From: Williamsia maris
GTDB taxonomy: Bacteria > Actinomycetota > Actinomycetes > Mycobacteriales > Mycobacteriaceae
DNA: 64,000 nt
NCBI RefSeq assembly: GCF_024171815.1
Contig: NZ_JAMTCJ010000001.1
Span: 558,001-622,000, forward strand
Direction of reading: 5' to 3'
Numbering within the stretch: the first letter of the stretch is position 1; the number at the start of each line of letters is the position of its first letter. Positions 1-64,000 of the stretch are shown here, piece after piece. A model generated the notes under the pieces. It saw only the letters and a list, made by a program, of their open reading frames with translations, was not told the DNA's origin and searched no databases. The position numbers were made by a program, and so were the translations under genes.

Positions 1-481
1 CCTGGATGACCTCGTCGTACGCGGGACGGTTGCCCTGCGACGAGGTGGGTGCGAAGCCCTGGGCGTGCGCGTAGATCAGGTGCGGGAAGCGCTCGTGCAG
101 AGCGTCGTAGCCGAGGCCGAGGCGGCCGAGGGCGCCGGCGCGCATGTTGGTCAGCAGGACGTCGGCGTCGGCGAGCAGCGCGAACAGGTCCTCGAGGCCC
201 TGCGGGTCCTTGAGGTTGATCGCGACGCTGCGCTTGTTGCGGTTGACCTGCATGTACAGGGGCGCCATGCCGGGGTTGCGACCGGTGTTCGCCGGCGACT
301 GCCGGGCGGTGTCGAAGGGCGGCTCGATACGGATCACGTCGGCGCCGAAGTCGCCGAGGATCTGGGTCGCGTACGGGCCCATCACGACCGTGGAGATGTC
401 GATGACGGTGACGCCCGCGAGGGGGCCGGTGTTCTGCGCGGTCGTGGTGGCCGTGGTGGCGGTGTCTGCTGTGTTGCTCAT
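1..481 (-). CDS. CaiB/BaiF family (class III) CoA-transferase, C-terminus off the window
   Basis: The first 160 codons of a gene that continues beyond the left edge. The ATG at 481-479 opens a protein with a short Ala/Thr-rich leader followed by GVTVIDISTVVMGPYATQIL, GDFGADVIRIEPP, NRNKRSVAINLKDP and a segment ending TNMRAGALGRLG. This is the typical N-terminal order of family III CoA-transferases, which move CoA between carboxylic acids. The first two motifs are the family's Rossmann-like entry and its 'VIRIEPP' strand. The catalytic Asp, normally further on, lies outside the window. The gene is divergent from the LysR regulator, with two palindromes between them, so it is probably that regulator's target. 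The acyl substrate cannot be told. Confidence 0.9.
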   Translation of the reverse strand, partial: MSNTADTATTATTTAQNTGPLAGVTVIDISTVVMGPYATQILGDFGADVIRIEPPFDTARQSPANTGRNPGMAPLYMQVNRNKRSVAINLKDPQGLEDLFALLADADVLLTNMRAGALGRLGLGYDALHERFPHLIYAHAQGFAPTSSQGNRPAYDEVIQ

Positions 482-490
482 GTCTACGAC

Positions 491-522
491 GGTAGGTCGT
501 TACCAGAGGTAAGGGAATTACC
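491..522. promoter_or_regulatory. Tandem palindromes in the CoA-transferase/LysR divergent gap
   Basis: Two adjacent inverted repeats made of the same half-site: GGTAGGTCGTTACC (491-504) and GGTAAGGGAATTACC (508-522). Both have GGTA(A)/(T)TACC arms and they are separated by 3 bp. They sit in the 97-bp gap between the divergent starts, where LysR-type regulators usually bind their own promoter and their target promoter. Binding by the adjacent LysR protein is inferred. Confidence 0.6.
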
Positions 523-578
523 GTCTGACTCAGATCGGTGTGTCCACAGCGATAACACCAGGGCTACGCTCCTCAGCT

Positions 579-1475
579 GTGGAGATGCATCACCTGCGGT
601 ACTTCCTGGCCGTCGCCCGCGAACTGAACTTCACGCGTGCGGCGCGGTCGCTGAACATGTCGGTGCCACCGCTCAGCCAGCGCATCCGGACGCTCGAGCA
701 CGAACTCGGAACTCCCCTGTTCGAGCGGTCGACCCACCACACCAAGCTGACCCCCGCGGGCGAGGCACTGCTGCCGCTCGCGTGGTCGGTGGTGGCCGAC
801 TTCGACGCCATACCCACCCTCATCGGTCCGGACGTCGGGCGCGCCGACGTCCGTCTCGCCGTCCCCGACGTCCTCAACCCCCGACACCGTCGTGCGCTGA
901 CCGAGGCGATCCGCGGCCTCGACGCGTCGTTCTCGTTCACCATCCGACAGATGCCGTCGCTGCAGATGGAGTCGGCGCTGCTCAGCAGTTCCATCGACAT
1001 CGCCATCGCGCACGTGGGCACCACGAACGAGCGGTTGTCGACCCGGGTGCTCTACAGCGAGCCGCTCGGCGCCGTCGTCGACGTAACCCGGTTCCCCGAC
1101 CGGACGTCGCTGTCGATGGGCGACCTGCGCGGGCTGCGCTACATCCAGGGCCCGCGTCACTGGGATCTGGGCGCCGGACGCACCGATCGACTGGCCGCCG
1201 CGGGCGCGGTCGTCGATGCCGACGCGAGCTTCACCGACATCAGCGGGTTGCTCTTGTTCCTGCGCAGCACAGCGGCGTTCACGATCGTGCCGTTGGAGTC
1301 GGAGGCGGTGCTGTCGGTGGACCGCACGGAGTACGCGGTGCTGCCGGTCGACGACATGGACGAGTCGTTGACGACGTATCTGGTGCGCCGTGTCGCCGAC
1401 ACCTGGCTCGATCCGGTCGTCACCGTCCTCGGTCGTACCCACCAAGACCCCGACCCCCACCAGTTGGGCACGTAA
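579..1475 (+). CDS. LysR-family transcriptional regulator
   Basis: About 298 aa. The N-terminal winged helix-turn-helix is clear: HHLRYFLAVARELNFTRAAR, then SVPPLSQRIRTLEHELGTPLFER. An effector-binding periplasmic-binding-protein-like domain fills the rest. I chose the GTG at 579 because it gives the family's usual start just before 'MHHLRYF'; ATG 585 and GTG 540 are alternatives and none has a convincing ribosome-binding site. It is divergent from a CoA-transferase gene and probably controls it. The last codons, which read HQLGT and stop, lie inside the first unit of a repeat array, so the array has supplied the C-terminus. Confidence 0.88.
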   Translation: MEMHHLRYFLAVARELNFTRAARSLNMSVPPLSQRIRTLEHELGTPLFERSTHHTKLTPAGEALLPLAWSVVADFDAIPTLIGPDVGRADVRLAVPDVLNPRHRRALTEAIRGLDASFSFTIRQMPSLQMESALLSSSIDIAIAHVGTTNERLSTRVLYSEPLGAVVDVTRFPDRTSLSMGDLRGLRYIQGPRHWDLGAGRTDRLAAAGAVVDADASFTDISGLLLFLRSTAAFTIVPLESEAVLSVDRTEYAVLPVDDMDESLTTYLVRRVADTWLDPVVTVLGRTHQDPDPHQLGT

Positions 1476-1613
1476 ACACCCCCAGTTGGGCACGTAGACA
1501 CGCCAGTTGGGCACGTAAGTCCGTTGGTTGGGCAGTTGATGCCCAATCAGCGCACTTACGTGCCCAACTGATGGAAGTACGTGCCCAACTGACGGATGTA
1601 CGTGCCCAACTGG
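1460..1613. repeat. Dyad-symmetric 21-bp phased repeat array (array 1)
   Basis: CCAGTTGGGCACGTA occurs at 1460, 1482 and 1503, with a shorter TTGGGCA at 1528. After the dyad near 1537 come TGCCCAA at 1540 and TACGTGCCCAACTG at 1557, 1578 and 1599. The common core TTGGGCA/TGCCCAA steps by 22, 21 and 21 bp on the left and by 21, 21 and 21 bp on the right. The left copies mirror the right copies to within about one base. The array fills the gap between the convergent LysR and lipase genes and begins inside the LysR stop region. An RNA read through it could fold into a long hairpin. Confidence 0.95.
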
Positions 1614-1617
1614 GGTA

Positions 1618-2853
1618 TCAGCGCGAGCAGGTGGAGGGCGCGGGTTCGCCGGCGAAGCGGTCGCCGATCCAGGAGATCGCGCTCGGTGTCAGCCCGGTGT
1701 TGGTGTGGCCCTTGCCCTGCGCCACCGACACCGACAGCGTGTCGCCCATCGCGCAGGCCCGTCGGACGGCCGCGGCGGTCCACGCCGGGGTGATGATCTG
1801 GTCGGCGTCGCCGTACCCGACGAACAGGGGTCCGGCCGAACGCCGTTGCGGCAGTGAGTCGACGAGCAGCATGTCGTGGAGTCGTCGCAGCGCGCCGGCC
1901 GACGCGATGGTCGCGTCACCCGGCTGGACCTTGGTGATGGCGGAGAACTTGCGGAACGAGCTCCCCGGTCCGCAGGACGTCAGGTCGGATGCCCCGGCCG
2001 CCAGCGCCCCGCGCATGTAGTCGCTCACCGGGAAGTCCGGGTAGACCGCGCGCAGGCCGTCGACGATGAGCGGGATGAACGCCATCTGGATCTGCGTGAA
2101 CCGCGGTGCGACATAGGGTTGCGCGTCGGCACCGTCGGCGATGGGGGCGACATCGGCGGCCGGTGCGAGGGCCGCGGCACCGACGAAATCGAGCCCGGTT
2201 CCGTAATCCGCGGCGTGTTCGGCGGACGCCCAGGCGGCCTGGCCGCCCTGCGAGCTGCCGATCGCGGCCCAGCGGGTTCCCGCCTGCGGCACCATCTCTC
2301 GCGCAGCGCGCACCATGTCGATCATGTTGTAGGCGATGGTCCGCGAGTTCAGGTAGGGATGCGGGACGTCGGACTCACCGAGACCCTGATAGTCCGATGC
2401 GGCGACGACGTACCCGTCGGCGAGCAACGCTGCGACGGTGGACGTCTCACCCAGCAGATCGGCATATCCGGACGGGCCGCAGTTCGACGCGGTGCCGGTG
2501 GTCCCGTGACCGAACGCGACGATCGGCCAGCCACCCGACGGAGGGGTTCCCGAGGGCACCGCCACGTATCCCGACACCCGCGTTCCGAAGCTGCCGGTCG
2601 GATCGTCCGGCGCGTACCCGGCCGTCGAGCGGTACACGACGCGGGTGACGTTCTCGCCGGCCAGACGGCCGTCGGGATCGACCGTCAGCGGGGACCGTTC
2701 GAGGATCTCGCCGCGCTCATCGCCGACCGGGGCCGCCGGTGACGACGACGTCTGGGCAGAAGACGATGGGCCGGCGGACGACTCGGCGTCCGACGAGACC
2801 GGCGAACCGGTCGGCGCGGATGTCGAGCATCCGACCGCCAGGGTCGCGATCAT
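1618..2853 (-). CDS. Secreted lipase-family lipoprotein
   Basis: An alpha/beta hydrolase of the actinobacterial secretory-lipase type. It shows an oxyanion-type IVAFGHGTTG segment, the nucleophile elbow GSSQGG, a late Asp in GYGDADQIITP and a late His in GKGHTNTG. A Ser/Thr/Pro-rich linker follows a lipobox (LAVGC), so it is probably lipid-anchored outside the membrane. The only ATG/GTG/TTG start is at 2853, which gives a signal peptide of just eight residues with no positive charge. The in-frame upstream codons 2854-2901 would add a normal basic n-region and hydrophobic core but contain no usual start codon. The true start may be a non-standard ATC near 2901. Confidence 0.85.
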   Translation of the reverse strand: MIATLAVGCSTSAPTGSPVSSDAESSAGPSSSAQTSSSPAAPVGDERGEILERSPLTVDPDGRLAGENVTRVVYRSTAGYAPDDPTGSFGTRVSGYVAVPSGTPPSGGWPIVAFGHGTTGTASNCGPSGYADLLGETSTVAALLADGYVVAASDYQGLGESDVPHPYLNSRTIAYNMIDMVRAAREMVPQAGTRWAAIGSSQGGQAAWASAEHAADYGTGLDFVGAAALAPAADVAPIADGADAQPYVAPRFTQIQMAFIPLIVDGLRAVYPDFPVSDYMRGALAAGASDLTSCGPGSSFRKFSAITKVQPGDATIASAGALRRLHDMLLVDSLPQRRSAGPLFVGYGDADQIITPAWTAAAVRRACAMGDTLSVSVAQGKGHTNTGLTPSAISWIGDRFAGEPAPSTCSR

Positions 2854-2909
2854 CGCGACGATGATCGCCGACCCGAAGCGCGCCGACCGGTTGCCGATGA
2901 TGGCTGCGC

Positions 2910-3089
2910 CTACTTCGGCTGGTCGCCCAGCTTCTTGGCGGCGTCCTTGGCGGCGTCACGGCCCTTGTTCACCTGGCTGGTGTACTTGCCCTTGGTCGCC
3001 TTGTCGACGGCCTGGGCGCCCTTGTCGATGTACTGCGAGTTCTTGCTGATGGCGGTCTTGGCCTTGTTGGCGAGCTGCTTGAAATCCAT
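2910..3089 (-). CDS. MT0933/Rv0909-like small antitoxin-family protein
   Basis: A 59-aa lysine-rich helical protein starting MDFKQLANKAKTAISKN and containing DKATKGKYTSQVNKGRDAAK. This matches the pattern of the MT0933-like antitoxin family (M. tuberculosis Rv0909). I chose the ATG at 3089 because AGGGG precedes it at good spacing; a longer frame to 3152 lacks such support. No SRPBCC-type toxin partner of the Rv0910 kind is adjacent. The upstream gene is a metallo-beta-lactamase-fold hydrolase and the downstream gene a lipase, so its role as an antitoxin is unproven. Confidence 0.75.
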   Translation of the reverse strand: MDFKQLANKAKTAISKNSQYIDKGAQAVDKATKGKYTSQVNKGRDAAKDAAKKLGDQPK

Positions 3090-3180
3090 GTCGACCCCTG
3101 TTCGTTCGTGGTGGTGTTCGATTACGGGCCAGTCTAGCCGCGCGGGCGACATGTCCGATTCCCGCGAAGATCGAGCATTC

Positions 3181-4320
3181 TCAGCCGACGCTCTCCCACC
3201 ACGTCTGGTCGGCGATCCCGGCCCCCGTGCGGGCGACGACGTCGATCCGCGCTCCCGGCGCCGGCGTGGCGACCTCCGCGGATGCGGCGTCGGCGGCGGT
3301 GAGCATGCGGGTCACCGGCTCGTCCCACGGGTGCATCGCGAGGTTGAACGTCGCCCAGTGGATCGGCACCATCAGCGACTCCGACAACGACGACCCGGCG
3401 AGATACCGGTGCAGCTCCACACCCTCCTCGGGGTTGACGTGGATGTCGGGCCACAACTCGCCGTACGCCCCGATGGGGACCAGAGTCAGCTCGTAGGGAC
3501 CGGTGGTCCGGGCGGAGTCGGCGTAGGCCTCGGTGAACCCGGTGTCGCCGGTGAAGAACGCGTTGTGGGTCGGCCCGTGGATGCCCCAGCTGGCCCACAG
3601 GGTGAGGTTGCGGACGACGCCTCGACCCGAGAAGTGCCGCGCCGGAAGGCAATCGAAGGTCAGATCGCCGTGCGTGACCTGGCCACCCCAGTCGCTCTCG
3701 GAGATCCGGTCGGCCGCGATCCCCCAGTACTCGAGGTGCGCACCGACACCGATCGGGGTGATGAAGTGCGCGTCGGGCTGACGTCGCGCGATCTCGACGA
3801 CCGTCGTCATGTCGAGGTGGTCGTAGTGGTCGTGACTGAGCAGCACGACGTCGATGGCGGGCAGGTCGGCGGCGGTGCACGGCGCGCGGTGCAGGCGTGC
3901 CGGCCCGACCACCTGCGACGGCGAACACCGCTTGGAGAACACCGGATCGGTGAGCACCCGCCTGCCGTCGATCTCGATGAGCGAACTGGCGTGGCCCAGC
4001 CAGGTCACCGCGAGCGCGCCGACGGTGGTCTCGAAGTGCGGGGTTCGTACCGGCACGATGCCCCCGGGCTGGCCCCGACGGCGTTCACGCAGCATGTCGC
4101 GGGTGTTGCCTGCACTCGGCGTGATCGGCGACGCCGGCTCGCGGTTGGCGAAGAACCCGTCGGTCTGGTTCGGCGAGGACGCGATGTGCGGTGCGATCGC
4201 CTCCGGCGAGGCCCCGAACGCCCGGCCCGCCGGTACCCCTGTCGCGGCCAGACCCGAGGTGAAGGCTCCGACGGTGCTGGTGGCTGCACTCGCAGCGAGT
4301 TTGCGGATCACTCTCGTCAC
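3181..4320 (-). CDS. Metallo-beta-lactamase-fold hydrolase, NAPE-PLD/UlaG-like
   Basis: 379 aa with a GTG start. The metal-binding HxHxDH is seen as LLSHDHYDHLD at about residue 165. Further ligands appear in LPARHFSGRG, the FTGDTGF motif and a late PIHWATFNLA. This order fits the branch that includes N-acyl-phosphatidylethanolamine phospholipase D-like proteins such as M. tuberculosis Rv0906. The first 40 residues are Ala/Ser/Thr-rich and could be a signal or membrane anchor. It is divergent from the thiolase gene and followed by the MT0933-like small gene, a pairing reminiscent of the Rv0906-Rv0909 neighbourhood. The substrate is probably a phospholipid or cyclic phosphate, which is inference. 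Confidence 0.85.
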   Translation of the reverse strand: MTRVIRKLAASAATSTVGAFTSGLAATGVPAGRAFGASPEAIAPHIASSPNQTDGFFANREPASPITPSAGNTRDMLRERRRGQPGGIVPVRTPHFETTVGALAVTWLGHASSLIEIDGRRVLTDPVFSKRCSPSQVVGPARLHRAPCTAADLPAIDVVLLSHDHYDHLDMTTVVEIARRQPDAHFITPIGVGAHLEYWGIAADRISESDWGGQVTHGDLTFDCLPARHFSGRGVVRNLTLWASWGIHGPTHNAFFTGDTGFTEAYADSARTTGPYELTLVPIGAYGELWPDIHVNPEEGVELHRYLAGSSLSESLMVPIHWATFNLAMHPWDEPVTRMLTAADAASAEVATPAPGARIDVVARTGAGIADQTWWESVG

Positions 4321-4395
4321 AGTACCGACGTCGGGTCGCCGACCCGACCACGTTTCCGGTCCGCCCGGCGGGAATCAGCGGGCCGCGACCACGGT

Positions 4396-4417
4396 TGACT
4401 ATGTGTAGCAATAGTCA
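4396..4417. promoter_or_regulatory. Perfect palindrome upstream of the thiolase gene
   Basis: TGACTAT, eight bases, then ATAGTCA forms a perfect inverted repeat with 7-bp arms ending 16 bp before the thiolase ATG. Size and position suit a TetR-family operator. No TetR gene lies in the window next to it, so the binding protein is unknown. Confidence 0.5.
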
Positions 4418-4433
4418 GATACCGGAGGTTCTC

Positions 4434-5618
4434 ATGAGACGCTCATCGATCACCGACGCCGTCATCGTCGGCGCCGTCCGCACCCCCATCGGCAAGGGCA
4501 AGGCGAACGGAGCGCTGCACGGCGTGCATCCGGTCGACATGCTCGCGCACAGCCTGCGCACCCTCGTCGAACGCACCGGCATCGATCCGGCCCTCATCGA
4601 CGACGTCATCACCGGCACCGTCACGCAGGCCGACGAACAGGGCCAGAACATCGCACGCAACGCCGTACTCGCCGCCGGATTCCCCGAATCCGTCCCCGCG
4701 ACGACAGTCAACCGGCAGTGCGGATCGAGTCAGCAGGCCATCTCGTTCGCCGCCCAGGGAGTGATGTCCGGGGCCTACGACGTGGTCGTGGCCGCAGGCG
4801 TGGAGTCGATGGGCCGCGTGCCGATGATGTCCGACGTCCGCCCCGGCGCCGACCCGTTCGGCGTCGACCTCGCGGCGCGCTATCCGGACGGGTTCATCCC
4901 GCAGGGGTACAGCGCCGAACTGATCGCCGCTCGCTGGGGTCTGAGCCGGACCCGGCTCGACGAGTTCGCGCTGTCCAGCCACGAGAAGGCGGTGGCCGCC
5001 ACCAAGGACGGTCGGTTCGCGACCGAACTGGCACCGCTCGCCGGTCTCGACCACGACGAGATGATCCGCCCCGGTGGATCCCTCGAGTCCCTGGCCGCCC
5101 TGCGATCGGCGTTCTACGACGAGACCATGGCGCAGCGCTTCCCGGAGATCGGCTGGGACATCACGGCGGCGAACTCGAGTCCGCTCTCCGACGGCAGCGC
5201 CGCGGTGCTGATCACCTCGTCGGAGACCGCGCGGCGACTCGGTCTGACCCCGCTGGCGCGGATCCACACGACCACCGTGGTCGGATCCGACCCGATCCTG
5301 ATGCTCACCGGGGTCATCCCGGCCACCGAGAAGGTGCTGGCGAAGGCCGGGCTGACGATCGCCGACATCGACCTGTTCGAGGTGAACGAGGCGTTCAGCC
5401 CGGTCGTGCTGGCCTGGGCGCACGACACCGGCGCCGACCTGGCCCGCACGAACGTCAACGGCGGGGCCATCGCGCTCGGGCACCCGCTCGGCGCCAGCGG
5501 CGCGAGAATCATGACGACGCTCGTCAACGCGCTGCACCAGACCGGTGGACGGTACGGGCTGCAGACGATGTGCGAGGCGGGCGGTCAGGCCAACGCCACG
5601 ATCATCGAACGGATCTAG
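4434..5618 (+). CDS. Acetyl-CoA acetyltransferase (thiolase)
   Basis: 394 aa. It catalyses thiolytic cleavage or Claisen condensation of acyl-CoAs in fatty-acid or side-chain degradation. The nucleophilic Cys is about residue 96 in NRQCGSSQQAI. The catalytic His lies in ALGHPLGASGAR. The second Cys sits in TMCEAGGQANATI, where the usual CxGGG is CEAGG. The ATG at 4434 follows CGGAGG at ideal spacing; an in-frame TTG at 4395 lies within the palindrome and is unlikely. Its TAG shares the four bases CTAG with the stop of the convergent reductase gene. Confidence 0.93.
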   Translation: MRRSSITDAVIVGAVRTPIGKGKANGALHGVHPVDMLAHSLRTLVERTGIDPALIDDVITGTVTQADEQGQNIARNAVLAAGFPESVPATTVNRQCGSSQQAISFAAQGVMSGAYDVVVAAGVESMGRVPMMSDVRPGADPFGVDLAARYPDGFIPQGYSAELIAARWGLSRTRLDEFALSSHEKAVAATKDGRFATELAPLAGLDHDEMIRPGGSLESLAALRSAFYDETMAQRFPEIGWDITAANSSPLSDGSAAVLITSSETARRLGLTPLARIHTTTVVGSDPILMLTGVIPATEKVLAKAGLTIADIDLFEVNEAFSPVVLAWAHDTGADLARTNVNGGAIALGHPLGASGARIMTTLVNALHQTGGRYGLQTMCEAGGQANATIIERI

Positions 5619-6268
5619 CCCGCGAGGGCCTGCGCGATGGGGGTGTCGCCGTCGGTGAACTCGATCATCTGAGAGATGGTCGCGGGCGTGGCGAGGGACG
5701 CGACGATGACGGCGGCGACATTCGCACGGCTGGTCGTGGTCTCACGGTCGGCGCCCTGCGCCTTGGTGACGATCGACCCGGAACCGGCCTCGTCGGAGAG
5801 CGAGCTGGGGCCCACGATGGTCCAGTCGAGGTCGCTGGCACGCAGGTACTGGTCGGCCTCACCCTTGGCCTCGGCGTACGCGTAGAACGAATCATCGGTC
5901 GACACACCGTGATCCACCGAGGCGCCGTAGTACGACACCAGGACGAACCGCTTGATCGAGTTGGCCGACGCGGCGTCGATGCACCGGATGGCGGCGTCGC
6001 GGTCGACGGCGAAGGTGCGATCGGCGTCCCCGCCACCGGCGCCGGCGGCGAAGATGACGGCGTCGTGGCCGGCGAGGGTCTCGATGATCTCCTCGGTCGA
6101 CTGGTGCTCGACGTCGGCGATCACGGGAACGGCGCCCGTGCCGGTGATGTCGTCGGACTGATCGGGATTGCGGATCAGCGAACTCACCTGGTGTCCGTCG
6201 TCGACCAGCAGGCGCGCGGCCTGCAGTGCGATCTTCCCGTGGCCTCCGACGATGGCGATGCTTGACAT
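5615..6268 (-). CDS. NAD(P)-binding NmrA-like oxidoreductase (atypical SDR)
   Basis: 217 aa. The nucleotide-binding glycine motif is SSIAIVGGHGKIALQAARLL at the N-terminus. Later come VIFAAGAGGG, a FVLVSYYGAS strand, YAEAKGEAD and a LDWTIVGPSSLSD segment, as in NmrA/SDR-a5-like proteins. These are often sensors or reductases lacking a full catalytic tetrad. The ATG at 6268 has GAGGAG six bases upstream; GTG 6274 is an alternative. Its stop overlaps the thiolase stop tail to tail, leaving no room for a terminator between the two transcripts. Confidence 0.87.
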   Translation of the reverse strand: MSSIAIVGGHGKIALQAARLLVDDGHQVSSLIRNPDQSDDITGTGAVPVIADVEHQSTEEIIETLAGHDAVIFAAGAGGGDADRTFAVDRDAAIRCIDAASANSIKRFVLVSYYGASVDHGVSTDDSFYAYAEAKGEADQYLRASDLDWTIVGPSSLSDEAGSGSIVTKAQGADRETTTSRANVAAVIVASLATPATISQMIEFTDGDTPIAQALAG

Positions 6269-6457
6269 GTCCACTCCTCACTCCGCGGCGTACCGGCGAT
6301 GTGGTCTGCGTTCCGGCCGTTCATTCACCGGGTGTGTTCCAACGCTAGCAAGCAGCCGCCCCGTGCCGATCGAGCAGCCACTGGCGCTTTGGCCAACGAT
6401 GGTTCATCATCATCCGGTGCTCGACTGTCGATCACAAATTCGTGAGTTGAGGCACCG

Positions 6458-7348
6458 ATGCGTGTGTGGACCCTGGTCGGCGCGTGCGCCGGTCGTCTCC
6501 TCGTCCTGATCGTCACCACCGTCGCAGCGATGGGACTCGCCGTCGCCGTACCCGCGCACGCCGCCGAGCGCGGCGGTGTCCGCTATGTCGCACTGGGTGA
6601 TTCGCGCGCCTCCGGTCCCAGCATCACCTCGTCGTTCAACGCCGACGGGTGCAGTCGCTCCGGCGGCGGCTACCCCGAGCGTGTCGCCCGCGCCCTGCGC
6701 CCTTCATCGTTCACCGACGTCGCGTGCGGAGGTGCCACCAGCGCCGAGATCGTCGATCGGCCGCAGACCACCTCGTTGCCCGTGATCCGGACCGTCCCGG
6801 TGCAGGCCCGCGCGCTGCGTCGCGACACCGATCTGGTGACCCTGTCGATCGGCGGCAACGACGTGAAGTGGGGCTCGCTCATCAGCCCGTGCTTCGGTCT
6901 CTCGCCGCAGACCGACGTGCACTGCCGCTCCGATGCCGCTCTGCGCGCACAGATCACGGCTCGCTTCGCCGCGCTGAGCGTCTCCGTCGACCGCGTGTTG
7001 CGCGTCATCTCCGCACGATCCCCGAACGCGCGGGTCTTCGTCGTCGGACACGGCGGTTACTACGGACTGCGTGGATGCTTCCCCGACGCGAACCTGAGCA
7101 CCGCCGACGCCCCGTTCGTCCGGGACTTCTTCCGTCGCTTCGACGCGGTCCTCTCCGGTTCCGCGCGGCGACACGGCGCCACCTTTGTCGACGTCGCCGG
7201 GCCTGCCGTGGGTCACGACGCCTGCGCACCGGACTCGCGACGGTGGTTCAACGGTCAGCTGCCCCGGGGCAACGGACTCAACAACCACGCGACCCAGCTC
7301 GGCAACGCCGCGGTCGCTCGTCTCGTCCTCGCCGCCATCGCACGCTGA
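6458..7348 (+). CDS. Secreted SGNH/GDSL hydrolase (paralogue 1)
   Basis: 296 aa with a signal peptide ending about AVPAHAAE. The SGNH blocks are GDSRASGP (nucleophile Ser), a Gly in CGGATS, SIGGNDVKWG (oxyanion Asn) and a C-terminal NHATQLGN carrying the likely His. Six or more Cys suggest disulfides outside the cell. TGAGG precedes the start. It resembles closely, motif by motif, the hydrolase at 9027. The two bracket a P450-ferredoxin pair, so they may be old duplicates. Likely an extracellular lipase or esterase; the substrate is unknown. Confidence 0.9.
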   Translation: MRVWTLVGACAGRLLVLIVTTVAAMGLAVAVPAHAAERGGVRYVALGDSRASGPSITSSFNADGCSRSGGGYPERVARALRPSSFTDVACGGATSAEIVDRPQTTSLPVIRTVPVQARALRRDTDLVTLSIGGNDVKWGSLISPCFGLSPQTDVHCRSDAALRAQITARFAALSVSVDRVLRVISARSPNARVFVVGHGGYYGLRGCFPDANLSTADAPFVRDFFRRFDAVLSGSARRHGATFVDVAGPAVGHDACAPDSRRWFNGQLPRGNGLNNHATQLGNAAVARLVLAAIAR

Positions 7349-7470
7349 CGCGTGTGTCCTGGCGCACAGGACGAGCATCCGCTACATTCGTTTGTGGTGC
7401 TAAGCAACCCCTGAACATCGGTCAATGAAGCCGCGTGCAAAGCAGCAGCCGAAAGAATGCGAGGAACGCG

Positions 7471-8667
7471 ATGACACTGTCCCTGGATCCGACACCCGAG
7501 GTTGTCGACTACCCGTTCAACCGGCCCGACAATCTGGAACTCGCCGACGAGTACGCCGCGATCCGACAGGGCCCGGGCCTGGCCCGCGTCCGTCTCCCCT
7601 TCGGTGAGATCGGTTGGCTGGCAACGCGGTACGCCGACGCCCGCACGGTGTTGGCCGACCCGCGGTTCAGCCGAGCGGAGTCGGTGACCCACGACGAGCC
7701 GCGGATGCGCGAGGGCAGGCAGACCGGCGGCATCCTGTCGGTCGACCCGCCCGATCACACCCGGCTGCGAGTGCTGGTGGCCAAGGCGTTCACCGTCAAG
7801 CGCATCGAGGCGTTGCGGGCCACGGTGAAAGCGCTGTGCCAGGACCTCATCGACGACGCGATGGCCGACGGCGCCCCGACCGACATCGTCGACCGCTTCG
7901 CGCTCCCCCTGCCCGTACAGGTCATCTGCGAACTCCTCGGGGTCCCGACGTCGGATCGCCCACGATTCCGGGCGTGGAGTGACGCCGCCCTGTCGACCAC
8001 GTCGATGACCGCCGACGAGTACCAGGCGAGCCGGGAGGAGTTCCGCGACTACATGCGTGGACTGTTGGCCATCAAGCGCGAGACCCCGACCGACGACCTG
8101 ATGACCGCGCTGGTCGCCGCCCGCGACGAGGGCGACAAGCTGACCGAACTCGAACTCATCGACCTGTGCAACGGGATCCTGGTGGCCGGGCACGAGACCA
8201 CCGCATCGCAGATCCCCAACTTCGTGCTCTATCTGCTTGCCCAGCAGGGTAGCTGGAAGCGTCTGCACGATGAGCCCGAACTCATACCGGCGGCCGTGGA
8301 GGAGCTGATGCGTCTCGTGCCACTCGGCCTCGGTGGCGGTCAGGCGCGCTACGCGACCGAAGACGTCGTCCTGGGCGACGTCACCGTACGCGCGGGTGAG
8401 CCGGTCCTGGTCGCGATCGCCGCGGCCAACCGCGACCCCGAGGTGTTCGACGACCCGGAGACGTTCGATCTCGAGCGGGGACGCACCCCGCACATCGGTT
8501 TCGGTCACGGCGCCCATCACTGCCTCGGTGCCGCGCTCGCCCGCCTGGAACTGCAGGAGGCCCTGGCGGCCCTGACCCGCAACTTCCCGGATCTCGCGGT
8601 CACCGAGGTGGACTGGAAGACCGAGATGGTCGTCCGGGGTCCGAAGAAGATGATGATCACATGGTGA
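7471..8667 (+). CDS. Cytochrome P450 (actinobacterial class I)
   Basis: 398 aa, the usual bacterial length. The I-helix oxygen-activation motif is LVAGHETTASQ, the K-helix ExxR is EELMR, and the heme-binding loop is FGHGAHHCLG with the proximal Cys. The ATG at 7471 has GAGGAA upstream; a GTG at 7435 would add 12 unsupported residues. The ferredoxin gene starts within the last codons, so the two are translated together and the ferredoxin is the likely electron donor. No ferredoxin reductase is adjacent. The substrate is unknown. The sequence is of the CYP105/107-like soluble actinomycete kind, but I cannot assign a family. Confidence 0.95.
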   Translation: MTLSLDPTPEVVDYPFNRPDNLELADEYAAIRQGPGLARVRLPFGEIGWLATRYADARTVLADPRFSRAESVTHDEPRMREGRQTGGILSVDPPDHTRLRVLVAKAFTVKRIEALRATVKALCQDLIDDAMADGAPTDIVDRFALPLPVQVICELLGVPTSDRPRFRAWSDAALSTTSMTADEYQASREEFRDYMRGLLAIKRETPTDDLMTALVAARDEGDKLTELELIDLCNGILVAGHETTASQIPNFVLYLLAQQGSWKRLHDEPELIPAAVEELMRLVPLGLGGGQARYATEDVVLGDVTVRAGEPVLVAIAAANRDPEVFDDPETFDLERGRTPHIGFGHGAHHCLGAALARLELQEALAALTRNFPDLAVTEVDWKTEMVVRGPKKMMITW

Positions 8668-8918
8668 GCGCGCAGTCGACCGGCACCACCGACGCGACCG
8701 ACGGCGGTCGGTGGTCGGTTCAGGTCGGCGAGCACTGCATCGGCTCGGGCATGTGCGTCGCACTCGACCCGGAGCACTTCTCACTGGAGAACGGCAAGGC
8801 CCGCACCGAGGGTGCGCAGGTGGCGCCCGATCAGCGCTACATCGACGCCGCCGACACCTGCCCGGCCGCGGCGATCACCGTGACCGACGCCGACGGGACC
8901 GAGCTGGCCCCGACCTGA
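8661..8918 (+). CDS. [3Fe-4S]-type ferredoxin
   Basis: 85 aa. CIGSGMC and a distal CPAAAI give the three cysteines of a [3Fe-4S] ferredoxin of the kind that feeds actinobacterial P450s; the second position of the motif has no fourth cysteine. The start ATG lies 7 bases inside the P450 stop region, showing translational coupling. A perfect 9-bp stem follows the gene. Confidence 0.92.
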   Translation: MVSAQSTGTTDATDGGRWSVQVGEHCIGSGMCVALDPEHFSLENGKARTEGAQVAPDQRYIDAADTCPAAAITVTDADGTELAPT

Positions 8919-8931
8919 CCGGTGGCGATGT

Positions 8932-8973
8932 CCCATCCCGGCGCGCCGAGGGCACCTCGCGTGTCGGGATGGG
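8932..8973 (+). terminator. Stem-loop after the P450-ferredoxin pair
   Basis: CCCATCCCG (8932-8940) pairs perfectly with CGGGATGGG (8965-8973) across a 24-base GC-rich loop, starting 14 bases after the ferredoxin stop. There is no U-run. It may terminate the operon or attenuate reading into the downstream hydrolase. Confidence 0.5.
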
Positions 8974-9026
8974 TCATCATGGGCACGAATCTTTCTGCCG
9001 AGCACCGAGGGAAACGAGGGCGTCCG

Positions 9027-9923
9027 ATGCGTTGGTGGCGCTCCCGCGCTCGCACACCCCTGCCCCGCATCGCAGCGGTCGTCGTGGCCGCTGCGAGCGT
9101 GATCGCCCTCGGCGCGGCGGGTCCGGCGGCGGCCGTCGACGGCGCTCCCGCGATCCACTACGTCGCGCTCGGCGACTCGCGCGCCGCGGGCCCCACCGTC
9201 GGTTCGCAGCTAGCCGACGAGGGATGCGGGCGGACGTCGAACGGTTACCCCAACCTCATCGCCGCCGCATTGTCACCGGCAACGTTCACCGACGTCGCGT
9301 GCGGCGGTGCGACGACGGCCGACGTCGTCGACCGCGATCAGATCACCAATCCCCCGGTACGCAAACAGGTCCCGGTGCAGTCGTCGGTGTTGCGTCCCGA
9401 CACCACCCTCGTCACGCTGTCGATCGGCGGCAACGACCTACGCTGGCGCGGCCTGTTGACCCCGTGCTTCGGCACACCCACCTCCGGCGACCGGTTCTGC
9501 CGGGACGACCCGGGCATCCGTTCGACGATGGAGGCGAGGTTCGTCACCCTCGCATCGGCGACCGACCGTGTCCTGCAGGTGATCCGACAGCGGTCACCGA
9601 TCGCGCGGATCGTCGTGCTCGGCCACGGCGGGTATTTCGGGTCGCAGGGCTGCTGGCCCGACGCCCAATTGAGCGCCGGTGACGCCACGTTCGTCCGCTC
9701 GTTCTTCGACCGTTTCGACAACGTGCTCGCCGGATCGGCGCTGCGCAACAACGCGACCTACGTCGATGTGGCCGCGGCCGCCGAGAGCCATGACGCATGC
9801 GCGACCGCCGGTGAGCGGTGGTTCACCGGTTCGGTCCGGCGCGGGCAGACTCCCCCCAACCACCCGACCCCGGCAGGCAGCGCGGCTATGGCGCGGTTGG
9901 TCCTGGCCGCTCTCGGCACCTGA
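9027..9923 (+). CDS. Secreted SGNH/GDSL hydrolase (paralogue 2)
   Basis: 298 aa. The ATG at 9027 follows GAGGG at six bases and opens a signal peptide (MRWWRSRARTPLPRIAAVVV, cleaved near GPAAAV). SGNH motifs are GDSRAAGP, CGGATT, SIGGNDLRWRG and a C-terminal NHPTPAGS. It aligns along its length with the 6458 gene, including VLGHGGYFGSQGCWPDA against VVGHGGYYGLRGCFPDA. Transcription is probably separate from the ferredoxin because of the intervening stem-loop. An extracellular esterase or lipase is inferred. Confidence 0.9.
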   Translation: MRWWRSRARTPLPRIAAVVVAAASVIALGAAGPAAAVDGAPAIHYVALGDSRAAGPTVGSQLADEGCGRTSNGYPNLIAAALSPATFTDVACGGATTADVVDRDQITNPPVRKQVPVQSSVLRPDTTLVTLSIGGNDLRWRGLLTPCFGTPTSGDRFCRDDPGIRSTMEARFVTLASATDRVLQVIRQRSPIARIVVLGHGGYFGSQGCWPDAQLSAGDATFVRSFFDRFDNVLAGSALRNNATYVDVAAAAESHDACATAGERWFTGSVRRGQTPPNHPTPAGSAAMARLVLAALGT

Positions 9924-9958
9924 CGAACCCGCCGGCGCCGCCCCGGATCTCCACCGGT

Positions 9959-12166
9959 TCAGACCGGCACGCGGGTGAGGGCGGCCGCGTGGTCCAGTCG
10001 GTCGAGTGCGCGCACCGCGACCCGCGTGGCGGTCGAGAGTTGCTCGGGGTCACGGTTCATCAGTTCCACGACGGGTGAGTCGTCGGCCAGTACACCGTCG
10101 TAGACGTCGGTGTCGCCGCGCACGACCGATCGCAGTGAGTCCACCGCGGCGCGCACCTCCTGCGCCCCGCGACGCAGCCCCTCCGCGAGATCGCCGGTCG
10201 GGCCGCTGTCGTGTTCGGCGTTGGCCGCCAACATCCCTGCCCGGGCGAGCGCGTGGGCGGCGCGGTCGCACGCCTCGAGGACACGGACCAGGCGTGCGGT
10301 ACCCCGCCGCGCCCGGCTCGTCGGTCCCATCCCCAGCGGCTTGGCCGAGGTCTGCAGTTCCTGCAGCGCGGTGTCGAGGCGCCGCGACACCGGCACCAGG
10401 TCGACGCCGGAGCCGGGTTCGAGCACCGAGTCGATCGACTCGGAGATGACCTCGTCGAGGGTGTCGAGGTAGCTGTCCACCTTCTCGCGCACGGTTTCCC
10501 GGGTGCGGATGGGCAGGATGAAGTACGCCGCACCGATGCCGACGGCCGCGCCCACGCAGGTCTCGGCGATGCGCAGTTCGAGCACCGCGACGCTGAAGGT
10601 GCCGAGCAGTCCGTACAGCATCGCCAGCAGGACGGTGACGAAGAAGACGAGCAGTCCGTTGGCGATGGTCACGAGGTAGAACGCGCAGAAGACACAGACC
10701 ACGATCAGCGCCAGCTGTACCGGTGGTCGGTGTCCGACGAGCGCGGCGAGGACCACCCCGGCGAACACCCCCGCGACGGTGCCGACGATCCGGTGTCCGG
10801 CGCGGGTGAGGATCTCACCGCGCGTGGAGGTCCCGGTGAACACCACGAACGCCGAGAGCACCGCCCAGTACCACCGGTTGGGCGAGACCAACTCTCCCAG
10901 GACCGTCGCCACCGACGTCGCGATGGCCACCTGGATGGCCGCACGGGTGCTCGGGCGCAGCCGGGCGAGCGCGTCGATCACCCATGACCAGCGCCCCCGC
11001 CGGTCGGTGTCGGGCGGCGGCGCGTCGGCGCGGTCGGTGTCGGGTGCGTCGCCGACCGGTGTCTCGGGGGTGGGCTCGCGTGTCCATCCGAGGGCGGGCA
11101 GCTTGCCGATCCGATGCGTCGTCGGCTCCGGCGGGGTCAGCGCATGCGCGGTGACCCGGTGCACGGCGATGTGCGCGCGGACCACCCGTGCGGCCGAGCG
11201 GATCGCGATGGTCGTCTGGTCGCTGCCGCTGGTGGAGGCGTCGGCGGCCATCGCGGTGCGCCGTAGCGCCCGCAGCTCGTCCTCGGTGGGGTGATTGCGC
11301 AGGGCTCCCCGGACCGCGGCCATGACCTCGCCCACGGTGGGGGTCCAGTTGGCGGGGTCGAACGCGCGCAGGGCGAACGCGAGTTGCTCGGTGGCCTGCT
11401 GAGCGTCGAAGACACGGCGCGAGAGGTCGTTGCCGGTCACCGACAGGTGCGCCGAGGCCACGTTGCGGTCGAGCCAGTCCTCGATCATCAGAGCCGTGTT
11501 GGCCAGGCGCTCCAACACGTGCCGCATCCCCTCGGGGTCGGGGACGGTGCCGGCCGGGTTCGGTGTCACCGCCTCGACCACCGCCAGCGACGACGCCCGC
11601 AGCGACTTGGTGAGCCGACTCAGCTCGGCGCCCGCCCACTCGTGCTGGAACGCGAATCGCACCACCAGCGACGAGGCGACACCGAGCGCGATCGCCAGCG
11701 CCAGGACGGGGATCTGCGACGGGGTGGCCCGCAGGAACAGCGAGAAGAAGTAGGCGATGAACGACGCCATCCCGAGCGCGAACCCGCGTGGACCGAAGCG
11801 CCGCACGTAGACCGCGGTGAACAGCACCGCGACGAAGCCGACGTCGGCGATCACCCCGTACTGGGTCAGCACCGCGGCCAGGGTCACCGCGGCGATCGCG
11901 GGCAGCGTGATCATCGCCGTCGTGAGCAGACGTGCGTGCGCGGTGCGGTCCTTGACGACGAACGAGGAGAACATCGCGACCACCGACCCCAGCATCGCGA
12001 CGGTGATCGGTTGGCCCAGTGCTCGCGTGGTGACCGTGAGGACGAGCAGCGCCAACACGAGGGTCAGCGTGGTCTGGCTCGCGCTGCGCAACCGGAGGGC
12101 ACCCGGGTCGGACACGACCAGAAACCGTGCGGCGCGATTGGCCGACGCGCGCAGGGATACCTCCAT
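9959..12166 (-). CDS. FUSC-family membrane protein (aromatic-acid-exporter-like)
   Basis: 735 aa. It has the duplicated layout of FUSC proteins: an N-terminal block of hydrophobic helices (about residues 25-180), a long cytoplasmic region with an acidic/Pro-rich stretch (PEPTTHRIGKL through DTDRADAPPPDTDRRG), a second membrane block (about 430-560, including SPNRWYWAVLSAFVVFTGTS) and a helical cytoplasmic tail. The SPxRWYWA motif is typical of FUSC_2. Family members export aromatic acids or drugs. The gene precedes nothing obvious that would name the substrate and lies 35 bp from the convergent SGNH hydrolase. Confidence 0.87.
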   Translation of the reverse strand: MEVSLRASANRAARFLVVSDPGALRLRSASQTTLTLVLALLVLTVTTRALGQPITVAMLGSVVAMFSSFVVKDRTAHARLLTTAMITLPAIAAVTLAAVLTQYGVIADVGFVAVLFTAVYVRRFGPRGFALGMASFIAYFFSLFLRATPSQIPVLALAIALGVASSLVVRFAFQHEWAGAELSRLTKSLRASSLAVVEAVTPNPAGTVPDPEGMRHVLERLANTALMIEDWLDRNVASAHLSVTGNDLSRRVFDAQQATEQLAFALRAFDPANWTPTVGEVMAAVRGALRNHPTEDELRALRRTAMAADASTSGSDQTTIAIRSAARVVRAHIAVHRVTAHALTPPEPTTHRIGKLPALGWTREPTPETPVGDAPDTDRADAPPPDTDRRGRWSWVIDALARLRPSTRAAIQVAIATSVATVLGELVSPNRWYWAVLSAFVVFTGTSTRGEILTRAGHRIVGTVAGVFAGVVLAALVGHRPPVQLALIVVCVFCAFYLVTIANGLLVFFVTVLLAMLYGLLGTFSVAVLELRIAETCVGAAVGIGAAYFILPIRTRETVREKVDSYLDTLDEVISESIDSVLEPGSGVDLVPVSRRLDTALQELQTSAKPLGMGPTSRARRGTARLVRVLEACDRAAHALARAGMLAANAEHDSGPTGDLAEGLRRGAQEVRAAVDSLRSVVRGDTDVYDGVLADDSPVVELMNRDPEQLSTATRVAVRALDRLDHAAALTRVPV

Positions 12167-12206
12167 GGGCCAAGCCTACGGCGGTGACACCCGTGGGATC
12201 GGGAGG

Positions 12207-13922
12207 TCAGGAACCGAAAGGGACGCCGCCGATCTCGATGGCGCGGGTGAAGGTGAGCTTGTCGAACTCGCGTCCGTGTTCGTCGATGGCGGAGATGTCC
12301 ATGCGGCTGCGCGTCAGACCCGGGATGCCCGGTGTGACGTCGATGCTGATGAACGAGTAGTTGCGGAAACGCACCCGCGACCACTCGACGCTCTCGGCCT
12401 TCTTCTGACCGTCCGGGGTCCACACATAGCTGTTGGGCACCGAGTTGTCCTTGACCACGTTGCCGCGGTAGCTCTCGGACTCGCCGGGCTGGAAGCCGTA
12501 GCGCGGGCGTCCGCCGCCGCCGACGGTGTAGTAGACCGTGCCGTCGGTCTTCGCCGACACCGTCGACCGGTCCGGAGCGGCCTTGCGCGGCTGGTTGTTC
12601 CGGATCGGGTCGGTGCGCTCGAAGATGTGGTTGTGCGCCTGGAAGACCGCGTCGACCTGGTACTGGTCGAACAGCTTCGACCACGCCGCCCGCACGCCAC
12701 CGTCACTCGCGTGCGAGTCGGTGGTCGAGTACGCGCAGTGGTGGAAGAAGCAGACGATGAAGTCGATGTTGGGGTCGGCACGGAACTTCGCCAGCGAGCT
12801 CGCGACCCAGCTGTTCTGGCGTCCACCGCTGTAGCCGGTGTTCGCGGTGATCTCGTAGGAGACGTCGTTGGCGTCGAGCGAGAGGACGGCGACGTTGCCG
12901 TAGACCACCGAGTACACCGACGGGCATCCCGCGGGACCGTTGGACGGCTGGTCGAGTCGCTTGGCGTGTCCGCCGTACCCGTTGGGCGAGTACAGCGCCT
13001 CCATGTCGTGGTTGCCGGTGGCGAACATCCACGGGGTGCGCGACGCCGACTTCTCGATGGCGGCGAAGTAGCCGTCCCAGACGTACGGGTTGAACTTGTC
13101 GAAGCCGGACGGCGCGCTGCCGCTGGGGACGAAGTTCGCCGGCTTGCCCGCACCCGAGGGGTCGGCGTAGGCGATGTCGCCGGCCAGGATGTGGAAGGCG
13201 CCGTTGCGGGCCGCGATCTGGTTGACGATGTTCGCGGCGTGCTTGACCGACGGCTGGTTGTCGGCCTTGTAGTACAGATCGTCGTAGTCACCAGCCTTGA
13301 GCCCGGCGGGCTTCGAGGGGGTCTCGTCGACGCCCTGATCGCCCATCATCGTGAACCGGAACGGAGCGCTGCGCCCGCGACCGAGAGCCGGTGCGGCGCT
13401 CCGGACGTCGGTGACGTGGCCGTCGGAGGTGCGCCACCGGTAGAAGTGCGGCAGCCGCGACGGTAGACCGTCGACCGGGGCGTGGACGTAGAACTGCTCG
13501 GCGCCGAGGATGCCGTCCGAGCTGATGGGCACCTGGCTGATCAGGTTGCGAACCTCGGCGACGGTGGTGGCACCCAGCGCGGGCGTCGGTCCGTGGTCGA
13601 GGAACACCTTGGCGCTGCCCGGATTGCGCGAGAGCTGGGCCGAGAACCGCAGCTGGCTCGCGGCGTCGGAGCCGAATGAGACGTGGCGTCCGCCGACGGC
13701 CAGCGGTGCGTCGGCGGCGTAGGCGATACCGGAGAACGCCAGGTTGCCGACACCGGCGGCGGCCGCCGCGGCCGCGCTGCCCGCGAGGAAGTTACGGCGC
13801 GACACCGCGTGACGCCTCAGGTTGGCGACATGCCAGTCATGCTGCTCGGCGGTGGTCATCTGCGCGGCCACCGAGCGGGGAATTCCGGTGTCGACGGTCT
13901 CGCCTAAAGGATTCACGGGCAT
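12207..13922 (-). CDS. Tat-exported purple-acid-phosphatase-like metallophosphoesterase
   Basis: 571 aa. A twin-arginine signal (AVSRRNFLAGSAAAAAAAG) is followed by a beta-rich purple-acid-phosphatase N-terminal domain and then the metallophosphoesterase core: MMGDQGVDE, GDIAYADP, GNHDMEAL, FFHHCAYS and AHNHIFER. These supply the dimetal ligands. A C-terminal fibronectin-like tail follows. It likely releases phosphate from organic esters outside the membrane. It lies 40 bp upstream of the FUSC gene on the same strand. Confidence 0.92.
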   Translation of the reverse strand: MPVNPLGETVDTGIPRSVAAQMTTAEQHDWHVANLRRHAVSRRNFLAGSAAAAAAAGVGNLAFSGIAYAADAPLAVGGRHVSFGSDAASQLRFSAQLSRNPGSAKVFLDHGPTPALGATTVAEVRNLISQVPISSDGILGAEQFYVHAPVDGLPSRLPHFYRWRTSDGHVTDVRSAAPALGRGRSAPFRFTMMGDQGVDETPSKPAGLKAGDYDDLYYKADNQPSVKHAANIVNQIAARNGAFHILAGDIAYADPSGAGKPANFVPSGSAPSGFDKFNPYVWDGYFAAIEKSASRTPWMFATGNHDMEALYSPNGYGGHAKRLDQPSNGPAGCPSVYSVVYGNVAVLSLDANDVSYEITANTGYSGGRQNSWVASSLAKFRADPNIDFIVCFFHHCAYSTTDSHASDGGVRAAWSKLFDQYQVDAVFQAHNHIFERTDPIRNNQPRKAAPDRSTVSAKTDGTVYYTVGGGGRPRYGFQPGESESYRGNVVKDNSVPNSYVWTPDGQKKAESVEWSRVRFRNYSFISIDVTPGIPGLTRSRMDISAIDEHGREFDKLTFTRAIEIGGVPFGS

Positions 13923-14061
13923 GCATCAAAGATCACGGCATCAGCCCGGCAGCCGGGTGATCAGCACATGTCCGGTCGGTGAACGGCGCCTGAATGCTGC
14001 TGCCGATACGGGCATCCCGCCCATCCACCCGCGTCCATCGGGCCTCTGCAGTCGACGCGGG

Positions 14062-14853
14062 TCAGCTCTTCTTGGGCGGCAGGGGGATGAAGTAACTGGT
14101 GCGCTGTTGGTATTCCTTGTATCCCGGTCGCTGCTCCATGTGCCGTTCGAGCAGCCGGGCACCGGTCGCGAACACCAGGAAGTAGGTCATCGCGATCGGC
14201 GACAGGAACGTCACGACGGTGGGCCAGAACGTCATGCACACGAGGAACGTGCCCCACCAGACGCAGGCGTCGCCGAAGTAGTTGGGGTGGCGGGTGTATC
14301 GCCACAGCCCCTTGTCCATCACGGTGCCCTTGTTCGACGAGTCGGCCTTGAACCGATCCATCTGCAGGTCGCCCACGGTCTCGAACGTGACGCCGACGAT
14401 CCAGACGACGACGCCGATCACCGCGAGGTACCAGAGCGTGCCGTGCGCGACCGACGACACCTGCAGCGGCAGCGACACGAACCACAGCGCGGGCCCCTGC
14501 GTCGCATAGATCTTGGTGATCGCGGTCAGTGCGCGGTTACCGCCGGCATCGTCGAGGAGCTTCTCGTAGCGCGGGTCCTCACCCTTGCCGCGGGAGCGTC
14601 GGAACATCGAGGACGCCAGGCGCAGTCCCCACGCACCGATCAGCACGAGGACCAGCAGTCGGCGCCAGAGGTCGCCGTTGCCGAGTACCGCGGTGATCGC
14701 CGCGATCACGACGAACCCGAGACCCCACGTCACGTCGACGACGTTGTGCCTACCGATCGAGAAACCGATGGCGGCGGTGATGGCGAGGAGGATGACGACA
14801 CCGGCGAGGCTGGCCCCGGTGACGATGCCGAACTGGCTCCAGTCGAAGGTCAT
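14062..14853 (-). CDS. DUF1295 membrane protein (steroid 5-alpha-reductase-like fold)
   Basis: About 263 aa with several membrane helices. The family signature is RYTRHPNYFGDACVWWGTFL near residue 190; DVTWGLGFV and KGLWRYTR are also characteristic of DUF1295. The fold is shared with steroid 5-alpha reductases and isoprenylcysteine methyltransferases. Its start is coupled to the previous gene: the cyclopropane-synthase TGA and this ATG share one base (TGATG). That points to a membrane reductase acting on the product of the methyltransferase, for example reducing a methylene or cyclopropane lipid chain. This role is inferred from position. Confidence 0.87.
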   Translation of the reverse strand: MTFDWSQFGIVTGASLAGVVILLAITAAIGFSIGRHNVVDVTWGLGFVVIAAITAVLGNGDLWRRLLVLVLIGAWGLRLASSMFRRSRGKGEDPRYEKLLDDAGGNRALTAITKIYATQGPALWFVSLPLQVSSVAHGTLWYLAVIGVVVWIVGVTFETVGDLQMDRFKADSSNKGTVMDKGLWRYTRHPNYFGDACVWWGTFLVCMTFWPTVVTFLSPIAMTYFLVFATGARLLERHMEQRPGYKEYQQRTSYFIPLPPKKS

Positions 14854-16160
14854 CACAAGTTCCGCACCGGCGGCATCGACGAACGGCCGCGCGCATCGTT
14901 GCGGACGGAGAGGATCTGGTCGACCCCCATCCGGCCATCACGGAAGGCCATGCCACCGCCGACGAGGTAGAGCCGCCACACCCGCGCGGTCTCCTCGCCG
15001 ACCATGGCGACGACGTCGTCCCATCGCTTCTCGAAGGTGTCGTACCAGACGTCGACGGTGCGGACGTAGTGCTCGCGCATCGCATGGACGTCACGGACCT
15101 CGAGTCCGGACTCCTCGATCATCGCGACGGTCTCGCCGACCGGACGCATGAACATGTCCGGGGCGATGAACTGCTCGATGAACGGTCCGCCGCCGGGGTT
15201 GTCGCCGTGCTTGCGTGACATCTGCTGGATCAGGACGCGGCCACCCTCGATGACGTTGTCGTGCAGGGCTTTCGTGTAGGTCGGGTAGTTCTCTTGTCCG
15301 ACGTGCTCGCCCATCTCGATCGACGCAACGGCGTCGAACGGGCCGTCGGGGATCTCGCGGTAGTCCTGGATGCGGATCTCGACGCGGTCACCCAACCCGC
15401 GCTCGGCGATCCGCGCGTCGATGAACGCCTTCTGCTCTTTCGAGATCGTGACGCCGGTGACCTGCGCGCCGTACTCGCTCGCCGCGAACAGGCTCAGCGA
15501 ACCCCAACCGCAGCCGACGTCGAGGAACCGCATGCCCGGCCGGGCGTCGAGTCCGATCTTGCGGCACACCATGTCGAGCTTGTCGCGCTGCGCCTGCTCG
15601 AGCGTGTAATCCGGTGCGTCGGAGGTGAAGTAGGCACTCGAGTACGCCATGTTCGGGTCGAGAACCATCGAGTAGAAGTCGTTCGACAGGTCGTAGTGGT
15701 GGCTGATGGCGGCGCGATCGCGGGCCAGCGTGTGCAGCTTTCCCTTGACCACGGCCTGTGACGCGGGTGCCGGCAACGGACGGCCGAGCACTCCGAGCTT
15801 GGCGACAGCGCGGACGAGCTGCGCGACGCGTGCCGGGGTGATCTTGATGCGTGACAGGTTGCGCTCGGCAATGACCGTCCAGATGTGGGTCAACGCCTCG
15901 TTGAGATCGCCCTCGACGTCGATCTCGCCGGTGACGTACGCCTGCGCGGCACCGAGTTCGCCTGGGCTCCACAGCAATCGGCGCAGCGCGTCGGGGCTGC
16001 GCAGGGTCACGTGCGGCGCGTCGGCGGGACCTGCGGTGCTGCCGTCCCAGGCGGTCAGGTGCACGGGGATCTCGCCACCGACGTACGGCGCCAGCAGGTT
16101 CGCGACGGTGCCGGCCGCACCGGTCGTGGCCTGTGTTGGGGTGGTCTCGGTGATGCTCAT
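14853..16160 (-). CDS. Cyclopropane-fatty-acyl-phospholipid synthase family methyltransferase
   Basis: 435 aa, longer than mycolic-acid methyltransferases and similar to the UfaA1/CfaB class. The SAM site is LDVGCGWGSLSLFAA. HHYDLSNDFYSMVLDPNMAYSSAYF, QRDKLDMVCRKIGL, SIEMGEHVG and YPTYTK follow in family order. An N-terminal 150-residue domain (sterol-carrier-like in relatives) precedes the catalytic domain. The ATG at 16160 has AGGAGA upstream and overlaps the stop of the hydrolase gene by ATGA. The enzyme methylates double bonds of membrane lipid acyl chains, giving cyclopropane or methylene products. Whether this leads to 10-methyl (tuberculostearic-type) fatty acids is open, since no FAD-linked BfaA partner is nearby. 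Confidence 0.9.
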   Translation of the reverse strand: MSITETTPTQATTGAAGTVANLLAPYVGGEIPVHLTAWDGSTAGPADAPHVTLRSPDALRRLLWSPGELGAAQAYVTGEIDVEGDLNEALTHIWTVIAERNLSRIKITPARVAQLVRAVAKLGVLGRPLPAPASQAVVKGKLHTLARDRAAISHHYDLSNDFYSMVLDPNMAYSSAYFTSDAPDYTLEQAQRDKLDMVCRKIGLDARPGMRFLDVGCGWGSLSLFAASEYGAQVTGVTISKEQKAFIDARIAERGLGDRVEIRIQDYREIPDGPFDAVASIEMGEHVGQENYPTYTKALHDNVIEGGRVLIQQMSRKHGDNPGGGPFIEQFIAPDMFMRPVGETVAMIEESGLEVRDVHAMREHYVRTVDVWYDTFEKRWDDVVAMVGEETARVWRLYLVGGGMAFRDGRMGVDQILSVRNDARGRSSMPPVRNL

Positions 16161-16852
16161 CGTCGGTTCTCCTGTCGGGCCCGGTGCTCGGGGTGATCGT
16201 CTCGGCAGCGCTGTGCCATGGCGGTGATCGTGGTGACCACCTTGCGGGTCCACACCCAGGGCCGCATCAGCATGAAGTGCCCGGCGAAGGTCATCGACGT
16301 CCAGGTGGCGTCGACGCCGCGGTCGGCGGCCCGCTCGGTGGCCGCGCGCGAGATCCGCGGGCTGGTCCAGCGGTCCATCGTCCCGTGCAGCACCACGAGC
16401 TGCTGTCCGGGCCGGAACGTGTCGGTCGCGCTCGGGTCCATCCACCATGGCGCCAACGCCATGACCGCGCACACCGACGCGTCGTCGGCGACCGCAGCGG
16501 CGGTCCGTCCGCCCATCGAGTGCCCGAGCAGGATCACCGGGGTGTCGCCGAAGCGGGTACGGATCTCGTCGAGCGCCCAGCGCGCGTCGGCGACCGGGCT
16601 CTGATCGGTTCCGTTCCACCCGCGCATCCGGTACTGCAGCATGACCACCGCGGTGTCCGGCACCGACTTGGCGACGGCCCGCGCGAACGGACGCATGCGG
16701 GCGGCGGAGAGGTGGTTGGTCTGCGCGGGCGCGGTGCTGCGGACCTTGCCGCCGTGCAGCACCAGGACCACCGCCGACGGGTCGGCCGGTGTAGCCACCC
16801 AGTGCAGGACAGGCGTGAGCGGCCCCGTGGTGTCAGAACTCATGAAAGGCAT
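16157..16852 (-). CDS. Alpha/beta hydrolase
   Basis: 231 aa. VLVLHGGKV, the nucleophile elbow GHSMGG, LHGTMDRWTSP (acid) and FAGHFMLM (His) complete an alpha/beta-hydrolase triad of the dienelactone/BAAT-like sort. It is the first gene of a three-gene coupled operon with the cyclopropane synthase and the DUF1295 protein. A second start at 16843 is possible: a 24-codon frame (16914-16840) beginning ATGAGC ends with a TGA that overlaps that ATG, which would fit a translated leader. It may supply or edit acyl groups for the lipid pathway (inferred). Confidence 0.83.
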   Translation of the reverse strand: MPFMSSDTTGPLTPVLHWVATPADPSAVVLVLHGGKVRSTAPAQTNHLSAARMRPFARAVAKSVPDTAVVMLQYRMRGWNGTDQSPVADARWALDEIRTRFGDTPVILLGHSMGGRTAAAVADDASVCAVMALAPWWMDPSATDTFRPGQQLVVLHGTMDRWTSPRISRAATERAADRGVDATWTSMTFAGHFMLMRPWVWTRKVVTTITAMAQRCRDDHPEHRARQENRR

Positions 16853-16955
16853 TCGACGCCACGACCGCCGCGGATCTCTCCGCCGGGCGTGGGGGTGGTC
16901 ACCGCACTGCTCATGTGTCCGACGCTACCGGGTCACGTCTGCCTGCTGTCGCGTC

Positions 16956-17122
16956 GTTTGCCTGCCCCCGGCATCGTGCAAACGGCACTCGACCATGCAA
17001 ACTTCCTCCGGACGGGTCGATTCGCATGGTGCCGCGGATTCGCACCCTTCGATGCTGTTCGCACCGCGCACGCAGGGTGCGAACGACGCGAGACGATGCG
17101 AACAGCAGCCCGGGGTGCGAAC
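16956..17122. repeat. Phased 19-bp repeat array with a dyad (array 2), in the long gap before lysX
   Basis: The 327-bp stretch 16853-17179 holds no credible gene of normal size. It contains GTTTGC (16956), TGCAAAC at 16977 and 16996, ATTCGCA at 17020 and 17038, GTTCGCA at 17057, and TGCGAAC at 17078, 17097 and 17116. The last six form a 3+3 mirror about 17071 with steps of 18-19 bp. The two TGCAAAC copies are also 19 bp apart. The array follows the lysX stop on the minus strand and precedes the lipid operon. Confidence 0.9.
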
Positions 17123-17179
17123 GAGCGCCGTCCCCGACTCCCCCGTCCAGGCGTCTTTTGCTTGTCAGCGTCAGCCGAC

Positions 17180-20100
17180 CTACTGCTGCGGCCGCACGAA
17201 CGGGAACGTGAGGGTGGGCCGGATCGCGACACCGGAGAGCATCATGACCAGCCGGTCGACGCCGAGTCCGAGTCCGCCGGTCGGTGGCATGGCGTATCCG
17301 AGGGCGTGCAGGAAGTCCTCGTCCAACGACATCGCCTCTGGGTCACCACCGGCGGCCTGCATCGACTGCCGGGTGAGCCGGTCGCGTTGGTCGACCGGAT
17401 CGGTCAGCTCGGAGTACGCGGTGCCCAGTTCGGCGCCGAACCCGACCAGGTCCCACTGCTCGGTGAGGCGCGGGTCGGATCGGTGTTTGCGCGCCAGGGG
17501 TGACACCTCGATCGGGAAGTCGTAGTAGAACGTCGGGAACCGGGTCTGCTTCTCGACGAGGGCCTCGTAGAGCTCCATGACCATCTTGCCCGCGGACATC
17601 TCGGCGGTGGTGTCGATGCCGTGGCGCGCGCAGATCTCGGCGACGTCGGCGGCCGTGGACGACGAGCTGACCGCCGACCCGCACGCCCGCGACACCGCCT
17701 CGTGCACGGTGATGATCGGCCAGGTGCCGTCGAGTTGCACCGTCTCGATCTCGCCGGACTCCCCCGGCTGCAGCGCGATGGCCTCACCGTTGACCGCGAC
17801 GGCCATCGCCAGGATCAGCTCCCGCGTCAGTTCCCGCATCGAGTTGTAGTCGCCGTAGGCCTGATACGCCTCCAGCGAGGTGAACTCGGGGTTGTGGGTG
17901 GCGTCGGCGCCCTCGTTGCGGAAGTTGCGGTTCAGCTCGAAGATCGCGCCCATCCCGCTGACGCACAGCCGCTTGAGATACAGCTCCGGCGCGATCCGGA
18001 GATAGAGCTGCTGATCGTAGGCGTTGATGTGGGTCTTGAAGGGTCGCGCCGACGCGCCGCCGTGCACGGTCTGCAGCATCGGCGTCTCGACCTCGAGGAA
18101 CTGATGCGCGTGGAGGGTGTCGCGGAGTGCGCGGACCCCGCGGGAACGCTTCTGCAGCAGGTCGACCGCCGATCGACTGGTGATGAGATCCAACGGCCGG
18201 TCCCGGACGCGGACGTCGTCGCTCAGTTCTGCGGTCAGTTGCGGCAGCGGGTTCAGGCACTTGCCCGCCATCTCCCAGCTCGCAACCGACACCGACAGCT
18301 CACCGCTGCGCGACCCGACCACCTCGCCGGTGACGCTGATGAGGTCACCGACATCGACGATCTGACGGAACCGTTCGTGCTCGCCGGGCCGCGCGGAGTC
18401 GGCATCGGAGAGGACCTGGATCCGCGCGCCGTCGTCCTCGACGAGGGCGAAGACCACGCCACCGAGGTCGCGCACCGCCCGCACCCGACCCGCGATCGAC
18501 ACCGTCGTCGACGTCCGGGCCTCCGCCGCGAGACCCTCGTGGGCGGCGACGACGTCGGCCACGCGATCCGTGCGCGGCACCGCGACCGGGTACGGCTCGT
18601 GCCCGGCGGCCCGGATGCCGTCGAGCTTGGTGCGCCGTGTGCGTTGCTGGTCGTTGAGCCGCGGCGGCGGGACCCGAGTGACCAGGAGGTCGCGCTCGAG
18701 TGCGTTGACGGCGTCGACGAAGCCGGTGTCGGTGCGCCGCGGCTGGGTGTCCGGGGTCTTGGAACCGACCAGGAACTTCGGGCCCATGTGCGGCAGGAAT
18801 CCCTCCGCGACACCGACCGCGACCGCGGCCCGCATGACGGTGAGCGAGGGGTGGTAGCAGAGCATCCGGGGCAACCACTCCGGGTGGTACTTCTGGTTCG
18901 ACTTGTACAGCGTCTCCAGCTGGTAGAACTTCGACGCGAACCCGAGAACGGAGTCCACCGTGCGGGTCACCGGACCCGCGCCCTCACGTTCGGCGTCGGA
19001 GAACACCGACCGGAACACCGCAAAGTTCAGCGAGATCCGCCGGATGCCGATGTCGCCCGCGGACTCGATGAGACGGGCGACGAGGTACTCGTTGACGCCG
19101 TTCTCCGCGGCGCGGTCGCGACGCATCAGGTCCAGCGACACCCCGCGCAGGCCCCACGGGACGAACGACAGGAAGGCACGGATCTCCCCGGACTGGTCGT
19201 GTGCGGTGATGATCAGGCACCGACCGTCGGCCGGATCGCCGACGCGGTTGAGCGCCATGGAGAACCCCCGTTCGGTGTCCTCCCCACGCCACTTGTCGGC
19301 GAGGTGCTCGATGTTCGCCAGCTCGTCCGGGCTCAGTTCGCCGTGCCGCTTGATGGTCGTCGTGTAGCCGGCCGCGGTGACGCGGTTGACGGCCTGACGC
19401 ACCGGCTTCATCGACGCTCCGCGCAGGCTGAAGTCGTCGACGTCGATGATGGCCTCGTCGCCGATCGCGAGGACCTTGAGTCCGGCCGCCCGGTAGACCT
19501 TCGCGCCGGCCTCGCTCGCCGCGAGCACCGCCGCGTGCAGGCTGTGGGTGCGGCAGTTGGCGAGCCATGCCTGCACCGCGGGCAGCCACGACTCGGGCGC
19601 ACCGATGGGGTCGGCGCTGGCCACGCTCACACTGCCGACGGCCCGGAAGGTCACCGCGGCCCTGCCGTCCGGCGAGAAGACCACCGACTTGTCGCGGCGG
19701 GTGGCGAAGTAGCCGAGCGAGTCGTCCTCGCCGTTGCACAGCAGCAGTTCGCGGACGCGCAACTCCTGCTCGGCGTCGGCGAACTCGTTGTCGCGGTTGG
19801 CCCGGTAGAGCACCATCAGCGCGAGGATGAGCGCCAGCGCCGACATCCATCCGGCCAGTACGTAGATCGGGTGGTGGCCCTGGTGTCCCTGCAGCAGCGC
19901 GTCGCTCATCCCGGCGCGGTCACCGAAGGTCGACCGCAGCGCCCACTGCGCCTTCTCGTCCCAGCCCTGCAGCGTGTGGGGGAAGGCGACGGTCAGCACG
20001 AACGTGATGACGAACGACGTCGCCAGACCGCCGACGAGGACGCCGAGCGCGGCGCGGACCGAGCGATGGGCCAGCTCCGCGGTGAACGCCCGACGTGAGT

Positions 20101-20587
20101 AGACGAACGCGACGAGGACGACGATGCCGATCGCGAGCACCACCGACGCGGTCACCGGCGACGTGGCGAAGGCGTCGTAGTCGTTGTCGGTGTCGATGTT
20201 CTCGATGAAGGTGCTGAGCAGGACGAAGACGTCGTCGATGACGGCGAGCACCATCACCGCCAGCAACGCGGTGTGCGCGGCCTTGAAGCGGCGGCGCACG
20301 GCACCGGCCAACGCCAGCACGAGCAGGATCACGAAGATGCTGGGGTCGGCGGGCACGTTGAACGCGCCGACGAGGTCGGTCAGGGCGTCGACGAACCGGA
20401 AATGGCGGAACGGGATCGCGATCAGCGACACCACCGCGGCGATGGTCAGCAGGCGACCGGACCAGAGGGCGATCCGCTCGGCCGCGACCTGTCCGCGTTG
20501 CCCGTTCACGATCCTTCGCGACGGCGGGCGGGCATCGTCAGTCGAGTTGGCACGCTTGGGTTTTGCAACCACCGGGGCAGCGGACAT
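17180..20587 (-). CDS. lysX: Bifunctional lysylphosphatidylglycerol synthase / lysyl-tRNA synthetase LysX
   Basis: 1135 aa, close to the 1172 aa of the M. tuberculosis protein. Membrane helices occupy about residues 40-230. A DUF2156/MprF lysyl-transferase domain spans about 260-570 (GYFATRRDKSVVFSPDG, AFLSFVPWGLRG). The OB-fold (SIAGRVRAVRDLGGVVFALV) and class II LysRS catalytic core follow, with RSRGVRALRDTL, ETPMLQTVHGGASARPF, RIAPELYLKRL and the C-terminal GLGLGVDRLVMML. The protein charges tRNA with lysine and transfers it to phosphatidylglycerol, lowering membrane charge against cationic peptides. The ATG at 20587 gives the family's short N-terminus; the longer frame to 20674 is unlikely. 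Divergent from the KimA-like gene. Confidence 0.95.
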   Translation of the reverse strand: MSAAPVVAKPKRANSTDDARPPSRRIVNGQRGQVAAERIALWSGRLLTIAAVVSLIAIPFRHFRFVDALTDLVGAFNVPADPSIFVILLVLALAGAVRRRFKAAHTALLAVMVLAVIDDVFVLLSTFIENIDTDNDYDAFATSPVTASVVLAIGIVVLVAFVYSRRAFTAELAHRSVRAALGVLVGGLATSFVITFVLTVAFPHTLQGWDEKAQWALRSTFGDRAGMSDALLQGHQGHHPIYVLAGWMSALALILALMVLYRANRDNEFADAEQELRVRELLLCNGEDDSLGYFATRRDKSVVFSPDGRAAVTFRAVGSVSVASADPIGAPESWLPAVQAWLANCRTHSLHAAVLAASEAGAKVYRAAGLKVLAIGDEAIIDVDDFSLRGASMKPVRQAVNRVTAAGYTTTIKRHGELSPDELANIEHLADKWRGEDTERGFSMALNRVGDPADGRCLIITAHDQSGEIRAFLSFVPWGLRGVSLDLMRRDRAAENGVNEYLVARLIESAGDIGIRRISLNFAVFRSVFSDAEREGAGPVTRTVDSVLGFASKFYQLETLYKSNQKYHPEWLPRMLCYHPSLTVMRAAVAVGVAEGFLPHMGPKFLVGSKTPDTQPRRTDTGFVDAVNALERDLLVTRVPPPRLNDQQRTRRTKLDGIRAAGHEPYPVAVPRTDRVADVVAAHEGLAAEARTSTTVSIAGRVRAVRDLGGVVFALVEDDGARIQVLSDADSARPGEHERFRQIVDVGDLISVTGEVVGSRSGELSVSVASWEMAGKCLNPLPQLTAELSDDVRVRDRPLDLITSRSAVDLLQKRSRGVRALRDTLHAHQFLEVETPMLQTVHGGASARPFKTHINAYDQQLYLRIAPELYLKRLCVSGMGAIFELNRNFRNEGADATHNPEFTSLEAYQAYGDYNSMRELTRELILAMAVAVNGEAIALQPGESGEIETVQLDGTWPIITVHEAVSRACGSAVSSSSTAADVAEICARHGIDTTAEMSAGKMVMELYEALVEKQTRFPTFYYDFPIEVSPLARKHRSDPRLTEQWDLVGFGAELGTAYSELTDPVDQRDRLTRQSMQAAGGDPEAMSLDEDFLHALGYAMPPTGGLGLGVDRLVMMLSGVAIRPTLTFPFVRPQQ

Positions 20588-20900
20588 AAACGCCGAGCGT
20601 AGCAGTACGAACGGGCCGCCGTGACGACATCGTCGGCGACACCCCCGGGGCCTCGCGAGCCCGCCACAGAGCACGCCTGACGTGGTGGTGCGCGCGTCGG
20701 ACCCGACCGCGGAGCCCCACGCGGTGCGGTCCCCGGCACCCGACCGGGGCCGGTCCGGGCATTGTCCGATTTATCCTGTTGGCCAGCATCTTTCGGGCCG
20801 CGCCCGCCGCGACCGGCCGCATTCGTCCGTATGCTCGGATCCGGTCGGAGACGACCGCCCACGTCCATCGGCGCGGGCCGGCGGGGAGAGGGCGGCTGCG
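20588..20900. other. Divergent lysX / permease intergenic region
   Basis: A 313-bp gap between two divergent starts. I see no gene in it, and no match to the c-di-AMP (ydaO) riboswitch core that controls KimA in Bacillus. It is GC-rich with short inverted segments. An AT-richer patch around 20762-20776 (TTGTCCGATTTATCCT) is the best promoter-like stretch. Confidence 0.4.
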
Positions 20901-23291
20901 GTGTCCAAGGTGTCGTCGAACCACCCCGCGGGGTCGGAGGCGCACCGCGCGGCCACCGACGTCGAGTTGTCGCGCAACGTCCCGGAGTCGATCGGCTACG
21001 CGGCCAAGCGTCTCGTCCTTGGCCGACCGATGATCACCGATCAGCTCAAGAACGAGCGCCTGTCGAACCCGGTCGCCCTCGGGGTCCTCGCGCCCGACGC
21101 CATCTCGTCGACCGCGTACGGCAGCGAGCTCATCCTCGTCGAGCTGCTCCCCTACGCCGGGCTCGCCGCCTTCTCCCTGCTGTTGCCGCTGACCGGGGTG
21201 ATCCTGTGCATCCTGATCCTGGTCGCCGCGTCGTATCGCCAGGTGGTGATGGCCTACACCCGCGCCGGCGGGTCCTACGTCGTCGCGCGGGAGAACTTCG
21301 GGCCCCGGGTGGCGCAGGTCGCGGCTGCGGCCCTGCTCATCGACTACGTGGTCACCGTGGCCGTGCAGGCGTCGGCGGGAACCGTCGCCGTGGTGTCGGC
21401 GGTCAAGGTGCTCGGTCCGTACAGCCTCGAGATCACCATCGGTGTCGTCGTCATCATGTGCTGGGTCAACCTGCGCGGACTCAAGGAGGCAGGCAGGCCG
21501 TTCGCGATGCCCACCTACTTCTTCACCGGGATGCTGCTGCTGATGATCGTGGTCGGCATCGTGCGCGAGGCCACCACGGGGCTCGCGAAGTACGTGCCGT
21601 CGGAGTTGCCGGGGACCGTCGCGGTGCACCAGGGCAACGGCCTGATCGCCGGGGCGACCCTGCTGATCTTGCTCCGCGCGTTCGCCAACGGCGGGTCGTC
21701 TCTGACCGGGGTCGAGGCCATCTCCAACACGGTCGGCTCGTTCCGCAAGCCCGAGGGAACCAACGCGCGGCTCGTGCTGACGGTGATGGCCTGCATCCTC
21801 GGCATCCTGCTGACCGGCGTCGCGTGGCTGGCGTACGAGACACACGCGACCCCTTACGTCGACGGGTATCCGTCGGTGCTGTCGGAGATCGCGCGACGGG
21901 TCTTCGGTGGCGGTGCCCTTGGCTCGACCCTCTACGTGATGCTGCAGATCGCCACCGCGGCCATCCTGTTCACCGGGGCCAACACCAGCTTCAACGGCTT
22001 CCCGGCCCTGGCCAATTTCGTTGCCGCTGATCGTTTCCTACCCCGGCAGCTGTCCAAACGCGGGCACCGACTGGTGTTCTCCAACGGCATCCTGGTCCTG
22101 GCCGTCTTCGCCATCGTGCTGCTCATCACCACCGGCGGCTCGGTCAACGCGCTGATCCCCTTCTACGCCATCGGCGTGTTCACCGGTTTCGCGATGGCCG
22201 GCTACGGGATGACGAAACACCACCTGACACACAAGGAATCGGGGTGGCGTCACAAGTTGTCGATCAACCTCGCCGCCGGTGTCGTCTCGACCGTCGTCGT
22301 CGCGATCTTCGCCATCGCCAAGTTCACCGAGGGCGCGTGGTTGGTGGTCGTCGTGTTCCCGCTGCTGGTCTTCGGCCTGATCCGTCTCAATCGCGAATAT
22401 CGCGCCGAGGCAGCGATTCTCGAGGAGTTCCGCACCAACCGACCCGAACGGGTGAACTACGCCCGCCACACCGCGTTCGTCCTCGTCAGCTCGGTCGACC
22501 TCGCGGTCCTCGAGGCGTTGCGCTACGGCCACGGACTGCGCGCGGATGAGCTGACCGCCGTGCACCTCATGGTCGACGCCGCCCAGGCCGAGAAGCTGCG
22601 GGCGCGCTGGGAGCACTACGACCTGCGTACCCCGCTGACGATCATCGACTGCCCCGACCGACGACTGACGCGCGGCGTGCAACGCCTCGTCGTCGACGCA
22701 TTGGCGCAGGCCCCGCGGTCACACGTGACGGTGCTGCTGCCGCGGCGCACCTACGCGCCCCTGCTCGGTCGGTTGCTGCACGATCGCAGCGCCGACAAGA
22801 TCTCCCGTGCGGTGAGCGAGATCCCGCACGCCGCGGCGACGATCATCCCGTTCGATGTCCAGGCCGAGATCCGCAAGGCCTTCCCCGATGTCGTCGAGGA
22901 ACGGCTCACCCGCAAGGTCGAGCAACTGCAGGCACGGATCGCCCGGGACGACGACGCCGAGCTGCGCGACTACGCCGAGCCGGAGAGCCCGGCCGCGACG
23001 TTGGCCATCGGCGGGCTCATGGTCGGTCACCGTGGCACCGTCGAGGGCCGCGTCCGCGACACCTTCGACAAGGTGATCGACGAGACGCCGGTGCACATCG
23101 TCGAGGTCGAGGACGACAGCGGCCTGCTCCGGCTGCGCTTCGCCGACGACGCCGGTTCCGACATCGTCGCGGGGCAACTACTGCGTGCCAGCGGCAAGGC
23201 ACGCCAGGGGCGCAAGGGGGTCGTGATGGTCAACCCGACCTACGAGATCGTCACCGACGACGACGTCGATTCGGCGCCCGGCACCGACTGA
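20901..23291 (+). CDS. KimA-like APC-superfamily permease, probable potassium importer
   Basis: 796 aa. The GTG at 20901 has GGAGAGGG upstream. The membrane part (about residues 60-480) carries stretches strongly reminiscent of Bacillus KimA (YdaO): APDAISSTAYGSE, SYRQVVMAYTRAGGSYVVA, LLIDYVVTVAV, LTGVEAISNTVGSF and IPFYAIGVFTGF. The roughly 300-residue cytoplasmic tail holds a USP-like alpha/beta region (AFVLVSSVDLAVLEAL) and a final beta-rich segment (GTVEGRVRDTF through YEIVTDDDV). K+/H+ symport is inferred from this likeness; an amino-acid substrate is the alternative. Confidence 0.82.
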   Translation: MSKVSSNHPAGSEAHRAATDVELSRNVPESIGYAAKRLVLGRPMITDQLKNERLSNPVALGVLAPDAISSTAYGSELILVELLPYAGLAAFSLLLPLTGVILCILILVAASYRQVVMAYTRAGGSYVVARENFGPRVAQVAAAALLIDYVVTVAVQASAGTVAVVSAVKVLGPYSLEITIGVVVIMCWVNLRGLKEAGRPFAMPTYFFTGMLLLMIVVGIVREATTGLAKYVPSELPGTVAVHQGNGLIAGATLLILLRAFANGGSSLTGVEAISNTVGSFRKPEGTNARLVLTVMACILGILLTGVAWLAYETHATPYVDGYPSVLSEIARRVFGGGALGSTLYVMLQIATAAILFTGANTSFNGFPALANFVAADRFLPRQLSKRGHRLVFSNGILVLAVFAIVLLITTGGSVNALIPFYAIGVFTGFAMAGYGMTKHHLTHKESGWRHKLSINLAAGVVSTVVVAIFAIAKFTEGAWLVVVVFPLLVFGLIRLNREYRAEAAILEEFRTNRPERVNYARHTAFVLVSSVDLAVLEALRYGHGLRADELTAVHLMVDAAQAEKLRARWEHYDLRTPLTIIDCPDRRLTRGVQRLVVDALAQAPRSHVTVLLPRRTYAPLLGRLLHDRSADKISRAVSEIPHAAATIIPFDVQAEIRKAFPDVVEERLTRKVEQLQARIARDDDAELRDYAEPESPAATLAIGGLMVGHRGTVEGRVRDTFDKVIDETPVHIVEVEDDSGLLRLRFADDAGSDIVAGQLLRASGKARQGRKGVVMVNPTYEIVTDDDVDSAPGTD

Positions 23292-23310
23292 TCCGACCGA
23301 CCGGCCCCTC

Positions 23311-23535
23311 CGCCGAGCGTGCCCAAACAACGCGCCCAGCGTGCCCAAACAACCCGCCGAGCGTGCCGCAACGACCCGCCGACCGTGCCGATCGGCTCGC
23401 GCCCCATACGAGGAACTGTCGAGCGCCGCGCCTGGTGCGAACCGGCCCAGCGTGACGGCACATTGGAAGCGCGATTTCGGCACGTTCGACGGGTTGGTTC
23501 GGCACGTTCGGTGCGCGGTTTCGGCACGCTCGGCG
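23311..23535. repeat. Dyad-symmetric 22-bp phased repeat array (array 3)
   Basis: In the gap between the convergent permease and ndh genes, (G/C)CGTGCC occurs at 23317, 23339, 23361 and 23383, exactly 22 bp apart. The reverse word GGCACR occurs at 23457, 23479, 23501 and 23523, again exactly 22 bp apart. The axis is at 23423 for every mirrored pair. The outermost units match best: CCGCCGAGCGTGCC at the left is the reverse complement of GGCACGCTCGGCGG at the right. Inner units keep mainly the CGTGCC core. Confidence 0.95.
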
Positions 23536-23537
23536 GA

Positions 23538-24848
23538 TCAGGGGTAGGGACGCCGCGCGGTGGCCGGATCGCCGAAGGTGATGGCCCGCTCGCCGCGACC
23601 ACCCGTGCCGAGGGTGGCCGCCCAACTCGCAACGGTCCACACCCGGTTGCGTCCACCGGCGAGGAACGCGATGTGGATGAAGCCCCAGCCGATCCAGCCG
23701 AGATACCCCGACAGCCGGATCGGACCGGACTGCAGCAGCGCGTGGTGCCGCGAGATGTAGGCGGCGGTACCGAGATCGCGGTACTTGAACGGTGCGGCCG
23801 CATCACCCTTCTTGGCGACATCCCGTTTGATCAGCGTGGCCGCGTGATGACCCGACTGCATCGCCACCTCGGCGACGCCGGGCAGCTTGTCCAGACTCAT
23901 CACATCCCCGACGGCGAAGATCTCGGGGTGGCCGGCGACGCGCAGGTCAGGCCCGACGGGAATGGTTCCGCCACGGGCGGGTTCGACCCCGGCGGCGGTG
24001 TTCACCGCTCTGGCGAACGGCACCGCCTCGACGCCCGCGGTCCACAGCACGGTGTGCGTGTCGATCTGCACCGTCGCCTTCGTCTTCTTGTCGGTGGTGA
24101 CCGCATAGTCGGTCCCGACATCGGTGACGTGCAGACCCAGCCGGGTCTCGACACCGAGCTTGTCCAGCGTCCGTTGGGCTTTCGCCGACAGCCCCGGATG
24201 GAACGACTCCAAGACCCGCTCACCGCCGTGGACCAGGACGACGGTGGCCTCGGTGGGGTCGATCGTGTCGAACTCACGCGCCAGCGCACGGACGGCCATC
24301 TCGCGGATCTGACCGGCCAGCTCCACCCCGGTGGGTCCGCCACCGCTGACCACGAACGTCAACCACGGTCGACGCAGATCCGCGGTCGGCAGGGTCTCGG
24401 CGATCTCGAAGGAGGAGATGATCTTGCGGCGGATCGCGAGCGCGTCGTCGACGGACTTCATCCCCGGCGCGAACTCCTCGAAGGCCTCGTTGCCGTGATA
24501 GGACTGCCGCGCCCCACCGGCCATGATCAGGTAGTCGTAGCTCAGATCGAACGAGGATCCGTCGAACCGGCGGGCGCGGACCGTCTTCGCCTCGGCGTCG
24601 ATGTCGGTGGCCTCGCCGAGCAGGACCGAGATGTTGCGCTGCTTGCGCAGGAGATGTCGGAGCGGGCTGGAGATGTCGCCCTCGGAGAGCAGCCCGGTCG
24701 CGCACTGGTAGAGCAGCGGCTGGAAGACGTGGCTGGTGCCGCGGTCGATGAGCGTCACCGACACCGCGGCCTTCCGCAGCTTGCGCGCGGCGAACAATCC
24801 GGCGAACCCGCCGCCGATGATCAGAACGTGGGGGCGTTGGTCAGGCAT
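23538..24848 (-). CDS. ndh: Type II NADH dehydrogenase
   Basis: 436 aa, the family length. The FAD site is VLIIGGGFAGLFAARKL; the NADH site is FVVSGGGPTGVELAGQI. A second FAD contact is IFAVGDVMSLDKL, and TVLWTAGVEA and a C-terminal GYLGWIGWGFIHIAFLAGGRNR membrane-association segment follow. It is a single-subunit, non-proton-pumping, membrane-peripheral enzyme that passes electrons from NADH to the quinone pool. Mycobacterial relatives are the main respiratory NADH oxidase. It stands alone, convergent with the permease across repeat array 3. Confidence 0.94.
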   Translation of the reverse strand: MPDQRPHVLIIGGGFAGLFAARKLRKAAVSVTLIDRGTSHVFQPLLYQCATGLLSEGDISSPLRHLLRKQRNISVLLGEATDIDAEAKTVRARRFDGSSFDLSYDYLIMAGGARQSYHGNEAFEEFAPGMKSVDDALAIRRKIISSFEIAETLPTADLRRPWLTFVVSGGGPTGVELAGQIREMAVRALAREFDTIDPTEATVVLVHGGERVLESFHPGLSAKAQRTLDKLGVETRLGLHVTDVGTDYAVTTDKKTKATVQIDTHTVLWTAGVEAVPFARAVNTAAGVEPARGGTIPVGPDLRVAGHPEIFAVGDVMSLDKLPGVAEVAMQSGHHAATLIKRDVAKKGDAAAPFKYRDLGTAAYISRHHALLQSGPIRLSGYLGWIGWGFIHIAFLAGGRNRVWTVASWAATLGTGGRGERAITFGDPATARRPYP

Positions 24849-24889
24849 GGATCAATAGTGCCTCACCCGACCCCACCCCCATCAACGCC

Positions 24890-25399
24890 TCAGCCGACGG
24901 CGGCTCTCGTGAGACGCGCGATGTCGGCCGAGTAGGCCACCAGCGTCACGAGGTCGACCGAGACCTCGGCCTCCTTGATGGCGCGAACCTGTTGGGCGAC
25001 AGCGTCGTCGACCGGCCATCCGTAGGCACCACCGGAGACGAGTGGGAACGCGATCGATTCCGCACCCATCGACCGCGCCAGCAGCAGACAGCGCGAATAG
25101 GCCAGGCGCAGGATCTGCGACCGGTCCTCGTGCCGGGACCAGCGTGGTCCGACGGTGTGGATGACCCACCGCGCGGGCAACCGTCCGGCGGTGGTGGCGA
25201 CCGCAGCACCCACGTCGAGCCCGTCCGGCAGGGTGACGGCGCGGATCAGTTCGCATTCGCGAAGGATGTCCGGTCCGCCGGCACGGTGGATGGCGCCGTC
25301 GACGCCGCCCCCACCGAGCAGCGTGCGGTTGGCGGCGTTGACGATGACGTCGCTGCGCACGGCGGTGATGTCGTCCTGCGTCACATCGATGATGGTCAT
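24890..25399 (-). CDS. Macrodomain protein, probable O-acetyl-ADP-ribose / ADP-ribosyl deacylase
   Basis: 169 aa. VIVNAANRTLLGGGGVDGAI is the diagnostic ADP-ribose-binding loop with the catalytic Asn. VIHTVGPRWS and IAFPLVSGGAYGWP (phosphate loop) follow, as in YmdB-like macrodomains. The ATG at 25399 has GAGGAG upstream. It is the second gene of an operon 16 bp behind the ADP-ribosylglycohydrolase, so the pair can remove ADP-ribose from proteins or small molecules. Confidence 0.93.
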   Translation of the reverse strand: MTIIDVTQDDITAVRSDVIVNAANRTLLGGGGVDGAIHRAGGPDILRECELIRAVTLPDGLDVGAAVATTAGRLPARWVIHTVGPRWSRHEDRSQILRLAYSRCLLLARSMGAESIAFPLVSGGAYGWPVDDAVAQQVRAIKEAEVSVDLVTLVAYSADIARLTRAAVG

Positions 25400-25415
25400 G
25401 GTGGCTCCTCTTCGG

Positions 25416-26324
25416 TCAGTTACCGGTGATGCGGCCGGCGAGGGCCACGAGGTCGGATGCGGTACGCCCGGGGTACCCGTGCAGCACGTCCCGCCACCGG
25501 TCGGGGACGGCCGAAGCACCGGCGCACGCGCCCAGCAGTCCACCGGCGATGGCCGCGGTGGTGTCGGTGTCGTTGCCGGCGCGGACACACAGTTCCAGCG
25601 ACCTCGGCAGGTCGCCGTCGCCCGCGCAGATCGCCCACCAGGCGGTCTGCAGGGCATGCACGACCCAGCCGTTGTTCGGGAAGTCCGCGGGCGAGCTGTA
25701 CTGCGCCATGTCCAGCAGGGGTTCCCAGTACGTCCGCGTCTCCGCGGGCGCATCGGTGATCCAGTGCCGGAGGCCGTCGCGGGAGCCGGTGCGGACGCCG
25801 TGCGCGATCGCCACCGACCACATCTGACATGCCTCGCGGGCACGGTCGTCGGCGTGGGTGAGGTCGCTGATCGCGGCGGCCGCAGCCGCGCAGGCGGTGT
25901 CGTCGTCGAGGAACGCCAGGGCGACGGGCGCCGTCCGCATCAGCGATCCGTTGCCGCCGGTCCGGCCGGCGATCGACGCGGCGCGCGCCGCCATCGGTAC
26001 CGCCGTGCGATCCCGCCCCGACAGCACGCTGCGCGTCTGGTTGCCGATGTCGGGTGGGCGGGTGTCGTACCAATCGGCGAAGGCCGCGGCGACGGCGTCG
26101 AGATCCACCCGTCCCGGCGACAACCCGGCGGCGACGCCCATGGCCATCGAGGTGTCGTCGGTCCACTCCCCCGGCGCCCAGTCGAACGGTCCGCCGCCGA
26201 TCATGTCGATCACGACATCGTCAGCGGGATAGGTGAACTCGTAACCGGCTCCGAGGGCGTCGCCCGCGGCCGATCCGAGCAGCGCTCCGGCAGCGCGGTC
26301 ACGCTGTGCGGCATCCAGGATCAT
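25416..26324 (-). CDS. ADP-ribosylglycohydrolase (DraG-like)
   Basis: 302 aa. The metal-binding motifs are EWTDDTSMAMG near residue 55 and AGNDTDTTAAIAGGLLGA near 260; GSAAGDALG marks the N-terminus. These are the ARH/DraG dinuclear Mg ligands. The enzyme hydrolyses the bond between ADP-ribose and its acceptor. It heads an operon with the macrodomain gene and is divergent from an NrtR-like Nudix regulator. The two promoters share a palindromic operator, so expression probably responds to ADP-ribose or NAD status. Confidence 0.92.
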   Translation of the reverse strand: MILDAAQRDRAAGALLGSAAGDALGAGYEFTYPADDVVIDMIGGGPFDWAPGEWTDDTSMAMGVAAGLSPGRVDLDAVAAAFADWYDTRPPDIGNQTRSVLSGRDRTAVPMAARAASIAGRTGGNGSLMRTAPVALAFLDDDTACAAAAAAISDLTHADDRAREACQMWSVAIAHGVRTGSRDGLRHWITDAPAETRTYWEPLLDMAQYSSPADFPNNGWVVHALQTAWWAICAGDGDLPRSLELCVRAGNDTDTTAAIAGGLLGACAGASAVPDRWRDVLHGYPGRTASDLVALAGRITGN

Positions 26325-26370
26325 GATGATCTCCCCTCGTCCGGCCGAATCCGACCATTAGCTCACTTCC

Positions 26371-26400
26371 GCGCTAAAGGTTAGCGCACGTCTGCGCTAA
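26371..26400. promoter_or_regulatory. Operator for the NrtR-like regulator (palindromes sharing a half-site)
   Basis: TTAGCGCA, CGTC, TGCGCTAA (26381-26400) is a perfect 20-bp palindrome. The preceding GCGCTAA (26371-26377) forms a second inverted repeat with the same TTAGCGC arm at 3-bp spacing. Three half-sites thus overlap in 30 bp between the divergent ADP-ribosylglycohydrolase and Nudix genes, ending 9 bp before the regulator's start. NrtR proteins bind palindromes of this size next to NAD-related genes. Direct binding here is inferred. Confidence 0.75.
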
Positions 26401-26409
26401 AGTGCAACC

Positions 26410-27051
26410 GTGGTGTGGACCGACGCGCAGGGACGAGCCCTGACCGATCATCCGCGGCCCTCGGTCGCGGTCGACGTGGCCGTGCTGACGGTGCTCGACG
26501 GCGGGCTGCGGGTGCTCGTCGTCGACGGACCTGTCGGCCGGGCGCTGCCCGGCACCTTCCTGCATCCCGGCGAGCGGCTCGCCGACGCCGCGACCCGGGC
26601 GCTGCGCGACAAGGCAGGCGTCGGCGACCTCGCCTTCCACCAACTCGGCCTCTACGACGACCCCGCTCGCGACGACCGCGGATGGGTGCTGTCGATGGCC
26701 CATGGATCGGCGTCGGCAGCGCACACCCTGCCCACGGACGCCGAATTGGTCGAGGTGGTCGACGGGCGGCCCGTGCACCCCCTGGCCTTCGACCACGACG
26801 ACATGGTCGTCGCGGCCGTGCTCGACCTGCGTGCGCGTTACGCCGACGACGCCGACCCCGACGACCTGCTCGGTGACCGGTTCACGCTGCTCGAGCTGCG
26901 CCGCGTCCACGAGGCCATCGCCGGTCGACCGCTGCCCAAGGACACGTTCCGCCGACGGATGCTCAGCCATGTCGAGGGCACCGGAGAGCTCGTCACCGCC
27001 GACGCGGGCAGGCCGGCCGAGCTGTTCCGACGCATGTCCGATACCAGATAG
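26410..27051 (+). CDS. NrtR-like Nudix-domain transcriptional regulator
   Basis: 213 aa. An N-terminal Nudix fold (VAVDVAVLTVLDGGLRVLVV) carries a degenerate Nudix box (HPGERLADAATRALRDKAGV) that has lost the catalytic REXXEE glutamates. A C-terminal winged helix follows (LLELRRVHEAIAGRPLPKDT, FRRRMLSHVEGTGELV). That combination is the NrtR regulator plan: it senses ADP-ribose or related NAD metabolites instead of hydrolysing them. The GTG at 26410 lies 9 bp after the palindrome, so the transcript is probably near-leaderless and self-repressed. The divergent targets are the de-ADP-ribosylation genes. Confidence 0.88.
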   Translation: MVWTDAQGRALTDHPRPSVAVDVAVLTVLDGGLRVLVVDGPVGRALPGTFLHPGERLADAATRALRDKAGVGDLAFHQLGLYDDPARDDRGWVLSMAHGSASAAHTLPTDAELVEVVDGRPVHPLAFDHDDMVVAAVLDLRARYADDADPDDLLGDRFTLLELRRVHEAIAGRPLPKDTFRRRMLSHVEGTGELVTADAGRPAELFRRMSDTR

Positions 27052-27076
27052 CGGTCCACATCACAAAACGGCCAAT

Positions 27077-27092
27077 GTGAGACATAGCTCAC
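27077..27092. promoter_or_regulatory. Short palindrome upstream of the MFS gene
   Basis: GTGAG, ACATAG, CTCAC is a perfect 5-bp inverted repeat 90 bp before the transporter start. It could be an operator for a GntR- or Crp-type regulator. The regulator is unknown and the arms are short. Confidence 0.3.
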
Positions 27093-27182
27093 TAAAACTG
27101 CAAGCGGGGCTGTAGGTTTCGGAACGGAACCGCAGCGAAGCACTCCTGCCCGGGAGACCTCTGCGCACACCGGGGAGCGAGC

Positions 27183-29114
27183 ATGGCCACAGCGACGAGA
27201 ACACCCACCCAGGACCCACCCGTGCACGGTGGTGTGATCGGCAGGCAGCTCGGCCGCTACCCCGACAACGGTCTGCGAACGATGTACCTCGGCATCGTCG
27301 TGTTGGCGACGGTGATCCTCTATTACCAGCTGTACGTGCAGGGTTCGGTGGCGACGCAGCTCGTCTCCGACCTCGACATGAGCCTGGCGTACTTCATCAC
27401 GATCTCGGTCGTCGGCAACGCCGTCGGCGCGCTCGCCTCGATCCTGGCGGGACTGGCCGACCGGTGGGGTCGCGCGAACCTGGTGGTCTACGGGTTGCTC
27501 GTCACCAGCCTGCTGGTGTTGTTCGGGTTGCCCAACGCGAGCAGCAAGCTCGAGTACCTGATCTTCTTCACCCTCGTCAGCGTCGTCGAGGGCGTCATCC
27601 TGGTGGCCACCCCGGCACTGATCCGTGACTTCTCCCCGCAGCTCGGACGCGCGTCGGCGATGGGTTTCTGGACGCTGGGTCCGGTGCTCGGCAGCCTCGT
27701 GGTGACCTCGATCGCCAGCAACACCCTTGACTCCCACCCCGATTGGCAGTTCCAGTTCCGGGTCTGCGGCATCGTCAGCCTGGTCGTGTTCGTGATCGCG
27801 TTCATCGGGCTGCGTGAGCTCGCCCCGCAACTCCGCGACCAGCTGATGGTCAGCCTGCGCGAGCGAGAACTGATCGAGGCACGCGCCCGCGACATCGACG
27901 TCGACGCGGCGGTCAAGGGCCACTGGCGGCAGATGGTCCGCGTCGACATCGTCGGGCCGGCGTTCGCGATCGCCGTGTTCCTGCTCTTCTACTACATCGC
28001 CGTCGGGTTCTTCGTCGTGTTCTTCGCGACAACGTTCGGCTACTCGGAATCGCGGGCCAACGCGTTGGCCAACTGGTACTGGATCGGCAACGCCATCACG
28101 CTGGTGGTCACCGGCCTCGCGTCGGACCGGCTCAAGGTCCGCAAGCCGTTCATGGTCGCCGGCGCGGTCATCAGCGGTGTGGGGGTGGCGTTGTTCGCCC
28201 TGGCGACAACCGAATCCACCACCTCCTACTACCACTTCGCCGGGATCATCCTGCTGATCGCGATCGGCGGCGGCATGGCCTTCGCGGCGTGGATGGCCGC
28301 GTTCACCGAGACCGTCGAGAAGCACAACCCGGCCGCGACTGCGACCGGTCTCGCCGTGTGGGGTTCGGTACTGCGGGTCGTGGTGACCTGCGCCCTCGTC
28401 GGACTGATCTTCGCGATCCCCGCGGCGGGCACCCTGGTCGACAAGGGCACACCGCTGCAGGCGCTGGCCGACAAGTACGCAGCACCGCTCGCGACGCTGC
28501 AGAAACTCGATCCCGCGACCCAGAAGGCACTCGGGGCCAACCCGAACGACCAGCTGACGCAGGCGTCGGCGGTCGGCCAGATCGCCGGCGTCCCCACAAC
28601 CGACGTGGTCAAGACGGTGACGCTGAGTACGCAGTACGCCCAGCAACTGGCGACTGCGCAGGCCGTCGACCCGGTCACCCTGGCCACGCTGTCGGGGAAC
28701 CCGACCAACGCATCGGCCGGTGCTCGAGCGGTGGCACAGATCGCACAGAAGCTCGCCATCTCTCCCACGCAGGCCATCACGCGACTGCAGGCACTCGCCA
28801 CGGTCCCCAAGGCCGACCTCGCGTTCCTGCAGAGCACCGGCACGAAGGTGCAGACCGCCGGTGATCAACTCAAGGCAGCCGCACTGATCCCGGCCGGGGA
28901 TCTGAGCTACATCCAGGCCAACGCCGCCGAGGTGCAGAAAGCACAGCAGGACGTCCCCGGACAGTGGCAGCGCTGGTGGTGGTTGTGCTTCCTCGGGCAA
29001 CTCGTCTTCCTGCCGTTCATCTGGCTGCTGACCGGTAGATGGAGCCCGGCCGCGGCACGCCGCGACGCCGCTGAGCACGAGGCCGCAGTGCAACGCGAGC
29101 TCACCCGGGTCTAG
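27183..29114 (+). CDS. MFS transporter with a large repeat-bearing insertion before its last helix
   Basis: 643 aa, some 200 longer than usual. The first 415 residues are an ordinary MFS core, with GLADRWGRANLVVYG as the loop 2-3 motif. Between the eleventh and the last membrane helix (about 419-593) lies an Ala/Thr/Gln-rich helical insertion. It contains two imperfect repeats, one around LATLQKLDPATQKALGANPN and one around LATAQAVDPVTLATLSGNPT. The protein ends with one hydrophobic helix (WWWLCFLGQLVFLPFIWLL) and a charged tail. Topology puts the insertion outside the cell membrane. GGGGAG precedes the ATG. The substrate is unknown; an APC permease starts 10 bp downstream. Confidence 0.85.
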   Translation: MATATRTPTQDPPVHGGVIGRQLGRYPDNGLRTMYLGIVVLATVILYYQLYVQGSVATQLVSDLDMSLAYFITISVVGNAVGALASILAGLADRWGRANLVVYGLLVTSLLVLFGLPNASSKLEYLIFFTLVSVVEGVILVATPALIRDFSPQLGRASAMGFWTLGPVLGSLVVTSIASNTLDSHPDWQFQFRVCGIVSLVVFVIAFIGLRELAPQLRDQLMVSLRERELIEARARDIDVDAAVKGHWRQMVRVDIVGPAFAIAVFLLFYYIAVGFFVVFFATTFGYSESRANALANWYWIGNAITLVVTGLASDRLKVRKPFMVAGAVISGVGVALFALATTESTTSYYHFAGIILLIAIGGGMAFAAWMAAFTETVEKHNPAATATGLAVWGSVLRVVVTCALVGLIFAIPAAGTLVDKGTPLQALADKYAAPLATLQKLDPATQKALGANPNDQLTQASAVGQIAGVPTTDVVKTVTLSTQYAQQLATAQAVDPVTLATLSGNPTNASAGARAVAQIAQKLAISPTQAITRLQALATVPKADLAFLQSTGTKVQTAGDQLKAAALIPAGDLSYIQANAAEVQKAQQDVPGQWQRWWWLCFLGQLVFLPFIWLLTGRWSPAAARRDAAEHEAAVQRELTRV

Positions 29115-29124
29115 CGTCGATCCG

Positions 29125-30627
29125 ATGAGCGTGTTGCGTACCAAAACAGTCGAGGCGATCAAGTCCGACGCCGCAGGTGGCGACGGCGACGGGGAGGGCA
29201 GCGGACTCCGCAAGACCCTGCGCACCCGCGACCTCGTGGGATTCGGCGTCGGAATCGTCATCGGCACCGGCATTTTCACCCTGACCGGCATCCAGGCGAA
29301 GGAGAACGCCGGGCCCGCGGTGGTCGTATCGTTCCTCATCGCCGGGCTCGTCAGCATGCTCGCCGCGCTCTGTTACGCCGAGTTGGCCTCCGCCGTCCCC
29401 ACCGCGGGCAGCGCGTACACCTACGCCTACGCGACGCTGGGTGAGGTCTTCGCGTGGATCATCGGGTGGGACCTCGTCCTGGAGTTCGCCCTCGGTGCCG
29501 CAGTGGTCGCCCGCAGCTGGTCGGGATACCTCGCCGACCTCTTCGGGTTGCCGCCGTCGCTGTTCACCGAGGAGTCGACGGTGAACATAGGGGCCGTCGC
29601 GATCGTCCTGGTGCTCGGTGTCATCGCCGCGGTCGGGGTGAAGGAGTCGGCGCGCGTCACCAACACCCTCGTGCTCGTCAAGGTCGCGATCTCGGTCTTC
29701 ATCATCATCGTGGGCGCCTTCTTCATGAAGAAGGCGAACCTGCTGCCGTTCATCCCGTCGGCGGAGGCCACCACGACCAAGGTCAACACCATCGACCAGC
29801 CGCTGCTGCAGTGGCTCGGCGGCTTCGAACCCGCCACGTTCGGCGTCTCGGGACTGTTCACCGCCGCCGCGGTGGTGTTCTTCGCTTACACCGGGTTCGA
29901 GGCGGTGGCCAACCTCAGCGAGGAGACCCGCAACCCTGCCCGCGACATCCCCCGGGCGCTGCTGATCGTGCTCGGTCTCTGCACCACGCTCTACGTTATG
30001 GTCGCGTTCGTCGTCACCGGCATGCAGAAGTACACTGACCTCGACTCCAGCGCCCCGATCGCGAAGGCCTTCGACGCCAACAACGCCAGTTGGGCGGGCA
30101 CGTTCGTCGCGATAGCCGCGGTCGCCGGCCTCACCTCGGTGATCCTGGTCGACATCATCGCCATGAGCCGTATCGGTTTCGCCCTCGGTCGCGACGGACT
30201 GCTGCCGCAGTCGGTGGCCAAGTCGTCACCGCGGTTCGGCACGCCGTTCCGGTTCACGGTGGGCACCACGATCTTCGTCGCGATCCTCGCCGGCCTGGTC
30301 CCGCTGACCGATCTGTCCGAGATGGTCAGCATCGGAACGCTGTTCGCGTTCCTGATCGTCTCGATCGCGGTGCCGATCCTGCGGCGCACCAAGCCCGACC
30401 TCAAGCGGCCGTTCCGGGTGCCGCTGTCGCCGATCGTCCCGATCCTCTCGGCGCTGGCCTGCATCTACCTGATGCTCAACCTCGTCGTGGGCACCTGGCT
30501 GCGGTTCCTGGTGTGGCTGGTCCTGGGCATGGTCATCTACCTCGGCTACGGACGTCGGCACGCCCGGTTGGCCGCGAAGATCGTCGATTTGCCGACGTCG
30601 GCGGAGGCCACCAAGTCCACTGAGTGA
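29125..30627 (+). CDS. APC-family amino-acid permease (cationic-amino-acid-transporter-like)
   Basis: 500 aa, about 12 membrane helices. VGFGVGIVIGTGIFTLTGI is the substrate/Na-site-1 helix of the family. YAELASAVPTAGSAYTYAYA, FFAYTGFEAVANLSEETRNPARD and FALGRDGLLPQ are the typical CAT/YfnA motifs. A hydrophilic N-tail of about 35 residues precedes helix 1. It is 10 bp after the MFS gene and probably co-transcribed with it. Basic amino-acid uptake or exchange is the likely role. Confidence 0.9.
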   Translation: MSVLRTKTVEAIKSDAAGGDGDGEGSGLRKTLRTRDLVGFGVGIVIGTGIFTLTGIQAKENAGPAVVVSFLIAGLVSMLAALCYAELASAVPTAGSAYTYAYATLGEVFAWIIGWDLVLEFALGAAVVARSWSGYLADLFGLPPSLFTEESTVNIGAVAIVLVLGVIAAVGVKESARVTNTLVLVKVAISVFIIIVGAFFMKKANLLPFIPSAEATTTKVNTIDQPLLQWLGGFEPATFGVSGLFTAAAVVFFAYTGFEAVANLSEETRNPARDIPRALLIVLGLCTTLYVMVAFVVTGMQKYTDLDSSAPIAKAFDANNASWAGTFVAIAAVAGLTSVILVDIIAMSRIGFALGRDGLLPQSVAKSSPRFGTPFRFTVGTTIFVAILAGLVPLTDLSEMVSIGTLFAFLIVSIAVPILRRTKPDLKRPFRVPLSPIVPILSALACIYLMLNLVVGTWLRFLVWLVLGMVIYLGYGRRHARLAAKIVDLPTSAEATKSTE

Positions 30628-30636
30628 GAGGCGTTC

Positions 30637-32112
30637 TCAGTTCGTGCGGATGTGCATCAGGTCGACGTTGTAGCTGGTGTATGTCGTGGTGGTGATGTAC
30701 AGGTCCTTGTCGGTCGACCACGGGTGCATGAACCCGCCGTAGAGCTGCGGGTACTTGAAGCTGGAGACCAGATTCGACGGCTCCGACCACAGTCCCTGCG
30801 GGGATCGTGACTGCCGCAACACGATCGCGCTGCGGAGTACGTCGAGGTAGGTGGCCTGCCAGAGCTTGGACTTCTCGTCGTAGCGCACCGACAGCTCGCC
30901 GTTGGGGCCGCCGAAGATCGGGGTGGCCTGATCGCCGTTGCGGGTCGGTATCCAGCTGCCCCGCACCCAGTACTGGTACGCGGTCTTGTTGAGGATCTGG
31001 GTCTTCGGGACCCGAGCCAACGCGGTGGAACCGAGTCGGCCGTTGGGGGTTCCGAACATGTAGACCCAGTCACCCTGCGGAACCATCGCTGAGACCTGAA
31101 AGTTGGCGTTGCCACCGAAGATGTTGTCCCAGCGCGCGTACTGGTCCTTGACCCAGGTCGACCCGCCGTCATCGGAGTAGGCGAGCCCGCCGTAGTTGGT
31201 GATCCACTGACCCGGCAGCGTGAACGAGTTGATGGACATGTAGCTCATGTACTGACGGTTGCCCAAAGCGAAGCCGGACGTCGGGATGACGGTCTGCTCG
31301 GCGTTGTTGATCTTGCGACTCGCCAACAGCTCGGCCGCGTGGCAGCGACTGTCCTGCACCATCGTGCGGATCTTCAGTCCGTCGGAGAGCTTCGTGTCGT
31401 CGCTGAACCCGAGAACGTTGGACCGCCAGTCACCACCGTTGGCGCCGGGCGGGCGGAAGCCCTTGCCGAAACTGTCGCCGAACGCGATCGCGACCTGACC
31501 GGGCTTGGACTGCCACATGATGCCCAGGTCGGTGCCGTTGAGCTGGAAGCGCTTGTCGGTACGGCCCGTCGATCCCTTGCCGGTCACCTGCGCCACGTAG
31601 TTCGAGGCACCGACGCGCGGGTTGCCCATCTTGGGGGTGACGGTCCCGGGCGTCGAACCCGGTGTCGCACGCGGAGGTCGGGCCTGGAACGGCGGCGGCG
31701 TGCCGCCGGGCACCGGCACCGGGATGGTGAGGAACGGGCGCGGGACGAACGACAGCTTGGGGATCGGGATGTTCGCCGAACCCGTCCCGACCGCGTTGGG
31801 TGGCGGCGGCGGATCGGTGATGTCCGGGCACGGATCCTTGCAGAAGTCCTTGAGGGGCTGCGCGGACGGGATCCGCTTGTTGTTCTGCAACGGCCCGTAC
31901 CGCGGGACGGGCTGCAGCTTCAGATACGGGATGGGGATACGGATGTCCGGGGCCGACGGTGCCGAGGGCTTGGCAGGCTGCGGGAGGTCGTTGGCGCACC
32001 CCGAACTCGGCAGGGCAACCGACCGTGCGGGTGCTGCCACCGCGGGCGCACCACCGAGAGCGGGCAACAGCGCGCACCCCGCGATGGTGATCGCCACCAG
32101 CCGTCGAAGCAT
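30637..32112 (-). CDS. Secreted DUF4185 protein, candidate D-arabinan endo-hydrolase (GH183 type)
   Basis: 491 aa. The ATG at 32112 has GGGGA six bases upstream and a signal peptide (LRRLVAITIAGCALLPALG through APAVAAPA). A long Pro-rich stretch (to about residue 165) precedes the DUF4185 beta-propeller, marked by QVAIAFGDSFGKGF, a GGLAYSDDGGSTW blade, VYMFGTPNGR and a C-terminal FMHPWSTDKDLYITTTTYT. DUF4185 members were shown to be endo-D-arabinanases (GH183) acting on arabinogalactan/lipoarabinomannan, so cell-wall remodelling is plausible. The catalytic acids cannot be confirmed by eye. GTG 32130 is an alternative start. Confidence 0.83.
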   Translation of the reverse strand: MLRRLVAITIAGCALLPALGGAPAVAAPARSVALPSSGCANDLPQPAKPSAPSAPDIRIPIPYLKLQPVPRYGPLQNNKRIPSAQPLKDFCKDPCPDITDPPPPPNAVGTGSANIPIPKLSFVPRPFLTIPVPVPGGTPPPFQARPPRATPGSTPGTVTPKMGNPRVGASNYVAQVTGKGSTGRTDKRFQLNGTDLGIMWQSKPGQVAIAFGDSFGKGFRPPGANGGDWRSNVLGFSDDTKLSDGLKIRTMVQDSRCHAAELLASRKINNAEQTVIPTSGFALGNRQYMSYMSINSFTLPGQWITNYGGLAYSDDGGSTWVKDQYARWDNIFGGNANFQVSAMVPQGDWVYMFGTPNGRLGSTALARVPKTQILNKTAYQYWVRGSWIPTRNGDQATPIFGGPNGELSVRYDEKSKLWQATYLDVLRSAIVLRQSRSPQGLWSEPSNLVSSFKYPQLYGGFMHPWSTDKDLYITTTTYTSYNVDLMHIRTN

Positions 32113-32159
32113 GCTCGATCCCCGTTTCACCTAGTCCGTCACAGCGTGGCTGAACCTAG

Positions 32160-32177
32160 CATGTGATCGGTCACATG
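32160..32177. promoter_or_regulatory. Perfect palindrome between the DUF4185 and DUF2510 genes
   Basis: CATGTGA, TCGG, TCACATG: 7-bp arms with a 4-bp spacer, 47 bp upstream of the DUF4185 start in the 188-bp divergent gap. It resembles a Crp half-site pair (TGTGA/TCACA) but with a spacer two bases too short. A regulator is not identified. Confidence 0.45.
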
Positions 32178-32300
32178 GCGGCGGGGCGAAAAATGGAACA
32201 GAAGCCGAGACGATCCCGAGACCGTCCCGAAATCCGGCGGCAGCACGGCACGCGGCGTGATCTCCCCAGTCGGGTCGGCGCCGGACGACATACTGGTGCG

Positions 32301-32510
32301 ATGCCAACCTGGATCGTCGTCGTGCTCGTCATCGCCGTGATCATCGCGATCGGGGTGATCTTCGCGCTCGTCCGCTACTACCGCGAGAAGCCGCCGCCGA
32401 TTCCGGCCGGCTGGTACCCCGACCTGCACGATCCGTCCATCGAACGGCGCCACGACGGGTCGGGATGGACCGAGGACACTCGCCCGAACGAGGACGAACG
32501 CGAGCGCTGA
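32301..32510 (+). CDS. Small DUF2510 membrane protein
   Basis: 69 aa. A single N-terminal helix (TWIVVVLVIAVIIAIGVIFA) is followed by a DUF2510 motif, PAGWYPDLHDPSIERRHDGS and WTEDTRP. This motif is common at the ends of small actinobacterial membrane proteins. A CATACT hexamer about 7 bp before the ATG and no clear ribosome-binding site suggest a leaderless transcript. Function unknown. Confidence 0.75.
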   Translation: MPTWIVVVLVIAVIIAIGVIFALVRYYREKPPPIPAGWYPDLHDPSIERRHDGSGWTEDTRPNEDERER

Positions 32511-32519
32511 GCGGAGGTC

Positions 32520-33803
32520 TCAGCAGCGTCCGAGGTCCGAGGTCGGCGGCCGGACGGCGTCGGGTTCCGTCGCGCCGGGCGGGGTCGAGAGCCGCGCCAG
32601 CAACCACTCGTAGACCTCGGCGTGATTGAGCAGGGTGAAGTGGTTGGCCGAGGCGATGGCGAAGCCGTCCTCGTCACGGAACCCGATGTGCCGGGTCTTG
32701 TTCCGGCCCGATGCGCTCGGGGCCAGCACCAGGCCGTCACCGATGATCCGCCCCACCGGATGCCGTGCGTTGCGGGTGACCGTCGCGGAGACGAAGCAGT
32801 GTGTCGCGTTCTCCAGCAGTGGGACCTCTTGCACCGCAGCCACTTTCAAGGCGTCGATGTCGCGACCGGTCCAGTCCTCATCGACCAGTGATCCGTGGAA
32901 GAGATCGCGTACACCCGAGCTGCGTCGGCGTAGCAGCCGCGCGAACGGCCGCGATTCGGGCAGTTTGTCCAGCGCCGCGCTGAGGTAGTGGACCGACCGC
33001 TCCAGCGGCGCGCCGAGATGCGGCGTCCCGAGGCACACCACGTGTCGGACGCGCTTGACCCACAGGCGCTCGGCGGTGGCCGCCTGGAAGCAGGCGCTGC
33101 GCACGACCAGGCCGCCCATGGAGTGTCCGACGAACGCGATCTCGTGGACGGGGACCGGCCAGGAGACGACCAGTTCGGCCATCAGCTTCTCGAGCTCGCG
33201 TCCGTTCTCCGAGACATGCTTGCCGGTGTTGTAACGGACCTGGATCTCGGTCGCGGCGAGGTCGTCGCCGAGCCGGGCGCCGTAGGTGGGCGCTCCGGTC
33301 AGGGTCCACGCCGCCTCGGTCTCCATCAGTCCGTGCAGGAAGACCACGACCCGACCGGTGGCCGCGGGGAATGCCGCCGCGAGTGCACCCACGGTGGGCG
33401 CGACGGGCACGCCGTCGACGCGGATGGCCATGGGCTGGGCCAGCGGGCTCTGCTGATTGTCGAGGTGATCGCCGATCAGGCCGTTGACGGCAGCGATGAC
33501 CATCGCGCCCTTGGTCGTCTCCGACGGAGGGCGTCCCCACCCGTTGGCCGTCTCGCCGGCGATCTCCGACGCGGTGTCGCAGACCGCGGTGATCACCGAG
33601 TACGTGCCGCCCGCGATCGCGTCGTGCACCGTCTTCGCCGGGGTCACGAAGTCGCCGAGCCCGAGGCGCAGACCGGTGAAGACGTGGTCGGAGATGGCGG
33701 AGTGGACCTTGGCGATCCCGATCGTCGCGTCGCCGAGCTCGGCCAACGCGAGACGGGTCAGCTCGCGGACCTCGGTCCGGCGCTGTTCAACCACGTTGCT
33801 CAT
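32520..33803 (-). CDS. Alpha/beta-hydrolase esterase (PGAP1/triacylglycerol-lipase-like)
   Basis: About 427 aa. VVVFLHGLMETEAAW is the oxyanion loop, FVGHSMGGLVVRSA the nucleophile elbow, and CLGTPHLGAP a lipase-type segment. A late acid (GDGLVLAPSAS) and the catalytic His (ASANHFTLLNH) follow. The N-terminal 150 residues are helical, with no export signal. The start at ATG 33803 (MSNVVEQRR) is preferred; a GTG at 33827 is eight codons upstream, with a TACTCT -10-like hexamer between, so the message may be leaderless. Likely an intracellular or membrane-surface esterase. Confidence 0.83.
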   Translation of the reverse strand: MSNVVEQRRTEVRELTRLALAELGDATIGIAKVHSAISDHVFTGLRLGLGDFVTPAKTVHDAIAGGTYSVITAVCDTASEIAGETANGWGRPPSETTKGAMVIAAVNGLIGDHLDNQQSPLAQPMAIRVDGVPVAPTVGALAAAFPAATGRVVVFLHGLMETEAAWTLTGAPTYGARLGDDLAATEIQVRYNTGKHVSENGRELEKLMAELVVSWPVPVHEIAFVGHSMGGLVVRSACFQAATAERLWVKRVRHVVCLGTPHLGAPLERSVHYLSAALDKLPESRPFARLLRRRSSGVRDLFHGSLVDEDWTGRDIDALKVAAVQEVPLLENATHCFVSATVTRNARHPVGRIIGDGLVLAPSASGRNKTRHIGFRDEDGFAIASANHFTLLNHAEVYEWLLARLSTPPGATEPDAVRPPTSDLGRC

Positions 33804-33872
33804 GCGTTTGAGAGTACAGTTGTTCACTCATCGAGTCACGCAGATCAGCCGCCCTCGGGCAGGATGTGACCC

Positions 33873-34283
33873 ATGTCCTGGATCCGCAACGCCGCCCGTG
33901 GGGTCCTGGGCGGGTTCCTCATCTTCGCCGGAACGGCCCACCTGACCTTCGCCCGCGACACCTTTCACGCGCAGGTCCCCGACTGGGTCCCGCTGAACGT
34001 CGACTTCGTCGTCATCGCATCCGGGGTCGTCGAGATCGTCCTCGGCGTCAGCCTGCTCCTGCTCTACCGGCATCAGGTGGCGATGGGGTGGATCGTCGCC
34101 GCGTTCTTCGTGGCCGTGTTCCCGGGCAACATCTCGCAGTACGTCACCCACACCGACGCGTTCGGTCTCGACACCGACACCGGCCGACTCATCCGGCTGT
34201 TCTTCCAGCCCGTACTGATCGCGTGGGCTCTCTGGTGCACCGGAGCCTTCTCAGCCCTTCGGAGCAAAACCACCACACGCTGA
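33873..34283 (+). CDS. DoxX-like small membrane protein
   Basis: 136 aa with four predicted helices. GVLGGFLIFAGTAHLTFAR at the N-terminus and GNISQYVTHTDAFGLDTDTG in the third loop fit the DoxX-like family of small membrane proteins. It has no operon partner. Its stop codon falls in the first unit of repeat array 4. Function unknown; some relatives work with thiol/redox enzymes. Confidence 0.75.
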   Translation: MSWIRNAARGVLGGFLIFAGTAHLTFARDTFHAQVPDWVPLNVDFVVIASGVVEIVLGVSLLLLYRHQVAMGWIVAAFFVAVFPGNISQYVTHTDAFGLDTDTGRLIRLFFQPVLIAWALWCTGAFSALRSKTTTR

Positions 34284-34405
34284 CTGTATGGAAAGCGCAA
34301 CCCCACTGCTGACTGTGTGGAAAGCGCCATCGAGTGTGCTGACAGCGTCACGCGAGTTCGCAGCGAAACAACGCACACTCGATGCGCGCTTTCCGCACCG
34401 TCAGC
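34279..34405. repeat. Repeat array 4 with long inverted arms
   Basis: GCTGACTGTATGGAAAGCGC (34279) is repeated at 34308 with one change, and a decayed copy starts at 34338. The reverse word GCGCTTTCCGCACCGTCAGC is at 34386. Inside it, ATCGAGTGTG (34329) faces CACACTCGAT (34374). Arms 34308-34338 and 34374-34405 form a nearly perfect stem of about 31 bp around an axis at 34356. The step is 29-30 bp. It lies between the convergent DoxX-like and dienelactone-hydrolase genes and includes the DoxX stop. Confidence 0.93.
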
Positions 34406-34414
34406 GGCTTTTCA

Positions 34415-35353
34415 TCACCCCAGATAAGTACTGAACCATTCGAGCACCTGTCCGTACACGGTGGTGGCTGCACCTTCGTTGTACCGGGCGCCGGTGTCGT
34501 TGAAGAAGGCGTGGTCGACACCGGGCACCGTCTGCACGCGATAGCGCATACCGGCCGCCTTCAACGCGGTCTCGGCCTCGGGCATGGATGCGTTGACGCG
34601 TTTGTCGAGGCCGGCGTAGACCGCGAGCACGGCGGCGTTCTTCGATCCGTCGAAGTTCGCGTTGTCCGGCAGGGGTCCGTAGAAGGGGACGGCCGCCGAG
34701 AGCTGCGGTTCGCCTGACGCCAGCAGCGACCACACCAGTCCACCGCCGAAGCAGAAGCCGATGGCACCGACCTTCGCGCCGGGCGCGCGTTTCTGCAGTT
34801 CGACGACGCCGGCCTTCATGTCGGCGACGAACTGCTCGGCAGGGATGTCGGCGAGTGCCGCGGTGGCCTGTGCCGGGTCGGAGAACGTGGCGGTGCCGCC
34901 CTTCTCGGAGAGCAGATCGACCGCCAGTGACGAGTAGCCGGCGCCCGCGAGGCGTCCGGCGATGGTGCGGATGTGATCGGTCAGGCCCTTGTTCTCGTGC
35001 AGGACGAGAACCGCACCCTTGGGCGACGGCGCGGCGGCCCACGCACCCTGCAGGGTCCCGTTGGGGCCTGCGAACGTGATGGCCTCGGTGGGCAGCGCGG
35101 TGGACATGCCCGGGGCGGTCGCCGATCCCGATGCCGCCGCCGACGCGGGCGCCCCTGATCCCGGCGACGTCGCTGCGGAACTCTGGCCGGCGGCGGTGTC
35201 GGAGTCGCTGCCGCAGGCGGCCAGCAGGGCCGACGCGGAGGCCGCGGTGAGCCCCAACAGACCGAGTCTGCGGAGCGCCTCGCGACGTCCGAACAGTCCG
35301 TCGGCGTGGTCGATGGCGATCTCTTCGGCGATGTACTGCTTGAACGGGGTCAT
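34415..35353 (-). CDS. Secreted dienelactone-hydrolase-family lipoprotein
   Basis: 312 aa. The N-terminus has a twin-arginine stretch (GRREALRRLGLLGL) and a lipobox (LLAAC), so it is probably a Tat-exported lipoprotein. The catalytic triad is Cys in IGFCFGGGL, Asp in YAGLDKRV and His in VDHAFFND; use of Cys as nucleophile is typical of dienelactone hydrolases. The ATG at 35353 follows GAGGA; the longer frame to 35506 has no support. The substrate is unknown. Confidence 0.9.
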   Translation of the reverse strand: MTPFKQYIAEEIAIDHADGLFGRREALRRLGLLGLTAASASALLAACGSDSDTAAGQSSAATSPGSGAPASAAASGSATAPGMSTALPTEAITFAGPNGTLQGAWAAAPSPKGAVLVLHENKGLTDHIRTIAGRLAGAGYSSLAVDLLSEKGGTATFSDPAQATAALADIPAEQFVADMKAGVVELQKRAPGAKVGAIGFCFGGGLVWSLLASGEPQLSAAVPFYGPLPDNANFDGSKNAAVLAVYAGLDKRVNASMPEAETALKAAGMRYRVQTVPGVDHAFFNDTGARYNEGAATTVYGQVLEWFSTYLG

Positions 35354-35612
35354 GGGTCCTCGCGGATCGAAGTGGTGGGCCGTGCCCCCACTATGCCCGA
35401 GCACGCCGCCCTCTGACGTCGGTTTATCAACCAGTTGCGGCCGACAATGCGGATCGCAAACCGCCGCAGAACATTTCGCTTTCGTGGCGTTTGTTGTGTG
35501 CGACACGTTTGTAGGACACAGTCAGAGGTGCACCAACTCACCGGGGATTCAAAAGCGAGACCCGAGAATTTGCCGCGACCGACGCTCGGCGCGGCGAACG
35601 AAGGAGATCCTC

Positions 35613-35891
35613 GTGATCGGAACAATCATCAGTGCCATCGTCGTCGGCCTCATCATCGGCGCCCTCGCACGACTCGTGCTGCCGGGTAAGCAGAACATCG
35701 GCATCATCGTGACCATCATCCTGGGCATCCTCGGATCGCTCATCGGATCGTTCATCACCTACAAGGTCGGTTACAACAACGCCAACGGCGGCTGGGAGAT
35801 CATCCCGTTCGTCGTCGGCATCGTCGTCGCCGCGATCCTGATCGCCGGCTACGTCGCCGTCACCGGGCGTCGCCACAAGGTAGCGCGCTGA
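35613..35891 (+). CDS. GlsB/YeaQ/YmgE-family stress-response membrane protein
   Basis: 92 aa with a GTG start after AAGGAG. IGTIISAIVVGLIIGALARL and NIGIIVTIILGILGSLIGSF are the paired glycine-rich helices of this 'transglycosylase-associated' family. A third helix (FVVGIVVAAILIAGYVAV) and a basic end follow. Members are induced by general stress. The 259-bp gap upstream holds no other gene that I can see. Confidence 0.88.
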   Translation: MIGTIISAIVVGLIIGALARLVLPGKQNIGIIVTIILGILGSLIGSFITYKVGYNNANGGWEIIPFVVGIVVAAILIAGYVAVTGRRHKVAR

Positions 35892-35952
35892 CCTGAGCGG
35901 ACCTCGTCACGAAGCCGATCACCCGCGCGCTGCGCACGGTGGTCGGCTTCGG

Positions 35953-36432
35953 TCATTGTGGCGCAGGCTCTTTCGCGGGTTCGATGAATTCCAGGGTCAG
36001 TCCGTCGCTGTCGTGCAGGTAGAGGAACTTCGTACCGGCGCGCGGCCCTTCGGTCATGGTCTGCACGGATCCGCGGGTGAACCATCCGTGGTCGGCGAGA
36101 CGCTCGCGCACCGCGACGATGTCGTCGACCGTGAACGCCAGATGCTTTGTTCCCGGCGCCGCGGGGCTGCGCAGTTCATCCGGCGTCATACCGGGCGAGC
36201 TGTACTGCAGCAGTTCGATGGTGTGGCCGGGCGCGGCGATGATCGCGGTGGCGATGTCGGCGTCGTCGACACCGGTCACCTGCGTGGCGAACTCGCCTGC
36301 GAGATGACCGCGGCGTCGCAATTCGAAACCCATCACCTCGGTCCAGAATCGGATCGAGCGGTCGATGTCGCTGACGGTGAGGCCGGTGTGGTCGACTGCG
36401 GTGACGGTGAACGACGGTGTCGGAACGGTCAT
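35953..36432 (-). CDS. VOC/glyoxalase-family protein
   Basis: 159 aa. The two beta-alpha-beta-beta-beta modules show DHTGLTVSDIDRSIRFWTEV at the N-terminus and KHLAFTVDDIVAVRERLADH in the second half. Metal ligands are the first His, GHTIELLQYSS and a final Glu in LEFIEP. It is a metalloenzyme fold used for isomerases, dioxygenases or resistance. Its ATG overlaps the stop of the membrane glycosyltransferase gene (TGATG). Confidence 0.85.
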   Translation of the reverse strand: MTVPTPSFTVTAVDHTGLTVSDIDRSIRFWTEVMGFELRRRGHLAGEFATQVTGVDDADIATAIIAAPGHTIELLQYSSPGMTPDELRSPAAPGTKHLAFTVDDIVAVRERLADHGWFTRGSVQTMTEGPRAGTKFLYLHDSDGLTLEFIEPAKEPAPQ

Positions 36433-37730
36433 CACTTCACCGAAGGCACCGGTTCGCGGTGACGCAGCACCCAGGCGGTGACGCCGAGCTGAGCGAGCAC
36501 GGCGGCGGTCATCATCCACGCGTATGTCTGCAGGAGACCGTTGCCGCGCCCGGACTCGTAGTGCTCGGACTTCCCGAACCCGCGTGGACCGAAACCACCA
36601 CCGCCGGGCCGTCCCCCGTGCCCGCCCGGACGATCACCGAGCCGTATCCCGCGGTGATGGGTCAGGAAGTCGGTGATCTCGCGGACCATCGGTCCGTCGA
36701 GGGTCTCGCGGTAGACCCCGACACCGGCCAGCTGGACCACTATCGGCACCGCCACGTAGGCCAGCGGTAGGAAGAACGCCGCGGCCACGGTCAGGACCTC
36801 GGCCGGATAGAAGTACCGGTCGTGCATGGCGGGCAGCAGGTAGGGGACGAGCAGCACCGACGCGGTCGCGATCGCCATGATCGAGCGCGGCGTGACGTCG
36901 GGACGCGCGCGCAGGGTCCACCCCAGAAAGGCCACACCGATGACCGCCGTGAGCCCGATTCCGGCGTAGGCCAGCCAGTCGAGATCACCGGTGAACGGCA
37001 ACAATTGGTAGATGTTCGCCGCCCCGAGAGTCGTACTCTTGTACGACCCGACCTGGTTCGTGTACACCGACACCACCGCACCGATGGGTGCACCCACCAG
37101 CAACGCGGGGATGTCGAGGATCACCATCGCCGCGGGGATCGCGAGCAGCGAGCGCCAGGGGATCCACCGCCGCAGGACGAGCCACGCGACGAGCGGCAGG
37201 ATGAACACGGTCTGCAGCTTGAAGGCGAAGGCGATCCCGATGAACGCACACGCCCACCACGGCCGACGTCGGAGCAGGAAGTACACGCCGCCGACGACGA
37301 ACGCGGAGTAGATGCTGTCGGCCTGCCCCCACCATCCGGAGTTCAGCACCACCGTGGGCAGGAACAGGACGATCGCGAATGCGAGCGTGGGGGCGCCGAA
37401 CCCAGGGTGCCGCTGGGCGACGATGCGATGAACGAATGCGGCGAGGACGATGTCGAAGACCACCGAGACGGCCTTGATGCCGATCAGCGGTGGGATGTGC
37501 AGATACGTCAGCGCCGCCAGGAGATAGAGGTACGGGTAGTTGTAGTCGGCGAACCGGTCCTTGAGCGCGAAGATGCCGTCGTGGCTGTCGATGTGGTCGT
37601 ACCAGGGACGGAGGAACGCGAGGTAGTCGAGCGACTCCCGATCGGCGAACACCGCCCGTACCCCGACCGCGACGAGCACTATCGCCACCAGCGCGGCCCC
37701 GCGCATCAACGAACTGCGATTGATCGTCAT
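36432..37730 (-). CDS. GT-C-fold membrane glycosyltransferase (ALG6/DUF2029-like)
   Basis: 432 aa, some ten membrane helices. The start ATG at 37730 follows GAGGAGAA. DYNYPYLYLLAALTYL and LNSGWWGQADSIYSAF are the loops typical of polyprenol-phosphate-sugar-dependent GT-C enzymes, with MHDRYFYPAE as the late family motif. A Gly/Pro-rich hydrophilic stretch (RPGGHGGRPGGGGFGPRGFG) precedes the last helix and recalls a similar stretch in the GT39-like gene at 39236. It is divergent from the GT2-GtrA gene, so the three probably serve one envelope-glycosylation pathway. Confidence 0.83.
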   Translation of the reverse strand: MTINRSSLMRGAALVAIVLVAVGVRAVFADRESLDYLAFLRPWYDHIDSHDGIFALKDRFADYNYPYLYLLAALTYLHIPPLIGIKAVSVVFDIVLAAFVHRIVAQRHPGFGAPTLAFAIVLFLPTVVLNSGWWGQADSIYSAFVVGGVYFLLRRRPWWACAFIGIAFAFKLQTVFILPLVAWLVLRRWIPWRSLLAIPAAMVILDIPALLVGAPIGAVVSVYTNQVGSYKSTTLGAANIYQLLPFTGDLDWLAYAGIGLTAVIGVAFLGWTLRARPDVTPRSIMAIATASVLLVPYLLPAMHDRYFYPAEVLTVAAAFFLPLAYVAVPIVVQLAGVGVYRETLDGPMVREITDFLTHHRGIRLGDRPGGHGGRPGGGGFGPRGFGKSEHYESGRGNGLLQTYAWMMTAAVLAQLGVTAWVLRHREPVPSVK

Positions 37731-37913
37731 GACACCGATTCTCCTCGGGTACGAACCTGTGAACTTCCTGAAAGCCTCTGCGATATCAGACATTTCAGTC
37801 CAACGGCCGTGGCGTTGGTCACGATGACCTCTTCTGGCGGCAGTACACTCGACCTCGGGGCATCGTCGCCGTAGAGTCAAGATGTTAGCTCGGCTTACTA
37901 TTCCGGAGCGTAC

Positions 37914-39239
37914 GTGACCGACGCCCGGTCCTCTCACAGCGAGGCTGCAACGATGACCACACGTGACCCGGTGACCCTGCCGGAACTGGCCGTGACCGTT
38001 GATCGGACGGCACCCTCCCCCACGCTCGACGTGGTGATCCCCGTCTACAACGAGGAGACCGATCTCGAACGGTGTGTTCGTCGCCTTCACGAGCATCTCG
38101 CCGGCTCCACGCCGTACACCTTCCGCATCACCATCGCCGACAACGCCAGCACCGACACCACGCTGGCCGTCGCCCGACGGCTCGCCGAGACCATCGACAC
38201 CGTCCGGGCGGTGCACCTCGACCAGAAGGGACGCGGTCGGGCGCTCAACGCGGTCTGGCGGGAGAGTGACGCCGAGGTCGTCTGCTACATGGACGTCGAC
38301 CTGTCGACGAACCTCAACGCACTCATGCCCCTGGTGGCGCCCCTGCTGTCCGGGCATTCCGACGTGGCCATCGGGTCGCGGCTGACGCGGTCGGCCCGGG
38401 TGGTCCGTGGCGCGAAGCGAGAGTTCATCTCGCGCAGTTACAACCTCATCCTCCGTACGGCGATGCACGCGAAGTTCAGCGACGCCCAGTGCGGTTTCAA
38501 GGCCATCCGCACCGACGTCGCCCGCCGGTTGCTGCCGCTCGTCGAGGACACGGGCTGGTTCTTCGACACCGAGATGCTGGTGCTGGCCGAGCGGGTTGGC
38601 CTGCGGATCGCCGAGATCCCGGTCGACTGGGTGGACGACCCCAACAGCAAGGTCGACATCGTCAAGACCGCGACCGCCGACCTCAAGGGCTGCTGGCGCG
38701 TGGCGCGCGCCCTGGGCAGCGGCGACCTGCCGATCACCGAACTGCGCCAGTCCATCGGCCGCGACCCCCTCGAGGGACCCGACGTCACCGGCGTCCCCCG
38801 CGGGATGGTCGGACACCTGGTCCGGTTCGCGATCATCGGCATCGCGTCGACGGTCGCGTTCGCGTTGCTCTTCCTCGCCCTGCACCCACTGGTGGGTGCG
38901 CAGGTCGCGAACTTCCTGGCGCTGCTCGTCACCGCCGTGCTCAACACCTGGGCCAACCGCGCGTTCACCTTCGGGGTCCGCGGTAGCGAGGGGGCGGCCA
39001 AGCACCAGATCCAGGGCGTCGCGATCTTCCTGTTCGGGTGGGCCATCTCCGCGGTGGCGCTCTACGTCCTGCACACCGGATATCCCCACGCAGACAAGCA
39101 CATCGACGTCGTTGTGCTCGTGGTCGCCAACCTCGTGGCCACGATCGTGCGGTTCGTGTCGTTGCGCTGGGTGTTCCGCAAGCATCTCGCCGCCGAGACC
39201 GTCACCACCGAGACCACCGCAAGCGAGACGAGCCGATGA
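37914..39239 (+). CDS. GT2 polyprenol-phosphate glycosyltransferase fused to a GtrA-like membrane domain
   Basis: 441 aa. The catalytic part (residues about 35-270) has DVVIPVYNEETDLERCVRRL, an IADNASTDTT strand, MDVDLSTNL (DxD metal site) and AQCGFKAIR, as in DPMS-type enzymes. The C-terminal part (about 300-420) has four helices with LNTWANRAFTFGVRG, as in GtrA. It likely makes a polyprenyl-phosphate sugar and helps move it across the membrane. GGAG precedes the GTG start. The downstream GT39-like gene overlaps by ATGA, so it is a direct partner. Confidence 0.93.
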   Translation: MTDARSSHSEAATMTTRDPVTLPELAVTVDRTAPSPTLDVVIPVYNEETDLERCVRRLHEHLAGSTPYTFRITIADNASTDTTLAVARRLAETIDTVRAVHLDQKGRGRALNAVWRESDAEVVCYMDVDLSTNLNALMPLVAPLLSGHSDVAIGSRLTRSARVVRGAKREFISRSYNLILRTAMHAKFSDAQCGFKAIRTDVARRLLPLVEDTGWFFDTEMLVLAERVGLRIAEIPVDWVDDPNSKVDIVKTATADLKGCWRVARALGSGDLPITELRQSIGRDPLEGPDVTGVPRGMVGHLVRFAIIGIASTVAFALLFLALHPLVGAQVANFLALLVTAVLNTWANRAFTFGVRGSEGAAKHQIQGVAIFLFGWAISAVALYVLHTGYPHADKHIDVVVLVVANLVATIVRFVSLRWVFRKHLAAETVTTETTASETSR

Positions 39240-41257
39240 CCGCCGTAGCCCCCGCCCCGCCCGCGGAGAGTGAACCCACCACCGACACCGCACCGGCCGA
39301 GAACGGCCTCGCACACCGGGTTGCGTTCGTCGCCCTGCTCGTCGGCACGGCGGTGCTGTACCTGTGGAATCTGGGAATCAACCGCTACGCAAACGACTTC
39401 TATGCCGCGGCCGAGCAGGCCGGGTCGCAGTCGTGGAAAGCGTGGTTCTTCGGAGCGTCCGACGCCGGCAACTCGATCACGGTGGACAAACCGCCGGTGT
39501 CGCTGTGGATCTCGGGCATCGCGGTCCGCGTCTTCGGGCTCAACTCCTGGTCGATCCTGGTGCCGCAGGCTCTGATGGGCGTCGCGTCGGTCGCGCTGGT
39601 CTACCTGATCGCCCGACGCATCGCGGGACCGAACGCAGGTCTGCTCGCCGGGGTCGTGCTCGCGCTCACCCCGGTCGCGGCGCTGATGTTCCGGTTCAAC
39701 AACCCCGACGCGCTGCTGGTGTTGCTGCTGCTGGCTGCCGCGTGGGCCACCATCAACATCCTCGACGACGGCCGGGTGCGGTGGGCGGTGCTCGCGGGCG
39801 GTCTCATCGGGATCGCGTTCCTCACCAAACAGTTGCAGGCGTTGCTGATCGTCCCGGCCATCGGCGTCGCGTACCTGGCGTTCGGTCCGCCCGCATGGAA
39901 GACGCGGATCGTGCACCTGCTCGCCGCGGCCGCCGCGATGGTCGTCGGCGCCGGCTGGTGGGTGCTGGCCGTCAGCCTGTGGCCCAAGGGCTCACGCCCG
40001 TACATCGGTGGCACCGAGCACAACTCGATCATCGAGCTCACCATCGGCTACAACGGTTTCGGCCGCCTGACCGGCAACGAGGCCAGCGGTCTCGGTGGCG
40101 GTGGTGGGGGCGGACCACGTCCCGGCGGCGACGGACCCGCGGGCGCGTTGTTCGGCGGTCAGACCGGGATCCTGCGCATGTTCTCGAACCTCGTCGGTGG
40201 ACAGGTCGGGTGGTTGATCCCGGCCGCGCTGATCCTCGGCGTCGTCGCGATCGCACTGCGTGGCCGCGCCCCGCGCACCGATCTCGAGCGGTCGACGGTG
40301 GTCTTCGCGTGGTTGTGGCTGCTGTCCAACGGCGTGCTGATGAGCTACATGGCCGGGATCTTCCACCCGTACTACACGCTGGCCCTGGTGCCGCCTATAG
40401 CGCTTCTGGTCGGCATCGGCGGTGTACGGAGCTGGCGGGCACGCGAGACCCTGTGGGTGCGTGCCGCACTCATCGTCTCGGCGGCGATCACCGGCTACCT
40501 GGCCTGGGTGATCCTCGATCGCACCAGCGACTTCCAGAGCTGGCTGCGCTGGGTCGTGGTCGTCGCGACCGCCGTACTCGTTCTCGCCCTGGTCGTGGAG
40601 AAGTTCACCAACGGCACGTCCGCCACCGGCCGTGCCACGAACCGCGCCATCGTCGCGGTCGCCGTGATCGTCGGTCTGGCGGGCCCGACGGCGTACACGA
40701 TCAACACGATCGCCACCTCGCGTACCGGCGGGCTGGCTTCGGCCGGTCCGCAGCGCTCGCCGCTCGACGCCTTCGGCAGCGGCCGCGGTGGGCCGGGCAG
40801 AATGCCCGGCGGCGCCACCCCGCCCGGGGCGAACGGGTCGCCGGGACAGACCATGAACCCCGCCGAGATGGCCGCGGCCGCAACCGCGTTGCGACGGTCG
40901 TTCACCGGGGAGGCTCCCCCGCGGGCGGTCACCGATCTGATCGGACGGGACGCGCAGAACCACCGATGGGCCGCGGCCGCGGTCAGCGCCCTGTCCGCCT
41001 CGGGCTATCAGCTCGCGCTCGAGCGGCCGGTGATGCCGGTCGGCGGCTTCTCCGGCGGCGACCCCTCACCCACATTGGCCCAGTTCCAGCGCTACGTGGC
41101 CCAGGGCGACATCGGCTGGTTCATCGGCGGTGGCGGGTTCATGATGCGCGGCAACGGAACCGCTGCACAGATCGCCGCATGGGTGGAGAAGAACTACCGC
41201 GCGCAGACGATCGACGGCGTGACGGTCTACAACCTGCAGGACTCGTCGACCCGATAG
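39236..41257 (+). CDS. GT39/ArnT-like membrane glycosyltransferase (mannosyltransferase)
   Basis: 673 aa. The N-terminal loop has NRYANDFYAAAEQAGSQSWK and DAGNSITVDKPPVSLWISG, matching ArnT/PMT-like proteins of actinobacteria in which the Asp is catalytic. About a dozen helices follow, with Gly-rich loops (GGGGGGGPRPGGDGPAG near 290 and a Gly/Pro-rich loop near 520). A C-terminal extracellular domain is present (residues about 540-673, GDIGWFIGGGGFMMRG). It would transfer the sugar made by the upstream GT2-GtrA protein to a protein or envelope glycan on the outer face. The overlap is four bases. Confidence 0.92.
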   Translation: MTAVAPAPPAESEPTTDTAPAENGLAHRVAFVALLVGTAVLYLWNLGINRYANDFYAAAEQAGSQSWKAWFFGASDAGNSITVDKPPVSLWISGIAVRVFGLNSWSILVPQALMGVASVALVYLIARRIAGPNAGLLAGVVLALTPVAALMFRFNNPDALLVLLLLAAAWATINILDDGRVRWAVLAGGLIGIAFLTKQLQALLIVPAIGVAYLAFGPPAWKTRIVHLLAAAAAMVVGAGWWVLAVSLWPKGSRPYIGGTEHNSIIELTIGYNGFGRLTGNEASGLGGGGGGGPRPGGDGPAGALFGGQTGILRMFSNLVGGQVGWLIPAALILGVVAIALRGRAPRTDLERSTVVFAWLWLLSNGVLMSYMAGIFHPYYTLALVPPIALLVGIGGVRSWRARETLWVRAALIVSAAITGYLAWVILDRTSDFQSWLRWVVVVATAVLVLALVVEKFTNGTSATGRATNRAIVAVAVIVGLAGPTAYTINTIATSRTGGLASAGPQRSPLDAFGSGRGGPGRMPGGATPPGANGSPGQTMNPAEMAAAATALRRSFTGEAPPRAVTDLIGRDAQNHRWAAAAVSALSASGYQLALERPVMPVGGFSGGDPSPTLAQFQRYVAQGDIGWFIGGGGFMMRGNGTAAQIAAWVEKNYRAQTIDGVTVYNLQDSSTR

Positions 41258-41281
41258 GTCAACCGAACACGGTCGGTCAGG

Positions 41282-41749
41282 TCACGTCTCGCGCTGCTGC
41301 GCCTTGAGGTCCCGCAGCCGGCGCATCGCCGGAACCGCTGAGGCGAGCGCCTCGCGCTCGGACGGACTGAGGTCGTCGAGCACGGAGGCGACACTGTCGG
41401 CGCCGGTCGCGCGCCGGTGCAGGACGTACTCGCGACCCCGGTCGGTCAGCGTCACCAGCGACGCGCGCCGGTCGTTGGGGTCGCTGCCGCGGCGGACGTG
41501 TCCGGATCGTTCGAGCGTGCTGACCAACGCGGTCATCGACGGTTGGGCCACGCCCTCCGACACGGCGAGGTCGGTGATGCGGCGGGGGCCGGTCCGGTTC
41601 AGCGTCGCGAGCGTCGCCACCGACGTCAGACTCATGTCCCGCGGCATCTGCCGCACCAACTCCGTCATCAGCGCGTAGACAGCCTCGGCTACGTCACTGT
41701 CCTCGTGCGCGGTCGCCGGGTCGTCGATGGCCGCTGCTGACTCACTCAT
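41282..41749 (-). CDS. MarR-family regulator (divergent from the MFS gene)
   Basis: About 155 aa from MSESAAA; an upstream start at 41761 is possible. The winged helix is ITDLAVSEGVAQPSMTALVS, TLERSGHVRRGSDPNDRRAS and LVTLTDRG. It is divergent from the MFS/USP pair with a palindrome at 41801 in the 114-bp gap, the standard layout of a local repressor of an efflux gene. Confidence 0.9.
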   Translation of the reverse strand: MSESAAAIDDPATAHEDSDVAEAVYALMTELVRQMPRDMSLTSVATLATLNRTGPRRITDLAVSEGVAQPSMTALVSTLERSGHVRRGSDPNDRRASLVTLTDRGREYVLHRRATGADSVASVLDDLSPSEREALASAVPAMRRLRDLKAQQRET

Positions 41750-41800
41750 GACCGACAGCATAGAGCGTCGGAAACGATTGCATAGGGGATTTATATAGAG

Positions 41801-41816
41801 TACCTATGGATAGGTA
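41801..41816. promoter_or_regulatory. Palindrome in the MarR/MFS divergent gap
   Basis: TACCTA, TGGA, TAGGTA: a perfect inverted repeat with 6-bp arms, 47 bp before the MFS start and 51 bp before the MarR start. It sits next to an AT-rich TTTATATAGAG segment. It is the probable operator of the adjacent MarR protein. Confidence 0.6.
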
Positions 41817-41863
41817 AGGGATGCCCGCCTTGGGGCGTTCGGCCAGATTCACCAGGAGGAACA

Positions 41864-43192
41864 GTGGCGCACTCCGACAGTTCCACATCGTTGATGGACT
41901 CGTTCCGCCAGCCCAAAGCGGTCTGGGCCGTGGCGTTCGCCTGCGTGATCTCGTTCATGGGCATCGGTCTCGTCGATCCCATCCTCCCGTCGCTGCAAAC
42001 CCAGCTCGACGCGACGCCGTCGCAGGTCACGCTGCTGTTCACCAGCTACCTGGTGGTCACGGCGATCGCCATGTTGGTCACCGGTTGGGTCTCGAGCCGC
42101 GTCGGCGCCAAGCGCACACTGATCATCGGCCTGGTCCTGATCGTCGCGTTCGCCGCGCTCGCGGGCGCCAGCGGCAGCATCAACGAGATCGTCGGGTTCC
42201 GCGCCGGCTGGGGTCTGGGCAACGCACTGTTCATCGCGACCTCGCTGGCCGTCATCGTCGGATCGGCCAGCGGCGGGTTCAGCGGCGCCATCATCCTCTA
42301 CGAGGCCGCGCTCGGTGTCGGCATCGCGACCGGCCCCCTGTTGGGCGGTGTCCTCGGCAACATCAGCTGGCGTGGGCCGTTCTTCGGCGTCGCGGTGTTG
42401 ATGCTCATCGCACTGGTGGCGACGATCGTGCTGGTGCCGGCCACCCCGACACCGACCGAGAAATCCTCGATCATCGAGCCGATCACCGCACTGCGCCATC
42501 GCAGCCTCGCGACGACCAGCGTCACCGGCCTGCTCTACAACTGGGGCTTCTTCTCGATCCTCGGGTACGCCCCGTTCCTGATGGGGTTGTCAGCGCTGAA
42601 ACTCGGCGCGGTCTTCTTCTGCTGGGGCATCCTGGTGGCGATCTTCGCGGTCTTCGGTGCCCCGATGCTCAAGTCCCGCTTCGGCACTCCCCGCACGCTG
42701 TACGCGGCGCTGTTCGGGATGGCGGTCGTCTGCCTCGTGATCGGGATCTTCTCCGGTGACCGCTGGGCCGTCATCGGCGCGACCATCGTCTCCGGCATCT
42801 TCGTCGGGTTGAACAACACCCTGGTGACCACGGCCGTCATGAGCATCGCACCGGTCCAGCGCTCAGTCGCCTCCGCCACATACGGTTTCGTGCGGTTCAT
42901 CGGTGGCGGCCTGGCGCCGTTCGCGGCAGGCAAGCTCGTCGAGCACTACAACGCGCACGTGCCGTTCATCATCGCGGCGGTGGCCGTCGCGCTCGCCGCG
43001 GTGGTGTTGTCGACCGTTCACGGAGCGTTGGTCGCCGCGGACGCCGAGGAGGAGTCGGCACACTCGCACGAGCGGGCCGACGCCGAGGAAGCCGTGCGCG
43101 AGATCCCCGCCATCGAGGACGAGGCCGTCCTCGCCGAGTCCGCCTACCGAGACGACCAGAAGTTCGGCCGTCCGGTCGAGACCCGACGCTGA
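41864..43192 (+). CDS. MFS efflux transporter (DHA1-like)
   Basis: 442 aa with 12 helices. The GTG follows AGGAGGAA. GIGLVDPILPSLQTQL is typical of helix 1 of DHA1 exporters, GWVSSRVGAKRTLIIGL is motif A, and GAIILYEAALGVGIATGPLLGG is motif C. An acidic/His-containing cytoplasmic tail of about 50 residues follows. MarR control suggests efflux of small aromatic or toxic compounds. A universal stress protein gene follows 15 bp later. Confidence 0.9.
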   Translation: MAHSDSSTSLMDSFRQPKAVWAVAFACVISFMGIGLVDPILPSLQTQLDATPSQVTLLFTSYLVVTAIAMLVTGWVSSRVGAKRTLIIGLVLIVAFAALAGASGSINEIVGFRAGWGLGNALFIATSLAVIVGSASGGFSGAIILYEAALGVGIATGPLLGGVLGNISWRGPFFGVAVLMLIALVATIVLVPATPTPTEKSSIIEPITALRHRSLATTSVTGLLYNWGFFSILGYAPFLMGLSALKLGAVFFCWGILVAIFAVFGAPMLKSRFGTPRTLYAALFGMAVVCLVIGIFSGDRWAVIGATIVSGIFVGLNNTLVTTAVMSIAPVQRSVASATYGFVRFIGGGLAPFAAGKLVEHYNAHVPFIIAAVAVALAAVVLSTVHGALVAADAEEESAHSHERADAEEAVREIPAIEDEAVLAESAYRDDQKFGRPVETRR

Positions 43193-43207
43193 CGTCCGGG
43201 TCCGACG

Positions 43208-43633
43208 ATGACCGAGGTGAACGCGCGCGGTGACGGACCCCACCGACTGTTGGTGGGCGTCGACGGTTCCGACACCTCCTGGCGTGCGGTGTATTACGCC
43301 CTCGGTCGAGCCCGCCGCGAGAACAGCACGGTCATCGCGGTCAACGTGATGCCGGTGGCCGTCGCCGGTGTCGGGGCCGGGTGTGCCGCCCTGGTCGACG
43401 CGGGCAGCGAGATGGGTTCGCAGATCGAGTCACTGGCCCGCGAGTACGAGGTCGACGCGCGGTTCGAGTCCGTGATCGGTGATCCCGCGGGAGCCCTGCT
43501 CCGGCTCGCCACCGAGTACCAGGCCGACGGGATCGTCGTCGGCGCGAGCAAAGCGCTGGTGCACAAGATCTTCGGCTCGATCGCCAGCCGCGCGGTTCGC
43601 CGCAGTCCGTGCCCGGTGACGGTCGTCCCCTAG
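43208..43633 (+). CDS. Universal stress protein family
   Basis: 141 aa, one USP domain. RLLVGVDGSDTSWRAVYYAL begins the fold. The nucleotide-loop region is IVVGASKALVHKIFGSIASR followed by SPCPVTVV. The usual GxxGxGxxG(S/T) is incomplete (GASKALVHKIFGS), so ATP binding is uncertain. It is co-transcribed with the MFS gene, 15 bp apart. Confidence 0.88.
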   Translation: MTEVNARGDGPHRLLVGVDGSDTSWRAVYYALGRARRENSTVIAVNVMPVAVAGVGAGCAALVDAGSEMGSQIESLAREYEVDARFESVIGDPAGALLRLATEYQADGIVVGASKALVHKIFGSIASRAVRRSPCPVTVVP

Positions 43634-43660
43634 CCCCTGGTTCGTGTAATAGGTGGTCGT

Positions 43661-44134
43661 TCAGACCTCGCCCAGCCGTGTCTGCATCGTCGCGTGCAGA
43701 TCACCCATGAACTTCTCGAACTGCACCAGCATCTCTGGCGGGTACCCCGACATCACCGCGTCGATGCTCACGCCGAGCGGGTCGAAGAACTCGTCGGCAC
43801 GGTCGTGCACGCTCTGCTCACTGCGCAGGGTGACGATGCGTCGATCGGAGTGCTCCCGGGTGCGGGAGACGAAGCCCGCCGACTCGAGTCGGTTGAGCAG
43901 CGACGTGGTCGCGCCGGAGGTGAGATGGATGCGCTCGGCGAGACGCGCAGGCGACAGCGGCGCCCCGCCCTGTTCGGCGTAGATGATCTGCAGCAACGCC
44001 TCTGCGTCGGTGGAGTGCAGACCCAGCCAGCCGGCGAAGCGGCGTCCGAACTCGGAGAAGTCGGCGCCGTAGGTCTGCAGACTCTCCATGAGCCGCTCCC
44101 GTTGCGCGGCACGAGCCGCTGACGTGTTGCTCAT
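43661..44134 (-). CDS. MarR-family regulator (divergent from the FAD monooxygenase)
   Basis: 157 aa. The ATG at 44134 is chosen because a perfect anti-16S match (AGGAGGTGA) stands eight bases upstream; GTG 44146 lies inside it. The winged helix reads LSPARLAERIHLTSGATTSL, LNRLESAGFVSRTREHSDRR. A palindrome and a -35/-10 pair lie in the divergent gap. It probably represses the FAD monooxygenase and itself. Confidence 0.9.
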   Translation of the reverse strand: MSNTSAARAAQRERLMESLQTYGADFSEFGRRFAGWLGLHSTDAEALLQIIYAEQGGAPLSPARLAERIHLTSGATTSLLNRLESAGFVSRTREHSDRRIVTLRSEQSVHDRADEFFDPLGVSIDAVMSGYPPEMLVQFEKFMGDLHATMQTRLGEV

Positions 44135-44164
44135 CGTCGCGCTCACCTCCTCCGGCGCCGGGCT

Positions 44165-44203
44165 TTGACAACTCTCCGGCCCGCAGATAACTTGATGATC
44201 AAG
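44165..44203 (+). promoter_or_regulatory. Promoter and operator between MarR and the FAD monooxygenase
   Basis: TTGACA (44165-44170) and a TAACTT hexamer (44188-44193) are 17 bp apart, pointing to the monooxygenase. The perfect palindrome CTTGA-TGA-TCAAG (44191-44203) covers the -10 and the start point, and a weaker CTTGATTGAG repeat follows. Binding by the divergent MarR protein would block this promoter. Confidence 0.65.
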
Positions 44204-44265
44204 CTACTTGATTGAGAAGCATCATTCTCGCATACAACCCGACGTCGGGGCGGACAGGACACAAC

Positions 44266-45456
44266 ATGACCACGGTATTGATCTCGGGAGCGAGCATCGC
44301 CGGACCGGCGCTGGCCTACTGGCTCAACCGACAGGGCGTCACCACGACCATCGTCGAACGCGCCCCGGAACTGCGCACCGGCGGACAGGCCATCGACCTG
44401 CGCGGAGCCGGCCGAGAGGTGGCGCGACGCATGGGCATCGAGGATGCCGTACGTGCGGCCGGGACGGGCGAGAAGGGCATCGAGTTCGTCGATGCGTCGG
44501 GAACGGTCAAGGGCGCGTTCGCCGCCGACGATTTCGAGGACGGCAACGGCCCGACCGCCGAACTCGAGATCCTGCGCGGCGATCTGGCCCGCATCCTGGT
44601 CGACACCGTCGCCGACGACACCGAGTTCCTCTTCGGGGACAGCATCGCCGAGCTCGACGACGACGGCGATCAGGTGCACGTCGTCTTCGCGAGCGGGACA
44701 CAGCGGTCGTTCGACTACGTCGTGGTCTCCGAGGGAATGCGGTCGCGCACCAGACGACTCGTGTTCGACGACGCCGACGCGATCCGCCCGCTCGGGATGT
44801 ACACGTCGTACTTCACGATCCCGCGTACCGACACCGACACCGACTGGGCCGCATGGAGTTCGCTCCCCGGGAGCCGGTCGCTGTTCCTGCGGCCCGACAG
44901 TCACGGGACCAGGCGGGCGGCGTTCTCGTTCATGACCGACGAGCAGGGCTTCGACGACCTCGACGTCCCGGGACAGAAGAAACTGCTGCGCGAGCGGTTC
45001 TCCGACGCCGACTGGGCGTTCCCGCGTGTGCTCGACGGCATGGACGACTCCGACGACTTCTACTTCGAGGGCCTCGGCCAGGTGAAGCTGCCGACGTGGT
45101 CGAAGGGGCGTGTCGTGCTGGTCGGTGACTCCGCCTACTGCGCCTCCCCCATCAGCGGCATGGGTACGAGTCTGTCGTTGGTGGGCGCGTACGTGCTGGC
45201 CGGCGAGTTGACCGGTGGCGACGGCAGATTCGAGCGATACGAGGCCACGATGCGGCCGTACGTGGACGAGGCGCAGAAGCTCCCGCCGGGCGCCCCGCGG
45301 GTGGCGAACCCGAAAACCCGGCTGGGCGTTGCGTTGTTCCACGTCGTGATCGGCATCGCGTCGAGCGGTGTGGTGCGCAAACTGGCCTCGCGGTTCACGT
45401 CCCCACCCGCCGACAAGTTCACCCTCCCCGACCACCCGTACAACGTGCCCGCCTGA
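44266..45456 (+). CDS. FAD-dependent monooxygenase (PHBH fold, TetX-like)
   Basis: 396 aa. The FAD-binding N-terminus is VLISGASIAGPALAYWL with the acidic strand end TTIVERAPEL. The second FAD motif is VVLVGDSAYCASPISGMGTS followed by LSLVGAYVLAGEL. It belongs to the class A flavoprotein hydroxylases acting on aromatics, polyketides or antibiotics. The ATG at 44266 has AGGA upstream; an in-frame ATG at 44212 lies near the operator and is not used if the proposed promoter is right. MarR control suggests induction by the substrate. Confidence 0.92.
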   Translation: MTTVLISGASIAGPALAYWLNRQGVTTTIVERAPELRTGGQAIDLRGAGREVARRMGIEDAVRAAGTGEKGIEFVDASGTVKGAFAADDFEDGNGPTAELEILRGDLARILVDTVADDTEFLFGDSIAELDDDGDQVHVVFASGTQRSFDYVVVSEGMRSRTRRLVFDDADAIRPLGMYTSYFTIPRTDTDTDWAAWSSLPGSRSLFLRPDSHGTRRAAFSFMTDEQGFDDLDVPGQKKLLRERFSDADWAFPRVLDGMDDSDDFYFEGLGQVKLPTWSKGRVVLVGDSAYCASPISGMGTSLSLVGAYVLAGELTGGDGRFERYEATMRPYVDEAQKLPPGAPRVANPKTRLGVALFHVVIGIASSGVVRKLASRFTSPPADKFTLPDHPYNVPA

Positions 45457-45463
45457 CCCGCCA

Positions 45464-45574
45464 GTTGGGCACCTAAGCCCGCCAGTTGGGCACTCGCACC
45501 CCGTGTTGGGCCCTAGTTTGCGCGCGTTGGGCCCTAGTTTGCGCGCGTTGGGCCGTCGTTGCCCCGCGTTGGGC
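45464..45574. repeat. Phased 21-bp repeat array (array 5), partly coding
   Basis: GTTGGGC occurs at 45464, 45485, 45505, 45526, 45547 and 45568, stepping by 21, 20, 21, 21 and 21 bp. It is the same core as in array 1, where TTGGGCA has a 21-bp step. All copies point the same way here, with no mirrored arm. It begins 7 bp after the monooxygenase stop and runs into the permease gene. The last units encode its C-terminal tail, two copies of a seven-residue GNDGPTR-like motif. Confidence 0.93.
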
Positions 45575-46901
45575 CGTCATTCGCCGCTGCCGGCGTCGCA
45601 TCGACCGGCGTCGCGACATCCGGCACGACGGTCCCGCGGATGCCTCCGACGATTTTCATCACGTGATAGATCACCAAGGCGGCAACCGCACCCAGCGCGA
45701 TGCCGGCGAAGCTCAAATCGCCGATCTTCCAGGTGAAATCGGCGATGCCGATGACCAATGGGATGGCGGCCGTGAACTGGTTGATGGGCTTGGAGAAGTC
45801 GACGCGGTTGGTGACCCAGATGTTGACGCCGAGGATTCCGACGAGGCCGTAGAGCGCCGTGGTGACGCCGCCGAGGACGCCGGGCGGGATGGATGCGATG
45901 ACGGCGCCGACCTTGGGCGACAACCCGAGCAAGACCGCCGCGACACCGGCCACCCAGTAGGCGGCCGTCGAGTAGATCTTCGTCGCCGCCATGACGCCGA
46001 TGTTCTCGGCGTAGGTGGTTGTCGCCGAACCGCCACCGCTGCCGGCGAGGATGGTCGCGAGACCGTCGGCGCCCAGCGCACGGCCGATCTGCTTGTCGTA
46101 GTTGATGCCGGTCATCGTGTTGATGGACTTCACGTGGCCGATGTTCTCGACCACCAGCACCAACACGACCGGGATGAACAGCGGCAGAACCGAGAAATGC
46201 AGTGTGGGCGTCTGGAAGTCGGGGAAGCCGACCCAGCTGGCGGCGCCGATGGCGTCGGTCTCCACCTTGCCCCGAGCCAACGCCAGCAGATATCCGAGGA
46301 TGACGCAGACGAAGATCGCGAGGCGCCCGAGCAGTCCCTTGAACAGGATCAGCACTGCAATGAGGAGCACGAGCACGACGGTCGCGGTGATCGCGTCCTT
46401 CTCGTAGTTGGTCTTGGCGGTCGGGGCGAGGTTGAGCCCGATGACCGCGACGATGGTGCCGGTGATGATCGGCGGCATCAGCGCCTCGATCCACCGGATG
46501 CCCGCGAAGTGCACCACCGCGCCGATGATCACCAGCAGGATGCCGACCATCACCAGACCGCCGAGCGCCGAGCCCTGTCCGTCCGACGCCGTCGCCGCAG
46601 TGACCGGGGCGATGATCGCGAAACTCGACCCGAGGTAGCTGGGCAGTCGGTTGCGGGTGATCAGCAGGAACAGGATCGTGCCGATGCCGGAGAACAACAG
46701 CGTCGTCGCGGGCGGGAAGCCCGTCAGCACCGGCACCAGGAACGTGGCGCCGAACATGGCCACGACATGCTGCAGACCGATACTCACCGTGCGCGGCCAC
46801 GTCAGTCGTTCGTGCGGGGCAACGACATCTCCGCTGTCGACCTGCTTCCAACTGAACAACGACGTCTTCGTGTCTGGCTGTGACACGTCTGGCTTGGACA
46901 T
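45534..46901 (-). CDS. NCS2 uracil/xanthine permease
   Basis: 455 aa from MSKPDVSQ; a longer start at 46928 is possible. SIGLQHVVAMFGATFLVPVL is the family's helix 1, FIPVVLVLVVENIGHVKSIN with the conserved Glu is helix 8, and GSGGGSATTTYAENIGVMAA is helix 10. This is a UraA-like proton-coupled nucleobase importer. The last 14 residues (GNDGPTRGNDGPTRAN) are encoded by repeat array 5 and are not part of the family fold. Confidence 0.93.
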   Translation of the reverse strand: MSKPDVSQPDTKTSLFSWKQVDSGDVVAPHERLTWPRTVSIGLQHVVAMFGATFLVPVLTGFPPATTLLFSGIGTILFLLITRNRLPSYLGSSFAIIAPVTAATASDGQGSALGGLVMVGILLVIIGAVVHFAGIRWIEALMPPIITGTIVAVIGLNLAPTAKTNYEKDAITATVVLVLLIAVLILFKGLLGRLAIFVCVILGYLLALARGKVETDAIGAASWVGFPDFQTPTLHFSVLPLFIPVVLVLVVENIGHVKSINTMTGINYDKQIGRALGADGLATILAGSGGGSATTTYAENIGVMAATKIYSTAAYWVAGVAAVLLGLSPKVGAVIASIPPGVLGGVTTALYGLVGILGVNIWVTNRVDFSKPINQFTAAIPLVIGIADFTWKIGDLSFAGIALGAVAALVIYHVMKIVGGIRGTVVPDVATPVDATPAAANDGPTRGNDGPTRAN

Positions 46902-47062
46902 GCCGATCAGTCTGCGGCATCGGGTCACGCTTCGCGCGGAATGCGCGACGAGACGCAGTCGCTGTCGGATTCATCCGAATCGGTGGAACCGAGTACGTTA
47001 CCGTTGCGTCCAACTTTGGGAGCGCGGCCAGCGTTGTCATCGTCGAGTCGTCGGGGGTTCGT

Positions 47063-47356
47063 ATGGAGCTTGATCCATCTGTTGTGCAGGCATTCTCGGG
47101 GCAGGTCCACGATGCTTCGACGGCCATTGGTGATACTCATCTGGGCGCCGGAGTGTCCGCGTCGTGCGATTCGCTGTCGGGTTCGACATCGCAGTACGCC
47201 GCCCGCCTCGTCGGTCAGTTCATGTCCACGCTCGTCGATGACCACGCCGCGAACGTCGCCCGCATGGGTACATCGGTGACGTCGGCGGCGGAGACCCTGG
47301 TCGTGCAGGACAGCGCGGTGAAAGCCGATCTCGACAAGGCGTGGTCCGGACACTGA
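47063..47356 (+). CDS. EspC/WXG100-like small putative T7SS protein
   Basis: 97 aa. It is an all-helical protein of the size of EspC/ESX-secreted factors, with no Trp-x-Gly but a helix-turn-helix profile around LSGSTSQYAARLVGQFMSTL. GGGGG stands upstream of the ATG. Its TGA overlaps the start of the next gene by one base (TGATG), so it is translated together with the larger partner. Likely a co-secreted or chaperone-like subunit (inferred). Confidence 0.65.
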   Translation: MELDPSVVQAFSGQVHDASTAIGDTHLGAGVSASCDSLSGSTSQYAARLVGQFMSTLVDDHAANVARMGTSVTSAAETLVVQDSAVKADLDKAWSGH

Positions 47357-48744
47357 TGCTGCCGAACCGAGCGCGGCTACAGGGGTGGAATCCAGGTGGC
47401 CTCGCGGCCACATCCGCACCGATCACCGCCGGCGGCGCCGCGGTCGAGTCGGCGGTGGCCACGATCGCTGCCAATTGCCGCAACCTCCCGGCATTGCACG
47501 GATGGAGCGGTGAGTCGCATGACGCCGCGACCGCGGCTTTCGACCGTTCCAAACGCCCCGCCGCCACGATCGCAGACGCGGCTGAGGCAATTGCCCAGAC
47601 ACTCGTCGTCGGGTCACACGCGGTGGGCACGGCTCGAACTCAACTGCTGGACAAAGCCACCGCGATCGAGGCGGGCCGTCTGCTGGTCACCGACGGCTGG
47701 GTCGTCCTGCTGAAGCCGCTGGCAATGACGCGCGCCGAAGCGGTCGAACTCCAGGCGCTGCAGGCGAGCGAGCAGGCTGAGATCAACCAACTCCTCATCG
47801 CCGTGGACGACGCCGACAACGCAACCGCGCGCGACCTCTCCGCCGCGGCGCAGCGTTTCGGGTTCACGCCGCCCGGCAGCGCCGACTGGTTCGACGCCTT
47901 GGTCACAGCGGGCTCGACGCGCCCCAATGACGACGTCGCCGATCCTCGTCTACCGATGACGATGTTCGCCCAGGAGCAGGCACAAGCCGCCGACGCCGCG
48001 ACCACCGTTGCCGCGAGGACCGACGACAAAGAAGCCGACGGAACCAAACACACCGTCATCACCATGCAGGACGGGAGCAGACGTGAGATCCGCGAGTGGA
48101 AAGACCACGTGCCCGAGAAGGGCCAGATGCCACTCTTCTTCAGTGGTCGTTCCCGCACCACCGGATCGTCTGAGACCACCTATGACCCCGAGGGAAACCG
48201 GGTGCTGACGATCGGCTCGAGTACGAGCAGAGAGGGCACCAGCCGCACGATCAAGAAAGCAGACAGAAGCGGCGTCGTTGCCTTCATCGGCGCGCAGGGC
48301 CAAAAGTCCGGCTGGACCTTCGGGACAGACGGGAACTACACCGAGGACCTCCCCACCGACGCGCCCTTCTTCACGCATCCGGAACTGACGGTGACCGGCG
48401 GCGGTATCTCGACGCTCCAGAATTTCGCCGAATCGCCGAAGGGAGCACTTGCGCTCGGAGAAGCGACCGCGTCGAAAGTTGCTGTCGGAGCCAAGTACGG
48501 CGGTCCAGCGCTTGGAATCGCGACCACTGTCTACGACATGGCTGTTGCCGACGGGCAGTACGAATCGTGTCGGGCGCTCTACGCAGGTGTGGCCGGCACA
48601 ATCGGCGGTGTCGCAGGCGGCGCTGCCGGCGGCGTCATCGGCGGGCCGGGCGCTCCGCTCACTGCAGGAGGCGGAGCCATCCTGGGCACCTGGGTGTTCG
48701 GCAAACTGGGCGACGAGCTCGGACAGATGGTGTGCGCGAAGTGA
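47356..48744 (+). CDS. Putative T7SS effector with glycine-zipper C-terminus (locus A)
   Basis: 462 aa. The N-terminal 150 residues are helical with a WSG turn at 50-52, as in T7SS substrates. The middle (about 215-370) is beta-rich and hydrophilic. The last 70 residues carry a Cys-flanked hydrophobic, glycine-zipper segment (AGVAGTIGGVAGGAAGGVIG, then GGGAILGTWVFGKLGDEL), suited to membrane insertion. No enzyme motif is visible. A membrane protein gene follows 34 bp later; this arrangement is repeated in loci B and C. I read it as a candidate pore-forming effector. A structural role is the alternative. Confidence 0.6.
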   Translation: MLPNRARLQGWNPGGLAATSAPITAGGAAVESAVATIAANCRNLPALHGWSGESHDAATAAFDRSKRPAATIADAAEAIAQTLVVGSHAVGTARTQLLDKATAIEAGRLLVTDGWVVLLKPLAMTRAEAVELQALQASEQAEINQLLIAVDDADNATARDLSAAAQRFGFTPPGSADWFDALVTAGSTRPNDDVADPRLPMTMFAQEQAQAADAATTVAARTDDKEADGTKHTVITMQDGSRREIREWKDHVPEKGQMPLFFSGRSRTTGSSETTYDPEGNRVLTIGSSTSREGTSRTIKKADRSGVVAFIGAQGQKSGWTFGTDGNYTEDLPTDAPFFTHPELTVTGGGISTLQNFAESPKGALALGEATASKVAVGAKYGGPALGIATTVYDMAVADGQYESCRALYAGVAGTIGGVAGGAAGGVIGGPGAPLTAGGGAILGTWVFGKLGDELGQMVCAK

Positions 48745-48778
48745 GCGTTCAGCGAATCGACAAACTCGAGCAAAACAG

Positions 48779-49582
48779 TTGAGCAGCATCGAATTTCCGA
48801 TACCGAACCGTTGGTCATCGCGGCCCAGGTGGCTGCGGTGGCTCGTCACGGTGTTCTTGCTTGTGGTCACCGTCTGGCTGATTCTGCTCGCCGGCCTGAG
48901 CTCTTCAGGCAATTGGCTCGACACGACGTTCTACCTCGTCACTGCGGTCGCCTGCATTGCCACCATCGGCATCATGGCCCAGCCGGTACAGATGTATCGA
49001 CGACGGGAACTCGACGATCCCGACATCGCCATCCGTGACGGCGGCCTGTGGATCGAGCAGCGCGGACGGGACCTCGTGGTGCAGCTCATCCTGATTGCTT
49101 CCAGCGCGAGCGCAGGGCTGATCTTCGCGATCGGTCAGTGGACGGGCACCCTCGGTGTGCCGGTATCGCGCGGCTTCGCCATCGCCGCACCGCTGCTCGC
49201 TGTCCTTGTCGCGGTCTACGGATCGATCCAGCTGGTCCTGTTGCTCGCTCGAGAGTTCGCGATGAGCACTGTGGTGTTGTCTCCAGATCGAGTACGCGTC
49301 ATCTACGGGATCAGCGACCGGACGCTGCCCTGGGCAGAGATCTCGCATCTGTCGATCAACACACCCGCGATCGGTCGCCGACATGCCATCGACTGTCTCG
49401 TCCATCTCCGAGTCTCCGAGGGCCGGAGTCTCGACATCAACACGAATTGGCTGTCCACCGGGTGCGCTCCCACCTACTGGCTGTTGAAGTTCTACTTCGA
49501 GCATCCCGAGCACCGTGACGAGCTGGGCGACCAGCGTGCTGTCGATCGTCTGATGAGCGGTCGAGTGGTCACCAGACGGTGA
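48779..49582 (+). CDS. Polytopic membrane protein, candidate immunity protein (locus A)
   Basis: 267 aa from a TTG start that overlaps the TGA of a 13-codon frame running from the effector stop, suggesting translational coupling; a later start is possible. Helices at about 18-42, 48-65, 97-122 and 125-150 form two hairpins. A C-terminal PH-like beta domain follows (STVVLSPDRVRVIYGISDRT). The plan matches the locus B membrane protein. Likely cytoplasmic-membrane immunity to the upstream effector (inferred). Confidence 0.6.
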   Translation: MSSIEFPIPNRWSSRPRWLRWLVTVFLLVVTVWLILLAGLSSSGNWLDTTFYLVTAVACIATIGIMAQPVQMYRRRELDDPDIAIRDGGLWIEQRGRDLVVQLILIASSASAGLIFAIGQWTGTLGVPVSRGFAIAAPLLAVLVAVYGSIQLVLLLAREFAMSTVVLSPDRVRVIYGISDRTLPWAEISHLSINTPAIGRRHAIDCLVHLRVSEGRSLDINTNWLSTGCAPTYWLLKFYFEHPEHRDELGDQRAVDRLMSGRVVTRR

Positions 49583-49607
49583 ACAACCTGCGAACTTCCG
49601 CCAACTC

Positions 49608-49637
49608 TTGACTCATTCCAGAAAAGTGCGGGATAGT
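49608..49637 (+). promoter_or_regulatory. furA promoter, apparently leaderless
   Basis: TTGACT (49608-49613) and GATAGT (49632-49637) are 18 bp apart, and the furA GTG begins 7 bases after the -10. The transcript would start at or next to the start codon. Mycobacterial furA is leaderless in the same way. The spacer (CATTCCAGAAAAGTGCGG) has the AT-rich patch where FurA could bind its own promoter. Confidence 0.7.
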
Positions 49638-49643
49638 GCATGC

Positions 49644-52365
<2,722 letters not shown>

Positions 52366-52381
52366 TCAGCACCTGATCACC

Positions 52382-52418
52382 AGAACACCCCGTCGACCAT
52401 CGGTCGGCGGGGTGTTCT
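52382..52418 (+). terminator. Strong stem-loop after katG
   Basis: AGAACACCCCG (52382-52392) pairs with CGGGGTGTTCT (52408-52418), and CGACC/GGTCG extends the pairing inside. It begins 16 bases after the katG stop. There is no U-tract, which is common for high-GC actinobacterial terminators. Confidence 0.8.
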
Positions 52419-52443
52419 GCTGTGGTGGTGTTTCACTCCGGCA

Positions 52444-52509
52444 ATCCGCTCCGGTTGTGTTGATCCGCTCCGGTTGCAACCGGAGCGGATCGCCGAAAGT
52501 GGAGCGGAT
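52444..52509. repeat. Dyad-symmetric 19-bp phased repeat array (array 6)
   Basis: ATCCGCTCCGGTTG at 52444 and 52463 is mirrored by CAACCGGAGCGGAT at 52477 and GGAGCGGAT at 52501. The step is 19 bp on each side. The inner pair joins into a perfect 30-bp palindrome (52462-52491, half-site GATCCGCTCCGGTTG) with its axis exactly at 52476/52477. It lies between the katG terminator and the convergent lipoprotein gene. Confidence 0.95.
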
Positions 52510-52529
52510 CGGCACGCAGTACGACGAAC

Positions 52530-53267
52530 TCAGCCGTTCGCAGCACGCTTTGCCGCGGCCGCGACCACGGTGGCGAACTCGGTCTGCGACGGCACCTTCG
52601 TACCGAGAATGCTCTTCTGCGACACCAGCACTGTCGTACCCTTCACAGGCAGCAACGCGATCAAGGAGCTCTGCGCAGGCGACTCGGGACCACCCGCGAG
52701 CTTGGACGCCACGTCCTGCTGGATCACCAGCGCGCCCGAGATACCCGGCGTCGGAACATCGAGCTGTTTGGCGGTGATCGAACCGGTGAACGCCTGCCCG
52801 TTGATCTCGCCGGCAACCTGGTGTTTCGCGCACGATCCCAGATTGAACGTGCGGTAGTTGTCGACATATTTCGTGTCGGGAACGGCCACGCTGACGATCA
52901 GATCTCCCGCCGACTGATTGGAGAAGATCGCGGTCGCCGACTTCGCGAGGGAATCTGCCGATGCACCCGACAGGTCGGGTTGGCAGCTTGTGGGAGTGAC
53001 CTTGGAGTCCTTGGAACTGGAAAGAATCGACTGCGCCGCCGCGGCGGCCTGCGCGGGTGGAACGCTCATCTGCGTATAGCCCACCGGGACGTCCGAGGCC
53101 GTCAGCAAGAAGTCGGACAACGGTCCATCCGCCTGCTGCGACGCAGCGGCACCGGACTGCGCCGTCGCCGTGGAGGCAGAATCATCGCCCGACGACCCCG
53201 ACGAACATCCGGCCACCAGCCCAAGGGCCACCACAGCAACCGCCACCAACGAACTGCTCGACCGCAT
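52530..53267 (-). CDS. Secreted lipoprotein of unknown function
   Basis: 245 aa. The signal MRSSSSLVAVAVVALGLVAG ends in a lipobox (LVAGC), followed by a Ser/Ala-rich linker and one globular domain. That domain begins DFLLTASDVPVGYTQMSVPP, has CQPDL and GSCAKHQVAG (likely a disulfide pair), and closes with LPVKGTTVLVSQKSIL. The layout resembles the DUF5642/LpqN-like lipoproteins of mycolata, but I do not recognise a specific member. Confidence 0.75.
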   Translation of the reverse strand: MRSSSSLVAVAVVALGLVAGCSSGSSGDDSASTATAQSGAAASQQADGPLSDFLLTASDVPVGYTQMSVPPAQAAAAAQSILSSSKDSKVTPTSCQPDLSGASADSLAKSATAIFSNQSAGDLIVSVAVPDTKYVDNYRTFNLGSCAKHQVAGEINGQAFTGSITAKQLDVPTPGISGALVIQQDVASKLAGGPESPAQSSLIALLPVKGTTVLVSQKSILGTKVPSQTEFATVVAAAAKRAANG

Positions 53268-53370
53268 CCCTGCTCCTCAACTCCGACGTCAACTGACGGG
53301 ACCTTATCCGGTCGGTTGTGCGACAGAGCGCGCGAGTCAGGTCAGCAGTTAGCGACGGAACCGATCGGAC

Positions 53371-53895
53371 TCAGCCGATGCTGCTCCACGGCGCGTAGGC
53401 CCAGCCGACCAACTTCCACGACCCCAGGTTCGCCGACGGCAGGATCTGGTTGTCGGTGCCGTCGCCCCAGCCAGGCGCGAAGCCCTGGATGCCGCCGCTC
53501 TCGTACTGGCCGTTGCCCACAGAGATGTCGACGTGTCCGCCGTCCTCGCCCTGGGAGAACACCAAGGCCCCCGGTGGAGCCGGGAGCGACGCGTGGCCCT
53601 GCCCCTTAGCGGCGAGTTGCCGATAGAAGGCGATCGCTCCGTCGTGCGGGATCCCGTTCGCAGTGGTTCGACCGTAGGCGGCGTCGACGAAGTCCTCGCA
53701 GCCGTACTCTCCGAACTTGTTGGTGTGCAACAACGTTGCACCCCGTGCAAGGGCCACGCCTCCGTTCGCGACTCCGGCGATCACCGTTCCGGGGCTGTCC
53801 GCCTGGGCCGGCGCCGCAAGCGCACAGCCGAGCACGATCGACGACCCAACAGCGGCCGCCATCAGACCAGTTCTCTTCTTCAGCAAAGTAAGCAC
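53371..53895 (-). CDS. Secreted NlpC/P60- or CHAP-like protein
   Basis: About 174 aa. The start (GTG 53895) is uncertain; a longer frame to 53949 exists. A signal peptide (KKRTGLMAAAVGSSIVLGCA, cleaved near APAQADS) leads into a papain-like domain: nucleophile Cys in YGCEDFVDAAYG, the GALVFSQGEDGGHVDISVG segment with the His, and GWAYAPW at the end. It could cleave peptidoglycan peptides. The Cys/His pair is inferred from spacing. Confidence 0.65.
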   Translation of the reverse strand: MLTLLKKRTGLMAAAVGSSIVLGCALAAPAQADSPGTVIAGVANGGVALARGATLLHTNKFGEYGCEDFVDAAYGRTTANGIPHDGAIAFYRQLAAKGQGHASLPAPPGALVFSQGEDGGHVDISVGNGQYESGGIQGFAPGWGDGTDNQILPSANLGSWKLVGWAYAPWSSIG

Positions 53896-53989
53896 CACAC
53901 CGTGCACGTTGCCACGGAATCGTCGTCGGCGAGCATTCACCGGCCACATCTACAGCAAACTGACAACAAGATCGGCGATGCGGATCAGG

Positions 53990-54682
53990 TCAGTCGGCCG
54001 TTTGCCCGATTTCGAGTGCGAGCGCGGTGAACGACTCGGCCTCGACGTCCGGTGGAGCGAACAGGCTCGGCCAGCGCGCACCCGACCGGTTGATCCACGC
54101 GGTCCGAAGCCCGACGCGTCGTGCTCCCTCGAGATCCCACGGGTGCACGGCGACCATCAGGGCATCCGCCGCAGCGACACCTGACTCCATCAGACCGTGG
54201 CGATACGACGCAGGCGCGGGCTTCCACGCTCCCGCGTCGATCACCGACAGGTACTTCTCGACGGCAGCGTCGGCGGGTGTCGACCCGAGCAGCTTCTTGG
54301 CCACATCGGCGGACCCGTTGCTCAGTGTCATCACCCGAACACCGGTGTTCGCGAGCGCAACCAGGCCGGGCACGACGTCGGAGTGTGGTTGTGCCGCAAC
54401 CATTGCCGTCATGATCGCCGCTGCGCCGTCGTCCACCGCGTCGTCGTCGCGTGCCGGATCGACCTCGCGGATCAGGAACTTGGCGATCTCCTGCCCGATG
54501 GCGGCGTAGCCCGGGTTGTCACCGAGCACGGTGGACGCGAAGCCGTCACGCAGCACCGACAGGTACCAGGTGCGGACGTGTTCGGCGCTCAGGCCCTGCG
54601 CTTCGAAGGCGCCGACCACGGACCGCAGATCCGACAACGTCTCGTTGACGTCGAGGAACGCGACCTTCGGACGGCGGTTCAC
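53990..54682 (-). CDS. HAD-superfamily hydrolase (type II haloacid-dehalogenase-like)
   Basis: 230 aa, GTG start. VAFLDVNETLSDL is motif I with the nucleophile Asp (DxN instead of the more usual DxY/DxD), RVMTLSNGSAD is motif II, and KPAPASYRHGL followed by LMVAVHPWDLEGARRVG supplies motifs III and IV. The start overlaps the stop of the thioesterase gene by four bases (GTGA), so the two are co-translated. The substrate is not clear. Confidence 0.85.
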   Translation of the reverse strand: MNRRPKVAFLDVNETLSDLRSVVGAFEAQGLSAEHVRTWYLSVLRDGFASTVLGDNPGYAAIGQEIAKFLIREVDPARDDDAVDDGAAAIMTAMVAAQPHSDVVPGLVALANTGVRVMTLSNGSADVAKKLLGSTPADAAVEKYLSVIDAGAWKPAPASYRHGLMESGVAAADALMVAVHPWDLEGARRVGLRTAWINRSGARWPSLFAPPDVEAESFTALALEIGQTAD

Positions 54683-55461
54683 TTAAACGCCTGAATGTTG
54701 TTGAGCGCGGTGATCATTCCCGAGCCGATCGGTCCGCTGCGGTCGTAGATGGTGGTGGTTCCCACGGCGATTCCGGCGGAGTCGAGGTGTGAGGCCTCCT
54801 GCACGCCGACCCACTCCCCCTCCGGCAGTCGGGACAGCGCGACGGTCAGGTCGCCGTTGATGTAGCCGACCCACTCGGTGCCGAGGTTGGTGACCAGGCT
54901 GGTCCACTCCGTCGTCGTCACCGCGCGCACATACGGGCTCGGCGGCCGGTCCGCGGTCATCGGTAGGACGTTCCACCAGGCGGTGGAGCGGTCGGCGTTC
55001 AGGTGGGGTTCGAGTTCGTGGGTCCAGCCGGCGGTGTCGGAGTGGTACCAGGTCGTGGCGTCCGGATCGGAATCGACGTCGGGCGGGAACGGCACCGAGT
55101 CATCGGCACGCCATCGCTCGCCAGGCGCGTTCTCCGAGATGCGGTACTGCACGAACACTGCACTCGCGACCAGCTTCTCGTCCTGGATGGCCTCGGCGCG
55201 GGCGACCTTGATCCGCCGTCCCGCGCGGACCAGTTCGGTGCGAATGATCGTCGGCTTCTGCACGAACGGGCGCAGCAGCTCGAAGGTGGTGCGGGCGGGG
55301 AGGAACTCGGGCTCACCCTGCTCCGCTTCGAGCACCTGCGCCAGCAGTCCGACGATGGCGGGGCCGGCCACCTGCCCCGGACCCCACGCGCCGACGGCGT
55401 GCTCGTTCGCCAGGTAGGCGACGGAGCCCTGATGATCGATGACCTCGAAAAACGGTTTCAC
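54679..55461 (-). CDS. TesB-like acyl-CoA thioesterase, double hotdog
   Basis: 260 aa, GTG start. Two hotdog halves are visible: GAWGPGQVAGPAIVGLLAQV with RTTFELLRPFVQKPTIIRTE, then YVRAVTTTEWTSLVTNLGTE, WVGYINGDLTVALSRLPEGE and GVQEASHLDSAGIAVGTTTI. This is the family of actinobacterial thioesterase/acyl-CoA-binding proteins. It is coupled to the HAD gene. Hydrolysis of acyl-CoA is likely; the chain length is unknown. Confidence 0.85.
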   Translation of the reverse strand: MKPFFEVIDHQGSVAYLANEHAVGAWGPGQVAGPAIVGLLAQVLEAEQGEPEFLPARTTFELLRPFVQKPTIIRTELVRAGRRIKVARAEAIQDEKLVASAVFVQYRISENAPGERWRADDSVPFPPDVDSDPDATTWYHSDTAGWTHELEPHLNADRSTAWWNVLPMTADRPPSPYVRAVTTTEWTSLVTNLGTEWVGYINGDLTVALSRLPEGEWVGVQEASHLDSAGIAVGTTTIYDRSGPIGSGMITALNNIQAFK

Positions 55462-55560
55462 GATCTCAGGTTCTCACGTGGCCCGCCGACGTCAGTTCGC
55501 GCAGTCACGGTCGTGGTCGGATGCGTCTGCTCAGACCGACGCGGCCGCTAGCGTGGACGC

Positions 55561-56109
55561 GTGGGATTTCACCCGGGGTACTTCAGTCGAGCCGGCGCAT
55601 TCACGCTCAAGTTCGACCGGGATGCGTCGCTGTACAGCCTCGGCATCCCCGTCAGCACCGGACACGTCGACTACACCGAGCACTACTGCATCTCCGCCGA
55701 GCAGTACGCCACCTTGGCAAACGACCCGCGCCTGGCCAAATCGTTCGCCGACGAATGCCGCCGACGAGAGCACGACGAGTTATTTGTTCTCGAGCCCGAG
55801 TGGAATCGCGGGTCACCCCGGATGCCGGACGAGTCCGACGAGGTCCAGGCCGCCATCACCTACCTCGATACATTCACGTCGTTTCCGCGCGGAGTCGCAC
55901 TCGGGATCGACGTCGAGTCGGGACGGCCGTACCTCTCGATACCTGCGGGCTCCGGCCACAGCTCCGAGGAATGGCGGTACTTTCGCATCTCGTATGACGA
56001 ACTGCACGCGTTCGATACAGACATCGAGGCAGCGGTCTTGTTTGCCGACGCCTGCCGAGGGGGTGGGCACGACGACCGATTGGTCTCGCTGCCCCCGACG
56101 GAACGCTGA
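55561..56109 (+). CDS. Hypothetical soluble protein
   Basis: 182 aa, GTG start with a TAGCGT hexamer about 7 bp upstream and no ribosome-binding site, so the message may be leaderless. It is acidic and rich in Tyr, Asp and His, with no membrane segment. Two similar-looking stretches, HYCISAEQYATLANDPRLAKSFADECRRR and RISYDELHAFDTDIEAAVLFADACRG in part, suggest an internal duplication (helix ending FADxCR). The two halves may be repeats of one domain. It lies next to T7SS locus B; a link is possible but unproven. Confidence 0.65.
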   Translation: MGFHPGYFSRAGAFTLKFDRDASLYSLGIPVSTGHVDYTEHYCISAEQYATLANDPRLAKSFADECRRREHDELFVLEPEWNRGSPRMPDESDEVQAAITYLDTFTSFPRGVALGIDVESGRPYLSIPAGSGHSSEEWRYFRISYDELHAFDTDIEAAVLFADACRGGGHDDRLVSLPPTER

Positions 56110-56125
56110 CGCTCGACCGGAGAGC

Positions 56126-56650
56126 TCAGGGCACCAATCGTAGGGCGTCGAGGTTGATGTCGCGATCCGGACGGGCCGTGACCGCCAGCTGGGCGAGCAC
56201 GTACTGATCGTCGCCGACGGGGAGGACCACCGAGTGTGCGTTCGACACCAGTGGGCCGAACGGTGACGCAAGCGTGCCGAGCAACACCACGCCATGGTCG
56301 TTACGGGTGTCGGCGACCCTCTCCCGCAACTCCCAACCAGGCACTCCGAGAGTCATCGCTTCGGCGAACTGCAACAGGTGGTCCGCGGGAACCGGTAGGT
56401 CGGAGAGACGCCACGCGGTGGCCATCGCGTTCGAGACAAACCGTTCCGACGGCGTCAGCGACTCCTGGAGTTCCGCTTCGCTCTCCGACAGCCAGAGGTC
56501 GGAGACGGTGAGCAGGTCCGCATCTCGGCGCACCTTGCGCCAGCCGTCCGGCAGTCCGGCCACTGCGAGACCCGTCTCGTCGAAATGCTCGACCAGAGTC
56601 ACCAGCGCTTGGGGGTGACCCAACGCGGACGTGTCGAACGCACCTGTCAC
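56126..56650 (-). CDS. Hypothetical protein, last gene of T7SS locus B
   Basis: 174 aa from the GTG at 56650, which overlaps the previous stop by GTGA. It is soluble and acidic with ALGHPQALVTLVEHFDETGL near the start, a Trp-rich centre and a beta-rich end (VVLLGTLASPFGPLVSNAHS). Coupled translation with the membrane protein suggests it belongs to the same unit, perhaps as a second immunity or adaptor protein. I do not recognise its family. Confidence 0.65.
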   Translation of the reverse strand: MTGAFDTSALGHPQALVTLVEHFDETGLAVAGLPDGWRKVRRDADLLTVSDLWLSESEAELQESLTPSERFVSNAMATAWRLSDLPVPADHLLQFAEAMTLGVPGWELRERVADTRNDHGVVLLGTLASPFGPLVSNAHSVVLPVGDDQYVLAQLAVTARPDRDINLDALRLVP

Positions 56651-57420
56651 GGTGTCGTGGCTCGCGGTTGGGCGACCACACGAACTTCGATACTGTCGCC
56701 CACTGCAACTTCGCGATCCGGCTTGAACAGCAACATCTCCCGGATCAGTTCCGGGCTGTACGACGACCTGCTGGCGGGGTCGGTCTCCGATAGATGGAGC
56801 ACCGTCGAAGTGAGCGAATTGGCTTCGAGCCCGTAGCACATCGTCGGAAATATCAGCTGGGGCTTTGATTCGGACGCGTCATTGGTCAACTCGAGGTAGG
56901 GGAACGCCAGTTTGCGCTGTTGCACCAGGTTGGCGTGGATTCCATCAACGGTGAGTTCGAAGCGACCAGGGACAGAAACGCTGTTGGGTTCGACCACGAG
57001 TTTCCCGCGGTACGCCACAGCATTCCGAAGCGTCAGAGCGACCAAGACCCAAGCGGCGACTGCGATGAAGGGCAAACGTGCGTTCCCCCCGGTCGGCGAA
57101 CCTACGACGGCTTGAATCGTCACACCAACTGCACCAATGGTCATCGCCACCGGAAACAACACGTGCGAGTTGAGGAGCGGTTTCCGCTGCTCGATCTCGA
57201 CGCCTGCCTTGGTCAGTGTCACCCGCGGCGCAGGGGCCAACAGTGGCGGAACCGCTGTTGCGGCGAAGGCAAGAGCCAACAACAGGATCCAATAATCCTG
57301 GAATGCGATCGCCAGAATCCCGATGACTACGACAATCAGTGCCATGATCGCCGGGCCGCCAAAACTCCTGGTTCTGTAGGCCGCGGTTCGCCGCCAAGTG
57401 AACGCTGTGTGGTCAATCAT
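56647..57420 (-). CDS. Polytopic membrane protein, candidate immunity protein (locus B)
   Basis: 257 aa. Hydrophobic hairpins lie at about 25-62 (ALIVVVIGILAIAFQDYWIL) and 95-140. Between and after them come short strands such as PRVTLTKAGVEIEQRK and KLVVEPNSVSVPGRFEL, giving a PH-like C-terminal domain. The ATG lies 8 bases inside the effector stop. The plan is the same as the locus A membrane protein, though the sequences have diverged. Base composition is visibly less GC-rich than the metabolic genes nearby. Confidence 0.65.
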   Translation of the reverse strand: MIDHTAFTWRRTAAYRTRSFGGPAIMALIVVVIGILAIAFQDYWILLLALAFAATAVPPLLAPAPRVTLTKAGVEIEQRKPLLNSHVLFPVAMTIGAVGVTIQAVVGSPTGGNARLPFIAVAAWVLVALTLRNAVAYRGKLVVEPNSVSVPGRFELTVDGIHANLVQQRKLAFPYLELTNDASESKPQLIFPTMCYGLEANSLTSTVLHLSETDPASRSSYSPELIREMLLFKPDREVAVGDSIEVRVVAQPRATTP

Positions 57421-58351
57421 CGCTGAGTAGCGCCCCTATCCCTTTTGATGTGTACGTGGCGACGAGGCCCCCAATGACCACGCCGGCCACGGTGCCCACC
57501 AGATTGCCAGGGCCGGGCAACACGGACCCTGCGGCCATACCGACTGCAGCGCCCGTGGCAATGCCCGCTGCGACACCGCCACCTTCTTTCGCTACAGCCA
57601 CCGGCACTGAGTCGCCGCCTCCGACATCGCTGATGATCGCTGGGATCATCATGGCCACGTTCCCAGCCACTCCGAGGCGGGTCACCTTGAGAACATCGAT
57701 CTCCTTGAGCCACGGCTTCAGGCTGCTGTCGACGTTCTCCAGGGCCTTTAGCCCGTACTTTCCGATGAGGTCTGTCTTTGCCGCCACCAGCTCGCCGACC
57801 ACAAACGAGTTGACGTCATTCGCGCTGAGGTCCCAGACGGAGTCCTTCTTCTTGTCATCCAAGTTCTTCAACGCCTTGGCGAGATCGTCGTCGACGCGGT
57901 TGGCTTCTTCGACCAACTTGTTGACGCGATCCTGCAGCTTGGTCAGCGCGTCGTTGAGCTCTTTGATCTCGTCGTCGTCCCAGCCCGCGGTCGACACGGC
58001 CACCGCGACGGTGGACGACGAGTCGATGATCCGCAGCCCGTGTTGCCCTGCATCCGAGCGCAGCACGTCAAGACTTCGACGAAGACCCTCGACGGGACCC
58101 TGCGCGATCGTTGCCGCACCGCCCAAGATTTTCGCGGCCGCGATGTACTGATCGGCTTTGAGCTTGGCGTGCCGTAGCTGGGTCTTGGATGCTCCGGCGC
58201 CGAGCCCTTCCCACGTCTCGAACACGGGCATCCGCTCGAGCTGGCCGGTGGCATCGCTGCACGCGACAGCGAGCTTCTGGCAATCCGTGGCCACGTCGGC
58301 CAACGAATGCGGATCCCAGCGCGCTATGTCAGCCACCTGCAGGTCTGCCAC
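57413..58351 (-). CDS. Putative T7SS effector with glycine-zipper C-terminus (locus B)
   Basis: 312 aa, GTG start. Helical N-terminus with WEG at 47-49, then helices to about residue 105. A charged coiled coil (KELNDALTKLQDRVNKLVEE, to about residue 180) follows. The C-terminus (about 255-305) is a two-segment glycine-zipper hairpin, GVAAGIATGAAVGMAAGSVL and LVGTVAGVVIGGLVATYT, joined by a PGPG turn like the GPGAP turn in locus A. It has no enzymatic motif. Its stop overlaps the membrane-protein start. Likely secreted by a type VII system encoded elsewhere, and membrane-active (inferred). Confidence 0.65.
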   Translation of the reverse strand: MADLQVADIARWDPHSLADVATDCQKLAVACSDATGQLERMPVFETWEGLGAGASKTQLRHAKLKADQYIAAAKILGGAATIAQGPVEGLRRSLDVLRSDAGQHGLRIIDSSSTVAVAVSTAGWDDDEIKELNDALTKLQDRVNKLVEEANRVDDDLAKALKNLDDKKKDSVWDLSANDVNSFVVGELVAAKTDLIGKYGLKALENVDSSLKPWLKEIDVLKVTRLGVAGNVAMMIPAIISDVGGGDSVPVAVAKEGGGVAAGIATGAAVGMAAGSVLPGPGNLVGTVAGVVIGGLVATYTSKGIGALLSDD

Positions 58352-58447
58352 CGTCGACGTCCCCTTCGCTTCTCACCGAAATGCCCTGATTCGGTCAGGA
58401 GGTTACTGTACCGATGTACGCAGACAGCCTGGAGGGACGTCGAAGTC

Positions 58448-58786
58448 ATGCCACCCGAAGAAGACCTGAAGGTCACCTCGTCGGATTTGCGACACGCTGC
58501 ACAGCAACTCAGCGGTTGGGAAACCGACGTGTCGGTTGCCGCGTCGAAGGCCGAGACCGATCTGCAGTCACGATCCGGCGGCTGGGTCGGCGACTCGAAG
58601 AAAGCTCTGGAGAAGGCGATCGGCGAACTACGCGAACACAAGGGCAGCGTGACATCCCGGCTGGCGAGGGAGTCGAAGAACATCAACAACGCCGCGGACC
58701 GGTACGCCAAAACCGAGAAGAAGAATGCAGAGAAGATCGCCAAGGCCGACCACGGGAACAAGCCCAAGCTGAACATGGACCACTGA
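58448..58786 (+). CDS. WXG100-like small putative T7SS substrate or partner
   Basis: 112 aa. A helical hairpin with GGWVGDSKKAL as the turn (WVG at 46-48) and a C-terminal YAKTE at 86-90 matches the YxxxD/E export signal of type VII substrates. The end is lysine-rich. It is divergent from the locus B effector, with a 96-bp gap, and could be its heterodimer partner. Its TGA abuts the TGA of the convergent FMN reductase in the palindrome TGATCA, with no gap. Confidence 0.75.
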   Translation: MPPEEDLKVTSSDLRHAAQQLSGWETDVSVAASKAETDLQSRSGGWVGDSKKALEKAIGELREHKGSVTSRLARESKNINNAADRYAKTEKKNAEKIAKADHGNKPKLNMDH

Positions 58787-59320
58787 TCAGCGCAAAGACC
58801 CCGCCACCCGCGTCAACGACGCGAACACAGCCGAGTAGTCCACGGCCGCTTTGGCGATGAAGTCGTCGAGGTCGGGCAGGTTGTCGATGACGAAATACAG
58901 TCCGCGACCGGGGATCGCGGCACCCAGCTCCAACAGCAGCGGAGCGAGCGTGGTCTGCGGTGCGAGTGAGTGGGTGAGGTCGCCACCGGTGAACAGCGGG
59001 ATAGCGACGACTCCCTTGAGTCCATCGGTGCTGTACTGGTCGAGGAACGCCTTGAGCAGCCCGGTGTAGGACGCCTTGTAGGTGGGCGTCGCGAAGATGA
59101 CCAGGTCGCTCACCGCCACCGACTCCTTTGCGGCGGTGACCTTCTCCGATCCCCAATGGAACAACTCACCGGCGATGTCGGCGAGTTCGAGGACCTCGAC
59201 GTCGTACGACCCCTCCGCCAGCAGCGCCGGCGGGAGCGCTTCGGCCACGGTGCGTGTCCGCGACTGCGGCTTGGGGTTACCGACGACAACGGTCACCTTC
59301 AGTGGGTTGCGGTCAGACAC
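58787..59320 (-). CDS. NAD(P)H-dependent FMN reductase
   Basis: 177 aa, GTG start. KVTVVVGNPKPQSRTRTVAE is the FMN phosphate loop. VIFATPTYKASYTGLLKAFL is the family's second motif (usually PxYxxSxxGxLKxxLD), and IPLFTGGDLTHSL the third. It belongs to the MsuE/SsuE-like flavodoxin-fold reductases that supply reduced FMN. It starts 6 bp after the nitroreductase-like gene on the same strand, so it probably feeds that enzyme. Confidence 0.9.
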   Translation of the reverse strand: MSDRNPLKVTVVVGNPKPQSRTRTVAEALPPALLAEGSYDVEVLELADIAGELFHWGSEKVTAAKESVAVSDLVIFATPTYKASYTGLLKAFLDQYSTDGLKGVVAIPLFTGGDLTHSLAPQTTLAPLLLELGAAIPGRGLYFVIDNLPDLDDFIAKAAVDYSAVFASLTRVAGSLR

Positions 59321-59326
59321 AGGGTT

Positions 59327-60613
59327 TCAGCTCCAGACGTCGTCGTGGCGGGCGTGGGTGGGGAGATAGGCTGCGGGGCCGAACTTCTGGTCGTAGAACC
59401 CGCGGTCGAGGTTCTGCGCCTGCAGGTACATGAGGACGTGCACGGTCGGCACGGTCCCCGGCAGCTTGCCGAAGCGGGAGTAGATGTACTCGGCCTGCAG
59501 GGTCACGAGCTCCTGCAGCCCATCGGCCGGGAGGTAGTCGGCCCGCACCTTGGGGGTGTCCGACCACGGGCCGGGTGTAGCGGGGTTGCCCGGTCCCCCG
59601 GGGCCGAACTTGCGCTCGTAATACCGATCCACCCCCGCGGCAACCGAATCCACGAACGGCGGCACCAGCGTCTCGAAGACGCCCTCGAGCCCGGTTGCGT
59701 TCGGGAACGGCCACCGATCGTCGGTGTCGTAGGAGAAGCCGAGTCCCGGTCCGCGCGGATCGCCACTGGCGCCGAGCACGCTGAGACGGTCGAGGCCGTC
59801 GAAGGTCCAGCCGCCCAGCCCCAGTGCCTGCAGCAGCAGGACGCCGGTGTTGGTGGCGGTTGCGAGCTCTGCGCTGGCTTCGGCGAGGGTGTACTGCTCG
59901 ACGAACGACAGCGGGATCGGGTCGTCGAAGTTCCGCAGACCGCTGAACTTCTCGATCCCGGGAACTGCCGTGTTGTGCACGTCGTCGTAGATGACGTAAC
60001 CGTTGGCGGCGAAGAAGTTCAGATTCGCGACGAGGTGTTCGGAGAGGTCGGCCACCGGGAACGCCAGGAGGCTGCCGGGCCAGTTCGCGATCCAGGTGTT
60101 GTGGCCCTCCATGTAGGGCTCCTCGCGCGGCAGGACGAGGCGGGTGTCGGACAGCTGCCGGTACCCGTCGGCCGTGGAGGTGATCCACGATGCGAGGTCG
60201 GCGGGCTCGTCCTGACGTTCGATCTGCGGGGCCGCGTCCCGGGAGCCGAAGAAGTAGGTGCCCGAGTCGTCGGTGAAGAACAGCTGACTCGTGTGAAAGG
60301 CCGCCGCCGACGGGAACGTCCGACCGCCCGCCGAGCCCGGATAGTTGGGCACGTTCGGGGCATACCCGCGATGTCGGGTGATGCCGTAATTCCAGCCCGT
60401 CACGCCGGCGAGCACACTGATGATGAGCGCACGTTCGACCTCGGTGATCGCGCGAGGTTCCTCGGTCGACTCGTAGGCCAATGGCCCGTCGGGGATGCTG
60501 CCTCCGACCGGGAAGCGACGCGAACGTCGGCCGACGATGGCGTCGAGCAGCGGATACTGGCCCAGTTCGGCCAATGCCTTCCGGTGCTTGTCAGAGATCT
60601 CCAGGCGGCTCAT
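59327..60613 (-). CDS. Nitroreductase-like flavoprotein (large, unassigned)
   Basis: 428 aa. The N-terminus has YPLLDAIVGRRSRRFPVGG, the RRSxR phosphate-binding signature of nitroreductases. An Ala/Gly-rich core follows (LAGVTGWNYGITRHRGYAPN, GRTFPSAAAFHTSQLFFTDD). The protein is about twice the usual nitroreductase length, with extra central and C-terminal regions (KFGPGGPGNPATPGPWSD). Coupling to an FMN reductase supports an FMN-dependent reaction. The ATG at 60613 gives the natural N-terminus; the frame to 60745 is unsupported. Function is inferred. Confidence 0.6.
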   Translation of the reverse strand: MSRLEISDKHRKALAELGQYPLLDAIVGRRSRRFPVGGSIPDGPLAYESTEEPRAITEVERALIISVLAGVTGWNYGITRHRGYAPNVPNYPGSAGGRTFPSAAAFHTSQLFFTDDSGTYFFGSRDAAPQIERQDEPADLASWITSTADGYRQLSDTRLVLPREEPYMEGHNTWIANWPGSLLAFPVADLSEHLVANLNFFAANGYVIYDDVHNTAVPGIEKFSGLRNFDDPIPLSFVEQYTLAEASAELATATNTGVLLLQALGLGGWTFDGLDRLSVLGASGDPRGPGLGFSYDTDDRWPFPNATGLEGVFETLVPPFVDSVAAGVDRYYERKFGPGGPGNPATPGPWSDTPKVRADYLPADGLQELVTLQAEYIYSRFGKLPGTVPTVHVLMYLQAQNLDRGFYDQKFGPAAYLPTHARHDDVWS

Positions 60614-60784
60614 CGCGTTCTTTTCGACACGAATTGGACGATATCGGGTGGGGTCACCGAGTGGTCGACATCGCCGAGTTCGGCTTCCGCGGCGTCGAAA
60701 CAGCCGTGATCGTTTTGCCCGACCCGAGGGTGACGTGCGTCGCATACGGGACTGCGCCCGCCCCCCACCGTGTTGGCCACGTAC

Positions 60785-61879
60785 ATGGCCTTCACACTGA
60801 ATTCCGATTCACCGCTGCTTCAGCCGTTCGACTCCGGCGTCATCCACACCTCGCACCGCGTGTTCATGGCGCCGCTGACCCGCCTGCGCGCGGAGTCCGA
60901 CGGCACCCCCACCGATCTGCAGACCGAGTACTACCGCCAGCGCGCGGGCGCCGGCCTGGTGATCGCCGAGGCCACCCAGTCCAGCGCCACCTCGGGCGGC
61001 GCCTACGCCAACACCCCCGGCATTCACAACGATGCCCAGCAGGCCAAGTGGGCCGAGATCGCCGAGGCCGTGCACGGTGAGGGCGGCCAGATCTTCGTCC
61101 AGACCTGGCACGTCGGCCGCGTCGCGCACCCCGACCTCCCCGGTGGCGACCCCGTCGCCCCGTCGGCCATCGCCGCCGAGGGCAAGGCCCACACCCCCAA
61201 GGGCAGCCAGCCGCTGGTCACCCCGCGCGCACTCGAGACCAACGAGATCGCCGGCGTCGTCGACGGCTTCCGCAAATCGGCTCGCCACGCAATCGATGCC
61301 GGACTCGACGGTGTCGAGATCCACGGCGCGAACGGCTACCTCCTGCACCAGTTCCTCGGTGACGACAGCAACCAGCGCACCGACGAGTACGGCGGTTCGC
61401 CGGCAAATCGTGCGCGCATCGTGATCGAGGTCGTCAAGGCCGTGGTCGACGAGATCGGTGCCGACCGCGTCGGCATCCGGTTGAGCCCCGGCCACAAGGC
61501 CAACGGCATGGACGAGGCCGACACCGTGCCCGTGCACCAGGAACTGTTGCGCGCCATCGCCGACATCCCGTTGGCGTACGTGCACTTCCTCATCGAGCCG
61601 ACCGACCCCGTGCTGGCGCAGCTGCGCCCCGAGATCACGGTGCCGTTCCTGCTCAACACCGGCTTCGCCATCGAGTCCGACTTCGCGCAGCTCGAGAAGA
61701 TCGTCGCCGACGGAACCGCCGACGCCGTCGTGGTCGGCCGTTGGTACATCTCCAACCCCGACCTCGTCGAGCGCCTCAAGCAGGGCGCGGACCTCACCGA
61801 GCCGAACCAGGCCACCTTCTACGCCAACGGCGCCGAGGGCTACATCGACTACCCGTCGCTGCAGACCCAGAACGCCTGA
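60785..61879 (+). CDS. Old-yellow-enzyme-family alkene reductase
   Basis: 364 aa. The FMN barrel shows SHRVFMAPLTRLRAESDGTP, FVQTWHVGRVAHPDL (His near the flavin), GVEIHGANGYLLHQFL and NQRTDEYGGSPANRARI (the catalytic Tyr region). ADAVVVGRWYISNPDLVERL binds the phosphate. It is close to N-ethylmaleimide/2-cyclohexenone reductases (NemA/XenA group) that reduce activated C=C bonds or nitro esters. It is divergent from the nitroreductase-like gene across 171 bp. A hairpin terminator follows. Confidence 0.95.
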   Translation: MAFTLNSDSPLLQPFDSGVIHTSHRVFMAPLTRLRAESDGTPTDLQTEYYRQRAGAGLVIAEATQSSATSGGAYANTPGIHNDAQQAKWAEIAEAVHGEGGQIFVQTWHVGRVAHPDLPGGDPVAPSAIAAEGKAHTPKGSQPLVTPRALETNEIAGVVDGFRKSARHAIDAGLDGVEIHGANGYLLHQFLGDDSNQRTDEYGGSPANRARIVIEVVKAVVDEIGADRVGIRLSPGHKANGMDEADTVPVHQELLRAIADIPLAYVHFLIEPTDPVLAQLRPEITVPFLLNTGFAIESDFAQLEKIVADGTADAVVVGRWYISNPDLVERLKQGADLTEPNQATFYANGAEGYIDYPSLQTQNA

Positions 61880-61894
61880 CGCACAGGTCAACAC

Positions 61895-61933
61895 CGAAAC
61901 ACCCATCGCCCGTCATGGTCGGTGGGTGTTTCG
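61895..61933 (+). terminator. Stem-loop after the alkene reductase gene
   Basis: CGAAACACCCA (61895-61905) pairs perfectly with TGGGTGTTTCG (61923-61933) around a 17-base loop, 15 bases after the stop. It has no T-run but is AT-richer than its surroundings. It is the likely terminator. Confidence 0.75.
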
Positions 61934-61985
61934 TACGTTCAGGCGCGAACATTCACGACGTCTCCCGCGTCTGACGTTGAGACCG

Positions 61986-62276
61986 GTGATCGACACCGGT
62001 GTCACACCGCAGGGGCACACCATCTCCAGGGACGACAACACGTACCTGGGATCGATCCCTGCGGTGCCGGCACTCTCTCGTTACGACTCGACCTACGAGA
62101 TCCCCGACACCTGGGAGACCTACGCCGCGCTCAGTGTGTTGCTCGACGAACTGTTCGCCTACGTGAAGTCCGGGCCGCGAGTTCTACCCTCGACAGCACG
62201 CCATGACGCTACTTTCCCAGAGGCTTCGACCAGAGCTTCGGCTTGGCTCTTCGGCGCGGCGCCTTCTTACCGGTGA
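61986..62276 (+). CDS. Possible small gene or gene remnant
   Basis: 96 codons from a GTG, overlapping the 3' end of the minus-strand membrane gene by 68 bases. The segment about 61990-62180 has the strong third-position GC of real coding sequence and reads SRDDNTYLGSIPAVPALSRY, then ETYAALSVLLDELFAYVKSG. Codon bias fades before the stop. I do not recognise it. It could be a truncated gene left beside T7SS locus C. The rest of 61880-62208 holds only the terminator. Confidence 0.35.
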   Translation: MIDTGVTPQGHTISRDDNTYLGSIPAVPALSRYDSTYEIPDTWETYAALSVLLDELFAYVKSGPRVLPSTARHDATFPEASTRASAWLFGAAPSYR

Positions 62277-62751
62277 CGGCCTCGAACTCCTCGATCGAGA
62301 TGTATTTTTGCAAAAGTGAAATCACCAGGGCTGCAGCGGCTCCAACAACGAAGATTTGTGCGAAGAGAACTACTGGGGCTGCCACGATCCCCGCGGTCAC
62401 GCCCGCCCAGCCACCACGATCTCGTGCCTCGGGCGTCGTCCCGGAGCGAATGATCATGGGTACACCCAGCTCTTTTTCTTCGTCCGTCCGCTTCAGTAAC
62501 CCGAACCCCCAGTAGAAACTCCACAGCACGCCGGTTGCGGCGAGAACCAAAATGAACGCCCGAGCACTACCTGACGCCGACGTCGCGATGACGTAAATGA
62601 CGATGCCCACGCCCCAACACGACAGGGCGAACACTGCGGTCCACAGGACCACCAATCCCGCACGCCGCACCCAATACCGTGGGCCGCGGTCCACCCACGT
62701 CGTACCGAGGAGTCGAATCTCTGTGGCGTTCGGCGGGCGTACTTCACTCAC
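62209..62751 (-). CDS. Four-helix membrane protein, candidate immunity protein 2 (locus C)
   Basis: 180 aa. Helix hairpins lie at about 28-75 and 115-150. Between them is ELGVPMIIRSGTTPEARDRG, and the end reads LQKYISIEEFEAVTGKKAPR and a basic tail. It is a clear paralogue of the next gene upstream (62844-63407): RGPRYW against RGFRYW, GWAGVTAGIVAAPVVLFAQI against GWAGVGAGIVAGPLVVVAQI, YISIEEFEA identical. Tandem duplicates behind an effector suggest immunity-gene amplification. GC content is lower than average here. Confidence 0.7.
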   Translation of the reverse strand: MSEVRPPNATEIRLLGTTWVDRGPRYWVRRAGLVVLWTAVFALSCWGVGIVIYVIATSASGSARAFILVLAATGVLWSFYWGFGLLKRTDEEKELGVPMIIRSGTTPEARDRGGWAGVTAGIVAAPVVLFAQIFVVGAAAALVISLLQKYISIEEFEAVTGKKAPRRRAKPKLWSKPLGK

Positions 62752-62843
62752 GCCGATCTCGCGTCCACCTCAGAGGGCATGGTGGAAAACGGATCTAATC
62801 GACCAGAAGTCGCGTCTCCTGCTCTGACCAAACATCGTGACCA

Positions 62844-63407
62844 TCATCCACCCCGATGGTTGGAGCGACCACGACGTCGAACAATAGCCAGGCTCGCATA
62901 GTCGTCGTCTTTTCGGCGTGGCACCCGTTTTCCCGTTGCGGCCTCGAATTCCTCGATCGAGATGTAGCGCTGAAGTGAGGTGAAAACCAAAGCAGCAAAC
63001 GTGCCGACGACGAGGATCTGCGCCACCACAACCAGGGGTCCCGCCACTATTCCTGCGCCCACCCCAGCCCATCCCGCGCGTTCTCGAGACTCACTGCTCG
63101 AACGCGAGCGCATGATCGGCGGCACACCCAAGGCCTTCTCGACCGGCGTCCGACGAGTCAGCGAAAAGCCATAAGCAACACTCCATGCAATCGCCATCAT
63201 CAAGATCGCGAACAACACAACCCGACCGACTCCGTGCATCTTGGTCAGAACCAGGGACAAAAGGATGGATACGGCCCAGCCAGACATCGCCAACAGGAAA
63301 AGGCAGAAGGCTGTCGCCATCGCCCGCAAACGCCAATAGCGAAATCCTCGCTTCTCCCAGCTGGTTCCGAAGTACTTGATCGATCGTGTCGAGCCCGTAG
63401 TCGTCAC
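62844..63407 (-). CDS. Four-helix membrane protein, candidate immunity protein 1 (locus C)
   Basis: 187 aa from the GTG at 63407, whose GTGA overlaps the effector's TGA; ATG 63425 is an alternative but would overlap more. Two helix hairpins flank a cytoplasmic loop with ALGVPPIMRSRSSSESRERA, and YISIEEFEAATGKRVPRRK ends the core. It is the nearer of two tandem paralogues and is translationally coupled to the effector. Function as immunity protein is inferred from the arrangement. Confidence 0.7.
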   Translation of the reverse strand: MTTTGSTRSIKYFGTSWEKRGFRYWRLRAMATAFCLFLLAMSGWAVSILLSLVLTKMHGVGRVVLFAILMMAIAWSVAYGFSLTRRTPVEKALGVPPIMRSRSSSESRERAGWAGVGAGIVAGPLVVVAQILVVGTFAALVFTSLQRYISIEEFEAATGKRVPRRKDDDYASLAIVRRRGRSNHRGG

Positions 63408-64000
63408 CCAAAAACCGACTTCCACACAGACTTCGCTGCGTGCCCCACGCTGACGCCCATGTCGCCGATGTCGCTGCCCGTGTTGGCGAAAGTGTTTCCG
63501 GTGCCGTGCAGAATCCCAGCCACCACACCGTGATCGTGCACGTCTTCAGACCAGTGTTCATGAAACGCGTTGTATCCCAGACCTCCAATGCCGACCACAA
63601 CTGCCCCACCTACGAGCGCTACGCCAGCAGCAGGAACCTCGAACGGGAGCGCGGCGACCCCTGCAACGGTTGCCGCTCCTGCCGCGAGCCCACCTGCGGC
63701 GGCTGCGTAATCGTTGGCGTGCGCGGTGGTTTCGCTCCAGCCCTTCTGATGGTCCTCAACCGCCTGAATCTCGGCGACCAGACCAGACGCCGCCACATCG
63801 ATGACCGGAATCTCCTTGAGGAAGTTCAGCGATTTGGGCAGCGCCTTCGTGGCCCCCGGCACGGCCTTTTCGATGTCACCGATCTTGGTGTTCAGAATCT
63901 GCGACATCGGAAACTCGCCTTTACCGACCTGGGCGTCCGCGAGTTTCCCGCTCATCTCCTTCAGTTCCCGCGAGGCCGACAGGTGGTCGAGACGGGCGAG
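63404..64000 (-). CDS. Putative T7SS effector with glycine-zipper C-terminus (locus C), N-terminus off the window
   Basis: At least 198 codons; the frame is open to the right edge (LARLDHLSASRELKEMSGKL is the first readable stretch), so the start lies beyond it. ATG 63955 is internal to that frame. Helical segments lead to a glycine/alanine-rich hydrophobic hairpin, YAAAAGGLAAGAATVAGVAA and AAGVALVGGAVVVGIGGLGY. A His-rich region (FHEHWSEDVHDHG) and a tail repeated in many actinobacterial T7SS-type proteins (GNTFANTGSDIGDMGVSVGH) follow. It is the largest hydrophobic hairpin of the three effectors. Confidence 0.65.
   Translation of the reverse strand, partial: LARLDHLSASRELKEMSGKLADAQVGKGEFPMSQILNTKIGDIEKAVPGATKALPKSLNFLKEIPVIDVAASGLVAEIQAVEDHQKGWSETTAHANDYAAAAGGLAAGAATVAGVAALPFEVPAAGVALVGGAVVVGIGGLGYNAFHEHWSEDVHDHGVVAGILHGTGNTFANTGSDIGDMGVSVGHAAKSVWKSVFG

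Follow-up and report, generated by a model that had tools for sequence, protein, structure and literature searches.

Oriented and phased repeat arrays behind stop codons in Williamsia maris, with a tentative reading as rows of protein-binding sites

The six arrays of the window

The window, as we call the whole stretch of 64,000 nucleotides of Williamsia maris DNA analysed here, spans C1:558001-622000 in a genome of 4.93 Mb on five contigs. Its genes were called with our own dicodon script, which gives 809 genes in C1:1-860000, 60 of them in the window. An earlier note on this DNA placed a phased repeat array in every convergent gap longer than about 70 bp, and within the window this is mostly borne out: by our own gene calls, five of the six long convergent gaps hold an array, and the sixth (61880-62208) contains an ordinary hairpin. 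The window has no match in Rfam 15 at the gathering score, and a consensus scan for U-tract terminators in its first 20 kb finds one, where 4.4 are expected from shuffling.

All six arrays are present where the earlier note had located them. Their words are sorted here into families (A in arrays 1 and 5, A2 in array 5, B in array 3, C in array 4, D in array 2 and E in array 6), and their parts are as follows.

1460-1536, plus strand: array 1, left half; three clear words of family A and a degenerate one
1540-1613, minus strand: array 1, right half; words of family A, following the minus-strand gene's stop at 1618
17037-17067, plus strand: array 2, mirrored half; family D words, with looser copies leftward to about 16956
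17076-17123, minus strand: array 2, sense half; three clear family D words at 19-bp steps, behind the minus-strand gene 17180-20509
23310-23389, plus strand: array 3, left half; family B words at 22-bp steps
23469-23535, minus strand: array 3, right half; family B words at 22-bp steps
34272-34327, plus strand: array 4, direct copies; two family C words 29 bp apart
34308-34405, no strand assigned: array 4, inverted-repeat element of family C; arms of 33 bp, resembling sequence at many genomic sites
45462-45495, plus strand: array 5, A part; two family A words close behind the stop of the plus-strand gene (45456)
45505-45575, plus strand: array 5, A2 part; four family A2 words (GTTGGGCC) at 21-bp steps
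52443-52476, plus strand: array 6, left half; two words of family E at a 19-bp step
52477-52510, minus strand: array 6, right half; two words of family E

The first unit of array 1 contains the stop codon of the plus-strand gene (TAA, ending at 1475), and the A2 words of array 5 extend into the 3' end of the minus-strand gene. The gap of array 2 is tandem. Five of the arrays are mirrored, as the earlier note had it, and array 5 is not. The steps given there also hold for arrays 1 and 5 (21 bp, with one step of 22 bp in array 1), array 3 (22 bp) and arrays 2 and 6 (19 bp); the regular step assigned to array 4 comes down to its two direct copies and the inverted arms. Array 6 adjoins a hairpin at 52383-52417.

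Word families, their gaps and their turnover

The words had been thought to be specific to their loci, which is refuted by their dispersal. Word A (CAGTTGGGCAC, repeated at 21 bp) forms 49 adjacent pairs in the genome, against none for a reversed control pattern. In a blast of the gaps of C1:1-860000 against one another, where a family of at least three gaps was counted, arrays 1 and 5 share a family of nine gaps and arrays 2 and 3 a family of eight, with array 4 in a family of six and array 6 in one of four. The proposal that the steps lie near two helical turns fits A (21 bp), roughly B (22 bp) and family F (21-22 bp), and fails for C (28-29 bp) and for D and E (19 bp). The idea of one motif underlying all the words is not upheld; among 28 word pairs, similarity reaches p<0.05, uncorrected, for A-A2, B-F, F-C, C-H and E-H. 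The families also meet in single loci: an array at 833 kb has B outside and D inside, and A units are mixed with F-like units at the loci L184 and L189.

Counting the window's own genome (G000), A pairs occur in four of eight genomes of the genus (G000, G002, G003, G005) and are absent from G001, G004, G006 and G007. The B-pair pattern matches seven of the eight and three of 293 other genomes of the family; the exact F pattern matches one of 301 genomes and is too strict to inform. A pattern scan of genome contigs for word A, in a set that may lack the window's own genome, assigns 29 of 30 stretches to W. herbipolensis ARP1 or a Williamsia MAG, the remaining one being from Nostoc. A single spacer is common to many of the W. 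herbipolensis loci. A phage or plasmid origin is rejected as far as it was tested, with no match for array 1 in phage records and none for arrays 1, 3 and 4 in plasmid records.

The distribution over gaps was counted in C1:1-860000, which is 17% of the genome. Among gaps of at least 70 bp, dispersed families are present in 15/35 convergent, 14/180 tandem and 4/106 divergent ones (p=5e-8). Convergent junctions are enriched, and the rule that every long convergent gap holds an array fails across this sample. Removing the three-gap families leaves 13/35, 11/180 and 3/106 in the same order (p=2e-7); two of the removed families resemble the ends of one repeated element. Some of the "divergent" array gaps are gene-call errors, since at 833 kb a plus-strand gene (832068-833585) was missed by the script, and at 682 kb the call (682797, plus strand) is weak and doubtful. 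With Tandem Repeats Finder, arrays are found in 8/35 convergent, 8/180 tandem and 5/106 divergent gaps of the same sample. Among relatives, sampled with this program at 200 kb per genome, the convergent, tandem and divergent counts are 4/12, 1/48 and 0/17 in G003, 2/11, 2/38 and 0/33 in G001, and 4/14, 2/48 and 1/21 in G006; G131, which belongs to another genus, is without a convergent bias in its 200 kb (1/12, 4/39 and 1/26).

The same junctions can be followed from species to species, where changes of the word, which the earlier note had suggested looking for, and presence or absence of the array are both found. The array 1 junction carries A in G003, and in G005, where the flanks are 89-92% identical, it carries a different mirrored 21-bp word. 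The array 3 junction has mirrored B in G003, one-sided B-like arrays in G001, G004 and G007, a 17-bp word in G006, and no gap in G002. At the array 4 junction G003 has a 5-bp gap without the element. At locus L182 there is a 14-bp gap in G003, a D-type array in G006 and 757 bp of other sequence in G002. The array at L189 is present in G000 only, exactly between two stop codons that are separated by 7-59 bp in seven relatives. By these comparisons, arrays between stop codons are gained or exchanged as wholes. The earlier argument that mirrored copies of unrelated words cannot be a single mobile repeat is right in that there are several words, but each word is a dispersed family, with arrays gained or exchanged at the same junctions among species. 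A selfish origin of the spread is likely, and it is compatible with later host use.

Polarity, conservation and register of word A

We turn to family A, for which the most can be said. All loci listed for the exact A pair in G000 (21) and G003 (17) were scored for polarity and give 63 sub-arrays, 47 of them in convergent context, 13 in tandem, two in divergent and one without assignment. Fifty-nine of the 63 have the same sense as the gene upstream, and 55 of the 59 lie outside called genes; of the other four, two are in a divergent gap (as called) and two within called genes. In tandem gaps, all ten sub-arrays outside called genes are in sense. The first A word follows the stop at a median of 8 nt (15 nt or less in 44 of the 55, exactly 7 nt in 13), and in five cases the stop TAA lies inside the first unit. 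In W. herbipolensis and the Williamsia MAG, 37 of 42 sub-arrays are in sense and five are not, with a looser distance to the stop (median 16.5; 15 nt or less in 18 of 36). The sites thus keep one orientation to transcription, as those of a polar roadblock would, and the proposal of a class of 3'-end elements is supported for family A by sense polarity, the start close to the stop and the convergent bias.

In other families the rule has exceptions. Four runs of B in G000 are in sense and five are not, three of the latter being the far half of mirrored tandem-gap arrays and two hinging on the gene-call errors at 833 and 682 kb. Of six F runs in G006, three break the rule, either because they lie in a divergent gap or because they run antisense within a tandem one. 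In view of these exceptions we take the sense rule as established for A only.

A halves can also be widely split: in nine cases they are 436-1023 bp apart, with genes between them in those inspected. By reading, the enclosed genes are DUF559-like, DUF308-like and flavin-reductase-like, and a B bracket of G001 encloses a methyltransferase-like gene; a DUF559 profile confirms the gene at C1:1103040, inside an A bracket, as one of seven DUF559-type genes in the genome. Gene cassettes with a common enclosed gene are therefore rejected, because the enclosed genes differ.

Conservation was assessed in 12 orthologous A-array alignments (seven G000/G003, three G000/G005 and two G000/G002). The nine-base core, for which seven positions served as seeds, has 23 differences at 414 positions, and the spacer 111 at 321; at the four non-seed core positions 10 of 185 differ. 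The core differences come mostly from two alignments (7/27 and 9/45) with probably shifted units. Among the four-fold sites of four gene pairs (G000/G003), 245 of 1305 differ. In the one-sided array L060/L061, none of 36 core positions changes between species. By blast of the flanks, 13 of the 20 G000 loci compared have a matching A locus in G003, one of them (C1:416386) on one side only. Because the core diverges so little relative to the spacer, at loci that are matched across species, we read these alignments as selection acting on the A word in fixed arrays.

The spacing of the words follows the helix. Within arrays, 169 of 171 A word steps of up to 70 bp are multiples of 21. The spacing across the mirror axis, from the last plus-strand word to the first minus-strand word, gives R=0.84 at 10.5 bp over 31 distinct A centres, and a scan of periods from 7 to 16 finds the best at 10.6. 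When only the 21 centres less than 80% similar to one another are kept, 18 are no more than 1.5 bp from a multiple of 10.5, where a fraction of 0.33 is expected, the three out of register being at 60, 129 and 202; in a jitter test, none of 200,000 sets attains the observed R for these centres. Leaving out the frequent 41-43 class, the register persists (n=15, R=0.73, p=0.00016). Since odd multiples are present (53, 53, 73, 74), it is not merely a copying of 21-bp units. A pairs that bracket a gene, for which no register is expected, have R=0.45 (n=9, p=0.16). B shows a weak register (n=9, R=0.54, p=0.07); D offers two mirror centres, and for F no mirror centre was found. A register kept across the mirror axis points to double-stranded DNA. 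Together with the 21-bp steps and the conserved core, it makes phased protein sites, one of the possibilities raised in the earlier note, a strongly supported candidate for family A.

Possible explanations and what they imply

Can the arrays be hairpins? The idea that the mirrored halves form bidirectional hairpin terminators or cruciforms draws on their folding: all seven mirrored arrays tested (window arrays 1, 3, 4 and 6, one from array 2 and two from elsewhere) fold below dinucleotide shuffles, with z from -4.7 to -16.7. This strong folding is dictated by the geometry, and against it stand ten hand-picked one-sided arrays folded as the sense strand, eight of which do not fold beyond shuffles (z from -0.5 to +2.8; the other two are an A array at -2.6 and an F array at -4.3). 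The convergent gap C1:416361-416504 (144 bp) is filled, one-sided, with six A words and has z of +2.6 and +2.1 on its two strands. Stems within a single unit are 3 bp for A, B and E and 5 bp for F and D. Pairing does not predict the 10.5-bp register, and the unchanged core of L060/L061 further weakens hairpins as a general explanation, which we judge very improbable. The arrays do not bring the local stable hairpin behind a gene that marks an intrinsic terminator; a strong fold in the first 60 nt occurs at one of 24 convergent ends with arrays versus 25 of 56 without (p=0.0002), at 5 of 46 A ends, and at tandem ends in none of 8 with arrays versus about 15 of 90 sampled without. Array 6 and its neighbouring hairpin aside, arrays and local hairpins look like alternatives, and the folding open to mirrored arrays is long-range. 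A signal in the RNA, such as Rho loading or an RNA-binding protein at the transcript 3' end, would share the sense polarity behind the stop, and four one-sided B arrays, whose folding stays within that of shuffles, have a sense strand rich in C (0.39-0.46, with G at 0.24-0.31). No clear C-richness is seen in the A, A2, C and F arrays, which weakens Rho sites as a general answer; array ends are about the same as other gene ends in C and G content, and RNA binding does not explain a register across the mirror axis. We consider such a signal scarcely probable.

Two further readings place the arrays outside transcript ending. They may be selfish dispersed repeats: non-autonomous elements with words recognised by a transposase or recombinase, lying between stops as the least harmful place, with no host function. 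Several dispersed families, the array gained at L189, the whole-array word change at the array 1 junction in G005, the nested arrays and the shared W. herbipolensis spacer all suit this, but the A loci matched in G003, with cores held as spacers drift, do not; moreover, the genes between halves differ and those inspected are not transposase-like, and the genome has no IS200/IS605-type Y1 transposase domain. The Y1 (RAYT-type) profile PF01797 has no match in G000 and is positive in 5 of 14 control genomes, so a REP family driven by a Y1 transposase is rejected; CGTC-type REPs, according to PMC3733652, are without a dedicated transposase. We regard the selfish reading as unlikely, though it is the main rival. 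Alternatively, the arrays may serve chromosome structure in the manner of BIMEs, as protein rows that anchor, bridge or absorb supercoils at colliding units and have no direct role in ending transcripts. The convergent bias and helical register also suit a structural protein, and REP elements are reported mainly between convergent or unidirectional genes (PMC3733652), a gap preference that the arrays follow. They also resemble REP/BIME in being dispersed, intergenic, mirrored mosaics with several families per genome. They differ in that the A unit is not a 20-40-bp palindrome, is repeated exactly at 21 bp and keeps one sense per half; family C, with its inverted arms, is nearer to the palindromic REP/BIME unit. 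A strict sense polarity, even in tandem gaps, and the proximity to the stop would not be expected of a topology sink, and a purely structural role appears rather improbable.

In our view, a DNA-bound protein arranged in a row with fixed polarity best explains the polarity, stop proximity, word conservation, two-turn steps and register of family A. We propose, at somewhat under an even chance, that the A arrays are polar, phased rows of putative sites for a double-stranded DNA-binding protein that probably ends or insulates transcription. One molecule, perhaps of a single kind of protein, would occupy each A word of about 11 bp; neighbours would sit two helical turns apart on the same face, and the mirrored half would lie on that face too. 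Since the words begin close to the stop and are directed away from the gene, an exiting RNA polymerase would meet all sites in one orientation. The row would be a probable polar barrier, ending transcription or separating converging polymerases in place of a local hairpin, a role suggested by the rarity of local hairpins at array ends. The word swap at the array 1 junction would require several proteins, or one of broad taste. We extend this protein-row reading tentatively to B and F and do not claim it for C, D and E, which are perhaps inverted repeats of the ordinary kind.

Direct repeats about 21-22 bp apart are familiar from plasmid iterons, AraC/XylS sites and Tn7-type ends, and at transposon ends they are mirrored. 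Unlike these, the A arrays stand at gene 3' ends in many copies, and the genes they enclose differ. In searches of the open-access literature, including for AraC/XylS 21-bp sites, we recognised no description of such arrays. Mycobacterial MIRU have units longer than 21 bp and insert at stop codons in gene sense. The A arrays are like them in being actinobacterial, tandem and mostly intergenic, and unlike them in their 21-bp units, their mirroring and their mainly convergent context, with few tandem sub-arrays. PMC3635867 describes MIRU as tandem, mostly intergenic and thought to lie inside operons.

Closer in kind are systems with orientation-dependent sites. The Pol I terminator boxes (TTF-I, Reb1) and Tus-Ter are polar protein barriers, and Sal boxes are repeated. 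In yeast, Rap1p is presented as an orientation-dependent protein roadblock (PMC10310618). The orientation-dependent sites are the likeness; the proteins of TTF-I, Reb1, Tus and Rap1p sites are known, whereas that of the A arrays is putative. To our knowledge, there is no genome-wide bacterial set of polar roadblock sites.

The scope of this study is one genus, with home-made gene calls and with sequence comparison as its evidence. The arrays are an oriented, phased and sequence-defined class of sites just 3' of stop codons, and they bear on the unsettled matter of how converging genes are separated and how transcripts end in high-GC actinobacteria. As one-sided, mirrored, swapped and empty natural alleles exist in close species, the question is directly testable. 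The arrays are also well suited to the question of when repeats dispersed between genes turn into host signals. In a broader reading, which we hold to be somewhat unlikely, the genus would end or insulate many of its units through polar, helix-phased protein rows on 21-bp words behind stops, a bacterial counterpart of the repeated Pol I terminator boxes, in which the word, and perhaps the protein, turns over between lineages.

Arrays in other settings and in another genus

We begin with the arrays of family F (21-22-bp step) in G006, a genome of the same genus, where three sites on contig C2 (129589-129733, 155502-155601 and 245269-245370) lie antisense in a tandem gap or in divergent gaps, and count against the rule that arrays are read in sense behind gene stop codons. 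A B-like array is found in a genome of another genus (G131 C11:536208-536350); it is one-sided, with 7 units at 21/22-bp steps, directly behind a stop codon. Within the window, one ordinary hairpin adjoins the mirrored array 6 (52383-52417) and another occurs inside the array-free long convergent gap (61895-61933).

Composite elements and family A sites

The Williamsia maris contig G000 C1 carries a nested element (833567-834088) with D words inner, B words outer and another inverted pair in between. Composite blocks containing family C inverted-repeat elements (521788-522434 and 481126-481434) hold several inverted repeats at a spacing of ~250 bp. Three-copy gap families stand in pairs ~1.3 kb apart (302729-304269, 534213-535685, 812708-814273), and are perhaps the two ends of one repeated insertion element.

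In G003, of the same genus, an inserted gene (C2:481789-482948) replaces the A array of the orthologous G000 C1:462527-462747, and is bordered on each side by a different palindromic repeat, built on CCCGCGAC...GTCGCGGG. At C2:452646-452785, 7 A words lie within a called frame of 6.4 kb, possibly two genes fused through an array having no in-frame stop.

Genes enclosed by arrays

DUF559/AbiEi-like genes, one per site, are enclosed by array halves or placed at array junctions.

DUF559/AbiEi-like single genes at arrays
L051, array locus
L053, array locus
L056, array locus
G000 C1:83916-84794
G003_200k (200-kb sample of G003) 48516-49460

A profile match confirms the DUF559-type identity of one such gene (C1:1103040); the remaining array-associated genes appear DUF559/AbiEi-like by our reading of their sequence.
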